A DNA stretch of 64,000 bases from Magnetococcales bacterium (GTDB taxonomy: Bacteria; Pseudomonadota; Magnetococcia; Magnetococcales; Magnetaquicoccaceae): contig PDZU01000001.1 in assembly GCA_002753095.1 (NCBI GenBank), forward strand, positions 1 through 64,000, in the 5' to 3' direction. The position numbers and the translations under genes are program-made. Within the stretch, counting starts at the first letter, position 1. Every line of letters starts with the position of its first letter. Positions 1 through 64,000 of the stretch are shown one piece after another. The notes below the pieces were generated by a model, which was given only the letters and a program-made list of their open reading frames with translations, searched no databases and was not told the origin of the DNA.

Positions 1-18
1 AAATCCTTAAAAATTTCT

Positions 19-245
19 GCGGGGTCCAGGGGCGATCATCACCCCTGGCGGGTGCAGGGCTTAAGCCCTGCTTGCAATGTGCGGCGTTTTCAAGAAGCAA
101 ATGCGCAGCATTTGCGCACGCCGCACAGATTTGTGCCCCGCAGGGGCACGCTTCTGGAGGGCGGATGCCCGACTTTTAACATCGCGTGCCATAAAGGTTT
201 TTTTGCTGTCGAATGGGTGTTCGTTATTCGGTTGACGCTTCTGGA
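19..245 (+). repeat. Modular hairpin repeat element copy A-fwd (modules M1a-M1b-M2-M3-M4 plus M7 tail)
   Basis: M1a CCAGGGG..CCCCTGG 26-48; M1b GCAGGGCTTAAGCCCTGC 54-71; M2 TGCGGCG..GCAAATGC-GCA-GCATTTGC..CGCCGCA 80-125; M3 GTGCCCC-GCA-GGGGCAC 133-149; M4 GGGCGGATGCCC 159-170; tail 178-240 shared with copy F. Confidence 0.9.
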
Positions 246-360
246 GCGGAGCCCTGCTTGTCATGTGCGGTGCCCCATGGTTCCGCCCTGGATCCGTCAG
301 AGGGGCAGGGCGATCACATTTGAACTTTTCCTGTCACGTTTCCCATGCGGCACGGTGCAT

Positions 361-512
361 GTCGGGCTTCCGCCCTCCCAAAGCGTGCCCCTGCGGGGCA
401 CAGATCTGGCGCGCTGCGCAGATTTGGCTGCGCCAAATCTGCTTCGGTGAAAGCGCGCCATTTCAGCAGGGCGCTGCCCTGCACCCGCAAGGGGAGATAA
501 TCTCCCCTTGAC
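361..512 (-). repeat. Modular hairpin repeat element copy A-rev (inverted relative to A-fwd)
   Basis: M3 385-401; M2 with outer stem TGGCGCGC/GCGCGCCA 407-460 and inner GCAGATTTGGC-TGC-GCCAAATCTGC 418-442; M1b 466-482; M1a CAAGGGGAGATAATCTCCCCTTG 488-510. Confidence 0.9.
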
Positions 513-596
513 CCCATGCCACTTTTCAATGCAATTGCCAGGGCCAGGGGAGGGGATGTCCCCCTTGGATCCGCAACTGTTTTGGGGTCGACACGG

Positions 597-2807
597 TTAC
601 GTCAACAAATGGGGCAGAATCTGTTCACTGGCCAGCGCAGGCAAAGCAGCCACAGCCAGAGCCTCTTCCACACTGGTGACACGTCGCATTCCCACCAAAG
701 CCGTACCAATCTCTGGCAAACTGTAGGCAGCCCGCAGAGCCACTGTGCGTTCCGATAAACCCGCCGCCATGGTCCGAAACTGCGCGGGTATCGTACCACC
801 TTGCAGAACCGTGGCACTGGTAAAGGCATGCATGCCCAACTCTTTGATGGCGTGTAACGCCGACAACATCGTGCCATTAAGTCTCTGGGTCGGACGGGTC
901 AGACTGTGATGGTCACGGACATTGAAAGGCAATTGTACGGCACACAAATGGTGCTGCTTGCCTTGTACGATGGCTGCTGCTTCTTGGGCGGCACTGACGG
1001 CCCGTTGCAGCGAAAGATGGTTGCTCGCACCCTCCTCAACCCGCAAACCATGCCAAGTCGCTAGTCCATAGCAGACGATCTTGCCAGCCATCACCGCCTT
1101 TTCCAACTCCACAAAACTCTCTCGCAGGCGGGTATAGAACAGCTCCTGACCCAAATGGGGCAGCTCATCCTCTGGATTATGCAGATAATAAACATCCAAA
1201 GTCGCCAGCCCAAGATTGCTCAAAGTGTGTTCAAGCTGCTGAGCAATAAATGGCGGCTTGATGCTGTGGCGGCGCTGCAACTCGGCGTCGTCAATCAGCC
1301 CGCTATCCAGATACTGCTCACGCAGATAGCGCTCTGCCGCACGGTTGTCATCGGCATCATGGGTGATGTATCCCCCCTTGCTGGTGATGCAGAGCGCCTG
1401 CCGGGGAATACCCTGAGCACTCAGACAACGCACCGCGTTGCCGACACAGCGCTCTGCCTTCATGTGGCGATAGTTGATGGCGGTATCAAAAACATTGATG
1501 CCTCGGCTGGCCGCATGCAACATGGCATCGATGTAACGCTGATCGGTGGCGGCAGTCAGATCTCCCATCCAGGTGCCGAGCCCGATACCGCTCACCTTGC
1601 CAGCCTGGAACGGCCTATAAAAGCTCTCCAGTGCGGTGGATCCCTGTTGCTGTGGACGGGTGGCCCGCGTCTGCCAATGGCCGCTCTCTGGATTGCTCAG
1701 AAAGCCGGTAATCGGTGTTGTGGCCACGGGTGTGGTACTACGGGCCGGGGCGACGACTCCGGCCTGCGGTGCTGCCAAAAGGGCGCGCTGTTGCTTGTGG
1801 CGCTGGATGTGGCGCGCCAAGGCAACCTCCTGGATGCGGGTGTGATACCAGGTGCGCATGTCTGGCCGCGCGTTGGCCTCCAGCAACAGTGACAACCATT
1901 TTTCAGCGGGAGTCGGTTGCCAGCCAGTGGCTTTTAGCTTGCTGTTGTCCGGCAAAGTCCAACCCGCTCCTGTACCGAAAATGGGCGAATAGTCCAGACC
2001 AGCCTGCTCCAGCACTTCGTTGGGCACATGGACGATCTCTGGATCGCTTTTGGCGGCTGTGGCCAGCGCGCGTACCAACCGTTCATTGGTCCAGATTTCA
2101 TCACCGGTTACGTTGTAGACCTGATTGACGGCGTCGGGGTGGGTCAGGATATGGGTGGCAGCCCGTGCCAGATCGCTGACCAGTACCAGCTTGAAGAGCA
2201 CCTCATCCCGGCTGCACAGCAGAATGGGACCGCCATCCAACACACGCGAAACCCAGAAATGGCTGCGGCCAGACTCTTCGAACCAGTGCAGACGCCGAGG
2301 CGAAGGGGCACCAGTCAGGTTATCCCTGGGACCACTGACCATGCAGGGGCGCAAGACGCTCCACGCGACCTCGGAAGCCCGCAACACCGCTTCGCAAGAG
2401 CGTTTGCCGTAGTTGTAGAGGTCCGCGCCGCTCAAGCCGGTCAGATCGTAGCGACGAATTTCCACCTGATCTTCGCGATAAGCCCGTGGGTGGCGATTGG
2501 AATAGACATCCGTGGTGCTGGTCAGCAGATAGCGACCAATCCGCCCTGGTAAGGCAGCCAGCAGGCGCTCCACCTGATGTGGTTCATAGGCGATATTGTC
2601 CACCACATAGTCAAACGATTCAGAGGCAAAAAGGGTTTTAAGCGCCGCTTCCTGGTTGCGGTCTGCCTGCAGCCAGCGGATATGCGGACGGATCTCGGCG
2701 GGTGGAGAGTCCAGTGCCAAAACGGTCAGACGATGGCCAGCATGCAGCAGATGCCAAAGTATTTCGACGCCAACAAAGCGGTTGCCGCCCAGCAGAAGGG
2801 TATTCAT
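597..2807 (-). CDS. Fusion protein: N-terminal NAD-dependent epimerase-like SDR + C-terminal aldo/keto reductase
   Basis: N-term TLLLGGNRFVG Rossmann motif and YNYGK; C-term AKR with DTAINYR, SKGG, YLHNP (D/Y/K/H tetrad candidates). Confidence 0.85.
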   Translation of the reverse strand: MNTLLLGGNRFVGVEILWHLLHAGHRLTVLALDSPPAEIRPHIRWLQADRNQEAALKTLFASESFDYVVDNIAYEPHQVERLLAALPGRIGRYLLTSTTDVYSNRHPRAYREDQVEIRRYDLTGLSGADLYNYGKRSCEAVLRASEVAWSVLRPCMVSGPRDNLTGAPSPRRLHWFEESGRSHFWVSRVLDGGPILLCSRDEVLFKLVLVSDLARAATHILTHPDAVNQVYNVTGDEIWTNERLVRALATAAKSDPEIVHVPNEVLEQAGLDYSPIFGTGAGWTLPDNSKLKATGWQPTPAEKWLSLLLEANARPDMRTWYHTRIQEVALARHIQRHKQQRALLAAPQAGVVAPARSTTPVATTPITGFLSNPESGHWQTRATRPQQQGSTALESFYRPFQAGKVSGIGLGTWMGDLTAATDQRYIDAMLHAASRGINVFDTAINYRHMKAERCVGNAVRCLSAQGIPRQALCITSKGGYITHDADDNRAAERYLREQYLDSGLIDDAELQRRHSIKPPFIAQQLEHTLSNLGLATLDVYYLHNPEDELPHLGQELFYTRLRESFVELEKAVMAGKIVCYGLATWHGLRVEEGASNHLSLQRAVSAAQEAAAIVQGKQHHLCAVQLPFNVRDHHSLTRPTQRLNGTMLSALHAIKELGMHAFTSATVLQGGTIPAQFRTMAAGLSERTVALRAAYSLPEIGTALVGMRRVTSVEEALAVAALPALASEQILPHLLT

Positions 2808-4795
2808 CGATCAGCCTCCAGATAGGGTAGCGCAAAGGGGGAAGGCAACAAGGCGTCCCAAAACAGATCCAACGCAATGGCCGGACCCAGACGTGCTTCC
2901 AGGTTGCGGAACTTTTGCCACTGTTGCAAGCGTTCGACAGCGCTGCTCAAAATGGCATGATTGGCGGCAACCGCAGAAAATTCATGCCAATGGATGCCAT
3001 GCGGAATGCCGGGGGGGCGTCGTCGTACCATGAGGTCGCCGCCGATGGCCAACGCCTGGGCGATGGACCAGGAGACATCGGCACACCCGGTAAAATCGAT
3101 GGCCAGCGTGGGCGCAGGCAGTTCGCCAGCCCGTCGTCTGGCCAACAGTGGGGCAACGGCCTGCACTGGAAATTCCGGGTGTTCGGCGGCGCGACGGTCC
3201 ACATGCACCACCGGACGACCGGCATCCTGGACCAGCCACGCCGCCAAAGCCGCTTCCACCGTGCGACCGGCAATCCAGACAGGCGATTGATCCTTGCCCA
3301 GACGGTGTTCCAGACCAGCAATCAGGCTGCCCAGCGGATCGGCCAGCAGGGCGATTTTGCCCAAAGAGGGAGGTACGGTCACCAGATGGGAGAGGGGTGT
3401 GGAACAGATGCCCCAGCCATAGCCATCGGTACCGATTCCCAAAACAGCCCGTGTGCCACTCCGGCAAAAAGGGCACGTACTGGCCTCTGCGCAGGGCATG
3501 ACACTCATGGGCACCGCCAAGGTGCCCGCTTCAATGGCATGTGGACCAGGGTTGACCACCTCCAACAGGGCGTTATGACCAAAAACCCGGGGCCCTTGTT
3601 GCGGATATTCACCGCGCAAAAAACGCTCTTCTGCCGGCAACAAGGTCAACGCCTGGACTTTGACCACTGGGGGGGGGAAATTTTGTATCTGTGCCAACCG
3701 TTCCAAAGCCAGTCCGGCAGGTTGGCCCGCCCAGCCACGCAATACCCACTGCCGGGTTGTATGTTGCGGCAGAGGGTGCGCGGCGCGGCCAGGATGGTAG
3801 AACACTTCGTTTTCAGCTTCGCTGAGGGCGCGACGTTCACGGTTGACTAGGTTTTGATTGTAGGGACGGCGCTGTGCTGCGCACTCTCTGGCCCGGTTGT
3901 GTACCGTTTGCAGCGGATCATCCGCTTGCCAGCCCAGTTGCAGCAACAGGTGGGCTGGTTCGATAAAGCTGGTGGAGGCCCGTTCCCCCAAGGGGAGCTG
4001 CAAATTGGCGGCTCGCCAACGCCACTGCGACAGATAGCCAAAGCGCAGTGGTAGTCCCAGGGCATCCCGTACCATGGCGGCATGTCCCCAATAGGTCAAC
4101 GTCGCCTGATTGGCCACGTTGAGTGTTTGCCCGAAAGCATCTGGATACCCAGCCACCGTCCGCACCGCCCGCACCAGGTCCGCGTGCGAGAGATGGCGAT
4201 AATTGGGGAGATCCCCCTCCGGAAAGACCACGACTCCCCCATCCAGGATACGATCAACGAACCAGCGCGTTACATCCATCTGGCCGGTCTCCTCCCCTTC
4301 GAGGATGGCCGGGCGCAGAATGGTAAAGGCGAAACGATCCCGCGCCAACAGGCGCAACTCCCGCTCCACGGACCGGGCAGCCAACGTCTCTTCTGGCAGA
4401 TTGACCGGGAGATCGTAGGCAACCTCCGCATCGCTCTCCTGCCAGGGTCGCAACGTGGCACTGCCAGGGTAGACCTGGTGGGTGGAGATGAGCAGATATT
4501 GCTCCATTGCACCACTCAAAGCCGATACCGAGGCACGCAACTGGCTGACACTGCGGGAGCCATTATCGATGATCAATTGGTAGGAGGATGCTTCCCCAGG
4601 GGCGACCACTTCATACCCGGCATCGCTTAGGGCCTGCTCCATAAGGGTACGAAAAGTGTCTGGGTTGCCGATGTAACATGCCCGCCGTTTGCCGATGGAG
4701 CGGGTTTTATTGACCTTGCCGCGCAACGTGATTGACTCCGCATCTGAAAGATTAAATGATGGGTAACGGCCCTTGCGAAACGTGAATTTTTCCAT
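2804..4795 (-). CDS. Fusion protein: N-terminal SDR/epimerase-like + C-terminal medium-chain (glucose-dehydrogenase-like) dehydrogenase
   Basis: SDR-like N-half (LLISTHQVYPG, LRPAILEGEETG); C-half with VFGHNALLEVVNPG and CAEASTCPFCRSGT; 4-nt overlap with the next gene. Confidence 0.7.
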   Translation of the reverse strand: MEKFTFRKGRYPSFNLSDAESITLRGKVNKTRSIGKRRACYIGNPDTFRTLMEQALSDAGYEVVAPGEASSYQLIIDNGSRSVSQLRASVSALSGAMEQYLLISTHQVYPGSATLRPWQESDAEVAYDLPVNLPEETLAARSVERELRLLARDRFAFTILRPAILEGEETGQMDVTRWFVDRILDGGVVVFPEGDLPNYRHLSHADLVRAVRTVAGYPDAFGQTLNVANQATLTYWGHAAMVRDALGLPLRFGYLSQWRWRAANLQLPLGERASTSFIEPAHLLLQLGWQADDPLQTVHNRARECAAQRRPYNQNLVNRERRALSEAENEVFYHPGRAAHPLPQHTTRQWVLRGWAGQPAGLALERLAQIQNFPPPVVKVQALTLLPAEERFLRGEYPQQGPRVFGHNALLEVVNPGPHAIEAGTLAVPMSVMPCAEASTCPFCRSGTRAVLGIGTDGYGWGICSTPLSHLVTVPPSLGKIALLADPLGSLIAGLEHRLGKDQSPVWIAGRTVEAALAAWLVQDAGRPVVHVDRRAAEHPEFPVQAVAPLLARRRAGELPAPTLAIDFTGCADVSWSIAQALAIGGDLMVRRRPPGIPHGIHWHEFSAVAANHAILSSAVERLQQWQKFRNLEARLGPAIALDLFWDALLPSPFALPYLEADR

Positions 4796-5190
4796 ATTCC
4801 TGCTGCAGTATTTCCGAGAATTTGCACCCAGTCAATGGCTCTCTGCGTGGGGTTTTTGCCAAACCGCAGGATTTTGACAAAAGGATAATTTGTGTAAAAT
4901 ATTGTGCTAACGTGAGATAAACTCCTTTTCAAACCATATAAAAACCTGCTATGAACAGAGTCTGGGATCATTCCGGTGTTGTCCATGGATTATGGTGTTG
5001 TTTTTCGGGGGGAACTCTGCAATGTAGACCTCTTCCTGGGGGACGCATTGGGTACACCTTGATCAACGGCGTGGGAGAGCCGTCCTCCAACTGGAGGAGG
5101 GTATGGGGGTCACCCCACGCTGTTGGGTGGTATGGTCGAATTTTGGATTGTTATAATTGTTGTCAACCCCTAAAATGAGGAAGAAGCGCA

Positions 5191-5937
5191 ATGAGTGGAA
5201 GAGTTGCCTTGGTTACGGGTGGTGCAGGTGGTATTGGCACGGAGATTTGCAAAAAATTGATCAGCGAAGGGTATCGGGTGGTGGTCACCTGTGCGCCCGT
5301 TTTTGAATGTCCCAATCTGGACGAGTGGAAAAAACAGCGCGAGGCAGAGGGCAACCCGATTCCGGTTTATGAGGCCAATGTGGCTGATTTTACCTCCTGC
5401 AAAAACGCCGTAGAGCAGATCGAAAAAGAGGTCGGCCCCATCGACATTCTGGTCAATGCTGCCGGTATTACCCGCGACTCTACCCTGAAAAAGATGACCG
5501 AACAGCAGTGGAATGATGTGATTGATACCAATTTGAACAGCGTATTCAATGTGACCAAGCATGTCTTTACCGGCATGACCGATCGGGGTTATGGCCGCAT
5601 TGTCAACATCTCCTCTGTCAATGGTCGCAAAGGTCAGTTTGGGCAGGCCAACTATTCGGCTGCCAAGGCGGGTATGCATGGTTTCACCATGGCCGTTGCC
5701 CAAGAGGGTGTGGCCAAGGGTGTGACTGTCAACACCATTTCGCCCGGTTATATCGGTACAGATATGGTTAAAAAGATTCCGGAAGATGTGCTCAAGAAGA
5801 TCATCGCCCAAATTCCCGCCGGTCGCCTGGGGCGCCCGGATGAGATTGCTCGGGTGGTTGCCTTCCTGGTCCATGAGGATGCCGGTTTCATCACAGGTGC
5901 CAACATTGACATCAACGGCGGTCAGTTCATCCACTGA
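5191..5937 (+). CDS. phaB: Acetoacetyl-CoA reductase (PhaB-type SDR)
   Basis: VALVTGGAGGIGTEIC, NAAGITRD, YSAAKAGMHGFTMA; PHA gene context. Confidence 0.93.
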   Translation: MSGRVALVTGGAGGIGTEICKKLISEGYRVVVTCAPVFECPNLDEWKKQREAEGNPIPVYEANVADFTSCKNAVEQIEKEVGPIDILVNAAGITRDSTLKKMTEQQWNDVIDTNLNSVFNVTKHVFTGMTDRGYGRIVNISSVNGRKGQFGQANYSAAKAGMHGFTMAVAQEGVAKGVTVNTISPGYIGTDMVKKIPEDVLKKIIAQIPAGRLGRPDEIARVVAFLVHEDAGFITGANIDINGGQFIH

Positions 5938-5972
5938 TTCTAAACCGTTGAGGACTGTTTGAGGCAGTTCAC

Positions 5973-6413
5973 ATGAGAGTCATTCGCAAATATCCCAATC
6001 GTCGTTTGTACGATACGGAACGGTCCGCTTACGTTACCCTGGAGGGAATCCGGCAGTTGGTGTTGGACAAAATTCCATTCCAGGTGGTCGATAAGCAGAC
6101 CAACGAAGATATTACTCGCAGCATTTTGTTGCAGATCATCAGTGAATCAGAAGGAGGGGGGGTTCCGGTCTTTTCGACCGAGGTGTTGCAGCAAATCATC
6201 CGTTTTTATGGCGGAGCGTTGCAAGGCATGCTGGGTGAGTATCTGGCGCGCAGCGTGGCTCTCTTTGTCGAACAGCAAAACCAGTTGCACACCGCCATTA
6301 ATCCGGTGTCCATTCTGAGTGAAATGACCCAGAAGAATATTGAATTCTGGGTCTCTTTGCTGCCCATCACCCGCACTTCGTCCAGCACACCCCCGCCGGA
6401 CGAGTCGTCGTGA
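5973..6413 (+). CDS. phaR: Polyhydroxyalkanoate synthesis repressor PhaR
   Basis: MRVIRKYPNRRLYDTERSAYVTLEGIRQLV: PHB/PHA accumulation regulator DNA-binding domain. Confidence 0.93.
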   Translation: MRVIRKYPNRRLYDTERSAYVTLEGIRQLVLDKIPFQVVDKQTNEDITRSILLQIISESEGGGVPVFSTEVLQQIIRFYGGALQGMLGEYLARSVALFVEQQNQLHTAINPVSILSEMTQKNIEFWVSLLPITRTSSSTPPPDESS

Positions 6414-6463
6414 TGGGCAGATTAAAAAAATGATGACGGGTTGTTGAACGGACAAAAAAACGG

Positions 6464-6492
6464 TTGACAAGCATTTGTGGGAGTAATATGCT
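6464..6492 (+). promoter_or_regulatory. Sigma70-like promoter of the phasin gene
   Basis: TTGACA (6464-6469), 17-nt spacer, TATGCT (6487-6492). Confidence 0.75.
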
Positions 6493-6503
6493 GCACTGCA
6501 ACA

Positions 6504-6522
6504 AATGCTGCAACGCAGCATT
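6504..6522. promoter_or_regulatory. Probable PhaR operator
   Basis: Perfect inverted repeat AATGCTGC-AAC-GCAGCATT containing CTGCN3GCAG, just downstream of the -10. Confidence 0.7.
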
Positions 6523-6539
6523 GCGGGGAGAACAATACC

Positions 6540-6923
6540 ATGAGCGACAAATCGAAGGAGGGTAAGATGGATAAGAAAGTTGCCGAGCAGGTTGCCGAAG
6601 TGACCCGGAAAATGGTGAACTCCATCGCCGGATTGCAGAAAATTAACGAGCGGACCATGAAAGAGCTGGCCAAACAGCAGGTCAATGCGGCGGAGGCTTT
6701 TGTGACGGTCAGTTCCAAGCAGATCAAGAGTCTTGGTGGGATGAAGTCGGTGACGGATGTGGTGAACGCGCAGGCGGACATTGTTGCGGATGTAGGCAAG
6801 ATGATGGTGGAGAATGCCCGGCAGACCATGGAGCTTTTGTCCCGCAGTCAGGATGAGCTCAAGGGGCTGATTGAGCAGGATTTGAATGACATTGTTGAGC
6901 AGGTCAAGGCCAATACCAAGTAG
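6540..6923 (+). CDS. phaP: Phasin family protein
   Basis: MSDKSKEGKMDKKVAEQVAEVTRKMVNS...: small helical phasin-like protein between phaR and phaE. Confidence 0.8.
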   Translation: MSDKSKEGKMDKKVAEQVAEVTRKMVNSIAGLQKINERTMKELAKQQVNAAEAFVTVSSKQIKSLGGMKSVTDVVNAQADIVADVGKMMVENARQTMELLSRSQDELKGLIEQDLNDIVEQVKANTK

Positions 6924-6963
6924 GATCCGTATTTACAGGTTAATTCAATCAGGGAGGTGAAGC

Positions 6964-8292
6964 ATGGCGAATGATGCGTTTTCGGTCGATTGGATGCAGG
7001 GGTGGACCGACCTGCAGCGAAAAATCTGGAACGATTGGTCGTCCATGGCAGGCGAACATCTCCAAACAAATCGCCCCTTTCCGGCCATGCCGGGCATGGA
7101 AGGCATGGCGCAGTGGCCCATGCAGTGGCTGAAGCAGGCCAGCGATGCGAGCGCGATGGGGAATGCGGCTGCTTCCTGGATGCCTTGGCTGCAGCCGCAA
7201 GCGAGCAGCTCCCCCATGGATGAATGGATGCGCATGTTTGGAATCTATTCTCCGGAGGCTCCCCCGGAAAAGACCGTCATGAGCGGTATGATGTCTGCTG
7301 CCAGTGGTTTCATGCGCATGGGCAAGGAAATTTTTGATGTGCTGCAGCGGGTTGGTGAGAGCCAGCGCGAGGGTGGGGATTGGACCAAGCAGTTGGACAG
7401 TGCCATCCAGCAGGCCAAGTCTCTTTTTCTTGGGCAGGATGGTGCCCAGGCGGCTTTGCATCCCATGGCGGCCTGGAGCCAGCCCATGCAGCTATGGATG
7501 AACATGTTCAAGGACAATCCGCTGTTGTCCAGCACTTTGCTGCAGACCATGGCCGGTGCGGCCAAGCCGGGCACGTGGAGCCAGGAGAGTGGCATGGAGT
7601 GGTTGCAGAAGGTGCTTGCCACGCCTGGTTTGGGTTTGACCCGCGAAAAACAAGAGCGGATGCAGGCGGCCATGCAGGATGCCTTGAACTATCAAAAGGC
7701 CATGCAGGAGTTTCAGACTCTCTCCAATCAGGTCAATTTGAAGGCGTTGGATCTGTTGCACAAGCGTTTGCTGGAGCGGGGTGCCACCAGCAAACCGATC
7801 GAGAGTTTGAAAGAGTTGTATGTTGTGTGGGTGGATTGTTGTGAAGAGACCAATGCCGAATTTGTGCGCAGCAGTGAGTTTCAAGAGGCCAATTCCCGCA
7901 TGGTCAACGGCATGATCCGGGTGCAGCAGTTCCAGCAGTCCATGGCCGATGAGACCATGGCGGCGCTTGGCATGCCGACCCGGCGGGAGATGAACACTTC
8001 GCACCGTCAGGTTCAGGATCTGAAGCGGCGGGTGCGCAGTCTGGAAGATCAATTGAAGCGGTTGCAGACGCAGGATCATGGCGCCGAGTTGCGCTCGATT
8101 CGGGATGATCTGGAGCGGTTGGATGTGCGCAATCTGCGGCATGAGTTGGAAAATATGAAGGGTGTTCTGGAAGATGCCAGACCGGGTGTGACCACTGCTC
8201 CAGACAAAGGAACCGCTCCTTCCAAGGCACGTACCACCTCGCGGGATAAAATGGCTGTAACGCCGGATTCGGCTGCCAAAAAAGGAGAATAA
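6964..8292 (+). CDS. phaE: Class III PHA synthase subunit PhaE
   Basis: PhaE-like sequence with coiled-coil C-terminus, immediately upstream of phaC. Confidence 0.88.
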   Translation: MANDAFSVDWMQGWTDLQRKIWNDWSSMAGEHLQTNRPFPAMPGMEGMAQWPMQWLKQASDASAMGNAAASWMPWLQPQASSSPMDEWMRMFGIYSPEAPPEKTVMSGMMSAASGFMRMGKEIFDVLQRVGESQREGGDWTKQLDSAIQQAKSLFLGQDGAQAALHPMAAWSQPMQLWMNMFKDNPLLSSTLLQTMAGAAKPGTWSQESGMEWLQKVLATPGLGLTREKQERMQAAMQDALNYQKAMQEFQTLSNQVNLKALDLLHKRLLERGATSKPIESLKELYVVWVDCCEETNAEFVRSSEFQEANSRMVNGMIRVQQFQQSMADETMAALGMPTRREMNTSHRQVQDLKRRVRSLEDQLKRLQTQDHGAELRSIRDDLERLDVRNLRHELENMKGVLEDARPGVTTAPDKGTAPSKARTTSRDKMAVTPDSAAKKGE

Positions 8293-8295
8293 CGG

Positions 8296-9360
8296 ATGTT
8301 TCCAATTAACATGACCCCACAGCAAGCGGCTGAAGAGCTGTTGCGTTTCAACCAAAAATTGATTTCGGGCATGGATGTGTTGAGTGCGACCGGTCCGATT
8401 TCCGCCGGTGTCAGCAGTCGCGAAGCCGTTTATACCGACGACAAGGTGACGTTGTATCGCTATCAGCCTCGGGTTGAAAAGCGGCATCGGGTGCCGGTTC
8501 TGGTGGTTTATGCATTGGTCAACCGTCCGTACATGGCTGACCTGCAGGAGGATCGTTCCCTGATTCGCGGTTTGTTGGATGAGGGGATGGATGTGTATCT
8601 CATCGACTGGGGGTATCCAGATGGATCGGATCGTTATCTGACCTTGGATGACTACATCAACGGCTATATTTACCGTTGCGTGCAGCATATTTGTGAGGCG
8701 CATGATCTGTATCGGATCAATCTGTTGGGCATCTGCCAGGGTGGAACATTCAGCATCTGTTTTTCGGCCTTGCATCCAGAGAAGGTGCGCAATCTGGTGA
8801 CCACGGTGACGCCGGTCGATTTTCAGACCCCGGACAATCTGCTCAGCCGTTGGGCGCAGACCCTGAACGTGGATCTGTTGGTTGACACGTTGGGCAACAT
8901 TCCGGGTGATTTGTTGAACTTCACCTTTTTGTCCATGAATCCCTATCGCCTGACCGGGCAAAAATATCTGGACATGGTTGAGATCATGGACAGTCCGGAA
9001 AAGTTGAAAAACTTTTTGCGCATGGAAAAGTGGATCTTTGATTCGCCGGATCAGGCTGGGGAGGCTTTCCGGCAGTTCATCAAGGATTTTTACCAGTGCA
9101 ATGGTTTGATCAAGGGGGAGGTAGTCATTGGTGGGCAGCGGGTGGATCTGAAAAACATCACCATGCCTGTTTTCAATGTGTATGCCACGTTGGACCATCT
9201 GGTGCCGCCGGCGGCTTCCAAGGTGCTCAAGGATCTGGTGGGCAGTACGGATTACAGTGAATTTGCCTTCAAGGGTGGCCATATTGGCATTTATGTCAGT
9301 GGTCGGGCGCAGCAGGAGGTTCCCCCTGCGGTGGCCAACTGGTTGAAGGCGCGTGGTTGA
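8296..9360 (+). CDS. phaC: Class III PHA synthase subunit PhaC
   Basis: 354 aa; lipase-like box GICQGG; DWGYPDGSDRYLTLDDY; GGHIG. Confidence 0.95.
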   Translation: MFPINMTPQQAAEELLRFNQKLISGMDVLSATGPISAGVSSREAVYTDDKVTLYRYQPRVEKRHRVPVLVVYALVNRPYMADLQEDRSLIRGLLDEGMDVYLIDWGYPDGSDRYLTLDDYINGYIYRCVQHICEAHDLYRINLLGICQGGTFSICFSALHPEKVRNLVTTVTPVDFQTPDNLLSRWAQTLNVDLLVDTLGNIPGDLLNFTFLSMNPYRLTGQKYLDMVEIMDSPEKLKNFLRMEKWIFDSPDQAGEAFRQFIKDFYQCNGLIKGEVVIGGQRVDLKNITMPVFNVYATLDHLVPPAASKVLKDLVGSTDYSEFAFKGGHIGIYVSGRAQQEVPPAVANWLKARG

Positions 9361-9382
9361 TCGCGTTGTGTGTTGTGGATGA

Positions 9383-9425
9383 CGGGGTTGCGGGGCGTTT
9401 ACTGCCTGCAACCCCGTTGTTGTTT
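9383..9425 (+). terminator. Rho-independent terminator downstream of phaC
   Basis: CGGGGTTGC...GCAACCCCG followed by TTGTTGTTTT. Confidence 0.75.
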
Positions 9426-9446
9426 TGGACTCTTTCCTAATTTTGT

Positions 9447-10373
9447 ATGTCTTTGTTTCCTGCGCGTTTGATCTTTTTGATGGGTCCGACTGCTTCGGGC
9501 AAGTCAGCGCTGGCCATGCATTTGGCCCAGGCGTTTGCGATGGAGATTGTCAACGCCGATTCGGTGCAGTTGTATCGTGGTTTGGCGATTGGTTCGGCCA
9601 AACCGAGTTTGGAAGAGCGCCAGTTGGTACCCCATCATCTGTTGGACCTCACCACGCCGGATCATCCTTTCAGTGCCGACCGTTACAGAGAGATGGCTTG
9701 GCAGATTATTGCTGAGTGCCAACAGCGGCGACGCACGCCTCTTTTTGTGGGTGGCAGTGGACTATATTTTCGTGCGGTAGCCTCTGGTTTGGTATTGATT
9801 CCGCCCATGGATCCGGTCATTCGGCAGCGCATCAAGGAGGAGGGGGTGTGTTGGGGTTGGCCGGTCATGCACCAGCGTTTGCGGCAGGTAGACCCGGAGT
9901 TGGCGGCTCGTTTGACGCTCAACGATGGCCAGCGTATCAGTCAAGGTTTGGCGGTGCATGCGGCGACGGGTCGTCCGTTGAGCCAATGGCAGCGGGAGCA
10001 ACCGCCGCCGCCCCCTTTTAGCATTCTCAAGATGGCTCCGCTCTGGCCGCGCGAACAGCTATATGCCCGTATTGAGGCGCGCTTTGATCTCATGATGGAA
10101 CAAGGTTTGCTTGAGGAAGCGCGTCATCTGTTGCAGGCGGGTTATGACCGTCAGCTTCCTGCCATGAAGGCGGTTGGTTACCGGCAACTCTTTCCGTATT
10201 TGGAGGGGGAGCTCTCTTTGGTGGAGGCCGTATTGTTGGCCAAGCAGGAGAGCCGTCGTTATGCCAAGCGGCAGATGACATGGTTGCGCAAGGAGGCTGA
10301 TCTGCGCTGGTTGCCGCCGGAGGGGGTTGCGGAGGCGACCTGTTTGGTGGCGGATTTCTTGCGCCAAGAGTAA
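9447..10373 (+). CDS. miaA: tRNA dimethylallyltransferase
   Basis: MGPTASGKSALAM P-loop, NADSVQLYRGLAIGSAKPS. Confidence 0.95.
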   Translation: MSLFPARLIFLMGPTASGKSALAMHLAQAFAMEIVNADSVQLYRGLAIGSAKPSLEERQLVPHHLLDLTTPDHPFSADRYREMAWQIIAECQQRRRTPLFVGGSGLYFRAVASGLVLIPPMDPVIRQRIKEEGVCWGWPVMHQRLRQVDPELAARLTLNDGQRISQGLAVHAATGRPLSQWQREQPPPPPFSILKMAPLWPREQLYARIEARFDLMMEQGLLEEARHLLQAGYDRQLPAMKAVGYRQLFPYLEGELSLVEAVLLAKQESRRYAKRQMTWLRKEADLRWLPPEGVAEATCLVADFLRQE

Positions 10374-10398
10374 TAACCACATCCTGTTTTGAGTCAAA

Positions 10399-12060
10399 AT
10401 GGATCCATTTTTTCCCCCTGCGTTGCAGGCCCATGCGCGGCGGATGGCGGCGTGTGCGTTGCCGGCCTTGTTTGCGGCGGAGCCGAACCGTTTCGCGCGT
10501 TTTTCTGTCTCTTGTCATGACCTGTTATTGGACTATTCCAAGAATCGTCTGACAGAGGAGACGCTTGCTTTGCTTATTGACTGGGCCCATGCGGCTGGTT
10601 TGGAGCAGGCGCGTGCGGATCTTTTTTCTGGTGTGCGTTGCAACTGGACGGAGCAGCGGGCGGTATTGCATCCGGCTTTGCGTCATCTGGGTGGGCAGGC
10701 GGTCTATCTGGATGGTGTGGATGTCATGCCGGGGGTGCGGCAGCAGTTGGCCAGGGTCGAGCAATTTGCCACGCAGTTTCGGGCTGGGGAGATTCGGGCG
10801 GCGGATGGGCGACCGTTGCGTCATTTGGTCAACATTGGCATTGGTGGTTCCCATTTGGGGCCGGAGATGATCAGTCAGGCGTTGCAGCCTTATGGGCAGG
10901 ATGGGCCGGAGGTTCGTTTTGTCAGCAACATGGATGGTGCCGATTTTTTGGGGGCGGTGCAGGGGTTGCAGGCGGCGGAGACGCTATTTGTCTTGGCTTC
11001 CAAGACTTTTTCCACCCGTGAGACGTTGCTCAACACGGAAGCGGCTTTGCGTTGGTTGCGGGAGGGTGGTGTTGGTGTGTCTGCTTTGCCCCACCATCTG
11101 GTAGCGGTGACTGCTGCGCCGCAGCGGGCGCAGGCCTATGGGATTACCCCGGATCGTATTTTCACCATTTGGGACTGGGTGGGTGGGCGCTATTCCTGGT
11201 GTTCGGCGATTGGTTTGAGTATCGCGGTGCGGATTGGTTATGGCCATTTTGCCCAGATGCTTGCCGGGGCGCATGCCATGGATTGTCATTTTCAGAGTGC
11301 GCCGTTACCGGTCAACATGCCGGTGGTGCTGGCTTTGCTGGGTTTGTGGAGCCGTCTGTTGGAGGGGGCGGATACTTTGGCCATTTTGCCGTATGATCAT
11401 GCGTTGCGTCGTTTTCCCGCCTATTTGCAGCAGTGTGACATGGAGAGCAACGGCAAGCGGATTGATCGGGATGGTCAGGTGGTTGGGTATGGCACTGGTC
11501 CTGTTTTGTGGGGGGAGGTGGGCAGCAATGCGCAGCACTCTTTCTTCCAGTTGTTGCATCAGGGCACGCATGCGGTGGCCATCGATTTTATTGCCTGTGC
11601 CAACGGCCACACCTCTTTGCATGACCACCATCAGGAGTTGTTGGCCAACTTTTTGGCACAGAGCGAGGTGTTGATGCGTGGACGTTCGCCGGCTGAGGTG
11701 GAGGCGGATTTGCGTGCGGACGGTTTATCGGCGGAGGAGATTCTGCGGTTGCTCCCGCATCGGGTTTTTCCCGGCAATCGGCCCAGCAACACTGTATTGA
11801 TGCCTTGTTTGACTCCTTTCAACCTGGGCATGTTGATCGCCCTGTATGAAATGAAAATCTTTGTGCAAGGGGTGATGTGGCGGGTGAACAGTTTTGACCA
11901 GTGGGGTGTGGAGTTAGGCAAGAAGGCGGCGCAGCGTTTGTTGCAGGAGAGTCGTCGTTTGTTGGCTGGTGAGGTGGTTGATTTGGGGCATCATGACAGT
12001 TCGACGCAAGGGTTGTTGCGCCAGGTGATTGCCTGGCAGAAGGATCAGTCGAAAAACTAA
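10399..12060 (+). CDS. pgi: Glucose-6-phosphate isomerase
   Basis: NIGIGGSHLGPEM, WDWVGGRYSWCSAIGLS, FDQWGVELGK. Confidence 0.97.
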   Translation: MDPFFPPALQAHARRMAACALPALFAAEPNRFARFSVSCHDLLLDYSKNRLTEETLALLIDWAHAAGLEQARADLFSGVRCNWTEQRAVLHPALRHLGGQAVYLDGVDVMPGVRQQLARVEQFATQFRAGEIRAADGRPLRHLVNIGIGGSHLGPEMISQALQPYGQDGPEVRFVSNMDGADFLGAVQGLQAAETLFVLASKTFSTRETLLNTEAALRWLREGGVGVSALPHHLVAVTAAPQRAQAYGITPDRIFTIWDWVGGRYSWCSAIGLSIAVRIGYGHFAQMLAGAHAMDCHFQSAPLPVNMPVVLALLGLWSRLLEGADTLAILPYDHALRRFPAYLQQCDMESNGKRIDRDGQVVGYGTGPVLWGEVGSNAQHSFFQLLHQGTHAVAIDFIACANGHTSLHDHHQELLANFLAQSEVLMRGRSPAEVEADLRADGLSAEEILRLLPHRVFPGNRPSNTVLMPCLTPFNLGMLIALYEMKIFVQGVMWRVNSFDQWGVELGKKAAQRLLQESRRLLAGEVVDLGHHDSSTQGLLRQVIAWQKDQSKN

Positions 12061-12062
12061 AA

Positions 12063-12219
12063 TGGGGTCCAGGGGAGATTATCTCCCCTGGCGGGTTGTC
12101 AGGGCGGAGCCCTGACGTTTGGCGCGCTTTTACCGAAGCAGATTTGGCGCAGCCAAATCTGTACCGCGCGCCACAATCTGTGCCCCGCAGGGGCACGCTT
12201 TGGGAGGGCGGAGCCCGAC
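12063..12219 (+). repeat. Modular hairpin repeat element copy B
   Basis: M1a 12069-12091; M1b TCAGGGCGGAGCCCTGA 12099-12115; M2 12121-12172; M3 12180-12196; M4 12206-12216. Confidence 0.92.
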
Positions 12220-12330
12220 ACGCCCCGTGTTGTTTTGTGTGACGTTGCAGAAAAAATTTAAGCAAGTCGTTGCGATCAAATCAGGTTATCTGCTTGACAG
12301 AAGATCCTCTTCCTCCTATACTCCCCCTCT

Positions 12331-12510
12331 TCTTTAAGGGGAGTAGTCGCCCTTGCCTGTTGGGCAGGGGGTACTGGTCAACATACTTGGCATCCATGTG
12401 ATGCCGTGGCCTGTACAGCGTTGGGCTTGACGAGACCTTAGGCAGCGAGGCGCCAATGGCTGGGACCGGGTGGTGCTTCGTGCCTATGGTTGCGGCCCGG
12501 TTCCCCAAGG
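12331..12510 (+). ncRNA. yybP-ykoY (Mn2+-sensing) riboswitch leader
   Basis: AAGGGGAGTAG (12335-), GTCAACATACTTGG (12378-), GACGAGACCTTAGGC (12429-) upstream of a TMEM165/GDT1-family gene. Confidence 0.9.
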
Positions 12511-12518
12511 TATTTTTC

Positions 12519-13130
12519 ATGTCTGAAGAGCTCTCCCTGTTTTCCCAACTGTCGGCTGCCATTCCTGTTACTGCGACCACTTTCGCCTTGATTTTTTTGG
12601 CGGAGTTGGGCGACAAGACCCAACTGGTCTGCATGACTTTGGCTGCCCGGCACCGTCCTTTGCCGGTGTTTTTTGGGGCGTTGTTTGCCTTTATCATCCT
12701 CAACGTATTGGCGGTCATTTTTGGTTCGGCCTTGTCGGCCTGGATTCCGAAGACCATTTTAGTCTGGGTGGTGGCGGCGCTTTTCGCGTTGTTTGGCATT
12801 CAGTCTTTGCGTGCTTCTGGTGCAGACGAGGAGGATGAGGAGGTTGCCGAGCAGAGTGGCCACAGCATTTTGATTCGCGCCTTTTTGATGATTTTTTTGG
12901 CCGAGTTGGGGGATAAGACGCAGATTGCGGTGATTGGCATGGCCAGTACGGCGCCCATGGTTCCTGTCTGGGTAGGGGCTACCCTTGCTTTGGGGGCCTC
13001 TTCGGCTTTGGGGGTGTTGGTGGGGCGGACTTTGTTGCAGAAAATTTCCAAGCCGATGTTGAATCGGGTAAGTGGACTTTTTTTTCTGAGTTTGGCGGTG
13101 CTTTCGTTGCTGGGGCTTTATTGGGAGTAG
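12519..13130 (+). CDS. mneA: TMEM165/GDT1 (UPF0016) family manganese exporter
   Basis: Two E-x-G-D-K-T motifs (AELGDKTQLVC, AELGDKTQIAV) in a multi-TM protein; Mn riboswitch upstream. Confidence 0.88.
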   Translation: MSEELSLFSQLSAAIPVTATTFALIFLAELGDKTQLVCMTLAARHRPLPVFFGALFAFIILNVLAVIFGSALSAWIPKTILVWVVAALFALFGIQSLRASGADEEDEEVAEQSGHSILIRAFLMIFLAELGDKTQIAVIGMASTAPMVPVWVGATLALGASSALGVLVGRTLLQKISKPMLNRVSGLFFLSLAVLSLLGLYWE

Positions 13131-13136
13131 TTTGGC

Positions 13137-13769
13137 GTGGTCGTGAAATCTGTTGAGATGTCCTTATCCATACCGCCTGCGGAGTTTGTTTTGGGTGCTG
13201 TTTCTGCACGGCAGTTTCCCAACGATGAGCGGGCGGAGATTGCCTTTGTGGGACGTTCCAACGTTGGCAAATCTTCTTTGCTCAATCGTCTATTGAATCG
13301 GCGTCATTTGGCCAGGGTGAGTCGCACGCCTGGTCGAACGCGGGAGATCAACTTTTTCCATGTGGGGGAGTTGTGGTCTTTTGTCGATCTGCCTGGTTAT
13401 GGGTATGCCAGTGTTGGTCAGGTGCAGCGTTCGGTTTGGGATCAGCTATTGGGCAGTTATTTTGGGCAGCGGCGTAATTTGCGTGCTGTTGTTCTGTTGT
13501 TGGATTTACGGCGTGGTTTGACGGAGTTGGACCAGGAGTTGTTGCGTCATTTGGATCAGTATGGCATTCCTGCTTTGCCGGTGGCGACCAAGGTGGATAA
13601 GCTCAAGAGTAACGAGCGTCGGCAAGCGTTGCGGCAGTTGGCTGCTGTTTTGCCGGATGCCTCGCATTTCTTGTTGTTGCCCGTTGTGGCGGTGTCTGCC
13701 TTGAATGGGGAGGGGCTGCCGGATTTGTGGCAGCGTTTGCAAGTGGTGCTGGCGGATCATCTCACGTGA
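13137..13769 (+). CDS. engB: Ribosome biogenesis GTP-binding protein YihA/YsxC (EngB)
   Basis: GRSNVGKSSLLN, SRTPGRTREINFF, DLPGYGYA, TKVDKL. Confidence 0.95.
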   Translation: MVVKSVEMSLSIPPAEFVLGAVSARQFPNDERAEIAFVGRSNVGKSSLLNRLLNRRHLARVSRTPGRTREINFFHVGELWSFVDLPGYGYASVGQVQRSVWDQLLGSYFGQRRNLRAVVLLLDLRRGLTELDQELLRHLDQYGIPALPVATKVDKLKSNERRQALRQLAAVLPDASHFLLLPVVAVSALNGEGLPDLWQRLQVVLADHLT

Positions 13770-13802
13770 TGTTTCAGTGCTCTTTTCAGTCTTTTATACG
13801 AT

Positions 13803-14185
13803 TGCGGGGTGCAGGGGCGGTCACCGCCCCTGCTGGGTGCAGGGCAAAGCCCTGCGTGTAATGTGCGGCGTTTTACAGAAGCAAATGCGCAGCATTTGCG
13901 CACGCCGCACAAATCTGTGCCCCGCAGGGGCACTCTTTGGGAGGGCGGACGCCCGACTTTTAACCTCGCGGTAAAAACCCATTGGGAGGGTGTTTGAATT
14001 GGCGCAGAAAAGCGCGCCAATCCAAACACCTTGCGTCAATTAGGCGCTTAAGCCGACGCAAAAACCGCGTCGGCTTGTTGTGAAAGGCGCGCCAAAAGCA
14101 AAAGATTAAAAGCAAAAGATAAATTCCCAGGACTCCGTCCTGGACCTGCCAGGGGGCTCAGCCCCCTGGACCCATAAAAATTTGA
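13803..14185 (+). repeat. Modular hairpin repeat element copy C (long form with M5/M6 hairpins)
   Basis: M1a 13811-13833; M1b 13839-13855; M2 13864-13909; M3 13917-13933; M4 13943-13954; M5 stems 13989-14030 and 14050-14076; M6 CCAGGACTCCGTCCTGG and CCAGGGGGCTCAGCCCCCTGG. Confidence 0.92.
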
Positions 14186-14214
14186 AGAAATCAATCAATT
14201 GATCGATCAACCAA

Positions 14215-15477
14215 TCAACCAGCCGGACCATAATCCAATTGACCGGGCAAACGATGCTTTCCTAAACAATCGGGCCACCAATAAACCGTCTCATCATCCT
14301 TGCGCGCCAAACCAGTAATCGGACCATCCTGGGAAATGACAAAGGCAACAGCACCAGGGTTCCAACCAACAAAATTAACCGCCGACGAATGCCGCGTGCC
14401 ATACGAAACCAAATTAACGGGATACAGATTGCAATCCTCCTCATCGATCCCATGCATGGTCGTCCCCTCCCACAAAGGAGCCGCCAATACAGAACCAAAG
14501 GAAATCGCCCGCAAACGACTGGAAATAATCAACGCCCCATCCACCCGCGTCAACTGCGCCAAGATTTCGGCATGCTCAATAATACGCCGCTTGCACTCCA
14601 AAATGGTCTCCTCCATGACCAAACAGTTGGCAGTCTCCTTGCCCTCGCGAATGTCCAACAAACTCTGCCGTAAATTGGCCTCCATGCGACATAAATCTTC
14701 CAATAAAGGTGCCCCCTCCGGACTGGAGGCCAAAACATGACGCGGCAAAATACCACGCCGCGAACCGTCCGCCATCTTCTCCGGTAACCAGATAATCGCT
14801 CCACCGACTCCCCGATTGCTGGTCTCAATCAATAGATGGTTCAAAAAGTCCCGATACAACTCCCAATAAACCATCCCGTTGCGCTTGAACTCAGGATGCG
14901 AACGTACCCCATGCAACAACCACCAACCCATCAGGTTGGCCGAAAAAGGAGTGGGAATCGGCTCGGAAAAACGACCAGCATGAAAACGAGCAATCACCTC
15001 ACTGCCGCGAAAAATGGTCAACGCACCCGTCTTTTTGGAGGAGATGGTCAATACCTCCGGGGGCGAAAGAGAAAGATTGATGGTGTCAAAACGACCCCCC
15101 CCACGCGTGCTGGTAAAAATCGCCCCCCAAATTTCTAAATGACACTGCTTTTCCTTATCCCCGCAACAAACCGCCAAAGCAGTCGTCACCGGGTCAAAAG
15201 CCGGAGCCAACTTCATCAAACTGTTGACCGTAAAAGGCTGCCGCTTTTCCAACTCCAACAAAACACTCTCACCCGCCGGACCACGATGGGAAAACTCATC
15301 CGGCTCCATCAAGACCACCGTCACCTGTACCGGACGCTCCTCCTCCCGGTGCAAACCCACCAAAAAAACAGTCTCCATCAGGGTTTTGACAATAGGAAAA
15401 GGAGGCGCAGGCTTGCGATCCTCCGCAGAGCGATTCCACAGAGCTATGACCTGCTCGATGATTTTGCTGTCGAACAT
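14215..15477 (-). CDS. DisA-N / diadenylate-cyclase (DAC)-like domain protein
   Basis: DGALIISSRLRAISFG (aa 313-) and YGTRHSSAVNF...AFVISQDG (aa 359-), plus upstream GGAIIWLPE; matches the DGA...GTRHRxA signature with RHR changed to RHS. Confidence 0.75.
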   Translation of the reverse strand: MFDSKIIEQVIALWNRSAEDRKPAPPFPIVKTLMETVFLVGLHREEERPVQVTVVLMEPDEFSHRGPAGESVLLELEKRQPFTVNSLMKLAPAFDPVTTALAVCCGDKEKQCHLEIWGAIFTSTRGGGRFDTINLSLSPPEVLTISSKKTGALTIFRGSEVIARFHAGRFSEPIPTPFSANLMGWWLLHGVRSHPEFKRNGMVYWELYRDFLNHLLIETSNRGVGGAIIWLPEKMADGSRRGILPRHVLASSPEGAPLLEDLCRMEANLRQSLLDIREGKETANCLVMEETILECKRRIIEHAEILAQLTRVDGALIISSRLRAISFGSVLAAPLWEGTTMHGIDEEDCNLYPVNLVSYGTRHSSAVNFVGWNPGAVAFVISQDGPITGLARKDDETVYWWPDCLGKHRLPGQLDYGPAG

Positions 15478-15496
15478 CGCTATCTACTCCTGTCGT

Positions 15497-17152
15497 CTAC
15501 AGATCCGTGTAGTTGGGGCCGCTGCCCCCCTGCGGGGCGCTCCAACGAATATTGTCCAGAGGGTCTTTGATGTCACAGCACTTACAGTGCAGGCAATGGC
15601 TGGCGTGAATGTGCAGCAACATTTTTCCGTCCGAGCGCTGCTGAAGAGCATACACGCCTGCAGGACAATAACGCAACTCTGGATTGCCAAAACGCCGCCC
15701 CTCCGTACCCAATGGCAGCTCAGGATCAAGCAGGTGCAAATGAACCGGTTGATCCTCCTCATAGTGCAAACCACTGCACGCCAACGCCCGCTGCCGGTCC
15801 AGAATCACCCCCTCATCCGTAGGCGCAAGCGGTGCCGCCGCACGCACAACAGGTAACCGCGCACGCAGAGTCTGCCGATCCCGTTGCTGCCAATGCCAAC
15901 TCCAGGGTGATCGACCCACCGTGGCATACTCCCAGGCCGCATTCAGCAAACCGCTGCCCAAACCCCGCCGAAAAGCCGGACGCACGTTACGTACCCGGTA
16001 AAGATCCCGGCCCCAGTCGGACTCCTGTACCGCCACATCATAGCGCTGCAGAAAATCAGCCGAAAAATGATGCTGCGCAATCGCCTGCCATGCCGTTTCA
16101 GCCGCCAACATGCCAGAGGCAATGGCGTTGTGAATACCCTGCAAAGTGGCCGTATTGAGTAGCCCGGCACTGTCCCCCACCAGTAAAGCTCCCGGCAAAC
16201 TCAAAGGAGGCAGACTCTGCCAGCCCCCCACCGTCAACGCACGCGCACCATAACCCAGCAAGCGCGCTCCCCGCAGATGCGGGCGGATCAAAGGCGCCGT
16301 CTTCCATACCTGCAAAGCCGCAAAAGGGTCAAAATCAGGATCACAATAGTCCAGATCAATCACCATCCCCAAAGCAGTACGCTGCGGGCGCGGATGATAA
16401 AGAAATCCCCCACCATGTACCCCAGCCAAAGGCCAGCCCAACGTATGAATCACCTGCCCTTCCTGCCCGGCAGTCGTCTCCCACAACTCCTTGAAACCCA
16501 ACGCATACCGTTGCGGAGAACGCCGCCGCCCCGGTTGGGCCAAAAGCCCCCCTCGGCGCTGCGCAATCTGACCACTCACCTGGCCACGACACCCCTCAGC
16601 CACAATGGTCAAACCAGCCCGCAAAGCAACCGCAGGCTGATAACCCGGTTTGTACCCCCCCACCCGGTTGCGCCCCTGCTCGCCACTCTGTACCCCTACC
16701 ATCTGCTCCCCCTCCCATAAGGGGGCTACAGCCGCAAAGCCGGTCAATACCTCAATGTCTAACATTTCAGCCCAGCGCCCCAGCCAACGGCACAACGCCC
16801 CCAAAGAGAGCAGATGACACTGACCATGTTGCCAACGCTCGCCCACCGGCAGAGCAAAAGCCCGCCCAGATCGCAATACGTAAAGCTGCTCTTCCGTCAC
16901 CGCACTCTGCAACGGCGGCGGCTCGGCAGGACGGGGAACCTCCCCCCCTGCCGCCGCCAACAGTCGTTGCACAATGCACGCATCCAATAAGGCCCCGGAA
17001 ACACTATGGCTGCCAAGCTGTGCCCCCTTCTCCAATAGGGCAATCGCGAGCGTTCTACCCTGTCGTCTGGCCAATACCTGCGCATGACAGGCCGCCGCTA
17101 ACCCGGCAGGACCACCCCCGACCACCACAAGGTCAAAATGTAGAGTCTCCAT
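15497..17152 (-). CDS. Electron transfer flavoprotein-ubiquinone oxidoreductase
   Basis: N-term FAD motif VVVGGGPAGLAAA; C-term 4Fe-4S motif HCLHCKCCDIKDPLDNIRWSAPQGGSGPNY. Confidence 0.95.
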   Translation of the reverse strand: METLHFDLVVVGGGPAGLAAACHAQVLARRQGRTLAIALLEKGAQLGSHSVSGALLDACIVQRLLAAAGGEVPRPAEPPPLQSAVTEEQLYVLRSGRAFALPVGERWQHGQCHLLSLGALCRWLGRWAEMLDIEVLTGFAAVAPLWEGEQMVGVQSGEQGRNRVGGYKPGYQPAVALRAGLTIVAEGCRGQVSGQIAQRRGGLLAQPGRRRSPQRYALGFKELWETTAGQEGQVIHTLGWPLAGVHGGGFLYHPRPQRTALGMVIDLDYCDPDFDPFAALQVWKTAPLIRPHLRGARLLGYGARALTVGGWQSLPPLSLPGALLVGDSAGLLNTATLQGIHNAIASGMLAAETAWQAIAQHHFSADFLQRYDVAVQESDWGRDLYRVRNVRPAFRRGLGSGLLNAAWEYATVGRSPWSWHWQQRDRQTLRARLPVVRAAAPLAPTDEGVILDRQRALACSGLHYEEDQPVHLHLLDPELPLGTEGRRFGNPELRYCPAGVYALQQRSDGKMLLHIHASHCLHCKCCDIKDPLDNIRWSAPQGGSGPNYTDL

Positions 17153-17265
17153 GAAAAACCATCTTCTGTGACGCTGATCACTCTGCAGCCGTTGTTTTCA
17201 TCCGCTGTGTTTGTTACGTTAATATACGCCGCAAAAAAGGTTCGGGAAACAGTCTGCGCGCTGGC

Positions 17266-19254
17266 TTGGTGTACACCAAATCATGCAGCGAGAAAAGGCA
17301 TGATCATGACACCAGAAACGTGTCGGCAGCAGGGAACAACTCAGAGAATCGGCAAGCGCGGAGCGACGTTGACAAGGTGACGAGACAAAAAGTGGCATGG
17401 CGGTATGGCGGATGGCTCGTCTGGCTGTTCTGGGGCATGGTCAGTGCCTGGGCTGGCGCAGAGGCAATTCCCTATGAAGTCTCCTTCAAGGGAGTGACAG
17501 CGGAACAGGAACATCTGGAGCCGATGTTGCACTCTGCCAGCATCTGCGTGCAAGAAAAGAACAACCTGCCCAGTAGTCGCTTTGTCCTGCTGCGTCGGGC
17601 GCGCAAGGACCATGCCCTGCTGGTTGGCGCGCTGCAATCCCGTGGCTATTTTGCCGCCCAGGTCAACTCCGAGGTGGATTTCAATCAAACACCGGCCCAG
17701 GTCAACCTGTTGATCGATAGCGGTCCTCTCTATCAACTGGCGCAACTCCAAATCGAAGTATTACAAGAGCAAACGCTACCCTCTGCCTTGACCGACGCGC
17801 ACAACACACCGGAAGCCGAGGAAGGTTTTGCCCTTTTTGCCACCCCGGAGTTGAGTGAATTGGGGCTGGAAGCGGGCAAAGAGGCCGTCTCGCGCACCAT
17901 CCTGAGCGCCGAGGAACGACTGCTGCAGGCGGCCAAAAAACAGGGCTTTGCCTTTGCCAAGTTGGCCAAACGACAGGTGGTGGTCGATCATGATCAACAA
18001 ACCGTCGATGTGACCTTGCGTATCGAAATCGGGACACGGGTCATTCTGGGTGCCATGACCCTGCAAGGCCATGCCGGTATCTCCAGCGATTATCTCTATA
18101 AACGTATCCCCTGGGCCACGCCAAGCGCGCCGACCACCCCTCTGCTCTACCATCCGCAGCGTATCGAAGAGGCACAACGGGCCCTGCTTGCCACCGGACT
18201 TTTTAATGGTGTCAAACTGCACATCGCTCCTCTGGCCGATGCGTCCGGTAGCCATCCGGTAACCGCCGAACTGTCGCAACGCAAACATCGCTCGATCAGC
18301 AGCGGTATCGGTTACAGTACCGGCACCGGTGCCAGGATTGCCGCCAACTGGGAAAATCGCAACCTTTTTGACGCCGGTGAGCTCCTGCAGGTGAAAGGTC
18401 AGGCGGCGCTTGATCAATATCGCCTGGAGGGTACCTTTACCAAACCCGATTTTTTGCAGTTGCAACAAAAATTGTTGCTCTCTGCCGTGCTGGAGAAGGA
18501 GGATACCGAAGCCTTTTTCAAGGACTCCTTTGGTCTGGAGGCGGGCTTGTCTTATCCGCTGGCCCCACAGGTGGATCTCTCCTATGGAGTCGGCTACCGT
18601 CTGGCCGATGAAAAAGATCGCAGCGGCAGCCAGCAAGAACAACTGTTCGGACTTTTCTCCACCCCGGTCAAGCTGATTTGGGACCGTCGCGATAATCTGT
18701 TGGATCCCACGCAAGGATGGTACATGAATCTGCAAGGGGCAGGCATCGTCGATACTCTGGGCACCGGTGTCTGGTTCGGCAAGCTTTCCGGTCAATACCG
18801 GGCCTATTATCCCCTGCTGAGTAGTCCAAAAGTGGTTTTAGCCGGTCGGGTTGGGGCGGGAACCCTCTCCGGTAGTGGTCGCGAATCGGTTCCGGCGGAC
18901 GAACGTTTCTTTGTTGGCGGCAGTGGTTCCTTGCGTGGTTACGGTTTTCAGATGGCTGGGGAGGTGGACCGCAATAAAAAACCGCTTGGGGGGCGCTCCA
19001 TGATGGAGTTTTCCACCGAAAGCCGTCTGCAGGTGACGGACTCGGTGGGTCTGGTTGCCTTCCTGGATGGTGGTCGCGCTTTTGTCGGCAATTCGCCCAG
19101 CATCGATGAGACACTGTTGTTAGGGGCTGGGGGTGGTGTGCGTTACAAAACGCCCATTGGACCGTTGCGTCTGGATATTGGTCTGCCGTTGCAGCGTCGT
19201 CCTGGCGTCGATGATCCCTATCAACTTTATGTCAGTATCGGGCAGGCTTTCTGA
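17266..19254 (+). CDS. tamA: Autotransporter/translocation assembly module TamA (Omp85 family); the start may be a downstream GTG
   Basis: POTRA-like N-term and C-terminal barrel (DERFFVGGSGSLRGYGFQ, RLDIGLPL); tamB follows. Confidence 0.9.
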   Translation: MVYTKSCSEKRHDHDTRNVSAAGNNSENRQARSDVDKVTRQKVAWRYGGWLVWLFWGMVSAWAGAEAIPYEVSFKGVTAEQEHLEPMLHSASICVQEKNNLPSSRFVLLRRARKDHALLVGALQSRGYFAAQVNSEVDFNQTPAQVNLLIDSGPLYQLAQLQIEVLQEQTLPSALTDAHNTPEAEEGFALFATPELSELGLEAGKEAVSRTILSAEERLLQAAKKQGFAFAKLAKRQVVVDHDQQTVDVTLRIEIGTRVILGAMTLQGHAGISSDYLYKRIPWATPSAPTTPLLYHPQRIEEAQRALLATGLFNGVKLHIAPLADASGSHPVTAELSQRKHRSISSGIGYSTGTGARIAANWENRNLFDAGELLQVKGQAALDQYRLEGTFTKPDFLQLQQKLLLSAVLEKEDTEAFFKDSFGLEAGLSYPLAPQVDLSYGVGYRLADEKDRSGSQQEQLFGLFSTPVKLIWDRRDNLLDPTQGWYMNLQGAGIVDTLGTGVWFGKLSGQYRAYYPLLSSPKVVLAGRVGAGTLSGSGRESVPADERFFVGGSGSLRGYGFQMAGEVDRNKKPLGGRSMMEFSTESRLQVTDSVGLVAFLDGGRAFVGNSPSIDETLLLGAGGGVRYKTPIGPLRLDIGLPLQRRPGVDDPYQLYVSIGQAF

Positions 19255-19286
19255 TGCGGGTGCCAGTGATACGGAGGATAGCCACA

Positions 19287-19442
19287 TGGGGTCAAGGGGA
19301 GATTATCTCCCCTTGCGGGTTGCAAGGGCAGAGCCCTTGCTTCTGGTGCGCGTTCACCAAAGCAGATTTGCGCAGCAAATTTGCGCCGCGCACCACACTC
19401 TGTGCCCCGCAGGGGCACGCTTTGGGAGGGCGGATGCCCGAC
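19287..19442 (+). repeat. Modular hairpin repeat element copy D (between tamA and tamB)
   Basis: M1a CAAGGGGAGATTATCTCCCCTTG 19293-19315; M1b 19322-19340; M2 19345-19394; M3 19402-19418; M4 19428-19439. Confidence 0.92.
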
Positions 19443-19536
19443 ACGCACCTTGTCGCCTGGATAACGATGCGGAAAAACACCACCACAGCCCTGTCATACC
19501 CCGTCACTGCCACCCTGACTGTTGCGGGCTACCCCG

Positions 19537-22500
19537 ATGGCTGAAACCCAGATGCCTGAGACCTCCCCACCCACCCCACCCACCGCAGGCAGAGTGGCCC
19601 AGGTGTTGCGCGCTTTTCGCCGTCTGTTTGTCCTGTTGTTGCTGTTCTGTCTGGTAACGGCGGGGGGTCTGTTGGTCGCCCTGCAACAAGAGCAGGGTCA
19701 GGAGGTGCTGAGTCAATGGTTGGCAAAGGCGTTCAGTAACGAGGAGAGTCAACTGCAACTGCAGGGGTTGCAGGGCCATTTCCCCTGGGAACTGCAACTG
19801 GAACGTCTGCTCTGGCAGGATCGGCATGGCAACCGTCTGCAGGTGGAGCAACTGCGTTTGCAGTGGTCCTGGGTGGAGATCATGCAGGGTGTCCTGCGTT
19901 TGCAGGAGTTAAGTGCTGCCCGTTTGCACTGGCAGCAGCGTGGCGGCAGTGCCCGTCCCGTTGCCCAAGTCCAGGCATCGGTTCCAGGGCCAGCGCAGGC
20001 GTTTTTCCTGCACGGACTGCCTCCGATTCTGATCGATCATCTGGCGTTGCCGCAACTGGTGCTTGTCGATACAGAGGCCGATCGATCGACCCATTTTGCC
20101 CTGAATGGTGCGCTGCGCCATGAGCGTGTTCCAGGCAATCAACAGTGGCTGGCCCATCTGCAGGTGCAGCCGTTGGATGGTGGGGCGAGTTATCTCAATC
20201 TGCAGGCCCGTTTGGTACAAAACACAGAGCAGGGAACAGACCCGGAGCTTTCTCTGCAGGCGGATGGTCAGGAGCAGAGCGGCTGGTTGGCTGCCTGGAG
20301 TGGTCTGGCGGCAGCCCAGGGGGTGCGTTTTCAACTGCAGGGTCAGGGACCGTTATCCGTCTGGCAGGGTGATCTGAGCCTGCAGGTGGCGGGGATGGCT
20401 GCCGTACAGGGACACCTTGTTCGCGAAGCATCGGGGGAGCACCCTGTGTGGCGTTGCACTGCCCAGGTGACAGGCGATCCGCGTTTTCTGGGGGCTGACT
20501 GGGGCCCGTTTCTGGCTTCGCCGTTCAATGTGGAGGGTGAGTTGGCGCAGTTGCCCAGGCAGCAGTGGCAACTGACCCGTCTGCAGGTGAGTGCGCCAAC
20601 GCTGCAGTGGCAGGGTGAGGGGCACTGGGATGGGGTGACCCAGCAACTGCAGGCTGGTCTGCGTTTGGCGTTGCCGCAACTGCAACCGTTATCCCCCGTG
20701 CTGGGCCAAACGTTGTCGGGGGCGCTGCAGGCGGCGCTCACGGTGCAGGGGGTGTGGCCGCGTCCCGCATGGCAGTTGACGGCCCAGGGTGAGCAGCTCA
20801 CCCTCAACGATTGGCAAGCCAGCCGTATCAGTGCCCGCTGGCAGGGTGAGTGGGGAGCGCAGGGGCCGCGCGTTTGGCCAGGAGAGGGAGAGATTGATGG
20901 GTTGCGCCAGAAGGGTGGTGCCCGTTGGGGTGAGGCCCCCTGGCAGTGGACAGCAGAGTTGCAGAGCGGAACAGAGGAGGCGCTTTATCTGCACCGTCTG
21001 ACGCTGCAAGATGGCAACACGGCTGCCCAATGGCAGGGCAGGCTGCAACTGCCGCATGCCACTGGGGAGGGGGAGTGGCATCTGCAGAGCCGACAGGTGC
21101 AGACTTGGCTGCGGCGTTGGTATCCGGCTTGGCAAACGGGCGAGGGGGAGGGGGAGTGGTCGGGGCGGGTGCGTCTCTCTGCCGACGCGCACGACCAACC
21201 GGCAGCGGCCTATCGTTTGCAGCTCTCCCTGGATGGTGCCCTGAGCCATTTGCAGCGTTTGCCGCCAGCCTTGCAGACCCTGCTGGGCGAGCGACTCACC
21301 ACCCAGGCCCAGTTGCAGTGGCAGGGGCGCCAGGGGTGGCAACTGGAAGAGGTACGCCTGCAAGGGGCCAATCTGCAGGCCAAGGGTGCGGTCCGGGGTG
21401 ATGCCGGCTGGCAGCAACAGAGCGGCCAGTTACAGTGGCAGATTCCCCGTCTGGCACCCTGGTCCGGGCAGGCAGGCGAGGCGTTGCAGGGTGATCTTCA
21501 GGGAGAGTTGCGCTGGGAGGGGGCGTTGGCTGCCCCGCGTTTGCAGTGGACGCTGCATGGTACGCAGTGGCAGGTGGCGGATCTGCAGTGGCCCAAACCG
21601 CAGGTGAGCGGTACCGTGGAGGGTTGGCAGCCGCTTTTGCATGGCACCATCAAGGCCGAGTTGCCCGGTCTGGAGCAAAAAACCCTTCCCTTGACCAGCC
21701 AGTATCGCCTGCAGGGTAGCCTGTTGCAGTTGAGTGATCTCAACCTGAAGTGGCCTGGTGGTCAATTGAGCAGCGCGGCGTGGCAGGTGGATCTACAGAA
21801 GCATATCGCCAGCGGGCGCTGGCAGGGGCAGAGCACCAGCCCGGCTCCCTGGTTGCGTTGGCTTTCCGGGGACCGTTTGCAGAGTCAGGAGGAGGTAGGT
21901 GGAGCCCTTAGTCTGCAATTGAACTGGCAAGGTCGGGAGGGCAAACAGCAGCTTCAGGTGCTCTGGGAGGGGCAGGTGGTGCGTGGCAACTTTGGCATGC
22001 TGGACAAGGCCACGTTGAACGCTGAGTTGCAGGATTTGTGGGGCGAGGTGCATGGTCGCGTTGATGGTAAGCTCAACAAACTGCACTGGGGCAATCTGCA
22101 GTTGCGCAGTGCGGCCTGGAGTCTGAGCGGCAGTCGGCGTGAACTGCAGTTCCAGAGCAGCGGTTCCGGGGAGTTGCGCCAGAGCGAAGTGGAGGAGTTG
22201 CACACCCCTCTGCCACTGGCGAGCAGACGTCTGGCCCTCAAGCCCATCAAGCAGGAGCCTTTTGATTGGCAGATGCAAAGCACGCTGCAGGTGGATAACA
22301 AGGGAGTCATGCAGGGGCGGATCAACCAACTTTCCGGCCATATTGGTGCTGATCTGTTGCAGATGAGCGAAACGGCCCAATGGATGTTGACCCCGGATAA
22401 ACGACGCGGCAAGGGGGGGGTGGCCCAGTTGGATCTGGACCGTTTCGTGCTTAGCTATGGCCCGGCCCGTTTGCAGATGCATGTGCATTTTGATGCCCAG

Positions 22501-24138
22501 AAGGTGGACATGGCGGGTGATTTGCGGTTGCCGCTCAGTTTGGTGCAGCGGGTTGGCGGTCCCAATCTGCAGGGTGCGGCGCGGGCGCAGTGGCGGGTGA
22601 CGGGCAGTTCCAGCCAGCCGGAGGGGGAGTTTTCCCTGCTTTTGGACAAGATTCACGTCAACGAACCGGCACTGGAGGCGGTCCCTCCGGCGACGGTGCA
22701 GGCTGGCTTGCGTCTGGAGAAGGGGGTAGTGACTGCCCAGCTTTCGCTGCAGGAGTTGACCTCGCAGCCGGCGACTGCTGTCATGACGGTACCGGTGCAA
22801 GTGAGTTTTGTGCCCTGGCGTGTGGCCATGCCCGGCGCGGGGGCGTTGGGGGGGTCGGTCCAGGCCGATGCCCAGTTGGCCCAATTTGCTTTGATGGTAG
22901 CGCCCGGCTTGATGGACAACCAAAAATGGGATGGCATGCTCAATATTGCCCTGCAGTTGGCTGGAACCGTGGCGGCGCCAGAGGTCAACGGCACCATTCT
23001 GGTACGCAAGGGCAGTTATGAAAACGGCTCTTTGGGTACTCAACTGAAAAACATTCATCTGGATGCCCGTGCCCAGGGGCGTGCCGTGACCATTGAGCGT
23101 CTGGAAGCGGACGATGGGGGTCATGGCCGGATCCATGCCGAGGGGCAACTCTCCTTGGATTGGTTGCAGAAGTTGCCGTTTCACCTGCAGGCCACTCTGG
23201 AAAAGAGCCTTCTGGTGCGCCGTGACGAGTGGCAGGCCACGGTCAGTGGCACCATAGAGTTGCGTGGCAACCGCGACAATTTGGCGATTGCTGGTGAGGT
23301 GACCAGCAATGAGGTGTTGCTCTATTTGGCGGACAGCGAATCTCTGGATATTCAGACGGTGGCGGTGGATAGCGAGATTCGCAATGGTTTGCATGTGGCC
23401 ACGCTGCAGCGTCTGAAGAGTCAATCTGCCACACCGATCAGCCTGGATCTTACCCTGCATCTGCCCAGCCGGGTCTTTTTGCGGGGACGTGGTCTGGAGT
23501 CGGAGTGGCAGGGAGATTTGGCGGTGCGGGGTATGTTGGAAGAGCCCCGTTTGGATGGTCGTATCGTGGTGCGGCGTGGTTATTTTGAATTTTTGGATCA
23601 GCGTTTTGACCTGCGCAAGGGGATCATTGCCTTTGATGGCAGCTCTCCGCCGCAACCCTTTCTGGATCTGGAGGCGGAATCCCGCAGCAGTGGTGGTTTG
23701 GTGGCGGTATTACGGTTGCAGGGTCCAGCCTTCAATCCGACCTTGAACTTGGGCAGTGATCCAGAGTTGCCGCAGGATGAGTTGCTATCGCGCATTCTTT
23801 TTAACAGCAACCGGCAGCAGTTGACCCCGGCCCAGGCGTTGGGGTTGGCGGTGGCGGTAGAAAAATTGCGCACCGGTGGACCGGGTCTGCTTGGCAAGGC
23901 GCGGGATAGCCTGGGCATCGATCGCCTGGAGTTTGGCGGCGAAAGCGTGGAGGGGGGTTCGGTCAAGGCGGGCAAATATTTGGGGGAGAATTTGCTGTTG
24001 GGGGTGGAACGGGGGGCCAAGCAGGGCAGTGGCAAGGTTTCGGTGGAGTTGGAGGTGATGCCGAATGTGGTCATCCAGACCGAAATGGATGAGACCAACA
24101 AAAGCGGCATCGGCATGAACTGGAAGATGGATTATTGA
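19537..24138 (+). CDS. tamB: Translocation/assembly module TamB
   Basis: About 1530 aa, AsmA/TamB-like repeats and C-terminal DUF490 (VVRRGYFEFLDQRFDLRKGIIAFDG; GKYLGENLLLGVERG). Confidence 0.93.
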   Translation: MAETQMPETSPPTPPTAGRVAQVLRAFRRLFVLLLLFCLVTAGGLLVALQQEQGQEVLSQWLAKAFSNEESQLQLQGLQGHFPWELQLERLLWQDRHGNRLQVEQLRLQWSWVEIMQGVLRLQELSAARLHWQQRGGSARPVAQVQASVPGPAQAFFLHGLPPILIDHLALPQLVLVDTEADRSTHFALNGALRHERVPGNQQWLAHLQVQPLDGGASYLNLQARLVQNTEQGTDPELSLQADGQEQSGWLAAWSGLAAAQGVRFQLQGQGPLSVWQGDLSLQVAGMAAVQGHLVREASGEHPVWRCTAQVTGDPRFLGADWGPFLASPFNVEGELAQLPRQQWQLTRLQVSAPTLQWQGEGHWDGVTQQLQAGLRLALPQLQPLSPVLGQTLSGALQAALTVQGVWPRPAWQLTAQGEQLTLNDWQASRISARWQGEWGAQGPRVWPGEGEIDGLRQKGGARWGEAPWQWTAELQSGTEEALYLHRLTLQDGNTAAQWQGRLQLPHATGEGEWHLQSRQVQTWLRRWYPAWQTGEGEGEWSGRVRLSADAHDQPAAAYRLQLSLDGALSHLQRLPPALQTLLGERLTTQAQLQWQGRQGWQLEEVRLQGANLQAKGAVRGDAGWQQQSGQLQWQIPRLAPWSGQAGEALQGDLQGELRWEGALAAPRLQWTLHGTQWQVADLQWPKPQVSGTVEGWQPLLHGTIKAELPGLEQKTLPLTSQYRLQGSLLQLSDLNLKWPGGQLSSAAWQVDLQKHIASGRWQGQSTSPAPWLRWLSGDRLQSQEEVGGALSLQLNWQGREGKQQLQVLWEGQVVRGNFGMLDKATLNAELQDLWGEVHGRVDGKLNKLHWGNLQLRSAAWSLSGSRRELQFQSSGSGELRQSEVEELHTPLPLASRRLALKPIKQEPFDWQMQSTLQVDNKGVMQGRINQLSGHIGADLLQMSETAQWMLTPDKRRGKGGVAQLDLDRFVLSYGPARLQMHVHFDAQKVDMAGDLRLPLSLVQRVGGPNLQGAARAQWRVTGSSSQPEGEFSLLLDKIHVNEPALEAVPPATVQAGLRLEKGVVTAQLSLQELTSQPATAVMTVPVQVSFVPWRVAMPGAGALGGSVQADAQLAQFALMVAPGLMDNQKWDGMLNIALQLAGTVAAPEVNGTILVRKGSYENGSLGTQLKNIHLDARAQGRAVTIERLEADDGGHGRIHAEGQLSLDWLQKLPFHLQATLEKSLLVRRDEWQATVSGTIELRGNRDNLAIAGEVTSNEVLLYLADSESLDIQTVAVDSEIRNGLHVATLQRLKSQSATPISLDLTLHLPSRVFLRGRGLESEWQGDLAVRGMLEEPRLDGRIVVRRGYFEFLDQRFDLRKGIIAFDGSSPPQPFLDLEAESRSSGGLVAVLRLQGPAFNPTLNLGSDPELPQDELLSRILFNSNRQQLTPAQALGLAVAVEKLRTGGPGLLGKARDSLGIDRLEFGGESVEGGSVKAGKYLGENLLLGVERGAKQGSGKVSVELEVMPNVVIQTEMDETNKSGIGMNWKMDY

Positions 24139-24677
24139 GTCTCTTTTGATTCGTCCGGCAGATGGCGGGCCAGCCAAAGGCTCTGCAGAATGACGAAGAG
24201 CAGCGTCAAACCCAGCAGACCGAACAGTTTAAAAGAGACCCAGGTGGCCTCATCAAAATTGTAGGCCACAAAGAGGTTCAACAGGCCGGAAAAGAGAAAA
24301 AAGCCGATCCATGCCAGGCTGAGACGGTTCCAGAGCGGTTGCGGCAGGCTGATCTGGCTGTCGAGAAGGCGGCGAATCAGTGGTTTTTCGCCGATAAAAT
24401 GGCTGGCGGCGAAGGCAACGGCCATCAATCCGTTGAGCAGTGTCGGTTTCCACTGGATGAAACGGGGATCCTGCAGCAGGAGTGTGGCCCCTCCGAACAG
24501 GACGACCAACAGCAGGGTCATCCACTGCATGGGGGTTAGGTGTCGGTGCTGCCACCAGATGACTGCAGAGTGCAGGCTGACCGCCACCATCAACACCGCT
24601 GTGGCCGTATAGATGGTGCTCCATTGGTAGGTGACAAAAAACAGCAATACCGGCCATAAATCAATCAATTGTTTCAT
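24132..24677 (-). CDS. yciB: Intracellular septation protein A family (YciB)
   Basis: LIDLWPVLLFFVTYQ, KPTLLNGLMAVAF, NFDEATWVSFKLFG. Confidence 0.93.
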   Translation of the reverse strand: MKQLIDLWPVLLFFVTYQWSTIYTATAVLMVAVSLHSAVIWWQHRHLTPMQWMTLLLVVLFGGATLLLQDPRFIQWKPTLLNGLMAVAFAASHFIGEKPLIRRLLDSQISLPQPLWNRLSLAWIGFFLFSGLLNLFVAYNFDEATWVSFKLFGLLGLTLLFVILQSLWLARHLPDESKETQ

Positions 24678-24721
24678 GATCTATCCTCCAAGGCCCATGC
24701 TGGGCCTGTTCTTGCCGTGGC

Positions 24722-25381
24722 TCAGAAGGGCCACACAAACCAGTTGCTTTCGCCCTCATCCCGTGTCGAGAACGAACCGGAGCACTGGTCCAATTGGGTT
24801 TTATAGCGGGCTGCGTTACGTTGCACTTTTTCTGCCACTTTGATCAACCAGGACTTTTTTTGATAGCTTTTGGCGGCATAGCCGCCGTGTCCCTCGTGGT
24901 AGGCCAGATAGAGATTATAGGCATCCCAGGTGGAGATGCCCAATTTTTTACGGCTGACGTGGTTGTACCAGCCGATAAAATCGGTGGCATCGCGGAAATC
25001 TTCCCGGTCGGCGCTGCTGTTGCCGGTCTGTTTTTGATAATGGGCCCAGGTACCATCCAGGGCCTGGGCATACCCGAAGGCTGAAGAGATGCGCTGCCCA
25101 GGGAAAAATCCCATCCAACTGCCCTTGCTGATGGGGCGGGCATCGGCACGAAATTTAGATTCCTGATGGATGATGGCCAGTTGCACATGCACCGGCGTGC
25201 CCCATTTGCGGTAGGATTTGTTCATCACCTGATACCAGGAGCCTCGGTTGCGAAAGATGTCGCAGGCATCATTGATATTGACCTGAGAGATGGGTTTGCC
25301 ATCGGTGGTGGAGGTAGTGCTGCAGGCGGTCAGCAGCAACGTGCCCAGCAGCAGACAAAGGGGGAAAAGGGCTGTTCTCAT
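24722..25381 (-). CDS. Lipoprotein with transglycosylase SLT-like domain
   Basis: Lipobox LLTAC; AIIHQESKF, FGYAQALDGTW, YLAYHEGHGGY. Confidence 0.85.
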   Translation of the reverse strand: MRTALFPLCLLLGTLLLTACSTTSTTDGKPISQVNINDACDIFRNRGSWYQVMNKSYRKWGTPVHVQLAIIHQESKFRADARPISKGSWMGFFPGQRISSAFGYAQALDGTWAHYQKQTGNSSADREDFRDATDFIGWYNHVSRKKLGISTWDAYNLYLAYHEGHGGYAAKSYQKKSWLIKVAEKVQRNAARYKTQLDQCSGSFSTRDEGESNWFVWPF

Positions 25382-25385
25382 GGCA

Positions 25386-26174
25386 TTAGCGGGCCAACAG
25401 GCCACGTACCCGTTCGGCGTCGGCGGGGGTATCGACCCCGATAGCTGCCTGATCGGTGACGATCACCCGAATGGTATATCCCTCTTCCAAGACCCGTAGC
25501 TGCTCCAGGCGTTCGCGCTGTTCCAGGATGGTTGGGGGCAGGGTGGCCAATTTTTGCAAAAAAGAGGCACGATAGGCGTAGAGCCCCAGATGGCGCAGTA
25601 GGGGGTGGTGGGTGGTATCCCGATCAAAGGGGATAGGGGAGCGGGAAAAATAGAGGGCGTTGCCTTGCCGGTTGCAGACCACTTTGACGACGTTGGGGTC
25701 GTTGGCTTCGTTTTGATCGTAGATGGGATGGGCTGCTGTGGCCATGACCAGGGTAGGATCCTGACACAAGGGTTCTGCTACCCGATTGATCAACTGCGGG
25801 TCAAGTAGTGGTTCATCTCCCTGCACATTGACGATGATTTCGGCCTTCAGGGAGCGGGCTACTTCTGCCACCCGATCGGTTCCCGATGGATGGTTGGTGG
25901 CGGTCATCATGACCTGTCCACCAAAGGAGTGTACTGCTGCATGGATACGCGCATCGTCTGTTGCCACCCATACGGAGGAGACCTGTGCCTGCATGGCCCG
26001 TTCGTACACATGGCGAATCATCGGTTTGCCCGCCAGATCCAGCAGTGGTTTACCAGGCAAGCGGCTGGAGCCATAACGGGCCGGGATGATGACGGCGATG
26101 GTGGGTTGGGCAGAAGCAGGCAATCGAGAAGCTCCCCGTGACGGAAAGGCGTTATCGTAGCGATACCAAAACAA
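25386..26174 (-). CDS. kdsB: 3-deoxy-manno-octulosonate cytidylyltransferase (true start probably about 70 nt downstream)
   Basis: IIPARYGSSRLPGKPLLDLAGKPMIRHVYERA; NVQGDEPLL. Confidence 0.95.
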   Translation of the reverse strand: MFWYRYDNAFPSRGASRLPASAQPTIAVIIPARYGSSRLPGKPLLDLAGKPMIRHVYERAMQAQVSSVWVATDDARIHAAVHSFGGQVMMTATNHPSGTDRVAEVARSLKAEIIVNVQGDEPLLDPQLINRVAEPLCQDPTLVMATAAHPIYDQNEANDPNVVKVVCNRQGNALYFSRSPIPFDRDTTHHPLLRHLGLYAYRASFLQKLATLPPTILEQRERLEQLRVLEEGYTIRVIVTDQAAIGVDTPADAERVRGLLAR

Positions 26175-26575
26175 TTGCGGGTCCAGGGGGCTGGCCCCCT
26201 GGCAGGTCCAGGACGGAGTCCTGGGATTTTATCTTTTGCTTTTAATCTTTTGCCTTTGGCGCGCTTTTCACAGTAAGCCGACGCGGTTTTTGCGTCGGCT
26301 TAAGCGCCTAATTGACGCATGCTGTGCGCATTGGCGCGCTTTTCTGCGCCAATGCGCACAGCCTCCCAATGGGTTTTGTCGCCCGCAGGTAGCTCAATAC
26401 CGCGCGGTTAAAAGTCGGGCGTCCGCCCTCCCAAAGAGTGCCCCTGCGGGGCACAGATTTGGGCGCGCTGCGCAGATTTGCTGCGCAAATCTGCTTCGGT
26501 AAAAGCGCGCCATTACACGCAGGGCTCCGCCCTGCACCCGGCAGGGGCGGTGACCGCCCCTGCACCCCGCAATAA
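26174..26575 (-). repeat. Modular hairpin repeat element copy E (long form, inverted relative to C)
   Basis: M6 26183-26224; M5 26275-26301 and 26321-26362; M3 26438-26454; M1a GCAGGGGCGGTGACCGCCCCTGC 26541-26563. Confidence 0.92.
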
Positions 26576-26609
26576 TTTAAAAGATTTAAAAGATTGAAAA
26601 GATCAAAAT

Positions 26610-27401
26610 TCACTCCGGCAACCGCCGACTCTCCCCCCTGCCATCATCATAACCAACCAACTCCGCCACCACCGCACCAATGGCCAACTGGGCCTCGATC
26701 TGTAACGGGATCCGCCGGGCATCGTCAGTCACCAACAGCTGAATCGGACCTCTTTGCCGTAACGTCTCGGAATTTTCTACCACCACATGCAACGCAAAGG
26801 CCCGAAAAGTACCCAACTCCCCCTGCCAAGTCTCACTGCCCCCAACCGTGACCGTCAGACAAAACGCCTTCTCCCCATCCACCACCACCCGCTCCAAAGT
26901 GCGACCCAACAACAACTCTGGCCAGGCGCGCACGGCATACACGGCACTCAAAGGATCGTTGACCTGTTCACCCTCCACGGCAATGACCATACGCTCCTCA
27001 GGCTTGCCCTCCTGAGGTCGATGGCGCCGCAACACCTGGTGCATTGCGCGGTCAAACAGATAGGAGGTCCAACGGGTCTGATCACCACGCTGCTGATCCT
27101 TGACGAAATGACGCCCAATAAAAGCACCATCCCGGTGCTCACCGTCAGCACTCAGCGTTTCGTTGATGGTTTTCAACATCCGCGCCGCCCCCGTGGTGGC
27201 CAACTTGGCGGTAATTTTGTACCCCTTGTTTTGTTCCAACTGCAGGCTGGCATCCGCCGAGGGGACACCCAACCAACGGATGCGATAATACAACCGCTCG
27301 CCATGGGCCGCCCCCAAACGCCAACCACTCTCCTGCGCTGCCAACACGCCCAGCACACCAAACAGGCTGAATACCGATAATACTACGAAGAGCCGTTTCA
27401 T
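26610..27401 (-). CDS. DUF3108 domain-containing protein
   Basis: Signal peptide; [42 protein letters not shown]. Confidence 0.8.
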
Positions 27402-28627
27402 GTCAGCAGCAAACGTACAAAACGCCGTTTCCCTACCTGGAGCAAATAAGTGCCACCCGCCTGCAGGCGCAGGCGATCATCGCTAACCCGCTGACCATCC
27501 ACCGAAACCGCCTGTTGCCGAATCATCCGAAAAGCCTCACTGTTGGAAGCCAGCAGGCCAGACTGGGTCAAGGCAGCCGCCAATCCCATCGACTCCCCCC
27601 CGCTTGCCAAAGTGATGCTCTCCACCTCGGTGGGTAACTCCTTGTGGCCGAAAACAGCCTCAAAACGTTCCCTGGCCTGCCTGGCAGCCTCCACGCCATG
27701 AAAACGCTGCGTCAATTCGGCAGCCAACTGCTTTTTGGCCTCCATGGGGTGAAAAGTGCCCGCCTGTACCTGCATGCGCCGCTCTTCGATCTGCGCCATA
27801 TCCAACGTGGAGAGCAACTCATAATAACGCCACATCAACACATCCGACAGCGACATCAATTTGCCGAACATCTCATCCGGGGAGTCCTGAATGGCGATGA
27901 AGTTCCCCAAGGACTTGGACATTTTTTGCACCCCGTCCAGCCCCTCCAGAATGGGCATGGTCAGTACGCACTGCGGCGTTTGGCCGGAATCCCTCTGCAA
28001 CTCTCGCCCCACCAGTAGGTTGAAGGTTTGATCGGTGCCCCCCAACTCCAGATCAGAGCGCAATACCACCGAATCATACCCCTGCACCAGCGGATAAAGA
28101 AATTCATGGATGGCAATGGGTTGGCCCTGACGGTAGCGGTTGGCAAAATCCTCCCGCTCCAACATGCGGGCCACCGTATAACGGGCCGCCAGTTGAATCA
28201 TCTCCGCCGCTGTCAGCTTTTCCATCCAACTGCTGTTGAACACGACCCGGGTCTTTTCCCGATCCAGAATGTGAAAGACCTGGTTCTGATAGGTTTGCGC
28301 GTTGGCCGCTACCTCTTCGGGCGTCAACGGTTTGCGGGTGGCACTTTTGCCAGTGGGGTCACCGATCCGACCGGTAAAATCCCCGATCAGAAAGATGACC
28401 TCATGGCCAAGCTCCTGGAATTGCCGCATTTTATGCAGCAGAACAGTGTGTCCCAGATGCAAATCGGCAGCCGTGGGATCAAAACCAGCCTTGATACGTA
28501 ATGGCACACCGGTTGCAATGGATCGGGTAAGTTTCTCTTCCAACTCGGCCTCGGAAATCAACTGGGCCACTCCCCGGCGGATAAGGCGCATCTGTTCGGC
28601 GACGCGCTGGGCTTGTTGCTGTGACAT
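27398..28627 (-). CDS. tyrS: Tyrosyl-tRNA synthetase
   Basis: [27 protein letters not shown]-term S4 domain. Confidence 0.97.
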
Positions 28628-28663
28628 GTTTTGGTTTCTCACTGTGGAGCGTGTGTTAAAGCG

Positions 28664-29797
28664 ATGAATTTACCTACCGAATATCCTGTGCATGCGGTTG
28701 GCCTGATGTCGGGCACCTCCGCTGATGCCATCGATGCGGTGTTGTTGCGCACCGACGGAGTGGTGCCCCCCCAGGTTTTGGCGCATACCGTCATTCCCTA
28801 TCCGATGGAGATCCGCCAGCATGTCCTGTCGCTGTACGAACCGGCTGCGGAAGAGTTGGATCGAATGGGACGACTCGACCATGAATTGGGTCGACTGTTT
28901 GCCCAGGCGGCTCTGGAAGTGATTCGCCGTGGGGGCCTGACACCGGATCAGGTGCAGGTCATCGGCAGCCATGGGCAGACGGTACGCCATCGTCCACCCC
29001 ATTTTACACTGCAGATCGGTAACCCCTTCGTGATCGCCGCTACAACAGGCATCACTACTGTAGCAAATTTTCGCCCCGCCGACATGGCTCGACAAGGGGA
29101 AGGGGCCCCTTTGACACCATTATTTCATCAAGCCCTCTTTGCCCAGCCGGGAAAACGGGTGGCAGTGGTCAATCTGGGGGGCATTGCCAACCTGACAGCC
29201 CTGCCGGCCAACCCGGAGGAAGCCCTGCTGGCTGGGGATACCGGGCCAGCCAATACCTTGTTGGATCTCCTGGCCGAACTGACCAGCCACGGTGCCCAGA
29301 CCCATGACCGGGATGGCGCCCAGGCAGCCAGAGGCACGGTCGATCAACGGGCTCTGGAATGGTTGCTCTCCGATCCCTTTTTTAGCCGGCCCTTTCCCAA
29401 ATCAACCGGGCGGGAGCTGTTCGGCTTGCCCTTTCTGCACCGTTTTCTGCAGATCTTTCCGCAGCTCAGTCAGGCAGACAGCTTTGCCACACTGTGCGAA
29501 TTGACCGTGGTCTCCGTGGCTATGGCCTGCCGCAAACTGTTGGCCCCGGCCCCGCATCAGGTGGTGTTGTGCGGTGGCGGGGTAAAAAATCTGCACTTGG
29601 CCAACCGCTTGCAACTGGCCCTGCCAGAGAGCGAAATTGTCGACAGCGCCGCCCTGGGGGTGGATGTGGATACCCTGGAGGCACAAGCCTTTGCCTGGTT
29701 TGCCGTGCGTACCCTGCGTAACCTGCCCTCTTCCATGCCGGGGGCTACCGGGGCCAAACAGCCCGCCGTCCTGGGGGCCATCCATCCGGCAGGCTGA
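28664..29797 (+). CDS. anmK: Anhydro-N-acetylmuramic acid kinase
   Basis: [39 protein letters not shown]. Confidence 0.96.
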
Positions 29798-29916
29798 AAG
29801 TAGGCCACAGGTCACAAATGGCATCGTGCGGCGAGTCTTTGTTCTGGATTAACGTGCGCTGACAGTGTAGGATTTTCTTTTCCTATTCTCTCTTTTTCTT
29901 TTACAGGAGCGACACG

Positions 29917-30231
29917 ATGCCTTCCCTTTTTCGTCAGGTCATGGCGGCCCTGCTGGCGTGTATTGCCCTCTCCGGCGCGCTCTCCGCCGCCGAGTCGGAG
30001 AATCGTGCGCAAGTGATCGGTACCTTGCACGCCGTCGATGCCCAAAAAAAGGTGGTCAATATCGATCATCCCGCCATCCCGGAGTTTAAATGGCCCGCCA
30101 TGCGCATGGATTTTGGTGTGGCCAAAGAGGTCAATCTCGCGCCCCTGAAAGCCGGGCAAAAGATCCAATTCACCGTAACCCACTCCGAAAAGGGTGGCTA
30201 TCTCGTCACCGCCATCAGCCCGGCTCCCTGA
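29917..30231 (+). CDS. Periplasmic CusF-like copper-binding protein
   Basis: Signal peptide; IDHPAIPEFKWPAMRMDFGV conserves the CusF H/W/M/M ligand pattern. Confidence 0.85.
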   Translation: MPSLFRQVMAALLACIALSGALSAAESENRAQVIGTLHAVDAQKKVVNIDHPAIPEFKWPAMRMDFGVAKEVNLAPLKAGQKIQFTVTHSEKGGYLVTAISPAP

Positions 30232-30288
30232 GTCTCACACGGTTTTCTTGTGATCCTTTACCGTTAACGGTTGCGAGGTGAGGCCATC

Positions 30289-31890
30289 ATGTCGATCAAT
30301 TCCATCAGCCGCACACTGTTGGAGCTGCAGTTGCGTTTGGGTTCCACCCATCGCCTGGAACAACTCTCTCCCCTGATCACCCAGGCGGCCAGCGCACTGT
30401 GCGGGGCCGATCGGGCTTCGCTGTTCCTGCTGGATTGGGAACGGATGGAACTGTGCTCCCATGCCGCCTCCGGGGTGGCGGGGGATATTCGTCTGGCTTT
30501 GAAAATGGGTATCGTCGGTCTCGCCTTCCTGCGCCGCGAAATCATCAATGTGGTTGACGCCTATAATGTGCCCTTTTTTAATCGAGAGGTGGACCACGTC
30601 ACCGGTTATCGCACCGAAACCGTGCTGGTGGTGCCCCTGACCGATGGTCAAAACCGGGTGCTGGGGGCGCTGCAGTTGTTGAACAAGCAGGAGGGCTGTT
30701 TCAGCCAGGAGGACGAAGAAAAACTGGCCGCCGCCGCACGGGCCATCGCTACCCCGGAATTTTTCCAGACCCTGGATGAGGCCCAGGCCAAAACGTTGGT
30801 CGACCATTGGGTGGCAGAGATGGTCTGCGAACGGGGGACTTTTTTTGTCCTCAACAGCCAGGAGGGGACGCTGCGCTCGCTCTATGCCACCGGCCTGGAG
30901 GGCAAACCAGCCATCGGGGTGCGGGTCAATCTGGGCATTGCCGGTTGGGTGGTCTTTACCGGACGCTCCCTGGTGATCGAAGATGCCTATCAGAGTGAAT
31001 TTTTCAACCCGGAAAGCGACCAGCAAACCGGCTACCACACCCGCAATATCATCGCCGTACCGCTCAAATCCAATACCGATGAACCGTTGGGGGTGCTGGA
31101 GATCATCAATAAACAAGGGGCGGAACAGTTTTCCGCCGATGATCTGGAGACCGTCCAGGCCCTGGCGGCCATTGCCTCGGTCTCTCTGGAAAATGCCCTG
31201 CTGATCCAGGAGCATGAAACACAATTTCACAGCTTTATCCAGGTGATGGCCGCCTCCATCGATGCCAAGGATACCCTGACGGCAGGCCATTCGCAACTGG
31301 TCAGCGAATATGCCTGCGGTATCGCCCAGGAGATGGGCCTGTCACAAAATGATGTGGATGTGGTGCGGGTGGCTGGCTTTCTGCACGACTATGGCAAACT
31401 GGGCGTGGCCGATGTGGTGCTGAAAAAGGGCGGTCCGTTGACCAAGGGGGAGTATGATCAGATCAAGGAGCATGTCTCCTATACGCGTGAAATTTTGACG
31501 CGGATGCGTTTTTCCCGCAAATATCGCCATGTGCCGGAGATCGCCGCCTCGCACCATGAATACATGGATGGCTCCGGTTATGGGGTGGGTTTATTGAACC
31601 GCTACATCCCTTTTCTGGCCAAGATCATCACTGTCGCCGATATTTTTGAGGCGTTGACGGCGGATCGTCACTATCGGCGCCGCATGCCTGCCGAGGAGGC
31701 TTTGGCCATTCTGAAACAGGGAGCGGGCAAAAAATTTGATGCGGCCATCATCGATGCCATGGAACGCTATTGGTTGAAACGCAGCGGTGTTGTCAGCACC
31801 ACCGCGCATGTTCCGCTCATTCCGTTGCATGAGTTGCCGGTGACCGCCATGAGCAGTCGCGCCATGGAGGAGACAGGCAATACCCACTGA
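30289..31890 (+). CDS. GAF-GAF-HD-GYP-type cyclic-di-nucleotide phosphodiesterase
   Basis: Two GAF-like domains; HDYGKLGVAD, HHEYMDGSGYG. Confidence 0.88.
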   Translation: MSINSISRTLLELQLRLGSTHRLEQLSPLITQAASALCGADRASLFLLDWERMELCSHAASGVAGDIRLALKMGIVGLAFLRREIINVVDAYNVPFFNREVDHVTGYRTETVLVVPLTDGQNRVLGALQLLNKQEGCFSQEDEEKLAAAARAIATPEFFQTLDEAQAKTLVDHWVAEMVCERGTFFVLNSQEGTLRSLYATGLEGKPAIGVRVNLGIAGWVVFTGRSLVIEDAYQSEFFNPESDQQTGYHTRNIIAVPLKSNTDEPLGVLEIINKQGAEQFSADDLETVQALAAIASVSLENALLIQEHETQFHSFIQVMAASIDAKDTLTAGHSQLVSEYACGIAQEMGLSQNDVDVVRVAGFLHDYGKLGVADVVLKKGGPLTKGEYDQIKEHVSYTREILTRMRFSRKYRHVPEIAASHHEYMDGSGYGVGLLNRYIPFLAKIITVADIFEALTADRHYRRRMPAEEALAILKQGAGKKFDAAIIDAMERYWLKRSGVVSTTAHVPLIPLHELPVTAMSSRAMEETGNTH

Positions 31891-32009
31891 GTCGGGATAG
31901 GCGATTTTGCTTTGCAGCAAATTGGTGTGCATGGGACTGCTTTTTTGCTAATATGGGCCGACACACGCTGTAACGGGCGACAGGATTCTTTACTCACGGA
32001 TTGGACGCA

Positions 32010-32531
32010 ATGGCCATCTTGCCTATTTTGACGCTGCCGGACAAACGCCTCAAACAAAAATCTCTGCCGGTGGAAAAGGTCGATGCAACCATCCAGCAAT
32101 TGATGGATGATATGCTGGAGACCATGTATGCCGCCAACGGCATTGGTCTGGCTGCGCCGCAGGTGGGGGTGTTCAAACAGGTGATCGTGCTGGATGTAAA
32201 CGACGAAGAGGGCAAAAGAAACCATCGCCCCCTGATGCTCGCCAACCCGAAGATCATCCGCATGGAGGGCACCCTGCCCTGGCGGGAGGGGTGTCTGTCG
32301 GTTCCCGATCAGGTGGCCGAGGTGGTGCGTGCTGCCGCCATCGAAATTTTGGCCCTGGACCGACACAATCAAGCCGTGCGCGTCGAGGCGACCGAACTGT
32401 TGGCTGTTTGTCTGCAGCATGAGATTGATCACCTGCACGGTACCCTGTTCATCGATCATATTTCGGCGTTAAAGCGGTCGATAATCCTGCAAAAACTCAA
32501 GAAAAAGGCCAGCGAGGACAAGGAAAAATGA
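32010..32531 (+). CDS. def: Peptide deformylase
   Basis: GIGLAAPQVG, EGCLSVP, LQHEIDHLHG. Confidence 0.97.
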   Translation: MAILPILTLPDKRLKQKSLPVEKVDATIQQLMDDMLETMYAANGIGLAAPQVGVFKQVIVLDVNDEEGKRNHRPLMLANPKIIRMEGTLPWREGCLSVPDQVAEVVRAAAIEILALDRHNQAVRVEATELLAVCLQHEIDHLHGTLFIDHISALKRSIILQKLKKKASEDKEK

Positions 32532-33469
32532 GCACTGCCGCAGCGCCCTGGCGTATTGTCTTCATGGGTACGCCCACCTTTGCCGTACCGGTTTTGAGCG
32601 GTTTGTTGCAGGGGGAGGATGCAGTCGTCGGTGTTTTTACCCAGCCGGACAAGCCGGTCGGGCGTGGCTTGCAGCTGACCGCGTCGCCGGTCAAGCAGCT
32701 TGCCGAGCAGCGGGGCGTAGCGGTTTTTCAGCCAACGCGGCTGCGGACCCCGGAGGCGGTGCAGACGCTACGCGCACTGCAGCCCGATCTGGTGGTGGTG
32801 GTGGCCTATGGGCAGATTCTTGCGCCAGAGGTGTTGGCCCTGCCGCGCTGGGGCTGTTTGAATATCCATGCCTCGCTGTTGCCGCGTTGGCGGGGGGCGG
32901 CTCCGATCCAGCGCGCCATTTTGGCTGGCGACAGTGCGACCGGTGTCACCCTGATGCGTATGGATGCCGGCTTGGATACCGGTCCCATGCTCTGCTGGCG
33001 GACGTTGCCGATCACGGCCACACTCACCGGCGGGCAACTGCATGATCAACTCTCTGTTCTGGGTGCCGAGTTGTTGCGCGACGCTCTGCCCCGTCTGAAG
33101 GCGGGGGCGTTGCCTCTGCTGCCGCAGCCGGAGGAGGGGGTAACCTATGCCGCCAAACTGCAGACTGCCGATGAACAGATCGACTGGCAGCGCCCTGCCG
33201 CAGAGATCGAGCGGCAGATCCGGGCCCTCAACCCCTGGCCTGCTGCCCAAACCAGCTATAATGGCAAGCCGCTCAAACTGTTTGCCTGTCGTTTGGGTGC
33301 GCATAACGGTGCGCCAGGCCGTATCCTCCAGAGCCATGCCGATGCCGTGGAGGTGGCGTGCGGAGTGGGCAGTCTGTTGTTGACCGAACTGCAACCGGCT
33401 GGCAAACGGCGCATGTCCTGCGCAGATTGGTGGCGCGGTCTCTCGGTACGACCGGAACAGTTTGGTTGA
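32528..33469 (+). CDS. fmt: Methionyl-tRNA formyltransferase
   Basis: RIVFMGTPTFAVP, NIHASLLPRWRGAAPIQ. Confidence 0.97.
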   Translation: MSTAAAPWRIVFMGTPTFAVPVLSGLLQGEDAVVGVFTQPDKPVGRGLQLTASPVKQLAEQRGVAVFQPTRLRTPEAVQTLRALQPDLVVVVAYGQILAPEVLALPRWGCLNIHASLLPRWRGAAPIQRAILAGDSATGVTLMRMDAGLDTGPMLCWRTLPITATLTGGQLHDQLSVLGAELLRDALPRLKAGALPLLPQPEEGVTYAAKLQTADEQIDWQRPAAEIERQIRALNPWPAAQTSYNGKPLKLFACRLGAHNGAPGRILQSHADAVEVACGVGSLLLTELQPAGKRRMSCADWWRGLSVRPEQFG

Positions 33470-33589
33470 GTGCATACCGGTAAGTGTTTTCTCTGGCCTG
33501 GAAGTTAAAATTGAGAATTGACCTTTTCCTGGCCGCAGCCTATCTTTGCCGACGATCCATTATCCCCCTTATTGGCAAGGAGAGCACGC

Positions 33590-34096
33590 GTGGCGCAAAT
33601 CACCTTCAAAGGTAACCCCATTCATACCTGTGGCAATCTGCCTGCCGTGGGCAGTCAGGCCCCCGATTTTTGTTTGACCGGCACCGATCTGGCGGATCTG
33701 TCGCTGCAAAATTTTGCTGGCAAACGCTTGGTTCTCAATATTTTCCCCAGCGTTGACACCGGCGTGTGTGCCATGTCGGTGCGCCGTTTTAATGCCGAGG
33801 CTGCGCAACTGGAGAACACGGTGGTTTTGTGTGTTTCTCTGGATCTGCCCTTCGCCCACAAGCGTTTTTGCGGTGCAGAAGGTCTGGAAGCGGTGCAATC
33901 GGTTTCGGAGATGCGGGCCAGAGGGTTTGGTGAAGCCTATGGCGTGCGCATGGTGGATGGTCCCTTGGCTGGTCTTCTCTCCCGCGCCGTGGTGGTGGTC
34001 AATGGCGCTGGTAGCGTGGTCTATACCCAACAGGTGCCAGAGATTGTTGAAGAACCCAACTACGCCGAAGCCTTGGCTGCCGCCGCTGCTGCCTGA
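33590..34096 (+). CDS. tpx: Thiol peroxidase (GTG start)
   Basis: ITFKGNPIHTCGNLPAVGSQAPDF, FPSVDTGVCAMSVR; AAGGAGA SD upstream of GTG. Confidence 0.95.
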   Translation: MAQITFKGNPIHTCGNLPAVGSQAPDFCLTGTDLADLSLQNFAGKRLVLNIFPSVDTGVCAMSVRRFNAEAAQLENTVVLCVSLDLPFAHKRFCGAEGLEAVQSVSEMRARGFGEAYGVRMVDGPLAGLLSRAVVVVNGAGSVVYTQQVPEIVEEPNYAEALAAAAAA

Positions 34097-34275
34097 TTTT
34101 CCCCGTGAACACCGGCTGGGGGTTGTCATGGCCCCCAGCTCTCCCGCCAATCGTTGCAAGTGGAAAATATTTCTCCCTATTTGCCGGAAATTGGTTTACA
34201 ATAACATGGTGCGCGGGAGAATTCAATACAGCAACTCCCTTGTAATTCAGACATACCTTTGAGGAGAATCGCAGC

Positions 34276-35016
34276 ATGAAGCAGCTTTTGTTCTACGAAC
34301 AACCCGTGGCGCTCAACAAGGAACGGCATCGCGCCCTTAAAATTGACAACAAGGGGGCCAACTATTCCTTCGCCCAGGCGACCAATTCGGTGATCATCAC
34401 CGGCATGGAGTTCGTCCATGTCGCCAAGGAGTATCCGATTGTCTTTGCCAAAGCGGGTGATCGCACCATTCCCTTGGCCATGTTGGGCTTGCGCAACGAC
34501 GAAAATCTCTATATCGATGGCAACGGCCAGTGGGATGCGCGTTATATCCCTGCTTTTGTGCGTCGTTATCCTTTTGTTCTGGCCGATTCGGGCGATGGCA
34601 ATCTGGCCGTCTGCATCGACGAAACCTTTGCCGGTTTTAACAGCGAATCGGGTACTCCTCTCTTCAACGAGGATGGCGAGCAGGCGCCTTTGTTGGAAAA
34701 TGCCATTCGTTTTCTCAAAGAGTATCAAGGGCAGAACCAACGCACGGAGATTTTTGTCAATCGCCTGAAAGAGATGGAACTGCTCACCGAATTGACCGCC
34801 CGTGCCGAGTTGGCTGGTGGGGTCAAATTTTCCATGGGTGGCCTGTTGGTGGTCGATGAGAAAAAATTGATGGAGTTGCCCCAGGAAAAGGCTCTGGAGT
34901 TGTTCCGTTCTGGTGAGCTGGGTTGGATCTATGCCCATCTGCTCTCTTTGTCCAACATGAACCGTTTGGCGGAGTTGTTGAGCAAATTGGGTGTGGATGC
35001 TGGACGGGTCAATTAG
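34276..35016 (+). CDS. SapC family protein
   Basis: FYEQPVALNKERHRALKI...ANSVIITGMEF, YIPAFVRRYPFVLA. Confidence 0.88.
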   Translation: MKQLLFYEQPVALNKERHRALKIDNKGANYSFAQATNSVIITGMEFVHVAKEYPIVFAKAGDRTIPLAMLGLRNDENLYIDGNGQWDARYIPAFVRRYPFVLADSGDGNLAVCIDETFAGFNSESGTPLFNEDGEQAPLLENAIRFLKEYQGQNQRTEIFVNRLKEMELLTELTARAELAGGVKFSMGGLLVVDEKKLMELPQEKALELFRSGELGWIYAHLLSLSNMNRLAELLSKLGVDAGRVN

Positions 35017-35025
35017 GCCCATTGG

Positions 35026-36243
35026 TTGGGGACGGTAACCGTGTCCGATTCACCCACTGGGGCGGGTTTGCTGACCGAGTGTCAGGGTCGCATTCATGTG
35101 GTGGCTTTAAGCGGCATTCGTTCCGAGTATGATCTGTTTTACCCCTTGCTGCGGTCCTTGGCGGATGATGAGGCGTTTGCGTTGGGGGTGATCGTGTGCG
35201 GCGCCCATTTGACTGATCTGCACCATTATTCTGTGCAGCGGATCGAGGAGGATGGCTTGCCAATCATCGAACGGCTGGAGACCTTGCTCCACTCCAATAG
35301 TCGGGTGGGCAAGGTTCGCTCCAGTGGTTTGTTGTTGACCTCATTGGCCCAGACCCTGGAGCGGGTGCGACCGGATCTGCTGTTGTTGTTGGGGGATCGG
35401 GAAGAGGTGGTGGTGGGGGCCTTGGCGGGTCTTTATCTGGGCATTCCGGTGGTTCATCTGGCTGGTGGTGACTCTTTGTACGGTGCGTGCCCGGATGAGT
35501 GGGTGCGCCATGCCGCCAGCAAGATGAGTCACCTGCATCTGGTCATGACGGCGGCGCATGGCGAGCGGTTGCAGCGCATGGGTGAAGAGTCGTGGCGTAT
35601 TCATGTGGTAGGCAGCGGTGGGGTGGATCGTCTGCGTTGGGAGGTGCCGCTCGCTCTGGAGGAACTGGCTGCGCGCATGGGCGATGGGGTGCGCACGCCT
35701 TATGCTCTTTTTCTTTATCATCCGTTGCTGGATGATCATCCGCTTGCCCCTGCCGAACAGGTTGCGCTTTGCCTGCAGGCGTTGCTTGGGAGTGGTTTGC
35801 ATCTTTTTGCTGGCGCTCCCAACAGCGATCCTGGCCATGCCGATATTGCCCGTGTTTTGCAGCAGGCTGCCGCCCGGCAGCAACTTTCCTTGTACAGTCA
35901 TCTGCCGCGTTCCACTTTTGTGGCTTTGTTGCGACAGGCGCGCTGCCTGATTGGCAACTCTTCGTTGGCTTTCCATGAGGCGCCTTTTTTGGGGCTGCCT
36001 GCCGTCAATATCGGCAAGCGGCAGCAGGGGCGTTTGGCGGCAGCGCAATTGCAGTCGGTGCCTCTTGAGGCGCAGGCCATTCGGGCGGCGGTATTGCGGG
36101 CTGCCTTTGATGCGGGGTATCGGAGCACCATTCAGCCAGGGGATCCGCTTTATGGCGATGGTTACATGGCGGAGCGTTCTCTGGTGATCCTCAAAAATCT
36201 GCCGGGCAAGCAGCGTCTGCTTGGCAAGCAGATGACCTATTGA
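35026..36243 (+). CDS. neuC: UDP-N-acetylglucosamine 2-epimerase (hydrolysing), NeuC-like
   Basis: GIRSEYDLFYPLLRSL, GDREEVVVGALAG, HLAGGD, IGNSSLAFHEAPFLGLPAVNIG. Confidence 0.9.
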   Translation: MGTVTVSDSPTGAGLLTECQGRIHVVALSGIRSEYDLFYPLLRSLADDEAFALGVIVCGAHLTDLHHYSVQRIEEDGLPIIERLETLLHSNSRVGKVRSSGLLLTSLAQTLERVRPDLLLLLGDREEVVVGALAGLYLGIPVVHLAGGDSLYGACPDEWVRHAASKMSHLHLVMTAAHGERLQRMGEESWRIHVVGSGGVDRLRWEVPLALEELAARMGDGVRTPYALFLYHPLLDDHPLAPAEQVALCLQALLGSGLHLFAGAPNSDPGHADIARVLQQAAARQQLSLYSHLPRSTFVALLRQARCLIGNSSLAFHEAPFLGLPAVNIGKRQQGRLAAAQLQSVPLEAQAIRAAVLRAAFDAGYRSTIQPGDPLYGDGYMAERSLVILKNLPGKQRLLGKQMTY

Positions 36244-36260
36244 TCGGAAGGGGGTTTGGC

Positions 36261-37382
36261 ATGTCCATCGTTTGGCCGGCGCTTCCTACGGTTTTTCCGT
36301 TGCCGCGCACGGTGATCATCGCCGAGGCGGGCGTTAACCATGACGGTGATCTGCAGCAGGCGTTGCGTTTGGTCGATGCGGCGGTAGCGGCGGGGGCTGA
36401 TGCGGTGAAGTTTCAGACCTTTCGCAGTGATGCGTTGGTGACCCGCACGGCGGGCAAGGCGGCCTATCAACGGCAGACGACGGCACAGCATGAATCGCAA
36501 TGGCAGATGTTGCGCCGTTTGGAGTTGGATGCGGAGAGCCATTATCGTCTGCAACGCCATTGTCAGGAGCGGCAGATTGCCTTTCTTTCCACGCCGTTCG
36601 ATCTGGAGAGTTTACGTTTCTTGACCGACGAGCTTGCTTTGGACACCCTGAAAATTTCTTCCGGGGAGATCACCAATGGGCCGTTGTTGTGGCAGGCGGC
36701 CCGGAGTGGGCGGCGTATTATTCTCTCTACCGGGATGGCTTCGTTGGCTGAGGTGGAACAGGCTTTGGCGGTGTTGGCCTGTGGTTATCTGGGGACTGCG
36801 CCTGCGTTGGCTGCTTTTGAGGCGGCCTGGATGTCGCGGCAGGGGCGCCAGCATTTGGCTGACCGGGTGATTCTTTTGCACTGTACCAGCGAATATCCGG
36901 CCCCGGAGCACAGCATCAACTTGCGGGCCATGGACAGTTTGCGGAGTGCTTTTGCGTTGCCGGTGGGGTTGTCGGACCATTCTGAGGGGGTAGCGGTGGC
37001 CATTGCTGCTGTGGCGCGGGGGGCTTGTGTGGTGGAGAAGCATTTTACGCTGGATCGTCGCCTGTCTGGTCCAGACCATCGTGCTTCTTTGGAACCGCAG
37101 GCGTTGGCTGATTTGGTCCGTTCCATTCGTGCTGTGGAGCAGGCGTTGGGGGATGGTTTTAAAAGTGCGGCAGCGGTGGAGTTGGCCAATCGTGCGCTGG
37201 TGCGCAAGCAGTTGGTCGCTGTGCGAGAGATTGCTGTGGGGGAGTGTTTTACTGCTGACAATTTGGGTTGCAAGCGGCCTGGTGTGGGGATTTCGCCGTT
37301 GCGCTATTGGGAGTGGCTGGGACGGCGGGCGACGCGTGCCTATCCGGTCGATCAGGCGATTGTTGAGGATGAGGCGCCATGA
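36261..37382 (+). CDS. neuB: N-acetylneuraminate (nonulosonate) synthase, NeuB-like
   Basis: VIIAEAGVNHDGD, LKISSGEITN, LHCTSEYPAP, EKHFTLDRRLSGPDH, C-term SAF domain. Confidence 0.92.
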   Translation: MSIVWPALPTVFPLPRTVIIAEAGVNHDGDLQQALRLVDAAVAAGADAVKFQTFRSDALVTRTAGKAAYQRQTTAQHESQWQMLRRLELDAESHYRLQRHCQERQIAFLSTPFDLESLRFLTDELALDTLKISSGEITNGPLLWQAARSGRRIILSTGMASLAEVEQALAVLACGYLGTAPALAAFEAAWMSRQGRQHLADRVILLHCTSEYPAPEHSINLRAMDSLRSAFALPVGLSDHSEGVAVAIAAVARGACVVEKHFTLDRRLSGPDHRASLEPQALADLVRSIRAVEQALGDGFKSAAAVELANRALVRKQLVAVREIAVGECFTADNLGCKRPGVGISPLRYWEWLGRRATRAYPVDQAIVEDEAP

Positions 37383-38071
37383 TTGACGGGCAGAGTGTGT
37401 TGGCGGTCATGCCGGCGCGGGGTGGTTCCAAGGGGTTGCCGGGGAAGAACTGTCTGCCGTTGCAGGGCAAGCCTTTGTTGGCCTGGACCATTGCGGCGGC
37501 GCGTGCCTGTTCGGCGATTGATCGTCTGATTCTCTCTTCGGAGGATGTTGCCATCATGGCCACTGCGCGGGCGTGGGGTTGTGAGGTACCTTTTGTTCGT
37601 CCGGCGCATTTGGCCACGGATGATGCTTCCACGATCGATGTGTTACGTCATGCTTTGCAGAGTTTGTCGGAGCGTTATACGTGGTTGGTGTTGTTGCAAC
37701 CGACCTCTCCGTTGCGGCAGGCGGCAGATATTGAGGCGTGTTTGGAGTTGTGTCGGCGTTATCAGGCGCCGGCTGCCGTTTCGGTGACGGCGGTCAAATC
37801 TCCTTTCTGGAGTTACTTTTTAACGCCAGAGCAGGAGATGCAGCCGGTTTTGGGGCAGGATGCCACACGTGTGGGGCGTCAGCAGTTGCCGACTGCCTAT
37901 GTGTTGAACGGTGCGGTGTATGTGGCGCGTTGTGATTGGTTTTTGCGACAGAATGGTTTTGTTGGTGTTGGGACGCGGGCCTATGTGATGCCTGCGGAGC
38001 GGTCGGTGGATATTGATACGGCGTTGGATTGGCAATGGGCTGATTGGTTGTTGCAGAGACGGGTTATTTAA
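37379..38071 (+). CDS. neuA: Acylneuraminate cytidylyltransferase, NeuA-like
   Basis: LAVMPARGGSKGLPGKN, LLQPTSPLR, DIDTALDW. Confidence 0.92.
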   Translation: MIDGQSVLAVMPARGGSKGLPGKNCLPLQGKPLLAWTIAAARACSAIDRLILSSEDVAIMATARAWGCEVPFVRPAHLATDDASTIDVLRHALQSLSERYTWLVLLQPTSPLRQAADIEACLELCRRYQAPAAVSVTAVKSPFWSYFLTPEQEMQPVLGQDATRVGRQQLPTAYVLNGAVYVARCDWFLRQNGFVGVGTRAYVMPAERSVDIDTALDWQWADWLLQRRVI

Positions 38072-38083
38072 TCCTTTAAATTA

Positions 38084-38250
38084 TTGCGGGGTGCAGGGGC
38101 GGTCACCGCCCCTGCCGGGTTGCAAGGGCGGAGCCCTTGCGTGTAATGGCGCGCTTTTACCGAGGAAGGGCGGACGCCCGACTTCTAACATCGCGTGCCA
38201 TAACGGCTTTTTTGCTGTCGAATGGGTGTTCGTTGTTCGGTTAACGCTTA
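38084..38250 (+). repeat. Modular hairpin repeat element copy F (M2 right half and M3 deleted; M7 tail present)
   Basis: M1a 38093-38115; M1b 38122-38140; truncated M2 left arm about 38149-38163; M4; tail 38187-38249 matches 178-240 at 59/63 positions. Confidence 0.9.
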
Positions 38251-38254
38251 TGCC

Positions 38255-39154
38255 TCAGGGTTGCTGCATGGCGGCCAGCAACAACCGTACATTGTGACGA
38301 AACATCTGCTCATAGGTCGCCGCAGGTCCACCTGTCTCGGACAAAGACTCCACATAGAGTGTTCCCCCCAACTGGGCCCCAGTCTCTTTGGCAATCTGCG
38401 TCAATAGACGCTTGTCGCCACTGTTCTCCAAGAAATAGAGGCGGATTTTCTCCTGACGAATCTGTTTCATCAGGTTGGCCACCCCTTTGGCGGTCGCCTC
38501 CGCATCGCTGGAGATCCCCAAGGGAGCCAGAAAACGTACCCCATAGGCGTCAGCAAAATAGCCCAGAGATTCATGACTGGTGAGAATTTTACGCTTTTCC
38601 AAGGCGATGGCAGCAACCTGCTGCCGGGTCTCCTCATGCAACCCCTGCAGCGCAGTCAGCAAACGCTCTCCCCGACTCTGGTAAAAAGCCGCATGGTCTG
38701 GATCCACCTCCTGCAACGCGTGCATTATGTTGCGCACATAGATCATGCCGTTGGCGGCGCTGTTCCAGGCATGCGGATCGGGAACCGTCTGCCCTTCCTC
38801 CTCCATGTTGCGTACCGCAACCCCTGTACTGGCCACCACCTGCCGCCCGCGAAAACCAGAGGCAGCAATCAAACGCTGCAACCACCCCTCCAGATGCAGC
38901 CCGTTGACCACCACCACGGCAGCCTGCTGCAAACGTTTGACATCCTCCGGGGCCGGTTCGTATTGATGCACATCGCTGTTGTTCCCTACCAGAGTGGTCA
39001 CCTGCACCTGCTCACCCCCCACCTGTTGCACCATGTCCCCCAATACAGAAAAGGTGGCCACCACCGACACCGGATCGGCCCAAGCCGCTGTCAACCCAAC
39101 ACACCATAATCCGATCGCCAAAAACACTCTCTTGCTCCAGACGCTCTGCTTCAT
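38255..39154 (-). CDS. znuA: Metal (Zn) ABC transporter substrate-binding protein
   Basis: VVATFSVLGDMVQQVGGEQVQVTTLVGNNSDVHQYEPAPEDVKRL, DPHAWNS, TSHESLGYFADAYG. Confidence 0.9.
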   Translation of the reverse strand: MKQSVWSKRVFLAIGLWCVGLTAAWADPVSVVATFSVLGDMVQQVGGEQVQVTTLVGNNSDVHQYEPAPEDVKRLQQAAVVVVNGLHLEGWLQRLIAASGFRGRQVVASTGVAVRNMEEEGQTVPDPHAWNSAANGMIYVRNIMHALQEVDPDHAAFYQSRGERLLTALQGLHEETRQQVAAIALEKRKILTSHESLGYFADAYGVRFLAPLGISSDAEATAKGVANLMKQIRQEKIRLYFLENSGDKRLLTQIAKETGAQLGGTLYVESLSETGGPAATYEQMFRHNVRLLLAAMQQP

Positions 39155-39194
39155 GGGTCATTTTCTCCCGTTCGTGATTTTCTGTGATGTTGAG

Positions 39195-39211
39195 ATGATA
39201 TATTGTATCAT
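39195..39211. promoter_or_regulatory. Candidate Zur box in the znuA/zur divergent intergenic region
   Basis: ATGATA-TATTG-TATCAT inverted repeat in an AT-rich patch. Confidence 0.5.
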
Positions 39212-39283
39212 TTGTTGCATCCTAGCGGCAATTGATATACCCTGTCAACCCAATAATGCGCCAACCTCTTCCAGGAGTGTGCC

Positions 39284-39775
39284 ATGACGCCCCATTCCGA
39301 CAGCTCTCCCTTTCCGGCTCTGGATCATGATCATGGACAATGCCGTGCCTGGATTTTGCAACGGGCGCAGCAATTGTGTCAGCAACAAGGCATCCGTTTT
39401 ACCCCACAGCGTCAGCAGGTGTTGGCGATTCTCTCGGCAACGCACCATGCGCTGGGTGCGTATGACATACTGGAGCAGATGGCCCAACCGGACCATCGTC
39501 CCACCCCGGCGGCGGTTTATCGGGCTTTGGAGTTTTTGATGGCCTTGGGGGTGGTACACCGTCTGTCCGGGCAGAATGGTTTTTTTGCCTGCACCCGGGT
39601 CAGTCATCAAGCCATCATGCAGTTTTGGATCTGTCACCGTTGTGGTGTGGTGGCAGAGACGGAGAGCAGCGTCATTGCCCAGGCGATTCCCCAGTTGGCG
39701 GCAAGCATCGCCTTTTTGCCGCAGAAGGTGACGATGGAGGTTGAAGGAGAGTGTTACACGTGTCGCAACCCTTGA
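39284..39775 (+). CDS. zur: Fur-family transcriptional regulator, Zur-like
   Basis: [42 protein letters not shown]. Confidence 0.9.
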   Translation: MTPHSDSSPFPALDHDHGQCRAWILQRAQQLCQQQGIRFTPQRQQVLAILSATHHALGAYDILEQMAQPDHRPTPAAVYRALEFLMALGVVHRLSGQNGFFACTRVSHQAIMQFWICHRCGVVAETESSVIAQAIPQLAASIAFLPQKVTMEVEGECYTCRNP

Positions 39776-40884
39776 CCCAGCAGCCTTTTACGGCCGCCCC
39801 AGCGCGGGAAAAATGGCTGGGGGCTTTGTTGATGGTGGTGTTGATTCTGGCCATCTTTGTTCCGGTATTGTTGCAGCAACAGATGGGTTTTTCCGCCTAT
39901 CTGGATCGACTCAACCAGCAACCCGGTCCGGGTTGGCGTGAAAATTTTGCCACCTATTTTATCGCCATTGTGCTGGAGGGTGCGCCTTACATGTTGCTCT
40001 CGGCTCTGGCCGGGGCGCTGCTGGAGTGGCTGATTCCCCCGCAATGGTTGCCCCGCATGGTCAAACGTTTGGGTTTTTGGGGCATTCCTGCCGTGATCTT
40101 GATCGCGCCGCTTTTCCCGATTTGTGAATGCGGTATTGGCTTTGTGGCCCGTCGTCTGCTGCGCATGGGGTTGCCGTTGCCCCATACGTTGGCCTATCTG
40201 TTGGCGGCTCCCATTCTCAATCCTTTGGTGCTGCTTGGTACCTGGATGGCTTTTGGGCAAAATCTCTTCTATCCGCTGTTGCGGGCGGGGGGAGCCATTC
40301 TGGTGGCGCTGGGCATTGCCTTGTTTTACCGGCGTCTGCAGGCGCAGTCTGTCCTGATTCCAGATGTGGCCCAATCACACCATGCAGCCTGTTGTGCGCA
40401 GCATGCCTGTGCCATCCCTGGCAAGGGTTGGTCTCGTCTGCGCAGCGTGTTGTTGCAAACCCGTGCCGATTTTCTCGACTCTGCCGGCTATTTTCTTTTC
40501 GGGGTATTCATCGCCAGCCTGATGAAGAGTCTGATTCATCCTGGCTGGTTGGCTGATCTGGGGCAGGGCAGTCTTTCTGGCCCGGCCACCATGATGAGCA
40601 TGGCCTTTGTCCTCTCTCTCTGTGCCGGGGCTGATGCTTTTGTAGCGGCCAGTTTTGTCTCTTTCAATCCCCTGTCCCATCTGGCCTTTTTGGTGATCGG
40701 TCCCATGCTGGACATTAAGCTGCTTTTTATGTATCGCACAGTCTTTCAAAGCCGTTTTATCATCCGCTTGGGGCTGGCCATTATTCTGGCTGTCTCTGTT
40801 TACATCCTGCTGTTGCAGGGGTTGCCGGATAGCTGGATGGACTATCTCTACGACGTGGATAACCGTTGGCAGGTGCTGCCATGA
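39760..40884 (+). CDS. Permease (YraQ/ArsP_1-like), TIGR03943-partner type
   Basis: PLFPICECGIGFVARRL, CAGADAFVAASF; His/Cys-rich loop HHAACCAQHAC. Confidence 0.85.
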   Translation: MSQPLTQQPFTAAPAREKWLGALLMVVLILAIFVPVLLQQQMGFSAYLDRLNQQPGPGWRENFATYFIAIVLEGAPYMLLSALAGALLEWLIPPQWLPRMVKRLGFWGIPAVILIAPLFPICECGIGFVARRLLRMGLPLPHTLAYLLAAPILNPLVLLGTWMAFGQNLFYPLLRAGGAILVALGIALFYRRLQAQSVLIPDVAQSHHAACCAQHACAIPGKGWSRLRSVLLQTRADFLDSAGYFLFGVFIASLMKSLIHPGWLADLGQGSLSGPATMMSMAFVLSLCAGADAFVAASFVSFNPLSHLAFLVIGPMLDIKLLFMYRTVFQSRFIIRLGLAIILAVSVYILLLQGLPDSWMDYLYDVDNRWQVLP

Positions 40885-41657
40885 TGCATCGCGCTCTGGA
40901 ACATTGGAAAAATGTTCAACTGTATCTATGGCTGCTCTTCTTTGGCCATCTGATTGCCAACGGCCAGGAAGAATACTACTTGGCAGCGTTGCAGAGTGAT
41001 CTGCTGTATGCCGGTGGAGGGGTGCTGTTGTTATTGATCATTGTCGGTGTTCTGCCCAACAGCGCTCTGGATGTTTCCCCATTGGGTTGGCGTGTCCATC
41101 TGCAGTTGGCTTTGGAAAGTTTGGGCCATGCCATTCCTTTGTTGTTGCTTTTTCTGGCTGGGGTTACCAGCCTCAATATGAGTACCGCCACTCTGCGCGA
41201 TGGCATTCAAATGCGTATTCTCGATCCCAATCAGGCGACCAGAGAGGTGGGTGATGTGTTGGCTGCCTTGTCTCCTGGCGAGCATCTGGAGGTTACCCAT
41301 CTACAGCTTTATGGCAACCCTCGTCTGCAGGAGGGGGCACCGGTGGTCTTGATCGGGCGGCTCTCCCGTTTGCAAGGGGAGAGGTTGCGCGAGTTTTTCC
41401 CGGAGTGGTCGGATCGTTCGGTTGTGTTGTTGTATCGTTTTGCCATTGCCTGTTGTGCTGCGGATGCCTCGCCCGTGGCGGTGGTGTTGGAGCAGTTACC
41501 CAATTCTCCTGAAGTCAAAGAAGAGGAGTGGTATGAGGTCCGTGGTACGACCCGTTCCATGCCAGGAGAACAGCGTTTATTGGCTGTGCGGGTGGAGCGG
41601 ATCGAGGCGATACCGCCCCCGAAAAGGCCGTATTTGAGTTGGTTGGATGGTTATTAA
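40881..41657 (+). CDS. TIGR03943-like membrane protein (putative permease subunit)
   Basis: Two N-terminal TMs plus OB-like domain with RFAIACCAADASPVAV; overlaps the permease gene by 4 nt. Confidence 0.82.
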   Translation: MMHRALEHWKNVQLYLWLLFFGHLIANGQEEYYLAALQSDLLYAGGGVLLLLIIVGVLPNSALDVSPLGWRVHLQLALESLGHAIPLLLLFLAGVTSLNMSTATLRDGIQMRILDPNQATREVGDVLAALSPGEHLEVTHLQLYGNPRLQEGAPVVLIGRLSRLQGERLREFFPEWSDRSVVLLYRFAIACCAADASPVAVVLEQLPNSPEVKEEEWYEVRGTTRSMPGEQRLLAVRVERIEAIPPPKRPYLSWLDGY

Positions 41658-41689
41658 AATAATATCAATATGATACATTATAAGTAGTG

Positions 41690-41735
41690 TTTTGCCCTGC
41701 ACCCAGCAGGGGCGGTGACCGCCCCTGCACCCCGC
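41690..41735 (-). repeat. Modular hairpin repeat copy G (M1a plus partial M1b)
   Basis: GCAGGGGCGGTGACCGCCCCTGC 41704-41726 followed by ACCCCGC. Confidence 0.85.
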
Positions 41736-41750
41736 AGTAATAAAAATATT

Positions 41751-43031
41751 TCAAATCCGCTTGGCCACCGTTTGTGCCGCTTCGATGGTACGATCAATCA
41801 GAGTGTCATCATGCGCCAACGAGAGAAAACCCGCCTCAAACTGACTGGGCGCCAGATAAATCCCCTCAGCCAACATGCCGTGAAACCAACGGTTGAAACG
41901 CTGCAAATCACTCTGCGCCGCCTCGGCAAAATTGCGAATCTCCGGTTGGTCAGAGAAAAAAAGCCCAAACATGGAACCCACTTGTGTGCCAAGATGGGGA
42001 ACGCCTGCCTGGACCAGCGCACGAGAGATGCCCTGCGTCAAACGCTGCGTGCGCCGTTCCAAAGTGGCAAAAAAGCCCTCCTGCCGGATAATCTGCAAGG
42101 TTGCCAAACCGGCAGCAGTAGCCAGCGGATTGCCGGAAAGCGTCCCCGCCTGATAGACCGGCCCAGACGGAGAAATGCGTGCCATGAGATCCTTGCGGCC
42201 CCCATACGCCCCAACCGGCAGTCCCCCACCGATCACCTTGCCCAACGTGGTCAGATCGGGACGAACTTCATACAGCGCTTGCGCCCCGCCCAAAGCCACC
42301 CGAAAGCCGGTCATCACCTCATCCAGAATCAACAGTACCCCATATTGGTCACAGACACGGCGCAAACCCGCCAGATAGCCGGGCAAAGGCAAAACACACC
42401 CCATGTTGCCCGCCACCGGTTCGACAATCAACGCGGCAATCTGCTCACCCCGCAGCGCCAAAAGCTCCTGCACGGCAGGCAGATCGTTGTAAGGCAGGGT
42501 CAAGGTATCCTGTGCCGTTGACGGCGATACCCCAGGAGAAGAAGGGACGCCAAAGGTGGCTGCCCCCGAACCGGCCTCCACCAACAGACTGTCGCTGTGG
42601 CCATGATAACAACCGCTGAACTTGACGATACATGGCCGCCCCGTGGCGGCACGGGCCAAACGCAAGGCGCTCATGGTGGCCTCGGTGCCAGAGTTGACCA
42701 ACCGTACCATCTCGATGGAGGGAACCGTGGCAATGATCGCCTCTGCCAATAACAGCTCTGCCTCGGTGGGCGCACCAAAAGAGGAGCCCTTGCCTGCCGC
42801 CTCCTGAATGGCTGCCACCACAGCGGGGTGGGCATGGCCAACAATCATTGGTCCCCAGGAGCCGACGTAATCAATGTAACTGCGCCCATCCACATCACTC
42901 AACAACGCCCCCTTGGCGCTGGCAATGAAAGGAGGCGTGCCACCAACAGATTTAAAGGCCCGTACCGGGCTGTTGACACCACCAGGAATGATCTCTTTGG
43001 CGCGTTGAAAAAGCGATTCGGAACGGGTCAT
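41751..43031 (-). CDS. hemL: Glutamate-1-semialdehyde 2,1-aminomutase
   Basis: [58 protein letters not shown]. Confidence 0.97.
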
Positions 43032-43158
43032 GACAAAGCTCTCCGATTGAAAGGGTTGTTCCTATACAGTATCTGGTATACCTTTATTATCGGGTGGCAG
43101 GCAATGGCTGGTCAAACAAGTCCGCATGCTGCATTCGGGAAGCGTAGAGGGAGGCAAA

Positions 43159-43920
43159 ATGGCACCAGAACACATTGTCAATATGGACGATATCACAACC
43201 CTGGCAGAACGGTTGGATCAGGGGTTGGATGTGCATGCCCGTGACAAGGATGGTTGGACACCCCTGCATCGGGCGGTGCAAGAGGGAGAAGAAAAACTGG
43301 TGGATCGCCTGCTGCAGGCGGGAGCCAGTGTCCGACTGGTGGACTGCTACCTCTGGACTCCGCTGCACTGGGCAGTGATTCGCGGCAACGTCAATATCAC
43401 CCGCAAACTGCTGCAAGCCGGTGGTGATCCCAAACTGCCGGACAAGGATCTGGAAACTCCCCTGCACTGGGCAGCCTCCTGGGGCCATCTGGAGGTGGCC
43501 CAACTGCTGGTGGAGTGGGGCGCAGAGGTTAACGCCCGCGATCGCCACGGCGAAACCCCCATCTTTCAGGCCGCCCAAGAGGGCAACGATGCAATAACCG
43601 CCGCCCTGATCCAATGGGGCGCCAAAGTGGATCTCTGCAGCATCGATGGCGGGCCAGCCCTGCACTGCGCCGTCTTCTACGGCCATGAACCGGTGGTGCA
43701 GGCCCTCCTGGAAGGCGGTGCCGACATCAACCAGCGCAACCGCTCCGGCAAGACTCCACTGCATTGGGCCGTTATTCGTGAACGTGTGGCCGTGGTCCGT
43801 GTTCTGCTGCACAACGGAGCGGAACAACACGTGCAGGATCTCGACGGCAAAACACCCCTGGATTATGCCAGAGAACACGGCAATGCCGAAGTGCTGGCGC
43901 TCTTTGCGGTATCTGTTTAA
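43159..43920 (+). CDS. Ankyrin-repeat protein
   Basis: About 7 ANK repeats (DGWTPLHRAVQEG, TPLHWAASWGHLEVAQLLVEWGAEVNARD, ...). Confidence 0.9.
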   Translation: MAPEHIVNMDDITTLAERLDQGLDVHARDKDGWTPLHRAVQEGEEKLVDRLLQAGASVRLVDCYLWTPLHWAVIRGNVNITRKLLQAGGDPKLPDKDLETPLHWAASWGHLEVAQLLVEWGAEVNARDRHGETPIFQAAQEGNDAITAALIQWGAKVDLCSIDGGPALHCAVFYGHEPVVQALLEGGADINQRNRSGKTPLHWAVIRERVAVVRVLLHNGAEQHVQDLDGKTPLDYAREHGNAEVLALFAVSV

Positions 43921-43960
43921 ATTATTCACTCCGGCGTGGTCCGGCAAAAGGATTTTGGTC

Positions 43961-44410
43961 ATGATCGCATCCCTGGTACGCCCCCACAGTCAATCTCTCG
44001 CATCCCTGTTCGTCGGGCTCTGCCTGCTCCTGCCCGGCAGTCTGCAGGCCGCCGAACGCAACGCCGATAAAACAGCAGCGCACGCCAGCCAACCCGTGCC
44101 TGAGGAGCGCAGCCGCAACGAAGACGGTTTCGCCGTGCCGCCCAAAGGCCCCCTGGTCGCCGAACTGCGCGAAACCTTGGACCCGGATGCCTCCGCACCG
44201 GAGACAGTCATCCGCCGCTATGAGGAGTACAACGGCCTGACCGTGCGCGAATACCTGATCAACGGCACCGTCTTCCAAATCGAGGTTACCCCAGCCAGCG
44301 GACCATCCTACTACCTGATCGATGTGGAAGGCAGAGGACTCTTTCAAGAGCGGTATGTCGGCTTTCAACCCCGTCTGGTGGTGCCACAGTGGGTGCTGTT
44401 TCGCTTCTAG
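43961..44410 (+). CDS. DUF2782-like secreted protein
   Basis: Signal peptide; ETVIRRYEEYNGLTVREYLINGTVFQIEVTPASGPSYYLIDVEGRG. Confidence 0.75.
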   Translation: MIASLVRPHSQSLASLFVGLCLLLPGSLQAAERNADKTAAHASQPVPEERSRNEDGFAVPPKGPLVAELRETLDPDASAPETVIRRYEEYNGLTVREYLINGTVFQIEVTPASGPSYYLIDVEGRGLFQERYVGFQPRLVVPQWVLFRF

Positions 44411-44452
44411 ACCGCCCGCACAGAACGGCTGTCACCACGACAGAACAGGCGA

Positions 44453-45673
44453 TTGAATACTCTTCCCGCAGCGCTTTCCGCAGAGAATCGACAGACCCTC
44501 TGGGCCTTGCGCGGCTTTTATGCCGCCCTGTTCGCCGTCGTGGGGGTCTGGATTCCCTACTGGCCCCTCTACCTGGATAGCCACGGCCACTCGGCCACGA
44601 TTATCGGTCTGTTGGCTGCCCTCTCCACCAGCGTCAAACTGTTCGGTCCCCCCATTCTGGGACGGTTGGCCGATCAAGGCTCCCGCCAGCAGATGATTCA
44701 ACGGGCCTCGTTGGCAGCAACTCTCGCCTCCCTGTGCTTCTTTTTTGCCGATCATCTGGCCCTGTTGCTGTTGGGGGTGCTGCTCTTTAGCCTGATGCAA
44801 AACACCCAACTCTCCCTGGTGGAGGCGACCACCCTGGAGACGGTCAAACGGCTGCAGCCTACCATGCCCAGCGCCGATTATGGCCGTATCCGCGTCTGGG
44901 GATCCTGGGGATTCATCCTTTTGGCGGTCGGCCTGGGTCCGCTCATCGATCTGTGGAGCCTGGAACTGCTGCCCTGGATCATCGCCCTCTTTTTGGCGCT
45001 CAGCGCCCTCATTGCCCGCTATCTGCCCGCCGATGAAGCGCATGATACGGAACGCTCCAGTACCAGTGCGCTCTTCTCCCTGCCCGGTGTGCGCTGGTTT
45101 TATCTCTCCACCTTTTTTATGCAATTTTCGCACGGTGCCTACTACGGCTTTCTCTCGCTGCATCTGGCCGACCACGGTTTTACCCGCGCCGCCATCGGCC
45201 TGATCTGGGCCCTCGGTGTCATCGCCGAGGTGATGATGCTGCACTTTTCCGACACACTGCTGCAACGTTTCGGCACCACCCGTCTGCTGCAGGCCGCCAT
45301 GGTCATCGCCGTTGCACGCTGGCTGCTCTACGCCCTGCCCCCCGCTTGGCCATTGCTGCTGCTGGGACAACCACTGCACGCCTTCACCTTCGCTGCCTTT
45401 CATATCGGTGCCGTACACCGCACCTTCGAAATGGCCCCCCTCGCCAGTCGCGCCCAGGCGCAAGGCTGGTATGGTGCCCTCTCCTTCGGCCTGGGTACCG
45501 GTGTCGGCCTCTTTCTCTGTGGTCAACTCTATGACCGCGTGGGGGCCGCCATCCTCTTTCTGATCATGGCTGCCGGGGCCGTCCTGGCCCTGCTGGCTTT
45601 GCACCGCTCCCTGCAGCAATGCCGTGCTCACCCCCTTTCGCCCCAGTTCGCCTCTCAGGAATCGCGCCAATGA
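44453..45673 (+). CDS. MFS transporter (PPP/HcaT-like)
   Basis: 12-TM MFS; LRGFYAALFAVVGVWIPYWPLYLDSHGHSATIIGLL. Confidence 0.85.
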   Translation: MNTLPAALSAENRQTLWALRGFYAALFAVVGVWIPYWPLYLDSHGHSATIIGLLAALSTSVKLFGPPILGRLADQGSRQQMIQRASLAATLASLCFFFADHLALLLLGVLLFSLMQNTQLSLVEATTLETVKRLQPTMPSADYGRIRVWGSWGFILLAVGLGPLIDLWSLELLPWIIALFLALSALIARYLPADEAHDTERSSTSALFSLPGVRWFYLSTFFMQFSHGAYYGFLSLHLADHGFTRAAIGLIWALGVIAEVMMLHFSDTLLQRFGTTRLLQAAMVIAVARWLLYALPPAWPLLLLGQPLHAFTFAAFHIGAVHRTFEMAPLASRAQAQGWYGALSFGLGTGVGLFLCGQLYDRVGAAILFLIMAAGAVLALLALHRSLQQCRAHPLSPQFASQESRQ

Positions 45674-46767
45674 GCACCATGCCCTGCCTCACTCTGGATC
45701 CGCGCCATCTGCGCCGCATGCTGCAGTTGATGCGTACCCTCTACGCCCTGCACCGCCTGCCAGCCTACCGGCAGCGTGTGGCCGAACAGTTGCCAGAGGT
45801 GGCCCGCTTCGATCCCGGCCACGATGCCGTCATGATGGGCTACGATTTTCACCTGCGGGAGAGTGGCCCGCAACTGATCGAAGTCAACACCAATGCCGGT
45901 GGCGCTCTGTTGGCGTGGCGCGCCTATGATCCCGATTTTCCGCAACACGGGCGCTATTCCAACAGCAGGCGGATCGAACGATTGCTCGCCACCTTCGCGC
46001 AGGAAATGCACCTCTTCAGCAACGGCACAATGGCATACCCGCAGCGGGTATTGATCGTCGATGAAGAGCCGGAAAAACAGTATCTGGCCGAAGAGATGCA
46101 GATTTTATGCACCCTTTTTGCCCAGCGTGGCATCCACGCTGCCCTGGCCGATCCCCGCCAATTGCAGGGTGGCGCCGACGGCATCTTCTGGCAAGGCCAC
46201 CGGGTGGATCTGATCTATAACCGCCACTGCGACTTTTATCTGGAAAGCCCAGAGATGGCCCCCATTCGCACCGCCTATCTGGCCCGCCAACTCTGTCTGA
46301 CCCCCAATCCCCATACCTATGGTCTGCTCGCCGATAAACGGCGGATGATTCTCTGGCAGGATACTGCTTGGCTGGCCTCCCTGGGGGTGAACGCACAACA
46401 ATTGGCTCTCCTGCAACAGACTGTCCCCCCTACCCATCTGCTGGCCGGGCAAAATAGCGAGCAACTCTGGCAACAACGCAAACAGTGGGTTTTTAAACCG
46501 GTCACCGCCTTTGGCAGTCGCGGCGTGCTCTTGGGCGACAGCATCTCTCGACAACGCTTTCAAGCCTTGCCCGCAGAGAGCACGCTGGTACAACGCTTTA
46601 TCCCCCCCTCCCAGAACGCAGAGACCCAGATGAAGGTGGATTGGCGCCTCTTCGTCTACCAAAAGCAACTGCTGGGGGTGGCCCCCCGCCTGTATCGCGG
46701 CCAAGTGACCAATTTTCGCCAACCGGGCAGCGGCTATGCAACCATTCGTGTACAAAGTTCCACATAG
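45670..46767 (+). CDS. ATP-grasp-like protein, uncharacterised
   Basis: LIEVNTNAGG; VFKPVTAFGSRGVLLG; MKVDWRLFVYQKQLLGVAPRLYRGQVTNFRQPGSGYATI; ATGA overlap with the MFS gene. Confidence 0.65.
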   Translation: MSTMPCLTLDPRHLRRMLQLMRTLYALHRLPAYRQRVAEQLPEVARFDPGHDAVMMGYDFHLRESGPQLIEVNTNAGGALLAWRAYDPDFPQHGRYSNSRRIERLLATFAQEMHLFSNGTMAYPQRVLIVDEEPEKQYLAEEMQILCTLFAQRGIHAALADPRQLQGGADGIFWQGHRVDLIYNRHCDFYLESPEMAPIRTAYLARQLCLTPNPHTYGLLADKRRMILWQDTAWLASLGVNAQQLALLQQTVPPTHLLAGQNSEQLWQQRKQWVFKPVTAFGSRGVLLGDSISRQRFQALPAESTLVQRFIPPSQNAETQMKVDWRLFVYQKQLLGVAPRLYRGQVTNFRQPGSGYATIRVQSST

Positions 46768-46966
46768 TATTATTGTTTATTTGTTGCGTATTACATAGTT
46801 TTTACGTTTTTGTAGAGTAGATTTGCTCAACAGCAAGAATCAGTGCTACTATCCGACTTGGTCTCTGGATAGATCCGTTTGCAGTGAACAGTTGCACGGA
46901 AAATCAAACCGATTTTGTGATCTTCTGATGGATTGGGTAGCCATTTTTAGCCACATGAGGTAGCCA

Positions 46967-47887
46967 TTGAACAGACGTGTGTGGTGGTGCTGGATGTTGG
47001 GGCTGTGGGTTATGTGGTGTGGTCTGCCGCTGGAGGCGGCCCCCGCACGGCCAGAGTTTACGGAGACGATCATCCGCAGCAAAGGTTCTGATACCTTGTT
47101 GCCGATCATCAGTCGTTGGGCGACCCGCTATCAAAGCGAGACCCCCGCTGTGGCGCTGGAGGCCAGCGGTGGCGGTTCCGGCAACGGCATAGCGGCCTTG
47201 ATCAACGGCCATGTAGAGCTTGCCGCGACCAGTCGTCCCCTGCGTCAGCATGAGATCAAGCAGGCGGTCAAGCGGGCCGGCCAACACCCCATGCTGCATC
47301 CGGTGGGGATGGATGCCCTATCTATTGTCGTACATCCCAATAATCCGCTGCATGGTCTCTCCCTGAAACAGTTGGCCAACATCTATATGCGGGATGGGAA
47401 GATCGAGCGTTGGAGCGATCTGGGGGTGCAGGTGGCGGGGTGCGACGAACAGGAAATTTTGCGCATTGGTCGCAAAAACAACTCCGGCTCCTATTTTCAA
47501 TTTCGTGAAGAGGTCATGGAGCGTGGCCAACATTTTCATGCCCAGTTGGAACGGGCGACCAGTTCCGAGGCGGTGGTGCAACGGGTCGCCAACGCCCCCT
47601 GTGCCATCGGTTATGTGGGTATGGGGTTTGTGACCTCAGCGGTCAAAACCTTGTGTGTCAGCAAAGAGAAGGGGGCCTGTATTCCGCCAACGGCAGCGCA
47701 CACCCTGGAAAAGCGCTATCCCCTGGCGCGCTACCTCTATCTGGTGACCCTGGGTGAGCCCAGCGAGGCAGTTAAAAAATATTTAAATTGGATCCTGGGG
47801 CCTGTGGGGCAGGAGATGCTGCAGAAAACAGGCTTTATTCCGATGCCAAAAGGGAATCGGGGGGCCGTGCTCAAGGAGCAGTTTTAA
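46967..47887 (+). CDS. PstS-like phosphate ABC transporter substrate-binding protein
   Basis: IIRSKGSDTLLPIISRWATRYQ, ASGGGSGNGIAALINGHVELAATSRPL. Confidence 0.88.
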   Translation: MNRRVWWCWMLGLWVMWCGLPLEAAPARPEFTETIIRSKGSDTLLPIISRWATRYQSETPAVALEASGGGSGNGIAALINGHVELAATSRPLRQHEIKQAVKRAGQHPMLHPVGMDALSIVVHPNNPLHGLSLKQLANIYMRDGKIERWSDLGVQVAGCDEQEILRIGRKNNSGSYFQFREEVMERGQHFHAQLERATSSEAVVQRVANAPCAIGYVGMGFVTSAVKTLCVSKEKGACIPPTAAHTLEKRYPLARYLYLVTLGEPSEAVKKYLNWILGPVGQEMLQKTGFIPMPKGNRGAVLKEQF

Positions 47888-47904
47888 GAGCTTTGGTAAC
47901 ATTC

Positions 47905-47938
47905 GGGGCAACCCGCTCCGGGTTGCCCCGGTTTTTTT
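47905..47938 (+). terminator. Rho-independent terminator
   Basis: GGGGCAACCCG-CTC-CGGGTTGCCCC-GGTTTTTTT. Confidence 0.9.
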
Positions 47939-48338
47939 AACCCACCACGCTATCGATGGCGGCGCGCAAGCGTTGATCGGCTTCCGTGGCTACCGCATCC
48001 ACCTCTGGATGGGCAATCAGATTGGCCATCATGAGCGGATTGATCATGGCAATCTCTACCCGCTCGCCCTGTTGCCGTACCACCACGTTGCAGGGCAGCA
48101 GCGTGGCAATGTCTGGAACCGCCGTCAAGGCCCGCAAGGCCAGTTGCGGATTGCATGCCCCCAAAATCAGCGTGCGCGGCGTGTCGGCATCCAGCTTTTT
48201 CTTGAGCGTGCCGGAGACATCGATTTCACACATGACACCGAATCCCTGCGCAGACAAGGCCGCTTTGACAGCCTCGACCGTGGCGTCGAAGGCAACCGGT
48301 GACACGGTGACGACGGCATAGTGGGGAACGCTATCCAT
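47937..48338 (-). CDS. DUF302 domain-containing protein
   Basis: AFDATVEAVKAALSAQGFGVMCEIDVSGTLKKKL; ILGACNPQLA; LPCNVVVRQ. Confidence 0.9.
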   Translation of the reverse strand: MDSVPHYAVVTVSPVAFDATVEAVKAALSAQGFGVMCEIDVSGTLKKKLDADTPRTLILGACNPQLALRALTAVPDIATLLPCNVVVRQQGERVEIAMINPLMMANLIAHPEVDAVATEADQRLRAAIDSVVG

Positions 48339-48609
48339 GGTGCAACAATCTCCTTGAGGTTGAACATCGATAAAGGTTGGCCGCAATGCAGCCGATCCCG
48401 GTAGCGTGTACCAGGATGGGGCTGCAAGTCAAGAAAATCTGCTCATCTAAACAAAATATATTTATGCAATATCAGAATAATAAATCCAAAATCTGCTGAA
48501 CTCCTGTGACAGTACCCTTACACGGGAGGGTGCCTGTCGTATGGGACTATGTTATAAGTAGCCTTCAAAAAAATCCCCGAACTTGCTTTACCCGCAGGAG
48601 CACTTACCT

Positions 48610-50733
48610 ATGGCCGCACATGCCCAGAAAATCGTCACGCAACCCCTGGAAAAAGGGGCGTTACAATCTGCCTCCTGGGATGTTTGGGACAGTAAATATC
48701 GCCTGAAAAGCAGCGATGGTCTGCCTTTGGACGGCAGCGTGGACGATACCTATCGCCGTGTGGCCCGTGCCCTGGCCCAGGTCGAGCAGGCGGAAAAACG
48801 GGCGGAATGGGAAGAGCGTTTCTTGTGGGCCTTGCAACATGGGGCCATCCCAGCGGGACGGATCATCTCCAACGCGGGGGCACAGGCCCATAAACCGGCC
48901 ACCTCCACCATCAACTGCACGGTTTCGGGTACCGTGCGCGATTCAATGGTGGATATTCTGGACATGGTGCGCGAGGCCGGTTTGACCCTCAAGGCAGGAT
49001 GCGGCATCGGTTATGAATTTTCCACTCTGCGCCCCAAGGGTGCCATGGTGGCCGGAGCAGGGGCCAGTACCTCTGGTCCGCTCTCGTTCATGGATATTTT
49101 TGACTCCATGTGCAAAACCATCTCCTCGGCGGGTGGGCGCCGGGGGGCGCAAATGGCCACTTTCGACATTTCGCACCCGGATATTCTCGATTTTATTCGC
49201 GCCAAACGGGAAAATGGTCGCCTGCGTCAGTTCAACCTCTCCTGTCTGATCAGCGAACCTTTCATGCAGGCGGTCAAAGAGAATCGAGAGTGGGAATTGG
49301 TTTTTCCAGCCAATCCGCAAGAGTTGGCCGATGCCAACACGACGATTGTCTATCGGCCCTGGCCGGTGACCGAAGGCTATCGCTGCAACGAACGCGGCGA
49401 GGTGGCCTGTCGGGTCTACCGCCGCATTCCGGCGCAGCGCCTCTGGGATCTGATCATGAGCTCCAATTATGACTATGCCGAGCCGGGTTTCATCCTGATC
49501 GACAAGGTCAACCGCATGAACAACAACTGGTTTTGTGAGGTGGTGCGGGCGACCAATCCCTGTGGTGAACAACCTTTGCCGCCGCACGGTGCCTGCCTGT
49601 TGGGATCGATCAATCTGACCCATTTTGTCAGCAACGCCTTTACCCCGCAGGCCAGTTTTGATTGGAGCACCTTTGATGAGGTGGTGCGGGTTTTTACCCG
49701 CATGCTGGATAACGTGGTGGAGATCAGTGGTTTGCCACTGGCCGAGCAGATGGCAGAAATTCAACACAAACGGCGCCATGGCATGGGTTTCTTGGGGTTG
49801 GGTTCCAGCATGACCATGCTCAACATGCGCTATGGCGATGCCGCATCAATCGCCTTTGCCGAACGGGTGGCGCGGGAGATGGCTTTGGCCGGTTGGCAGG
49901 TGGGGATGGAGTTGGCGGCAGAGAAAGGGCCAGCCCCCATCATGGCGCAGCTGTTTACCGTTACCGAGGCCATGCTGGCACAACGGCCACAAATGGCAGC
50001 GGATGGCGTGTGCGTGGGTGATGCACTGCCCGGCAGAGTGTTGTTGGCCCGCTACAGCCATTATCTGGCGCAATTTCCAGCAGACTTGCGCGAGAAAATT
50101 GCTGCCCATGGCTGCCGTTTTACCCATCACACCTCGATTGCCCCCACCGGTACCATCGCGCTCTCCTTGGCCAATAACGCCTCCAACGGCATCGAGCCCA
50201 GCTTTTCGCACAAATACAGCCGCAATATCATTCGTGCCGGTCGCAAAACCAAAGAAAAGGTCGATGTGCTCTCTTTTGAGTTGCTGGCCTATCGGGCGCT
50301 GGTCAATCCGCAGGCCGATCCCTATGCCGAAGAGGAGCAAAACCGTCTGCCCGTCTGCTTTGTCGATGCCAACACCATCCATCCACAGGCCCACGTGGAT
50401 ATTCAGGCGGCGGTACAAAAATGGGTGGACTCTTCCATCTCAAAGACCATCAACGTACCCAGCGACTATCCCTATGATGCCTTCAAAGAGATCTATCTTT
50501 ATGCCTATGAACAAGGCTTGAAGGGCTGCACCACCTTTCGTTTCAATCCAGAGGCTTTTCAGGGCGTGCTGGTCAAGCAGGAGGATCTGGCGGCTACCAC
50601 CTACCGTTTCACTCTGGCCAACGGCGAGACGATCCAGTTGAAAGGCAACGAAGAGGTGGAATATGATGGTGAACAGCATACGGCAGCCAATCTGTATGAT
50701 GCGCTAAAAGAGGGCTATTACGGTCGTTTGTAA
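48610..50733 (+). CDS. nrdJ: Adenosylcobalamin-dependent (class II) ribonucleotide reductase, catalytic subunit NrdJa
   Basis: STINCTVSGTV, NLSCLISEPF, CGEQPLPPHGACLLGSINLT, TSIAPTGTIALSLANNASNGIEP. Confidence 0.95.
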   Translation: MAAHAQKIVTQPLEKGALQSASWDVWDSKYRLKSSDGLPLDGSVDDTYRRVARALAQVEQAEKRAEWEERFLWALQHGAIPAGRIISNAGAQAHKPATSTINCTVSGTVRDSMVDILDMVREAGLTLKAGCGIGYEFSTLRPKGAMVAGAGASTSGPLSFMDIFDSMCKTISSAGGRRGAQMATFDISHPDILDFIRAKRENGRLRQFNLSCLISEPFMQAVKENREWELVFPANPQELADANTTIVYRPWPVTEGYRCNERGEVACRVYRRIPAQRLWDLIMSSNYDYAEPGFILIDKVNRMNNNWFCEVVRATNPCGEQPLPPHGACLLGSINLTHFVSNAFTPQASFDWSTFDEVVRVFTRMLDNVVEISGLPLAEQMAEIQHKRRHGMGFLGLGSSMTMLNMRYGDAASIAFAERVAREMALAGWQVGMELAAEKGPAPIMAQLFTVTEAMLAQRPQMAADGVCVGDALPGRVLLARYSHYLAQFPADLREKIAAHGCRFTHHTSIAPTGTIALSLANNASNGIEPSFSHKYSRNIIRAGRKTKEKVDVLSFELLAYRALVNPQADPYAEEEQNRLPVCFVDANTIHPQAHVDIQAAVQKWVDSSISKTINVPSDYPYDAFKEIYLYAYEQGLKGCTTFRFNPEAFQGVLVKQEDLAATTYRFTLANGETIQLKGNEEVEYDGEQHTAANLYDALKEGYYGRL

Positions 50734-50766
50734 CCAGTCGTGCGGGGGACAGGAGGAGAGTTGAAA

Positions 50767-51432
50767 ATGGCAGTCCGTATCGAAGAGAAAATTGTCGCCT
50801 ATGATGTGGTGTCGGAAACAGGGGAACCGGCAGCCACAGCATCGGTCAAAGAGAGCAAAAAAGGGATCGGGCGCAGCGGGCGAGAGGAGGAGGGCAATGT
50901 CATCCACATGCAACCGCTCATGAAACGGCCTGGTGAGTTGACCGGGGCCACCTATAAAATTAAAACCCCCCTCTCTGAACATGCCCTGTATGTGACCATC
51001 AACGATATTGAGGTCAACGGCAAGCGGCGTCCGTTTGAGATGTTCATCAACTCCAAGAATATGGAGAACTTTGCCTGGATTGTGGCCCTGACACGGGTTA
51101 TCTCTGCGGTCTTTCGTCATGCCGGTGACGCCACCTTTTTGGTGGAGGAGTTGCGTTCGGTTTTTGATCCCCGTGGTGGTTATTTCAAACCCGGTGGCAA
51201 GTACATGCCCAGTCTGGTGGCCGAAATTGGCGAATGTTTGGAACGCCATTTGACCATTATCGGTATCATGCATCCGCCGGAGGTGTCGGAGGAGTTGATG
51301 GCCAAGCGGCAGCAGGCGCAAGACGGTGGGGTGGCTACGGGGAGTTTGTGCCCGAAATGCAGTCAGATGGCTGTGGTACGGTTGGATGGGTGTGATACCT
51401 GTTTGGAGTGTGGTTATTCCAAATGCGGTTGA
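50767..51432 (+). CDS. NrdJb-like subunit of split class II RNR (TSCPD domain plus Zn-ribbon tail)
   Basis: RPGELTGATYKIKTPLSEHALYVTINDIEVNG...; C-term LCPKCSQMAVVRLDGCDTCLECGYSKCG; directly follows nrdJ. Confidence 0.88.
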   Translation: MAVRIEEKIVAYDVVSETGEPAATASVKESKKGIGRSGREEEGNVIHMQPLMKRPGELTGATYKIKTPLSEHALYVTINDIEVNGKRRPFEMFINSKNMENFAWIVALTRVISAVFRHAGDATFLVEELRSVFDPRGGYFKPGGKYMPSLVAEIGECLERHLTIIGIMHPPEVSEELMAKRQQAQDGGVATGSLCPKCSQMAVVRLDGCDTCLECGYSKCG

Positions 51433-51487
51433 TTTGCAACAAGCATCCGGGAGCGGGGCTCCCGCTTTGTCAATCCAGGGGGTTGCC

Positions 51488-52324
51488 ATGCGTGATATGC
51501 GTGCCTTTGTTTTGCTGGCTGGTTTGACGGCTCTGTTTGCCGTGGTAGGGCAGGCGCTGGGGGGGCGGGAAGGGATGGTGCTGGCCCTGCTGCTGGCCGT
51601 TGGCATGAACTTTTGGGCCTATTGGAACTCCGATTCGGCTGTTTTACAGATGTACAACGCCCAGGAGATTGGCCCGCAGCAAATGCCGGAGTATTATGGC
51701 ATGGTGCAGGAGTTGGCGCGTCGGGGTAATCTGCCCATGCCACGGGTTTTTGTGATCGACGATCCATCCCCCAACGCGTTTGCCACTGGTCGCGATCCGG
51801 CCCATGCGGCGGTGGCGGCCACGACGGGCATTTTGCGCATTCTCAGCCGGGAGGAGTTGGCCGGGGTGATGGCCCATGAGATGGGGCATGTGTACAACCG
51901 GGATATTCTGATCGGTACCATCACGGCCTCTTTGGCGGGGGCGGTGACCCTGCTGGCCCAATTCGGTTCCCTGTTCCACTCGGACCGGGAGCGGGAAGAG
52001 GGTGGGGGCAGCAATCTGCTGATGCTGCTGCTGGCCCCGTTGGCGGCCATGTTGATTCAGATGGCCGTCTCCCGTGCGCGCGAATATGAGGCCGATGCTT
52101 TGGGCGCACGCCTGTGCGGCAATCCGTTATGGCTGGCCTCGGCGTTGCACAAATTGGAACAGGGCAGTCAGGCCATTCCCATGGCGGCTGCTGAGGCGCA
52201 TCCGGCAACCACCCACCTGTTCATTGTCAATCCCCTGTCGGCCGGTTTTCTGGCCGGGCTTTTTTCTACCCATCCGCCGATGGCGGAACGGATTCAACGC
52301 TTGCATGCCATGGTGAACCGCTGA
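51488..52324 (+). CDS. htpX: Protease HtpX homologue
   Basis: VMAHEMGHVYNRDILIGT zinc protease motif; REYEADALGA. Confidence 0.95.
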   Translation: MRDMRAFVLLAGLTALFAVVGQALGGREGMVLALLLAVGMNFWAYWNSDSAVLQMYNAQEIGPQQMPEYYGMVQELARRGNLPMPRVFVIDDPSPNAFATGRDPAHAAVAATTGILRILSREELAGVMAHEMGHVYNRDILIGTITASLAGAVTLLAQFGSLFHSDREREEGGGSNLLMLLLAPLAAMLIQMAVSRAREYEADALGARLCGNPLWLASALHKLEQGSQAIPMAAAEAHPATTHLFIVNPLSAGFLAGLFSTHPPMAERIQRLHAMVNR

Positions 52325-52998
52325 TGATCAAGATTGCTCCCAGTATTCTGTCTGCTGATTTCACCCGTTTGGGCGAGGAGGTTCGCACTGTGGAGGAGGC
52401 TGGGGCCGACTATATCCACATCGATGTTATGGATGGCCATTTTGTGCCCAACCTGACCATCGGCCCGTTGGTGGTGGAGGCCATTCATCGTGTCGCGACG
52501 CGCCCGTTGGATCTGCATCTGATGATCGAGCCGGTGGAACCCTATCTGGCCGAATTTGCCAAAGCCGGGGCCGACAGCATTACCATCCATGTGGAGGCTA
52601 CCCGCCATCTGGATCGGGCGCTGCATTTTATCCGTGAACTGGGGTGTCAGGCTGGCTTGGCGCTCAATCCGGCCACCCCCTTGCAGACGCTTGCTGAGGT
52701 ATTGCCCTTGCTGGATCGGGTGGTGTTGATGAGCGTCAATCCTGGTTTTGGTGGACAGTCGTTCATTCCCTATTTGTTGCCGAAAATTAAGACGTTGCGG
52801 CAGGAGATTCTCAGTCGGGGGCTGAGCGTCGAACTGGAGGTGGATGGGGGTATCAAGGTGGATAATATTGCCGCCGCTGCCGCCGCCGGTGCCGATACCT
52901 TTGTGGCTGGTTCTGCCGTTTTTTCGCAAGCGGATTATGCTGCGGTGATTCGGCAACTGCGTGCTAATGCCGAAGGTGCGTTCGAGCAGCGGCAGTAG
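52324..52998 (+). CDS. rpe: Ribulose-phosphate 3-epimerase
   Basis: IKIAPSILSADFTRLGEEV, HIDVMDGHFVPNLTIGP, MSVNPGFGGQSFI. Confidence 0.97.
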   Translation: MIKIAPSILSADFTRLGEEVRTVEEAGADYIHIDVMDGHFVPNLTIGPLVVEAIHRVATRPLDLHLMIEPVEPYLAEFAKAGADSITIHVEATRHLDRALHFIRELGCQAGLALNPATPLQTLAEVLPLLDRVVLMSVNPGFGGQSFIPYLLPKIKTLRQEILSRGLSVELEVDGGIKVDNIAAAAAAGADTFVAGSAVFSQADYAAVIRQLRANAEGAFEQRQ

Positions 52999-53037
52999 TC
53001 AGCACAAGACCAACCAACAGAACAAGAAAAAAAATCG

Positions 53038-53080
53038 ATTGCGGGGTGCAGGGGCGATGACCGCCCCTGCACCCCGCAGA
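53038..53080 (+). repeat. Modular hairpin repeat copy H (M1a only)
   Basis: 16-bp arms: GCGGGGTGCAGGGGCG / CGCCCCTGCACCCCGC, 53041-53077. Confidence 0.88.
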
Positions 53081-53140
53081 AATTGAGGGAATGAAAAAAA
53101 CTTCGTCTTTGCGCCAGAAAATGTTTTAATAAGCCGCACG

Positions 53141-54061
53141 ATGGCACTGCCATTCAGTCATGACAGGCACGACCACCACGATTCTTTGGGAGCAGTTGCT
53201 GGCATGGAGGAGAAGGAAAAAGACGCATCCATTCATCGTGGACATCGGGAACGATTGCGGCGGCGTTTTCTGCAAGAGGGTCTGGAACAGTTTGAGGATC
53301 ATCAGGTATTAGAATTATTATTATTCAATGCCTTGCCGCGCCAGGATACCAACCGGATTGCCCACCTGCTGCTGCAGCGTTTTGGCTGTTTGTCGGCAGT
53401 GCTGGAGGCGGATGCGCGGGATTTGGCCTTGGTGCCTGGCATGGGCAGCGCGGCGGCGGCTTTTTTGACCTTGATCCCAGCGCTGACACGGCGTTATCTG
53501 CACGACAATGCCACGCGGGAAAAGATGCCTCTGAATGATCCCTATCGCACCAGTCGATTTCTGGTGCCGTTGATGGCGGGTCGTTCGGAGGAGGTATTTT
53601 ATGCCCTCTGTCTGGACAACCGCTGCCAACTGCTTTTTCCGGCCTTGATCACCCGTGGCACGGTTACCGATGCCCTGATCCACCCTCGCCAAGTGGTGGA
53701 GACCATCTTGCGCCATAAATCGGTCAACGTGATCCTGGCGCACAACCATCCCTCTGGTGTGCTGCAGGCTTCCCAAAGCGATGTTAACCTGACCTTGTTA
53801 TTGCAGCGCGTCCTGTTGCCCATGGGCATTCGTCTGGTGGACCATGTCATCGTAGCGGGGGAAAAGACCCTGAGTATGGCCAGCGTGGGTTTTTTGGGAG
53901 AACAACGCAGCGGAGAGCCCGGTTTTATGCGGGCCAGCGAGGTGCGAGAGGAGGATTGGTCGGAGGTGGTCTATTCACCGCACTGGCCACCGGAAGCCAT
54001 AGAGGCAGCCAGTGCGGCGCATAGCAGGGAGTTGCAAGAGGAGAAAAACGAATCCGCTTAG
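53141..54061 (+). CDS. radC: RadC/JAB (MPN) domain protein
   Basis: HRERLRRRFLQEG, LILAHNHPSGVLQASQSDVNLT, DHVIVAGEKTLSMA. Confidence 0.92.
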   Translation: MALPFSHDRHDHHDSLGAVAGMEEKEKDASIHRGHRERLRRRFLQEGLEQFEDHQVLELLLFNALPRQDTNRIAHLLLQRFGCLSAVLEADARDLALVPGMGSAAAAFLTLIPALTRRYLHDNATREKMPLNDPYRTSRFLVPLMAGRSEEVFYALCLDNRCQLLFPALITRGTVTDALIHPRQVVETILRHKSVNVILAHNHPSGVLQASQSDVNLTLLLQRVLLPMGIRLVDHVIVAGEKTLSMASVGFLGEQRSGEPGFMRASEVREEDWSEVVYSPHWPPEAIEAASAAHSRELQEEKNESA

Positions 54062-55608
54062 CAGGGTGGCACTGCGCTGACTTTTTTGCAAACCGGACGC
54101 AGAGGAGCCTTTTTGTCGCCGGAGCAGACCATGGTCCAAGCGTTCTGCAGGTCACCCGCTTTGGGTTGGTACAAAGGCACCTCGTAGCTGGCCGTTACCT
54201 CTTTGCCCTCCACAGCCAGTTGGATGCGCATGAAACCAAAGTGAATCGAATGCAGGGCCACAGCGTCATCCTTGTTTTGCCAGGCGCAACGGTCGCCGGT
54301 TGTGCCGGAGAGAGCTACGCCCCCATTGCCGACAATCATCTGCACCGGTTCCTTCTTGTCTAGCTGCACCACTTGAAATTGATGCAGATGGGCCGAGGCA
54401 ATCATGGCCACTTTATCGAGCTCCTTTTTGACGTCGGAGTTGTGCAGGGCTTTGTAAAAGTGGGAATCTGTGTCCAGCTTACCCTTTTTGGTCATTTCGT
54501 GGGCGGGGATGTGCTGGAAGAACCAAGCCGGTTCATCCTTAGACAAGTCGTGCAACCACCGTTTGGCGACCGTGTTGTACTGCGTTTTGTAGAGATCTTC
54601 AGTCGCCTTTGGGTCCAGGTCGCGTCCATCTGCCGTGCGTACCATATCCAGCATCACCAAACGGGCCGACTGTTTGCTGGCGACCGGTTTATCCACGGTA
54701 CCACCAAAGGCCACCGCATCGAAGGCAAAAGGGGTGAGAACGTCACGATCCTTGACGGCTACCTCCTGGCAGCTATCCGCTCCATCGCCAAAGAAGTAGA
54801 GCCACCCTTCTGCCCGATCTGCCCAGTCGGTATTATTCCATTCACTTTTTTTGATAAAACACCCCTCATGGTTGCCACGCAGAATGACCGACCAACTTTG
54901 TTGCATCAGCGGGGCGTAGGGCTGAAAAAACTCCTCTTTCCAGCCTAACTTGCCCGATGTGCTCTCCCAGGAGTCGGCAACGGCACTTTTTTGACCCGAG
55001 TAGCGCATGTCCCCCATGTGAACCCATAACGGCGGCAAACGGTTTGCTGTGCCGGCAGCGGCCACTTGATTCATGGCGGTCAGCAGCCAGGGCAGGGTCG
55101 TGGATTTTACTTGACCGCCTGCGGGGGGGGTGTTGGCACAATATTGTGAATTGTCATCGCGGCAGCCGGTGCAGCCAGAGGTGACCACCTGACTCAACGG
55201 TAGACCTCCCTCGTGCAGATTGGGCAGACGAATCGGTGTCGAACTTTTGTCGCTCGTCAGATAGCCGACATGCCATTCTTTCAATAATTTATCATCTGCG
55301 GCGATATTTTTCTCGCACACCTTGATCTGGTTGAAGAGGGTTCCGCTGGCCACGGTGCCCTTTTTGGCGCGCTCCGTCAGGGTGAAGAGGGGTTTTGCGG
55401 CATCATCAAACAGGGTTGGGCAGGCATCCTGCGCTGCCACGATGGCCCGCACGGAAACGTTTGGCAACCACTGTTTACCCACCTGTTTGCCCGGTTGCAG
55501 TTGCACCCAGTGATAGTGCACGGTGGCCATGGAGTCCAATGGCACCATCAGGACAGAAAAAAGGGAAAGAGGGAGTAAAAAACGACCCGTGTGCAGTATT
55601 TTAGCCAT
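54058..55608 (-). CDS. Secreted calcineurin-like metallophosphoesterase, Cys-rich
   Basis: Signal peptide; WVHMGDMRYSG, ILRGNHEGC, IASAHLHQFQ; CTGCRDDNSQYC. Confidence 0.75.
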   Translation of the reverse strand: MAKILHTGRFLLPLSLFSVLMVPLDSMATVHYHWVQLQPGKQVGKQWLPNVSVRAIVAAQDACPTLFDDAAKPLFTLTERAKKGTVASGTLFNQIKVCEKNIAADDKLLKEWHVGYLTSDKSSTPIRLPNLHEGGLPLSQVVTSGCTGCRDDNSQYCANTPPAGGQVKSTTLPWLLTAMNQVAAAGTANRLPPLWVHMGDMRYSGQKSAVADSWESTSGKLGWKEEFFQPYAPLMQQSWSVILRGNHEGCFIKKSEWNNTDWADRAEGWLYFFGDGADSCQEVAVKDRDVLTPFAFDAVAFGGTVDKPVASKQSARLVMLDMVRTADGRDLDPKATEDLYKTQYNTVAKRWLHDLSKDEPAWFFQHIPAHEMTKKGKLDTDSHFYKALHNSDVKKELDKVAMIASAHLHQFQVVQLDKKEPVQMIVGNGGVALSGTTGDRCAWQNKDDAVALHSIHFGFMRIQLAVEGKEVTASYEVPLYQPKAGDLQNAWTMVCSGDKKAPLRPVCKKVSAVPPC

Positions 55609-55647
55609 AGCCAGACCTCGCGTGTTAGATTGAAGTTATTGCAAACA

Positions 55648-56208
55648 TCAATTTATAGTATAGTTGCTACCGTTGGATCCGTAAAGTGTTTCCATGTCTG
55701 TCACAACTTTTCCTATTGGCGAGAGAATCAGGTTGAGATCCCAATCGGCTTTGGCAACGGCATCTGTGATGAGTTTACAGAATGAATGTAATAGTTTAGG
55801 GTCCATGGCAACCTCGATACCATAGCTGGTTTGCGGGTGCAGACCGATCAGATAGCCGCTCTGTTCGCGTGGTTCGATGCGGGCGCGGGTGACCAGTACC
55901 GGGAGTGGTCCCAGTGGCGTTTCCGAGACCTCTTCCTGGAAGCGGGTGGCAAAATCGCTTTCCGAAACCGCTTGTTGATGGACAAAGCTCAAGACAGCGG
56001 CTCGATTGCTTGGATCCACTGGAGCGGTTGTTTCTGTTTGTACCTGGCTTTCCATGGCTTGGCGTAACCCTGGCCATAAACGTTTGATAAAACGACGTGT
56101 TAGCCAAAATCGAAATTCCGCGCGTCCATGCGTGTTGATACGGAGTTGCAGGCGATCTTCCTCTGCAGAAAACAAGACCTGGATTTGGTGAATACGATGT
56201 GCGCTCAT
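55648..56208 (-). CDS. Hypothetical protein
   Basis: 186-aa ORF with no strong motif recognised. Confidence 0.6.
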   Translation of the reverse strand: MSAHRIHQIQVLFSAEEDRLQLRINTHGRAEFRFWLTRRFIKRLWPGLRQAMESQVQTETTAPVDPSNRAAVLSFVHQQAVSESDFATRFQEEVSETPLGPLPVLVTRARIEPREQSGYLIGLHPQTSYGIEVAMDPKLLHSFCKLITDAVAKADWDLNLILSPIGKVVTDMETLYGSNGSNYTIN

Positions 56209-56678
56209 GCGTGCAGGCTCGCTATGGGTGGAGAGAACGGTGGATTAATGGATGTCAGTATACGATCCACGCCCCTTTTCCCGCAACCATTCTTGGCCGG
56301 AAAAGTCAACAAAAGCCAATTGATTGATCGATTATTGTCAGACATCCTGACCGTAAGCTGGTGCGGAAAAGTGGGAAAAATGCGCGCAACCGTAAAAAAG
56401 AGTTGAAATGATTGTCAATGCTCCGTAAAATAGTGGGTCATTACCGCAGTGGGATCTTTCGTTTCGTGGTGTATGTTCGGGGATCTGGGCGTTGCTTTGC
56501 CCGTCTTATCCCGATCCTGATCGGGACACCTGTTTAGAACACCAATCGTACCGGATGTGAAGAACGGTCCAATGTTTGCGTAGACGGTCGGCAGCCAGTT
56601 GTCCATGTCATTCGGGTGACACAATCGCTGCGTGGTCTTGCGGCATTCCAGTTGTTTCGCCTGCATAAAGGGGGGGCC

Positions 56679-56828
56679 ATGAAACAATCTATTGGTGTGG
56701 CGATCGTTTTTGCTTTCGCCATGTCTCTTGTGGCAAATATCGCTTCAGCCGCCGATGCACCCAAAAAGGTGGATTGCAAGAGTGACAAGAAGTGTGAAGA
56801 ACTCCAGAAGGCCGCTACCAAAAAGTAG
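56679..56828 (+). CDS. Small secreted basic protein (49 aa)
   Basis: MKQSIGVAIVFAFAMSLVANIASAADAPKKVDCKSDKKCEELQKAATKK: signal peptide plus short basic mature region; GGGGG SD-like upstream. Confidence 0.6.
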   Translation: MKQSIGVAIVFAFAMSLVANIASAADAPKKVDCKSDKKCEELQKAATKK

Positions 56829-56997
56829 TCGTGCTGTTTGGCGGGTCGGGTCAACGGCGAACGCTGGCCAGTTGCGCATGCCAAACAAAGAGCTTGACCG
56901 CTGACAACGGCAAGGTTGATCGTAACACAATGCAGTTCCAGGACAGGCTTGACCTCATTTAACACATTGAAGCTCTTGAATTTAAGGAAAGCGTAAG

Positions 56998-57195
56998 ATG
57001 CAAAATTTCAAACGGATGTCGGGTGTGATCGCCATGTTGGTTGCCATGGGTCTGTGGGCCGCTACGCCGGTTCAAGCCGCTGATGTGGGTGGTGGCATGC
57101 AGACGATGGAAAAACAGCACAATACTGGCAAAAAGCATGGCAAGAAGGCCAAGAAGGCCAAGAAGAAGAAAAAGGCCGCTGCTGCTGCCATGTAA
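56998..57195 (+). CDS. Small secreted Lys/Ala-rich protein (65 aa)
   Basis: Signal peptide ...PVQAADVGGG followed by KKHGKKAKKAKKKKKAAAAAM; terminator downstream. Confidence 0.65.
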   Translation: MQNFKRMSGVIAMLVAMGLWAATPVQAADVGGGMQTMEKQHNTGKKHGKKAKKAKKKKKAAAAAM

Positions 57196-57236
57196 TTTCG
57201 GTAGTCGACGGCGCTGTTGGCGCTGGCTGCAAGAAA

Positions 57237-57274
57237 AATGGGTGAGATGGGTGACCATCTCGCTCATTTTTTTT
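57237..57274 (+). terminator. Rho-independent terminator
   Basis: AATGGGTGAGATGG-GTGA-CCATCTCGCTCATTTTTTTT. Confidence 0.85.
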
Positions 57275-57283
57275 GGGTGTTGT

Positions 57284-57988
57284 TCATGACAGCACCAAGC
57301 GATAGCCTACGCCGGATTCGGTCAAGATGTGGTGTGGCACATTGGGATTTTGTTCCAGTTTGCGGCGCAGGTTGGACATATAGACCCGCAGGTAGTGGGT
57401 ATTGTCGCTTTGGTTGGGGCCCCAGACATCGCGCAGCAGGGTACGGTGGGTGAGTACCCGACCGGCGTTGGCGACCAGTTGTGCCAGCAGGCGGTACTCG
57501 ATAGCGGTCAGGTGGACGGTTTTTCCCGCGCGGTTGACTTGGCGTTGGGCCAAATTGACTTCCACTGTGCCAAAACGGATGATGGGTGATTCTTCGCCGT
57601 GTTGCCGTAGCGAGCGCCGCAACAGGGCGCGCACGCGTGCCAGTAGTTCTGGAATGCCGAAGGGTTTGGTCAGATAGTCGTCGGCACCGGCATCCAGTGC
57701 TGCGACTTTGTCGTTTTCATCGACGCGGGCGGAGAGGATCAAGACGGGCAGTTGTGACCAAGTGCGCAGATCGCGCACCAGGTCGGTACCGTTGCAATCG
57801 GGCAGGCCCAGGTCCACGATGACCAGATCGGGGCGACGGGTAGCCACATCGATCAGGCCGCGTGCGCCGGTTTCGGCCTCTACGACGGCATATTGTTCTG
57901 CTTCCAGGGCGGTACGCACAAAACGGCGAATGTGTGGTTCATCTTCGATGATGATAATGGTGGTTTGAGTTGGTGCGCCTTCGTTCAC
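57284..57988 (-). CDS. kdpE: KdpE-like response regulator (GTG start overlapping the kdpD stop)
   Basis: IIIEDEPHIRRFVRTALEAEQY, LGLPDCNGTDLVRDLR, C-term winged helix. Confidence 0.92.
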   Translation of the reverse strand: MNEGAPTQTTIIIIEDEPHIRRFVRTALEAEQYAVVEAETGARGLIDVATRRPDLVIVDLGLPDCNGTDLVRDLRTWSQLPVLILSARVDENDKVAALDAGADDYLTKPFGIPELLARVRALLRRSLRQHGEESPIIRFGTVEVNLAQRQVNRAGKTVHLTAIEYRLLAQLVANAGRVLTHRTLLRDVWGPNQSDNTHYLRVYMSNLRRKLEQNPNVPHHILTESGVGYRLVLS

Positions 57989-59949
57989 TCTTGTTCCTCT
58001 GGAATGGCTGGTGGTTCTCCGGCGGGCAGGCGGATGGTGAAGCATGCGCCTCCTTCAGGCAGGGTATCGGCACTGACTTGGCCTTCATGGGCTTCGACGA
58101 TGGCGCGGACGATGGCCAATCCCAGGCCAAAACCGGCGTTACTGGATTCTGTTTTGCCGCGTGTAAATTTGTCAAAGATTTTTTCTTCCATGCCGCTTGG
58201 CAGTCCGGGGCCATTGTCGGACAGGGTGATGGTGACAGTATTTTCGGCATGGTGAGCGGCGAGGTGAAGGGTGGTACCGGGTGGGGTATGTTTGGCGCCG
58301 TTTTCCAGCAGATTGTTGAAGACCCGTTCCATTAGGACGCTATCCAGTTCCAGCAGGGGCAGGTCGATGGGCAGATCGATGATCACTGTGTGGCGGGCCA
58401 GGGCGGCTGCGCAGTCGCCCATGGAGACACCGATCACCTCTTCCAGGGTTTGCCAGTGGCGGTTCGGGATAAAGTTGCCCATTTGCATACGGGCCATATC
58501 CAGGAGATTGTTGGCCATGGTGACGGTTCGGGCTGCTTCTTCGCGGATGGCCATGGCCAGACTGGCGTGGGGTTCTTGCAGGGAGGGTTTGGCCAGGGTA
58601 AGGGCTTCGCTCAGGCCGGTGATGATGGTCATTGGGGTACGCAGATCGTGGGAGATGGCGGAGAGCAGTGAGTTGCGCAGGCGTTCGGAGGCGATGGAGA
58701 GTTGGGTTTGTTGTGACAACTCCACATAATGAAACCGTTCCAGGGCGATGGCGATCAGGGAGGCGCTGGTTTCCAGGAGTTGTTTTTGTTCCAGGGGAAT
58801 TTCCCAGAGGGGTACTTGTGGTTGCACCACCAGCACGCCACACATGCGGGTTGGGGCTTTGAGTGGAATAAAGAGCAGGTGGGATGCGGCGAAGCTTTCC
58901 ATATCCCAGCTGCCTTGTTCGCCCAGGGTGAAGCAGCGTTGTGCTGCTTCCAGGTGATCGTCGCGCAGGGTAACCAATGGGGTAAGTGGTTGCAGTTGGT
59001 TGTGTGCATCTGGGATCAGCAGGGAGATGGTTGCCTGGAAGCCTTGGTGCATGAACTGTTGGCAGATAGGCACCATTTGTTCGCTGTTGATGGCGCTGGA
59101 GAGGTGGCGTGCCATCTCGTACAGGGCGCGCATGTGGGCTTCGCGTTGGCTAGCGATGGAGGCTTGCCATTGCAGCGAGGCGGTCAGTTGTCCCACCACC
59201 AGGGCCACCATGAGCATGATGGCGAAGGTGACCAGATGTTGGCCATCTTGTACGACGAAGGTGAAGAAGGGGGGGACGAAAAAAAAATCGAAGGCGCCTA
59301 CGGAGAGAAAGGCGGCCAGCAGTGCTGCGCCACGGCCCAGGCGGATGGCGCTGAGTACCACTGCCAGCAGGTAGATCATCACCAAGTTGGCCAGATCCAG
59401 GTGTTGTTGGAACGGGGCGATGCATGCGGTGATCATGGCCACCACGAGCGTGGCCAATCCGTAGGCGTGCCAGCGGTTGTCGCTGGGCTGCCAGAGGGTG
59501 ATCAGGCGGGAGAGCAGGCTGAAGGAGCTTTCCGTGCTTCTGGCCAGTTGCAGCAGTTCCAGATCGGGGGCTTGGCGGGCGATGCGTTCTGCGAAGCCGT
59601 GTTGCCAGGGCAGGCGTTGGTAGCGATCGCGTCCCAGCAGCAGGGTTCCCAGGTGGTGTTGGCGGGCGTACTCGATGGCGACGACGACGGCATTCTGTCC
59701 GAACAGGTTAGCGGTTTGGGCGCCCATTTGTCGGGCGGTTGCCAGTGACTGTTGCACGCGGGAGCGTACTTGTTCTGGCAGCCATTGGCTGGCTGGGGTA
59801 TCGATGGCGATGGCGTGCCAAGGGGCGCCGGTTTGGCTGGCGCGGCGGGATGCGCGTTCGATTAACCGGGCGCTGTCTGGACCGGGTCCGATGCAGACCA
59901 GGACTGCCTCACGGGGTTGCCAATTGTTGCCTGTGGGGGCGTGATTCAT
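57985..59949 (-). CDS. kdpD: KdpD-like sensor kinase lacking the N-terminal KdpD (Walker) domain
   Basis: Starts at the USP-like domain (AVLVCIGPGPDSARLI), then DUF4118 TMs, GAF, HisKA (SHDLRTPMT), HATPase (GFGLGLAI). Confidence 0.88.
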   Translation of the reverse strand: MNHAPTGNNWQPREAVLVCIGPGPDSARLIERASRRASQTGAPWHAIAIDTPASQWLPEQVRSRVQQSLATARQMGAQTANLFGQNAVVVAIEYARQHHLGTLLLGRDRYQRLPWQHGFAERIARQAPDLELLQLARSTESSFSLLSRLITLWQPSDNRWHAYGLATLVVAMITACIAPFQQHLDLANLVMIYLLAVVLSAIRLGRGAALLAAFLSVGAFDFFFVPPFFTFVVQDGQHLVTFAIMLMVALVVGQLTASLQWQASIASQREAHMRALYEMARHLSSAINSEQMVPICQQFMHQGFQATISLLIPDAHNQLQPLTPLVTLRDDHLEAAQRCFTLGEQGSWDMESFAASHLLFIPLKAPTRMCGVLVVQPQVPLWEIPLEQKQLLETSASLIAIALERFHYVELSQQTQLSIASERLRNSLLSAISHDLRTPMTIITGLSEALTLAKPSLQEPHASLAMAIREEAARTVTMANNLLDMARMQMGNFIPNRHWQTLEEVIGVSMGDCAAALARHTVIIDLPIDLPLLELDSVLMERVFNNLLENGAKHTPPGTTLHLAAHHAENTVTITLSDNGPGLPSGMEEKIFDKFTRGKTESSNAGFGLGLAIVRAIVEAHEGQVSADTLPEGGACFTIRLPAGEPPAIPEEQE

Positions 59950-59985
59950 GATTCACCTGCTTCATTATGTATGGCAATCATTTCT

Positions 59986-60043
59986 GCTGGGTGCATGGCT
60001 CCGCCCTGCACCCGCCAGGGGAGATAATCTCCCCTGGACCCCA
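59986..60043 (-). repeat. Modular hairpin repeat copy I (M1a plus decayed M1b)
   Basis: CCAGGGGAGATAATCTCCCCTGG 60015-60037; GTGCATGGCTCCGCCCTGCAC 59991-60011. Confidence 0.85.
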
Positions 60044-60062
60044 TGTCACTTTCAGGTGCCTA

Positions 60063-61955
60063 TTACAGAATGACCCGCGATCCCATTTCCACCACCCGAT
60101 GGCTGGGCAAATGAAACCAGGCCGCAGCGCTACTGGCATTACGTTGCAACCACAGGAACAACTGAATCCGCCACAAAGGCAAACCCAGCCGTGCCCTTTC
60201 CGCAAAAAAAGCCGTGCGTCCCAAGAAGAAGGATGTCTCATCCGGATTGGACCAATCCTGAAACAACGGACTTTGCTGCAAAGCTCGTGGAATATCCGGG
60301 GTTTCAGTAAAACCAAAACGAATGGTCAAATGGTGGAAACCATTTCCCAAATTCTGCTGCAAAACCCGTTCACCTTGCAGTTGAGGCGTATCAAGGAACT
60401 GAATGGTCACAATGGCCACAGTTTCATGGATCACCCAGTGATGCTGCAGATTTTGCACCAGGGCCTGAGGGGCAATGGCAGCGTTGGTGCTCAAATAGAC
60501 GGCACTGCCAGGGGAACGGGGTACCGGATCGTCAGCCACCTGACGCAGAAAGGGTTCCAGAGGAATCTCTCCCTTGTGGATGACATGATGGCACAGTTCG
60601 ACACCCCGTTTCCATGTGGACATAAGCAGAAAGATACAGCCACCCAACAGAAGGGGAAACCATCCCCCTTCGGGAATTTTCAAGGCGTTGGCGGCAAAAA
60701 AGACCACATCGAAGAGCAGGAAAAAGAGGGTGCTCAACAGCGTAACCAACGCAGTCCAACCAAACATGGTGCGTAACACGACGCCAAAGGCAAGCGTAGT
60801 ATCGATGACCATGGCTCCGGTGACGGCGATACCATAGGCGGAGGCCAGATTACTGCTGCTGCGAAAACCCATGACCAGGATCAAGACGGCAACGAGCAAG
60901 ATCCAGTTGATGGTAGGCACATAGATTTGTCCCTCCTCTTCCGTGGAGGTATGCACAACCTCCATGCGTGGCAAAAAGCCTAACTGCATGGCCTGACGGG
61001 CGGCGGAAAAGGCCCCAGAGATGACCGCCTGGGAGGCAATGACCGTGGCAGCAGTGGCCATACCCACCAGCGGATAAAGACCCCATGCGGGCGCAAGGAG
61101 ATAAAAGGGATTCTTGACGGTCTCTGGATTTGCCAGAATCAGTCCGCCCTGACCGAAATAGTTGAGCATCAGGGCCGGGAAGACCAATAGCAACCAAGCC
61201 AGTTGAATGGGGCGACAGCCAAAGTGACCCATGTCAGCGTACAGAGCCTCGGCGCCGGTGACAGAAAGAAACACAGCACCCAACACCAGAAATGCCTGAC
61301 CCCGATGTTCGACAAAAAAGGAGATGGCATGACGTGGATCAATGGCCGCAAGAATTTGCGGATGCATGAGAATGCCGTAAACACCCAGAGCAGCCAAGGT
61401 GGCAAACCACAACAGCATGACCGGTCCGAACAGAGCACCCACCCCAGCAGTACCCCGGCGTTGGAAGAAAAAGAGGCTGAGCAAAATGACCAGGGTGACA
61501 GGAACCACCACCGGTTGCAGCACCGGTGTGGCCAGTTCCAACCCTTCCACGGCAGAAAGGACGGAAATGGCCGGCGTGATGACCCCATCCCCAAAAAAGA
61601 GGGCCAAGCCACAAATGCCGAGAAAATTGATCAAAATGCGCCATAACGGGGTGGCGTAAGGCGAGCGCAGGGCCAAGGCCGTCAAGGCCATGATTCCCCC
61701 CTCGCCCTTGTTGTCGGCACGCATGATAAAGAGCACATATTTAATGGTGATGACGATCAACAGTGACCAGAAGATCATGGAGATGACCCCGAAGACATCC
61801 GCCGGGGCGGGGAGGGCACCATGTCCGGCACTGGCGGCCAGTGACTCTTTGACGGCATACAGTGGACTGGTGCCAATGTCACCAAAAACAACCCCCAATG
61901 CACCGACGACTAACGCCGACAGATGGTGGCGTGAACCTTCTTGAACGGATGACAT
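60063..61955 (-). CDS. kup: KUP/HAK/KT family potassium uptake protein
   Basis: GVVFGDIGTSPLYAVKES, LFFGDGVITPAISVLSAVEGLE. Confidence 0.96.
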   Translation of the reverse strand: MSSVQEGSRHHLSALVVGALGVVFGDIGTSPLYAVKESLAASAGHGALPAPADVFGVISMIFWSLLIVITIKYVLFIMRADNKGEGGIMALTALALRSPYATPLWRILINFLGICGLALFFGDGVITPAISVLSAVEGLELATPVLQPVVVPVTLVILLSLFFFQRRGTAGVGALFGPVMLLWFATLAALGVYGILMHPQILAAIDPRHAISFFVEHRGQAFLVLGAVFLSVTGAEALYADMGHFGCRPIQLAWLLLVFPALMLNYFGQGGLILANPETVKNPFYLLAPAWGLYPLVGMATAATVIASQAVISGAFSAARQAMQLGFLPRMEVVHTSTEEEGQIYVPTINWILLVAVLILVMGFRSSSNLASAYGIAVTGAMVIDTTLAFGVVLRTMFGWTALVTLLSTLFFLLFDVVFFAANALKIPEGGWFPLLLGGCIFLLMSTWKRGVELCHHVIHKGEIPLEPFLRQVADDPVPRSPGSAVYLSTNAAIAPQALVQNLQHHWVIHETVAIVTIQFLDTPQLQGERVLQQNLGNGFHHLTIRFGFTETPDIPRALQQSPLFQDWSNPDETSFFLGRTAFFAERARLGLPLWRIQLFLWLQRNASSAAAWFHLPSHRVVEMGSRVIL

Positions 61956-62065
61956 GATTGTTTTGTCCCGAAATGAATGGATACTCCCCCTCTTCAGGCC
62001 GGGTACTGTAGAGCAACGGATGGAAAAATAGTGTCAAGAGTGGTGGTATTCGCATAAAAAAAATA

Positions 62066-63067
62066 TCAAGACGAGGGCAGTGTGGGTGGACGATAGCGGA
62101 GATATACCCACAAGCCAGGCAGACTGGCGATGATTTGTAACACGCGATTGATCAAAAAAGGGGTGCCCAAGGCATACAGACTGCTCTCCGGCTGCAACCA
62201 TTGGCAAATGTGCGCAAAAGCAGCCTCCCCAACCCCTAGACCACCGGGCGAAACGGGCAGTAAATTGGCAATCCAAGCCATGGGGGCAGCCAGAAAAAAA
62301 TGGTCTCCCAACGTATGCAGCAGACCCAGACTGCGGGCGATCCAGATTAAGGCAAGAATCTCCAAAGATTGGGCCAGAGCTGAAACCACGACAGCCGCCA
62401 AAAGATGTTTCTTATGCTGCCGAAAAGAACGGGCTGTCTGAAGCAACTGCTCCAACAGTGTGCGCTGCTGGCCCGCATCCGTCACCTCCCTATTGGCCAT
62501 CGCCAGACGGGGCAAGCGCTCCACGCCCCAAAAAAAGAGCCCCACCAGTAATGGTACCCCCAGCAGAGTCAGCAATAAGGAGAGTAATAATGCCTGACCC
62601 GACGTGGTGGCCGACAAGGCGGCCAGATTGGCCAAAGCCGCCAGCGTGGCAATGACAAACATGGCATAAAGCCCTGTGGCCCGGTCGGCCAGAATGGTGA
62701 TGATGGCCGCACTTTTTTGTGGGGCCGCACAGTGTCGCAACAGATAACTCATCCGCAAGGCATCCCCCCCCACCGAACCGGGTACCAGCAGATTGAAACA
62801 AAAGGTCAAATAGGTCATGCTATGGCTCCAGGCAAACGGGAGCATGATCCCCTGACTGTGTAGCAAAATCTGCCAACGCCACGCCCCCAAAGAGATCATC
62901 GCCAGATTGCAAAGCAACGCCACCGGCAACAAAGAGGGCTGTCGGATAAAATGGTCCAAAAGTGTTGGATCAAGCACCCCCTGTTGCCACAACAGGACAA
63001 CCATGCCCACCGCTACCCCTATCTTGAACACACCCCAGAGTCGTGTCCGCCATGCCGTATGCACCAT
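62066..63067 (-). CDS. Lysylphosphatidylglycerol synthase TM-domain (UPF0104/AglD-like) protein
   Basis: VPGSVGGDALRMSYLLR, LLPVSPGGLGVGEAAF. Confidence 0.88.
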   Translation of the reverse strand: MVHTAWRTRLWGVFKIGVAVGMVVLLWQQGVLDPTLLDHFIRQPSLLPVALLCNLAMISLGAWRWQILLHSQGIMLPFAWSHSMTYLTFCFNLLVPGSVGGDALRMSYLLRHCAAPQKSAAIITILADRATGLYAMFVIATLAALANLAALSATTSGQALLLSLLLTLLGVPLLVGLFFWGVERLPRLAMANREVTDAGQQRTLLEQLLQTARSFRQHKKHLLAAVVVSALAQSLEILALIWIARSLGLLHTLGDHFFLAAPMAWIANLLPVSPGGLGVGEAAFAHICQWLQPESSLYALGTPFLINRVLQIIASLPGLWVYLRYRPPTLPSS

Positions 63068-63242
63068 AAGAAGCCTTATATCGAGAGAGAACAGAGGGTT
63101 GTACCTGCATGCTGTCGTACACGAGGCTGGATTTTTCCATGTGCCTGCAGTACAATCGATCCATCGTGTTACGACTGATTCCATCGGCCAACAAGTGGGG
63201 ATTTTTTGTACCCGATCTGTTGCCCTACCCGGATGGGTTCCC

Positions 63243-64000
63243 ATGAAGCACTATGCCAATCGCCCCTTTGTCATGCAATGGATCCTGCTGGGTGCCATGA
63301 CCCTGCTGTCTGGGGCCTTGTTGGGTGTTGATCTTTTTCAGGACTATACGTCGCAGAGTCGTTTGGAACGGGATCGCCTGCAGGCGCAACTGCGGGTGAT
63401 TCATGAAAATACCAACGCGTTGTTGCGCACGGCCCATACCATTCTGCAGCGCCTGCAGGCTGATCTGGCCCTGCATCCGCTGCAGGCAACGCAGGCCGCC
63501 AGCCAGATCAAACAGTGGGAGGCCTATGCGGTCATTCCCGGCATTCGCTCGTTGTTGGTGGTGGATGAACAAGGGATTGTTCGCTATTCCAACCGTACCG
63601 AATTGTTGCAGCTCGATGTCAAGCATCGCGCATTCTATGATACCCCACGCCGGCAACCGGAGCAAAACAGGCTCTATCTCTCCCCTCCTTTTCGTTCACG
63701 CATCGACAATCAAATTCTTGTCATGAATTTGTCACGGGCTCTTCTGGCGCCGGATGGCTCCTTTGCCGGTGTGGTGGCCATCACCCTGGATGCAGATTAT
63801 TTCCGTACCGTGATGCAATCGGTCCTGTATGCCGCTGATATGCAGGTGGCACTTCTCCACGGTGATGGTCAGCTTTTTCTGCAGGTGCCGGAGCGCGAGG
63901 TTCAATGGCACAAGGGTGAGGTCGTTTTTTTCGGTGAACAGGCCGAGCCTGGTCAGTTATGGCCGCAATGGCAGCACTATGGCTTTTCAGGCAAGCCGTC
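63243..64000 (+). CDS. Cache/PDC-domain signalling protein, 3' end beyond window (output domain unseen)
   Basis: Open frame from ATG 63243 to the window end: N-term TM, LLVVDEQGIVRYSNRTELLQLDVKHRAFYD..., double Cache-like; absent from the supplied ORF track because it has no stop. Confidence 0.8.
   Translation, partial: MKHYANRPFVMQWILLGAMTLLSGALLGVDLFQDYTSQSRLERDRLQAQLRVIHENTNALLRTAHTILQRLQADLALHPLQATQAASQIKQWEAYAVIPGIRSLLVVDEQGIVRYSNRTELLQLDVKHRAFYDTPRRQPEQNRLYLSPPFRSRIDNQILVMNLSRALLAPDGSFAGVVAITLDADYFRTVMQSVLYAADMQVALLHGDGQLFLQVPEREVQWHKGEVVFFGEQAEPGQLWPQWQHYGFSGKP

Follow-up and report, generated by a model that had tools for sequence, protein, structure and literature searches.

Interspersed multi-hairpin repeats of magnetotactic cocci: a putative family of non-autonomous mosaic mobile elements

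Repeats in the window

The window, by which we mean the whole stretch of DNA analysed, is the first 64 kb of a contig of 136,300 bases (C114) in a 3.58-Mb draft genome of the Magnetococcales, called the home genome here. Copies of a structured repeat lie in its intergenic gaps, among them those that follow pgi, a DUF3108 gene and kup (Table 1). The first-pass annotation had read them as an ordered series of palindromic modules, M1a-M1b-M2-M3-M4, and alignment of the copies bore this out. Its more general view, of a family built from several hairpin modules and located near the 3′ ends of genes, is also correct. The core from M1a to M4 measures about 160 nt, and no evident gene was seen inside the repeat.

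The tails after M4 sort into types, called I, II and III. Those of copies C and E had been taken for further modules (M5/M6) of the same element. They are in fact a second, independent repeat, which is inverted and ends in its own M1. As for the other extensions, A-fwd and F carry a type II terminus, and A-rev, B and D carry one of type III that is often decayed. Copy H is an almost perfect palindrome and has no orientation. M1a had been described as starting roughly 10–90 nt past the stop codon; copy B starts within 1–2 nt of the pgi stop. Within the window no copy is found between divergent genes, as had also been said. The window itself is weak evidence for polarity (approximately 1 in 16), because the asymmetric copies that lie in same-strand gaps number only four, B, D, E and I.

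Table 1. Copies of the repeat in the window, and TIR-complete copies with exact target duplications
Feature	Position	Strand	Description
A-fwd	18..245	+	M1 18-78, M2-M4 80-174, then type II tail
A-fwd tail	~229-242		degenerate terminus GTTGACGCTTCTGG; then right half of older M1b GCGGAGCCCTGC
A-rev	297..519	-	M1 464-517, M2-M4 360-460, type III tail, degenerate terminus 308-324
B	12053..12290	+	directly after pgi stop (12060); M1 12061-12119, M2-M4 12120-12217, decayed type III tail
C	13793..14172	+	between convergent genes; M1 13803-13862, M2-M4 13864-13958
C extension	to 14172		inverted second repeat: hypervariable hairpin, M2′, M1′
D	19276..19460	+	after gene upstream of tamB; M1 19285-19342, M2-M4 19345-19443, decayed type III tail
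E	26174..26585	-	after DUF3108 gene; M1 26512-26571, M2-M4 26413-26511
E extension			inverted second repeat: hypervariable hairpin 26312-26373, M1′ ending near 26174
F	38075..38255	+	M1 38085-38147, M2-M3 internally deleted, M4, type II tail
G	41677..41740	-	truncated, M1 only
H	53038..53080		near-perfect palindrome, M1a and its mirror image; no orientation
I	59985..60054	-	M1a-M1b, truncated; after kup
L094			exact 10-bp duplication GCAGCGGCCC
L171			exact 10-bp duplication ACCATTGCCA
L181			exact 10-bp duplication ATAGGTCATC
L167			exact 10-bp duplication GAGATTCCCC
L180			exact 10-bp duplication CATTTCCAAT
L184			exact 10-bp duplication GTCTTTCTTG
L173			exact 10-bp duplication GGCATGCGTT
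L262			exact 10-bp duplication ACCGGTTGAC

Copy number and range

Genomes were searched with two covariance models, R1 for M1 and R2 for M2-M3-M4. Both gave at least 150 matches in the home genome, 150 being the number of candidates scored; this is far more than chance would give, and the best E values of the genome-wide searches are 1e-23 and 1e-28. R1 (M1a-M1b) was matched in 30 of the 31 relatives searched, across the order. R2 reaches high copy number only within the genus, and there it is patchy: at least 65 matches in G001, at least 65 in G005 (UR-1), 16 in G004 and none in a search of G003. The same motif is present in Candidatus Magnetaquicoccus inordinatus UR-1 and in the metagenome-assembled genome WMHbinv6, both members of the Magnetococcales. 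In a relative with a complete 4.7-Mb genome (G027:C1), M1-like matches are arranged in tandem, repeating about every 350 nt, for example at 442931-443694 and 4328256-4329376. Draft contigs break at these repeats, which probably account for many of the assembly breaks in magnetotactic cocci.

The proposed check against Rfam gave no family: no Rfam covariance model matched at gathering score in the 64-kb window, and the only hits, at copy E, were below threshold. There is no mention of these repeats in the UR-1 genome paper (PMC6783814) or in the wider literature searched. To the extent of that literature, these interspersed repeats of magnetotactic cocci form a family not described before.

Hairpin structure

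Across four species (G000, G001, G004 and G005), 99.1% of the cells in 30 pairs are standard pairs. In the same genomes, 83 cells are changed on both sides of the pair against few on one side, a result seen in 0 of 500 shuffles. In the type I tail, the hypervariable hairpin has 98.6% of its cells paired, and 49 cells are changed on both sides as against a single one-sided change. At its positions in the window (26312-26373 and 13978-14039) and at other loci, the stem letters vary strongly and the flanks are nearly constant. Folding of whole copies gave z scores of −12.7 and −8.1. Pairing is thus maintained at 98–99% through extensive compensatory change, within and between species. Selection for pairing may act on RNA or on single-stranded DNA, and correction templated by the hairpin in DNA would likewise account for the scarcity of intermediates. 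As a measure of pairing in the sense RNA, G-U outnumbers A-C by a suggestive 45:14 cells; counted as distinct states the ratio is 21:11, which is not significant (p=0.11).

Ends, target duplications and empty sites

Type III copies carry CAGGGCAATCGCATTTGAA at both sides, are approximately 238 nt long and are flanked by 10-bp direct repeats. The terminal inverted repeat (TIR) of 19 nt is found at both ends in copies of the home genome and of UR-1. The 10-bp target duplication is exact in at least eight TIR-complete copies (Table 1) and is seen at many UR-1 sites. UR-1 has more than 200 matches to this TIR, and in G003 and G004 type III ends surround other hairpin cores. Two type III copies of G004 (L256, L274) appear to be interrupted, close to the ends of contigs, by a further transposase-like sequence that by eye resembles IS630.

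Type II ends resemble CCCATAAGCGTTAAC / GTTAACGCTTATGGG, and type II copies sit inside M1b hairpins that belong to older copies; the duplications in the cases read are 8 bp with one mismatch. The type I tail, the inverted second repeat, also stands alone in dozens of copies in G005, and type I copies have inverted M1 heads at both ends. About 70% of the home-genome copies have no recognisable terminus. On the left, these terminus-less copies have a sharp common boundary at AAA, approximately 10 nt before M1a, with unrelated sequence beyond.

Several orthologous sites in relatives are empty. The locus of copy E is repeat-free in five relatives, site C is empty in G004, and site D is empty in G003–G006. 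G001 has its own sequence-diverged copy at site D, in the same orientation. At site B in G004 (L207), the pgi-GDT1 spacer is enlarged by unrelated, probably coding, DNA. The TIRs, the target duplications and the empty sites all support a mobile element, which the first-pass annotation had offered as an alternative. We regard the type III form as a well-supported mobile element that has the characters of a MITE. The terminus-less class cannot yet be placed among the MITEs, and its mobility is putative.

Candidate transposases

The sister genome G006 has a terminus, CAGGGCAATCGCATTTCAA, that differs from the type III TIR by one letter. At a distance of 27 nt from it is a transposase fragment (G006:C177:1-282; L283, L287) that scores 80 bits against the NCBIfam ISAs1 model NF033564 (cut-off 70). 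The repeat differs from ISAs1 insertion sequences in having no transposase itself. No intact ISAs1 element with type III ends was found, and the TIR is missing from the other ISAs1 fragments in the genus. Among the matches listed, no TIR pairs lie 1–2 kb apart as expected of an autonomous partner.

A classical REP/BIME mobilised by a RAYT (Y1 HUH) transposase would share the preference for 3′ ends known for REPs (PMC3733652), and M4 (GGGAG followed by GGGCGGACGCCC) resembles the GGAG-tagged REPs tabulated for Pseudomonas (PMC2817692). RAYT-like tyrosine transposases are indeed encoded in the home genome (L191, L192 and L193; G000:C135, C162). However, these loci are not flanked by the M modules, M4 occurs outside the full core in only 1 of 143 cases, and TIRs with 10-bp duplications are DDE-type features. 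We therefore consider this origin very unlikely, and for type III it is largely refuted. Two of the three loci carry a repeated GGACAGTATATC stretch upstream and have no M modules close by.

Orientation relative to genes

Orientation was scored in about 120 stretches around matches, with genes from a simple hexamer-based ORF caller that places gene starts approximately. The copies sampled are the best-scoring matches, and counts of related copies are not independent. With this in mind, 115 home-genome copies with both neighbours known lie head-first after a same-strand gene and 24 lie the opposite way (approximately 83%). The first-pass annotation had claimed strict polarity and proposed a genome-wide scan of orientation as its check; the outcome goes largely against it, for the bias is real but not strict. 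It is violated by 24 of the 139 oriented copies, divergent gaps included, and is absent in three relatives. In the home genome 57 copies lie in convergent and 9 in divergent gaps. In same-strand gaps the ratio is 55:15 (p=1.7e-6).

The bias depends on the ends. In the home genome, copies in which a 5′ transposon terminus can be recognised show no preferred orientation (9 same, 10 opposite), and those without one are 106:14 head-first (Fisher p=1.3e-4 between the two classes; 52:10 in same-strand gaps). UR-1 shows no polarity, with 9:7 in same-strand gaps and 6 copies in divergent gaps; its TIR-complete copies are 4:4, plus 4 divergent. The ratio in G001 is 5:5, also without polarity, and its copies (L379-L392) are tail-to-tail inverted dimers of the core, approximately 220 nt apart. 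G018 has M1 but lacks the R2 core; its ratio in same-strand gaps is 16:28, and an order-wide polarity of M1 is rejected on this ground. As these three relatives show no polarity, the "fixed polarity" is to be read as a local bias, not as a rule that defines the repeat. Since both terminus-bearing copies and these relatives are unoriented, polarity belongs to the terminus-less copies of the home genome and not to the family.

The sense bias in same-strand gaps, with or without the terminus-bearing copies, would not be expected from a strand-symmetric role in DNA. Together with the strong structure (z −12.7) and the tight distance from stop to head (median 32 nt, similar across tail types and both gap types), it makes a putative co-transcribed 3′-UTR element possible. 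Strand-specific selection would then keep copies head-first about 32 nt past the stop, and mRNA 3′-end protection, Rho-linked termination and ribosome clearance are candidate roles. We hold this reading only tentatively: UR-1, G001 and G018 show no bias, the G-U excess is not significant in distinct states, and orthologous genes manage without the repeat.

If each module were an intrinsic transcription terminator, the position just past stops would be explained, and many type I and II copies do have TTTT after M4. The M1 and M3 hairpins lack U-tracts, however, and a terminator detector placed U-tract terminators behind few of the genes that bear the element, about as often as behind genes without it. 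Such terminators are too few; the combination of GC hairpin and U-tract is missing from M1–M3 and weak for M4 in some copies. This explanation is highly improbable.

The head-first bias is confined to the terminus-less class, and this class has the common boundary at AAA. Both observations would fit a cassette (AAA to M4) that is an independent mobile unit, inserts at 3′ ends in a specific orientation and was later captured by MITE ends. No target duplication or enzyme has been identified for it, though, its right end is variable, and recombination with resident M1 heads predicts an identical picture. We think such a unit unlikely.

Proposed origin of the family

The repeats are best read as mosaic, non-autonomous and MITE/REP-like, and as forming a new family. 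We give a probability of roughly 0.7 to the view that these are genus-specific, non-coding, non-autonomous mobile repeats whose core is carried between end types and whose polarity is secondary. The family would be confined to one genus of the Magnetococcales, with an M1 head found order-wide. Its core of about 160 nt may be enclosed by transposon ends of at least two kinds (types II and III). Type III copies are probably moved in trans by a transposase, putatively of the ISAs1 family. Type II copies lie within older ones, in the M1b hairpin, and the core also occurs end-less, starting at the fixed AAA about 10 nt before M1a. New insertions presumably land in either orientation. The head-first bias near stops in the home genome would be secondary, because head-first copies were either retained, being harmless or useful as transcribed 3′-end hairpins, or resulted from recombination with M1 heads that were there before.

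A more elaborate scenario is distinctly doubtful. There, a cassette with its own strand-specific, 3′-end-directed mobility or maintenance would have become a genome-wide transcribed 3′-UTR module in one species, with an unoriented MITE core in relatives and stems that change in pairs with almost no intermediates.

A structured non-coding repeat can thus occur as an unoriented MITE that transposes and also as an oriented feature shared by more than 100 genes. Within a single genus, one core is found in an apparently recently active state (UR-1), a dimeric one (G001) and a polar one (home genome). The step from parasite to possible 3′-UTR part is therefore testable.

Comparison with known repeats

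REP, BIME and REPIN sequences (GTAG, CGTC; PMC3733652, PMC3116915) are likewise palindromes near 3′ ends, mostly in convergent and same-strand gaps, with mosaic and dimeric forms. Their preference for gene 3′ ends and convergent gaps has been described (PMC3733652), and compensatory changes, seen here as well, are known from REPIN hairpins (PMC3116915). Unlike them, the present repeat has no linked RAYT, a core of about 160 nt instead of 20–40, an asymmetric module order, a strong head-first bias in one species and, in type III, 10-bp target duplications. M4 is no stand-alone tagged palindrome of 20–40 nt such as the GTAG and CGTC REPs.

Bacterial MITEs (for example MITEAba12 in Acinetobacter, PMC6382973; NEMIS; ERIC) are similar in being short, without an evident gene and of high copy number, and in their terminal inverted repeats, target duplication of fixed length and related IS termini. 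The repeat differs from them in carrying four to five ordered, independent hairpins between its ends, and in that a single core is combined with two or more different end types and is also found end-less.
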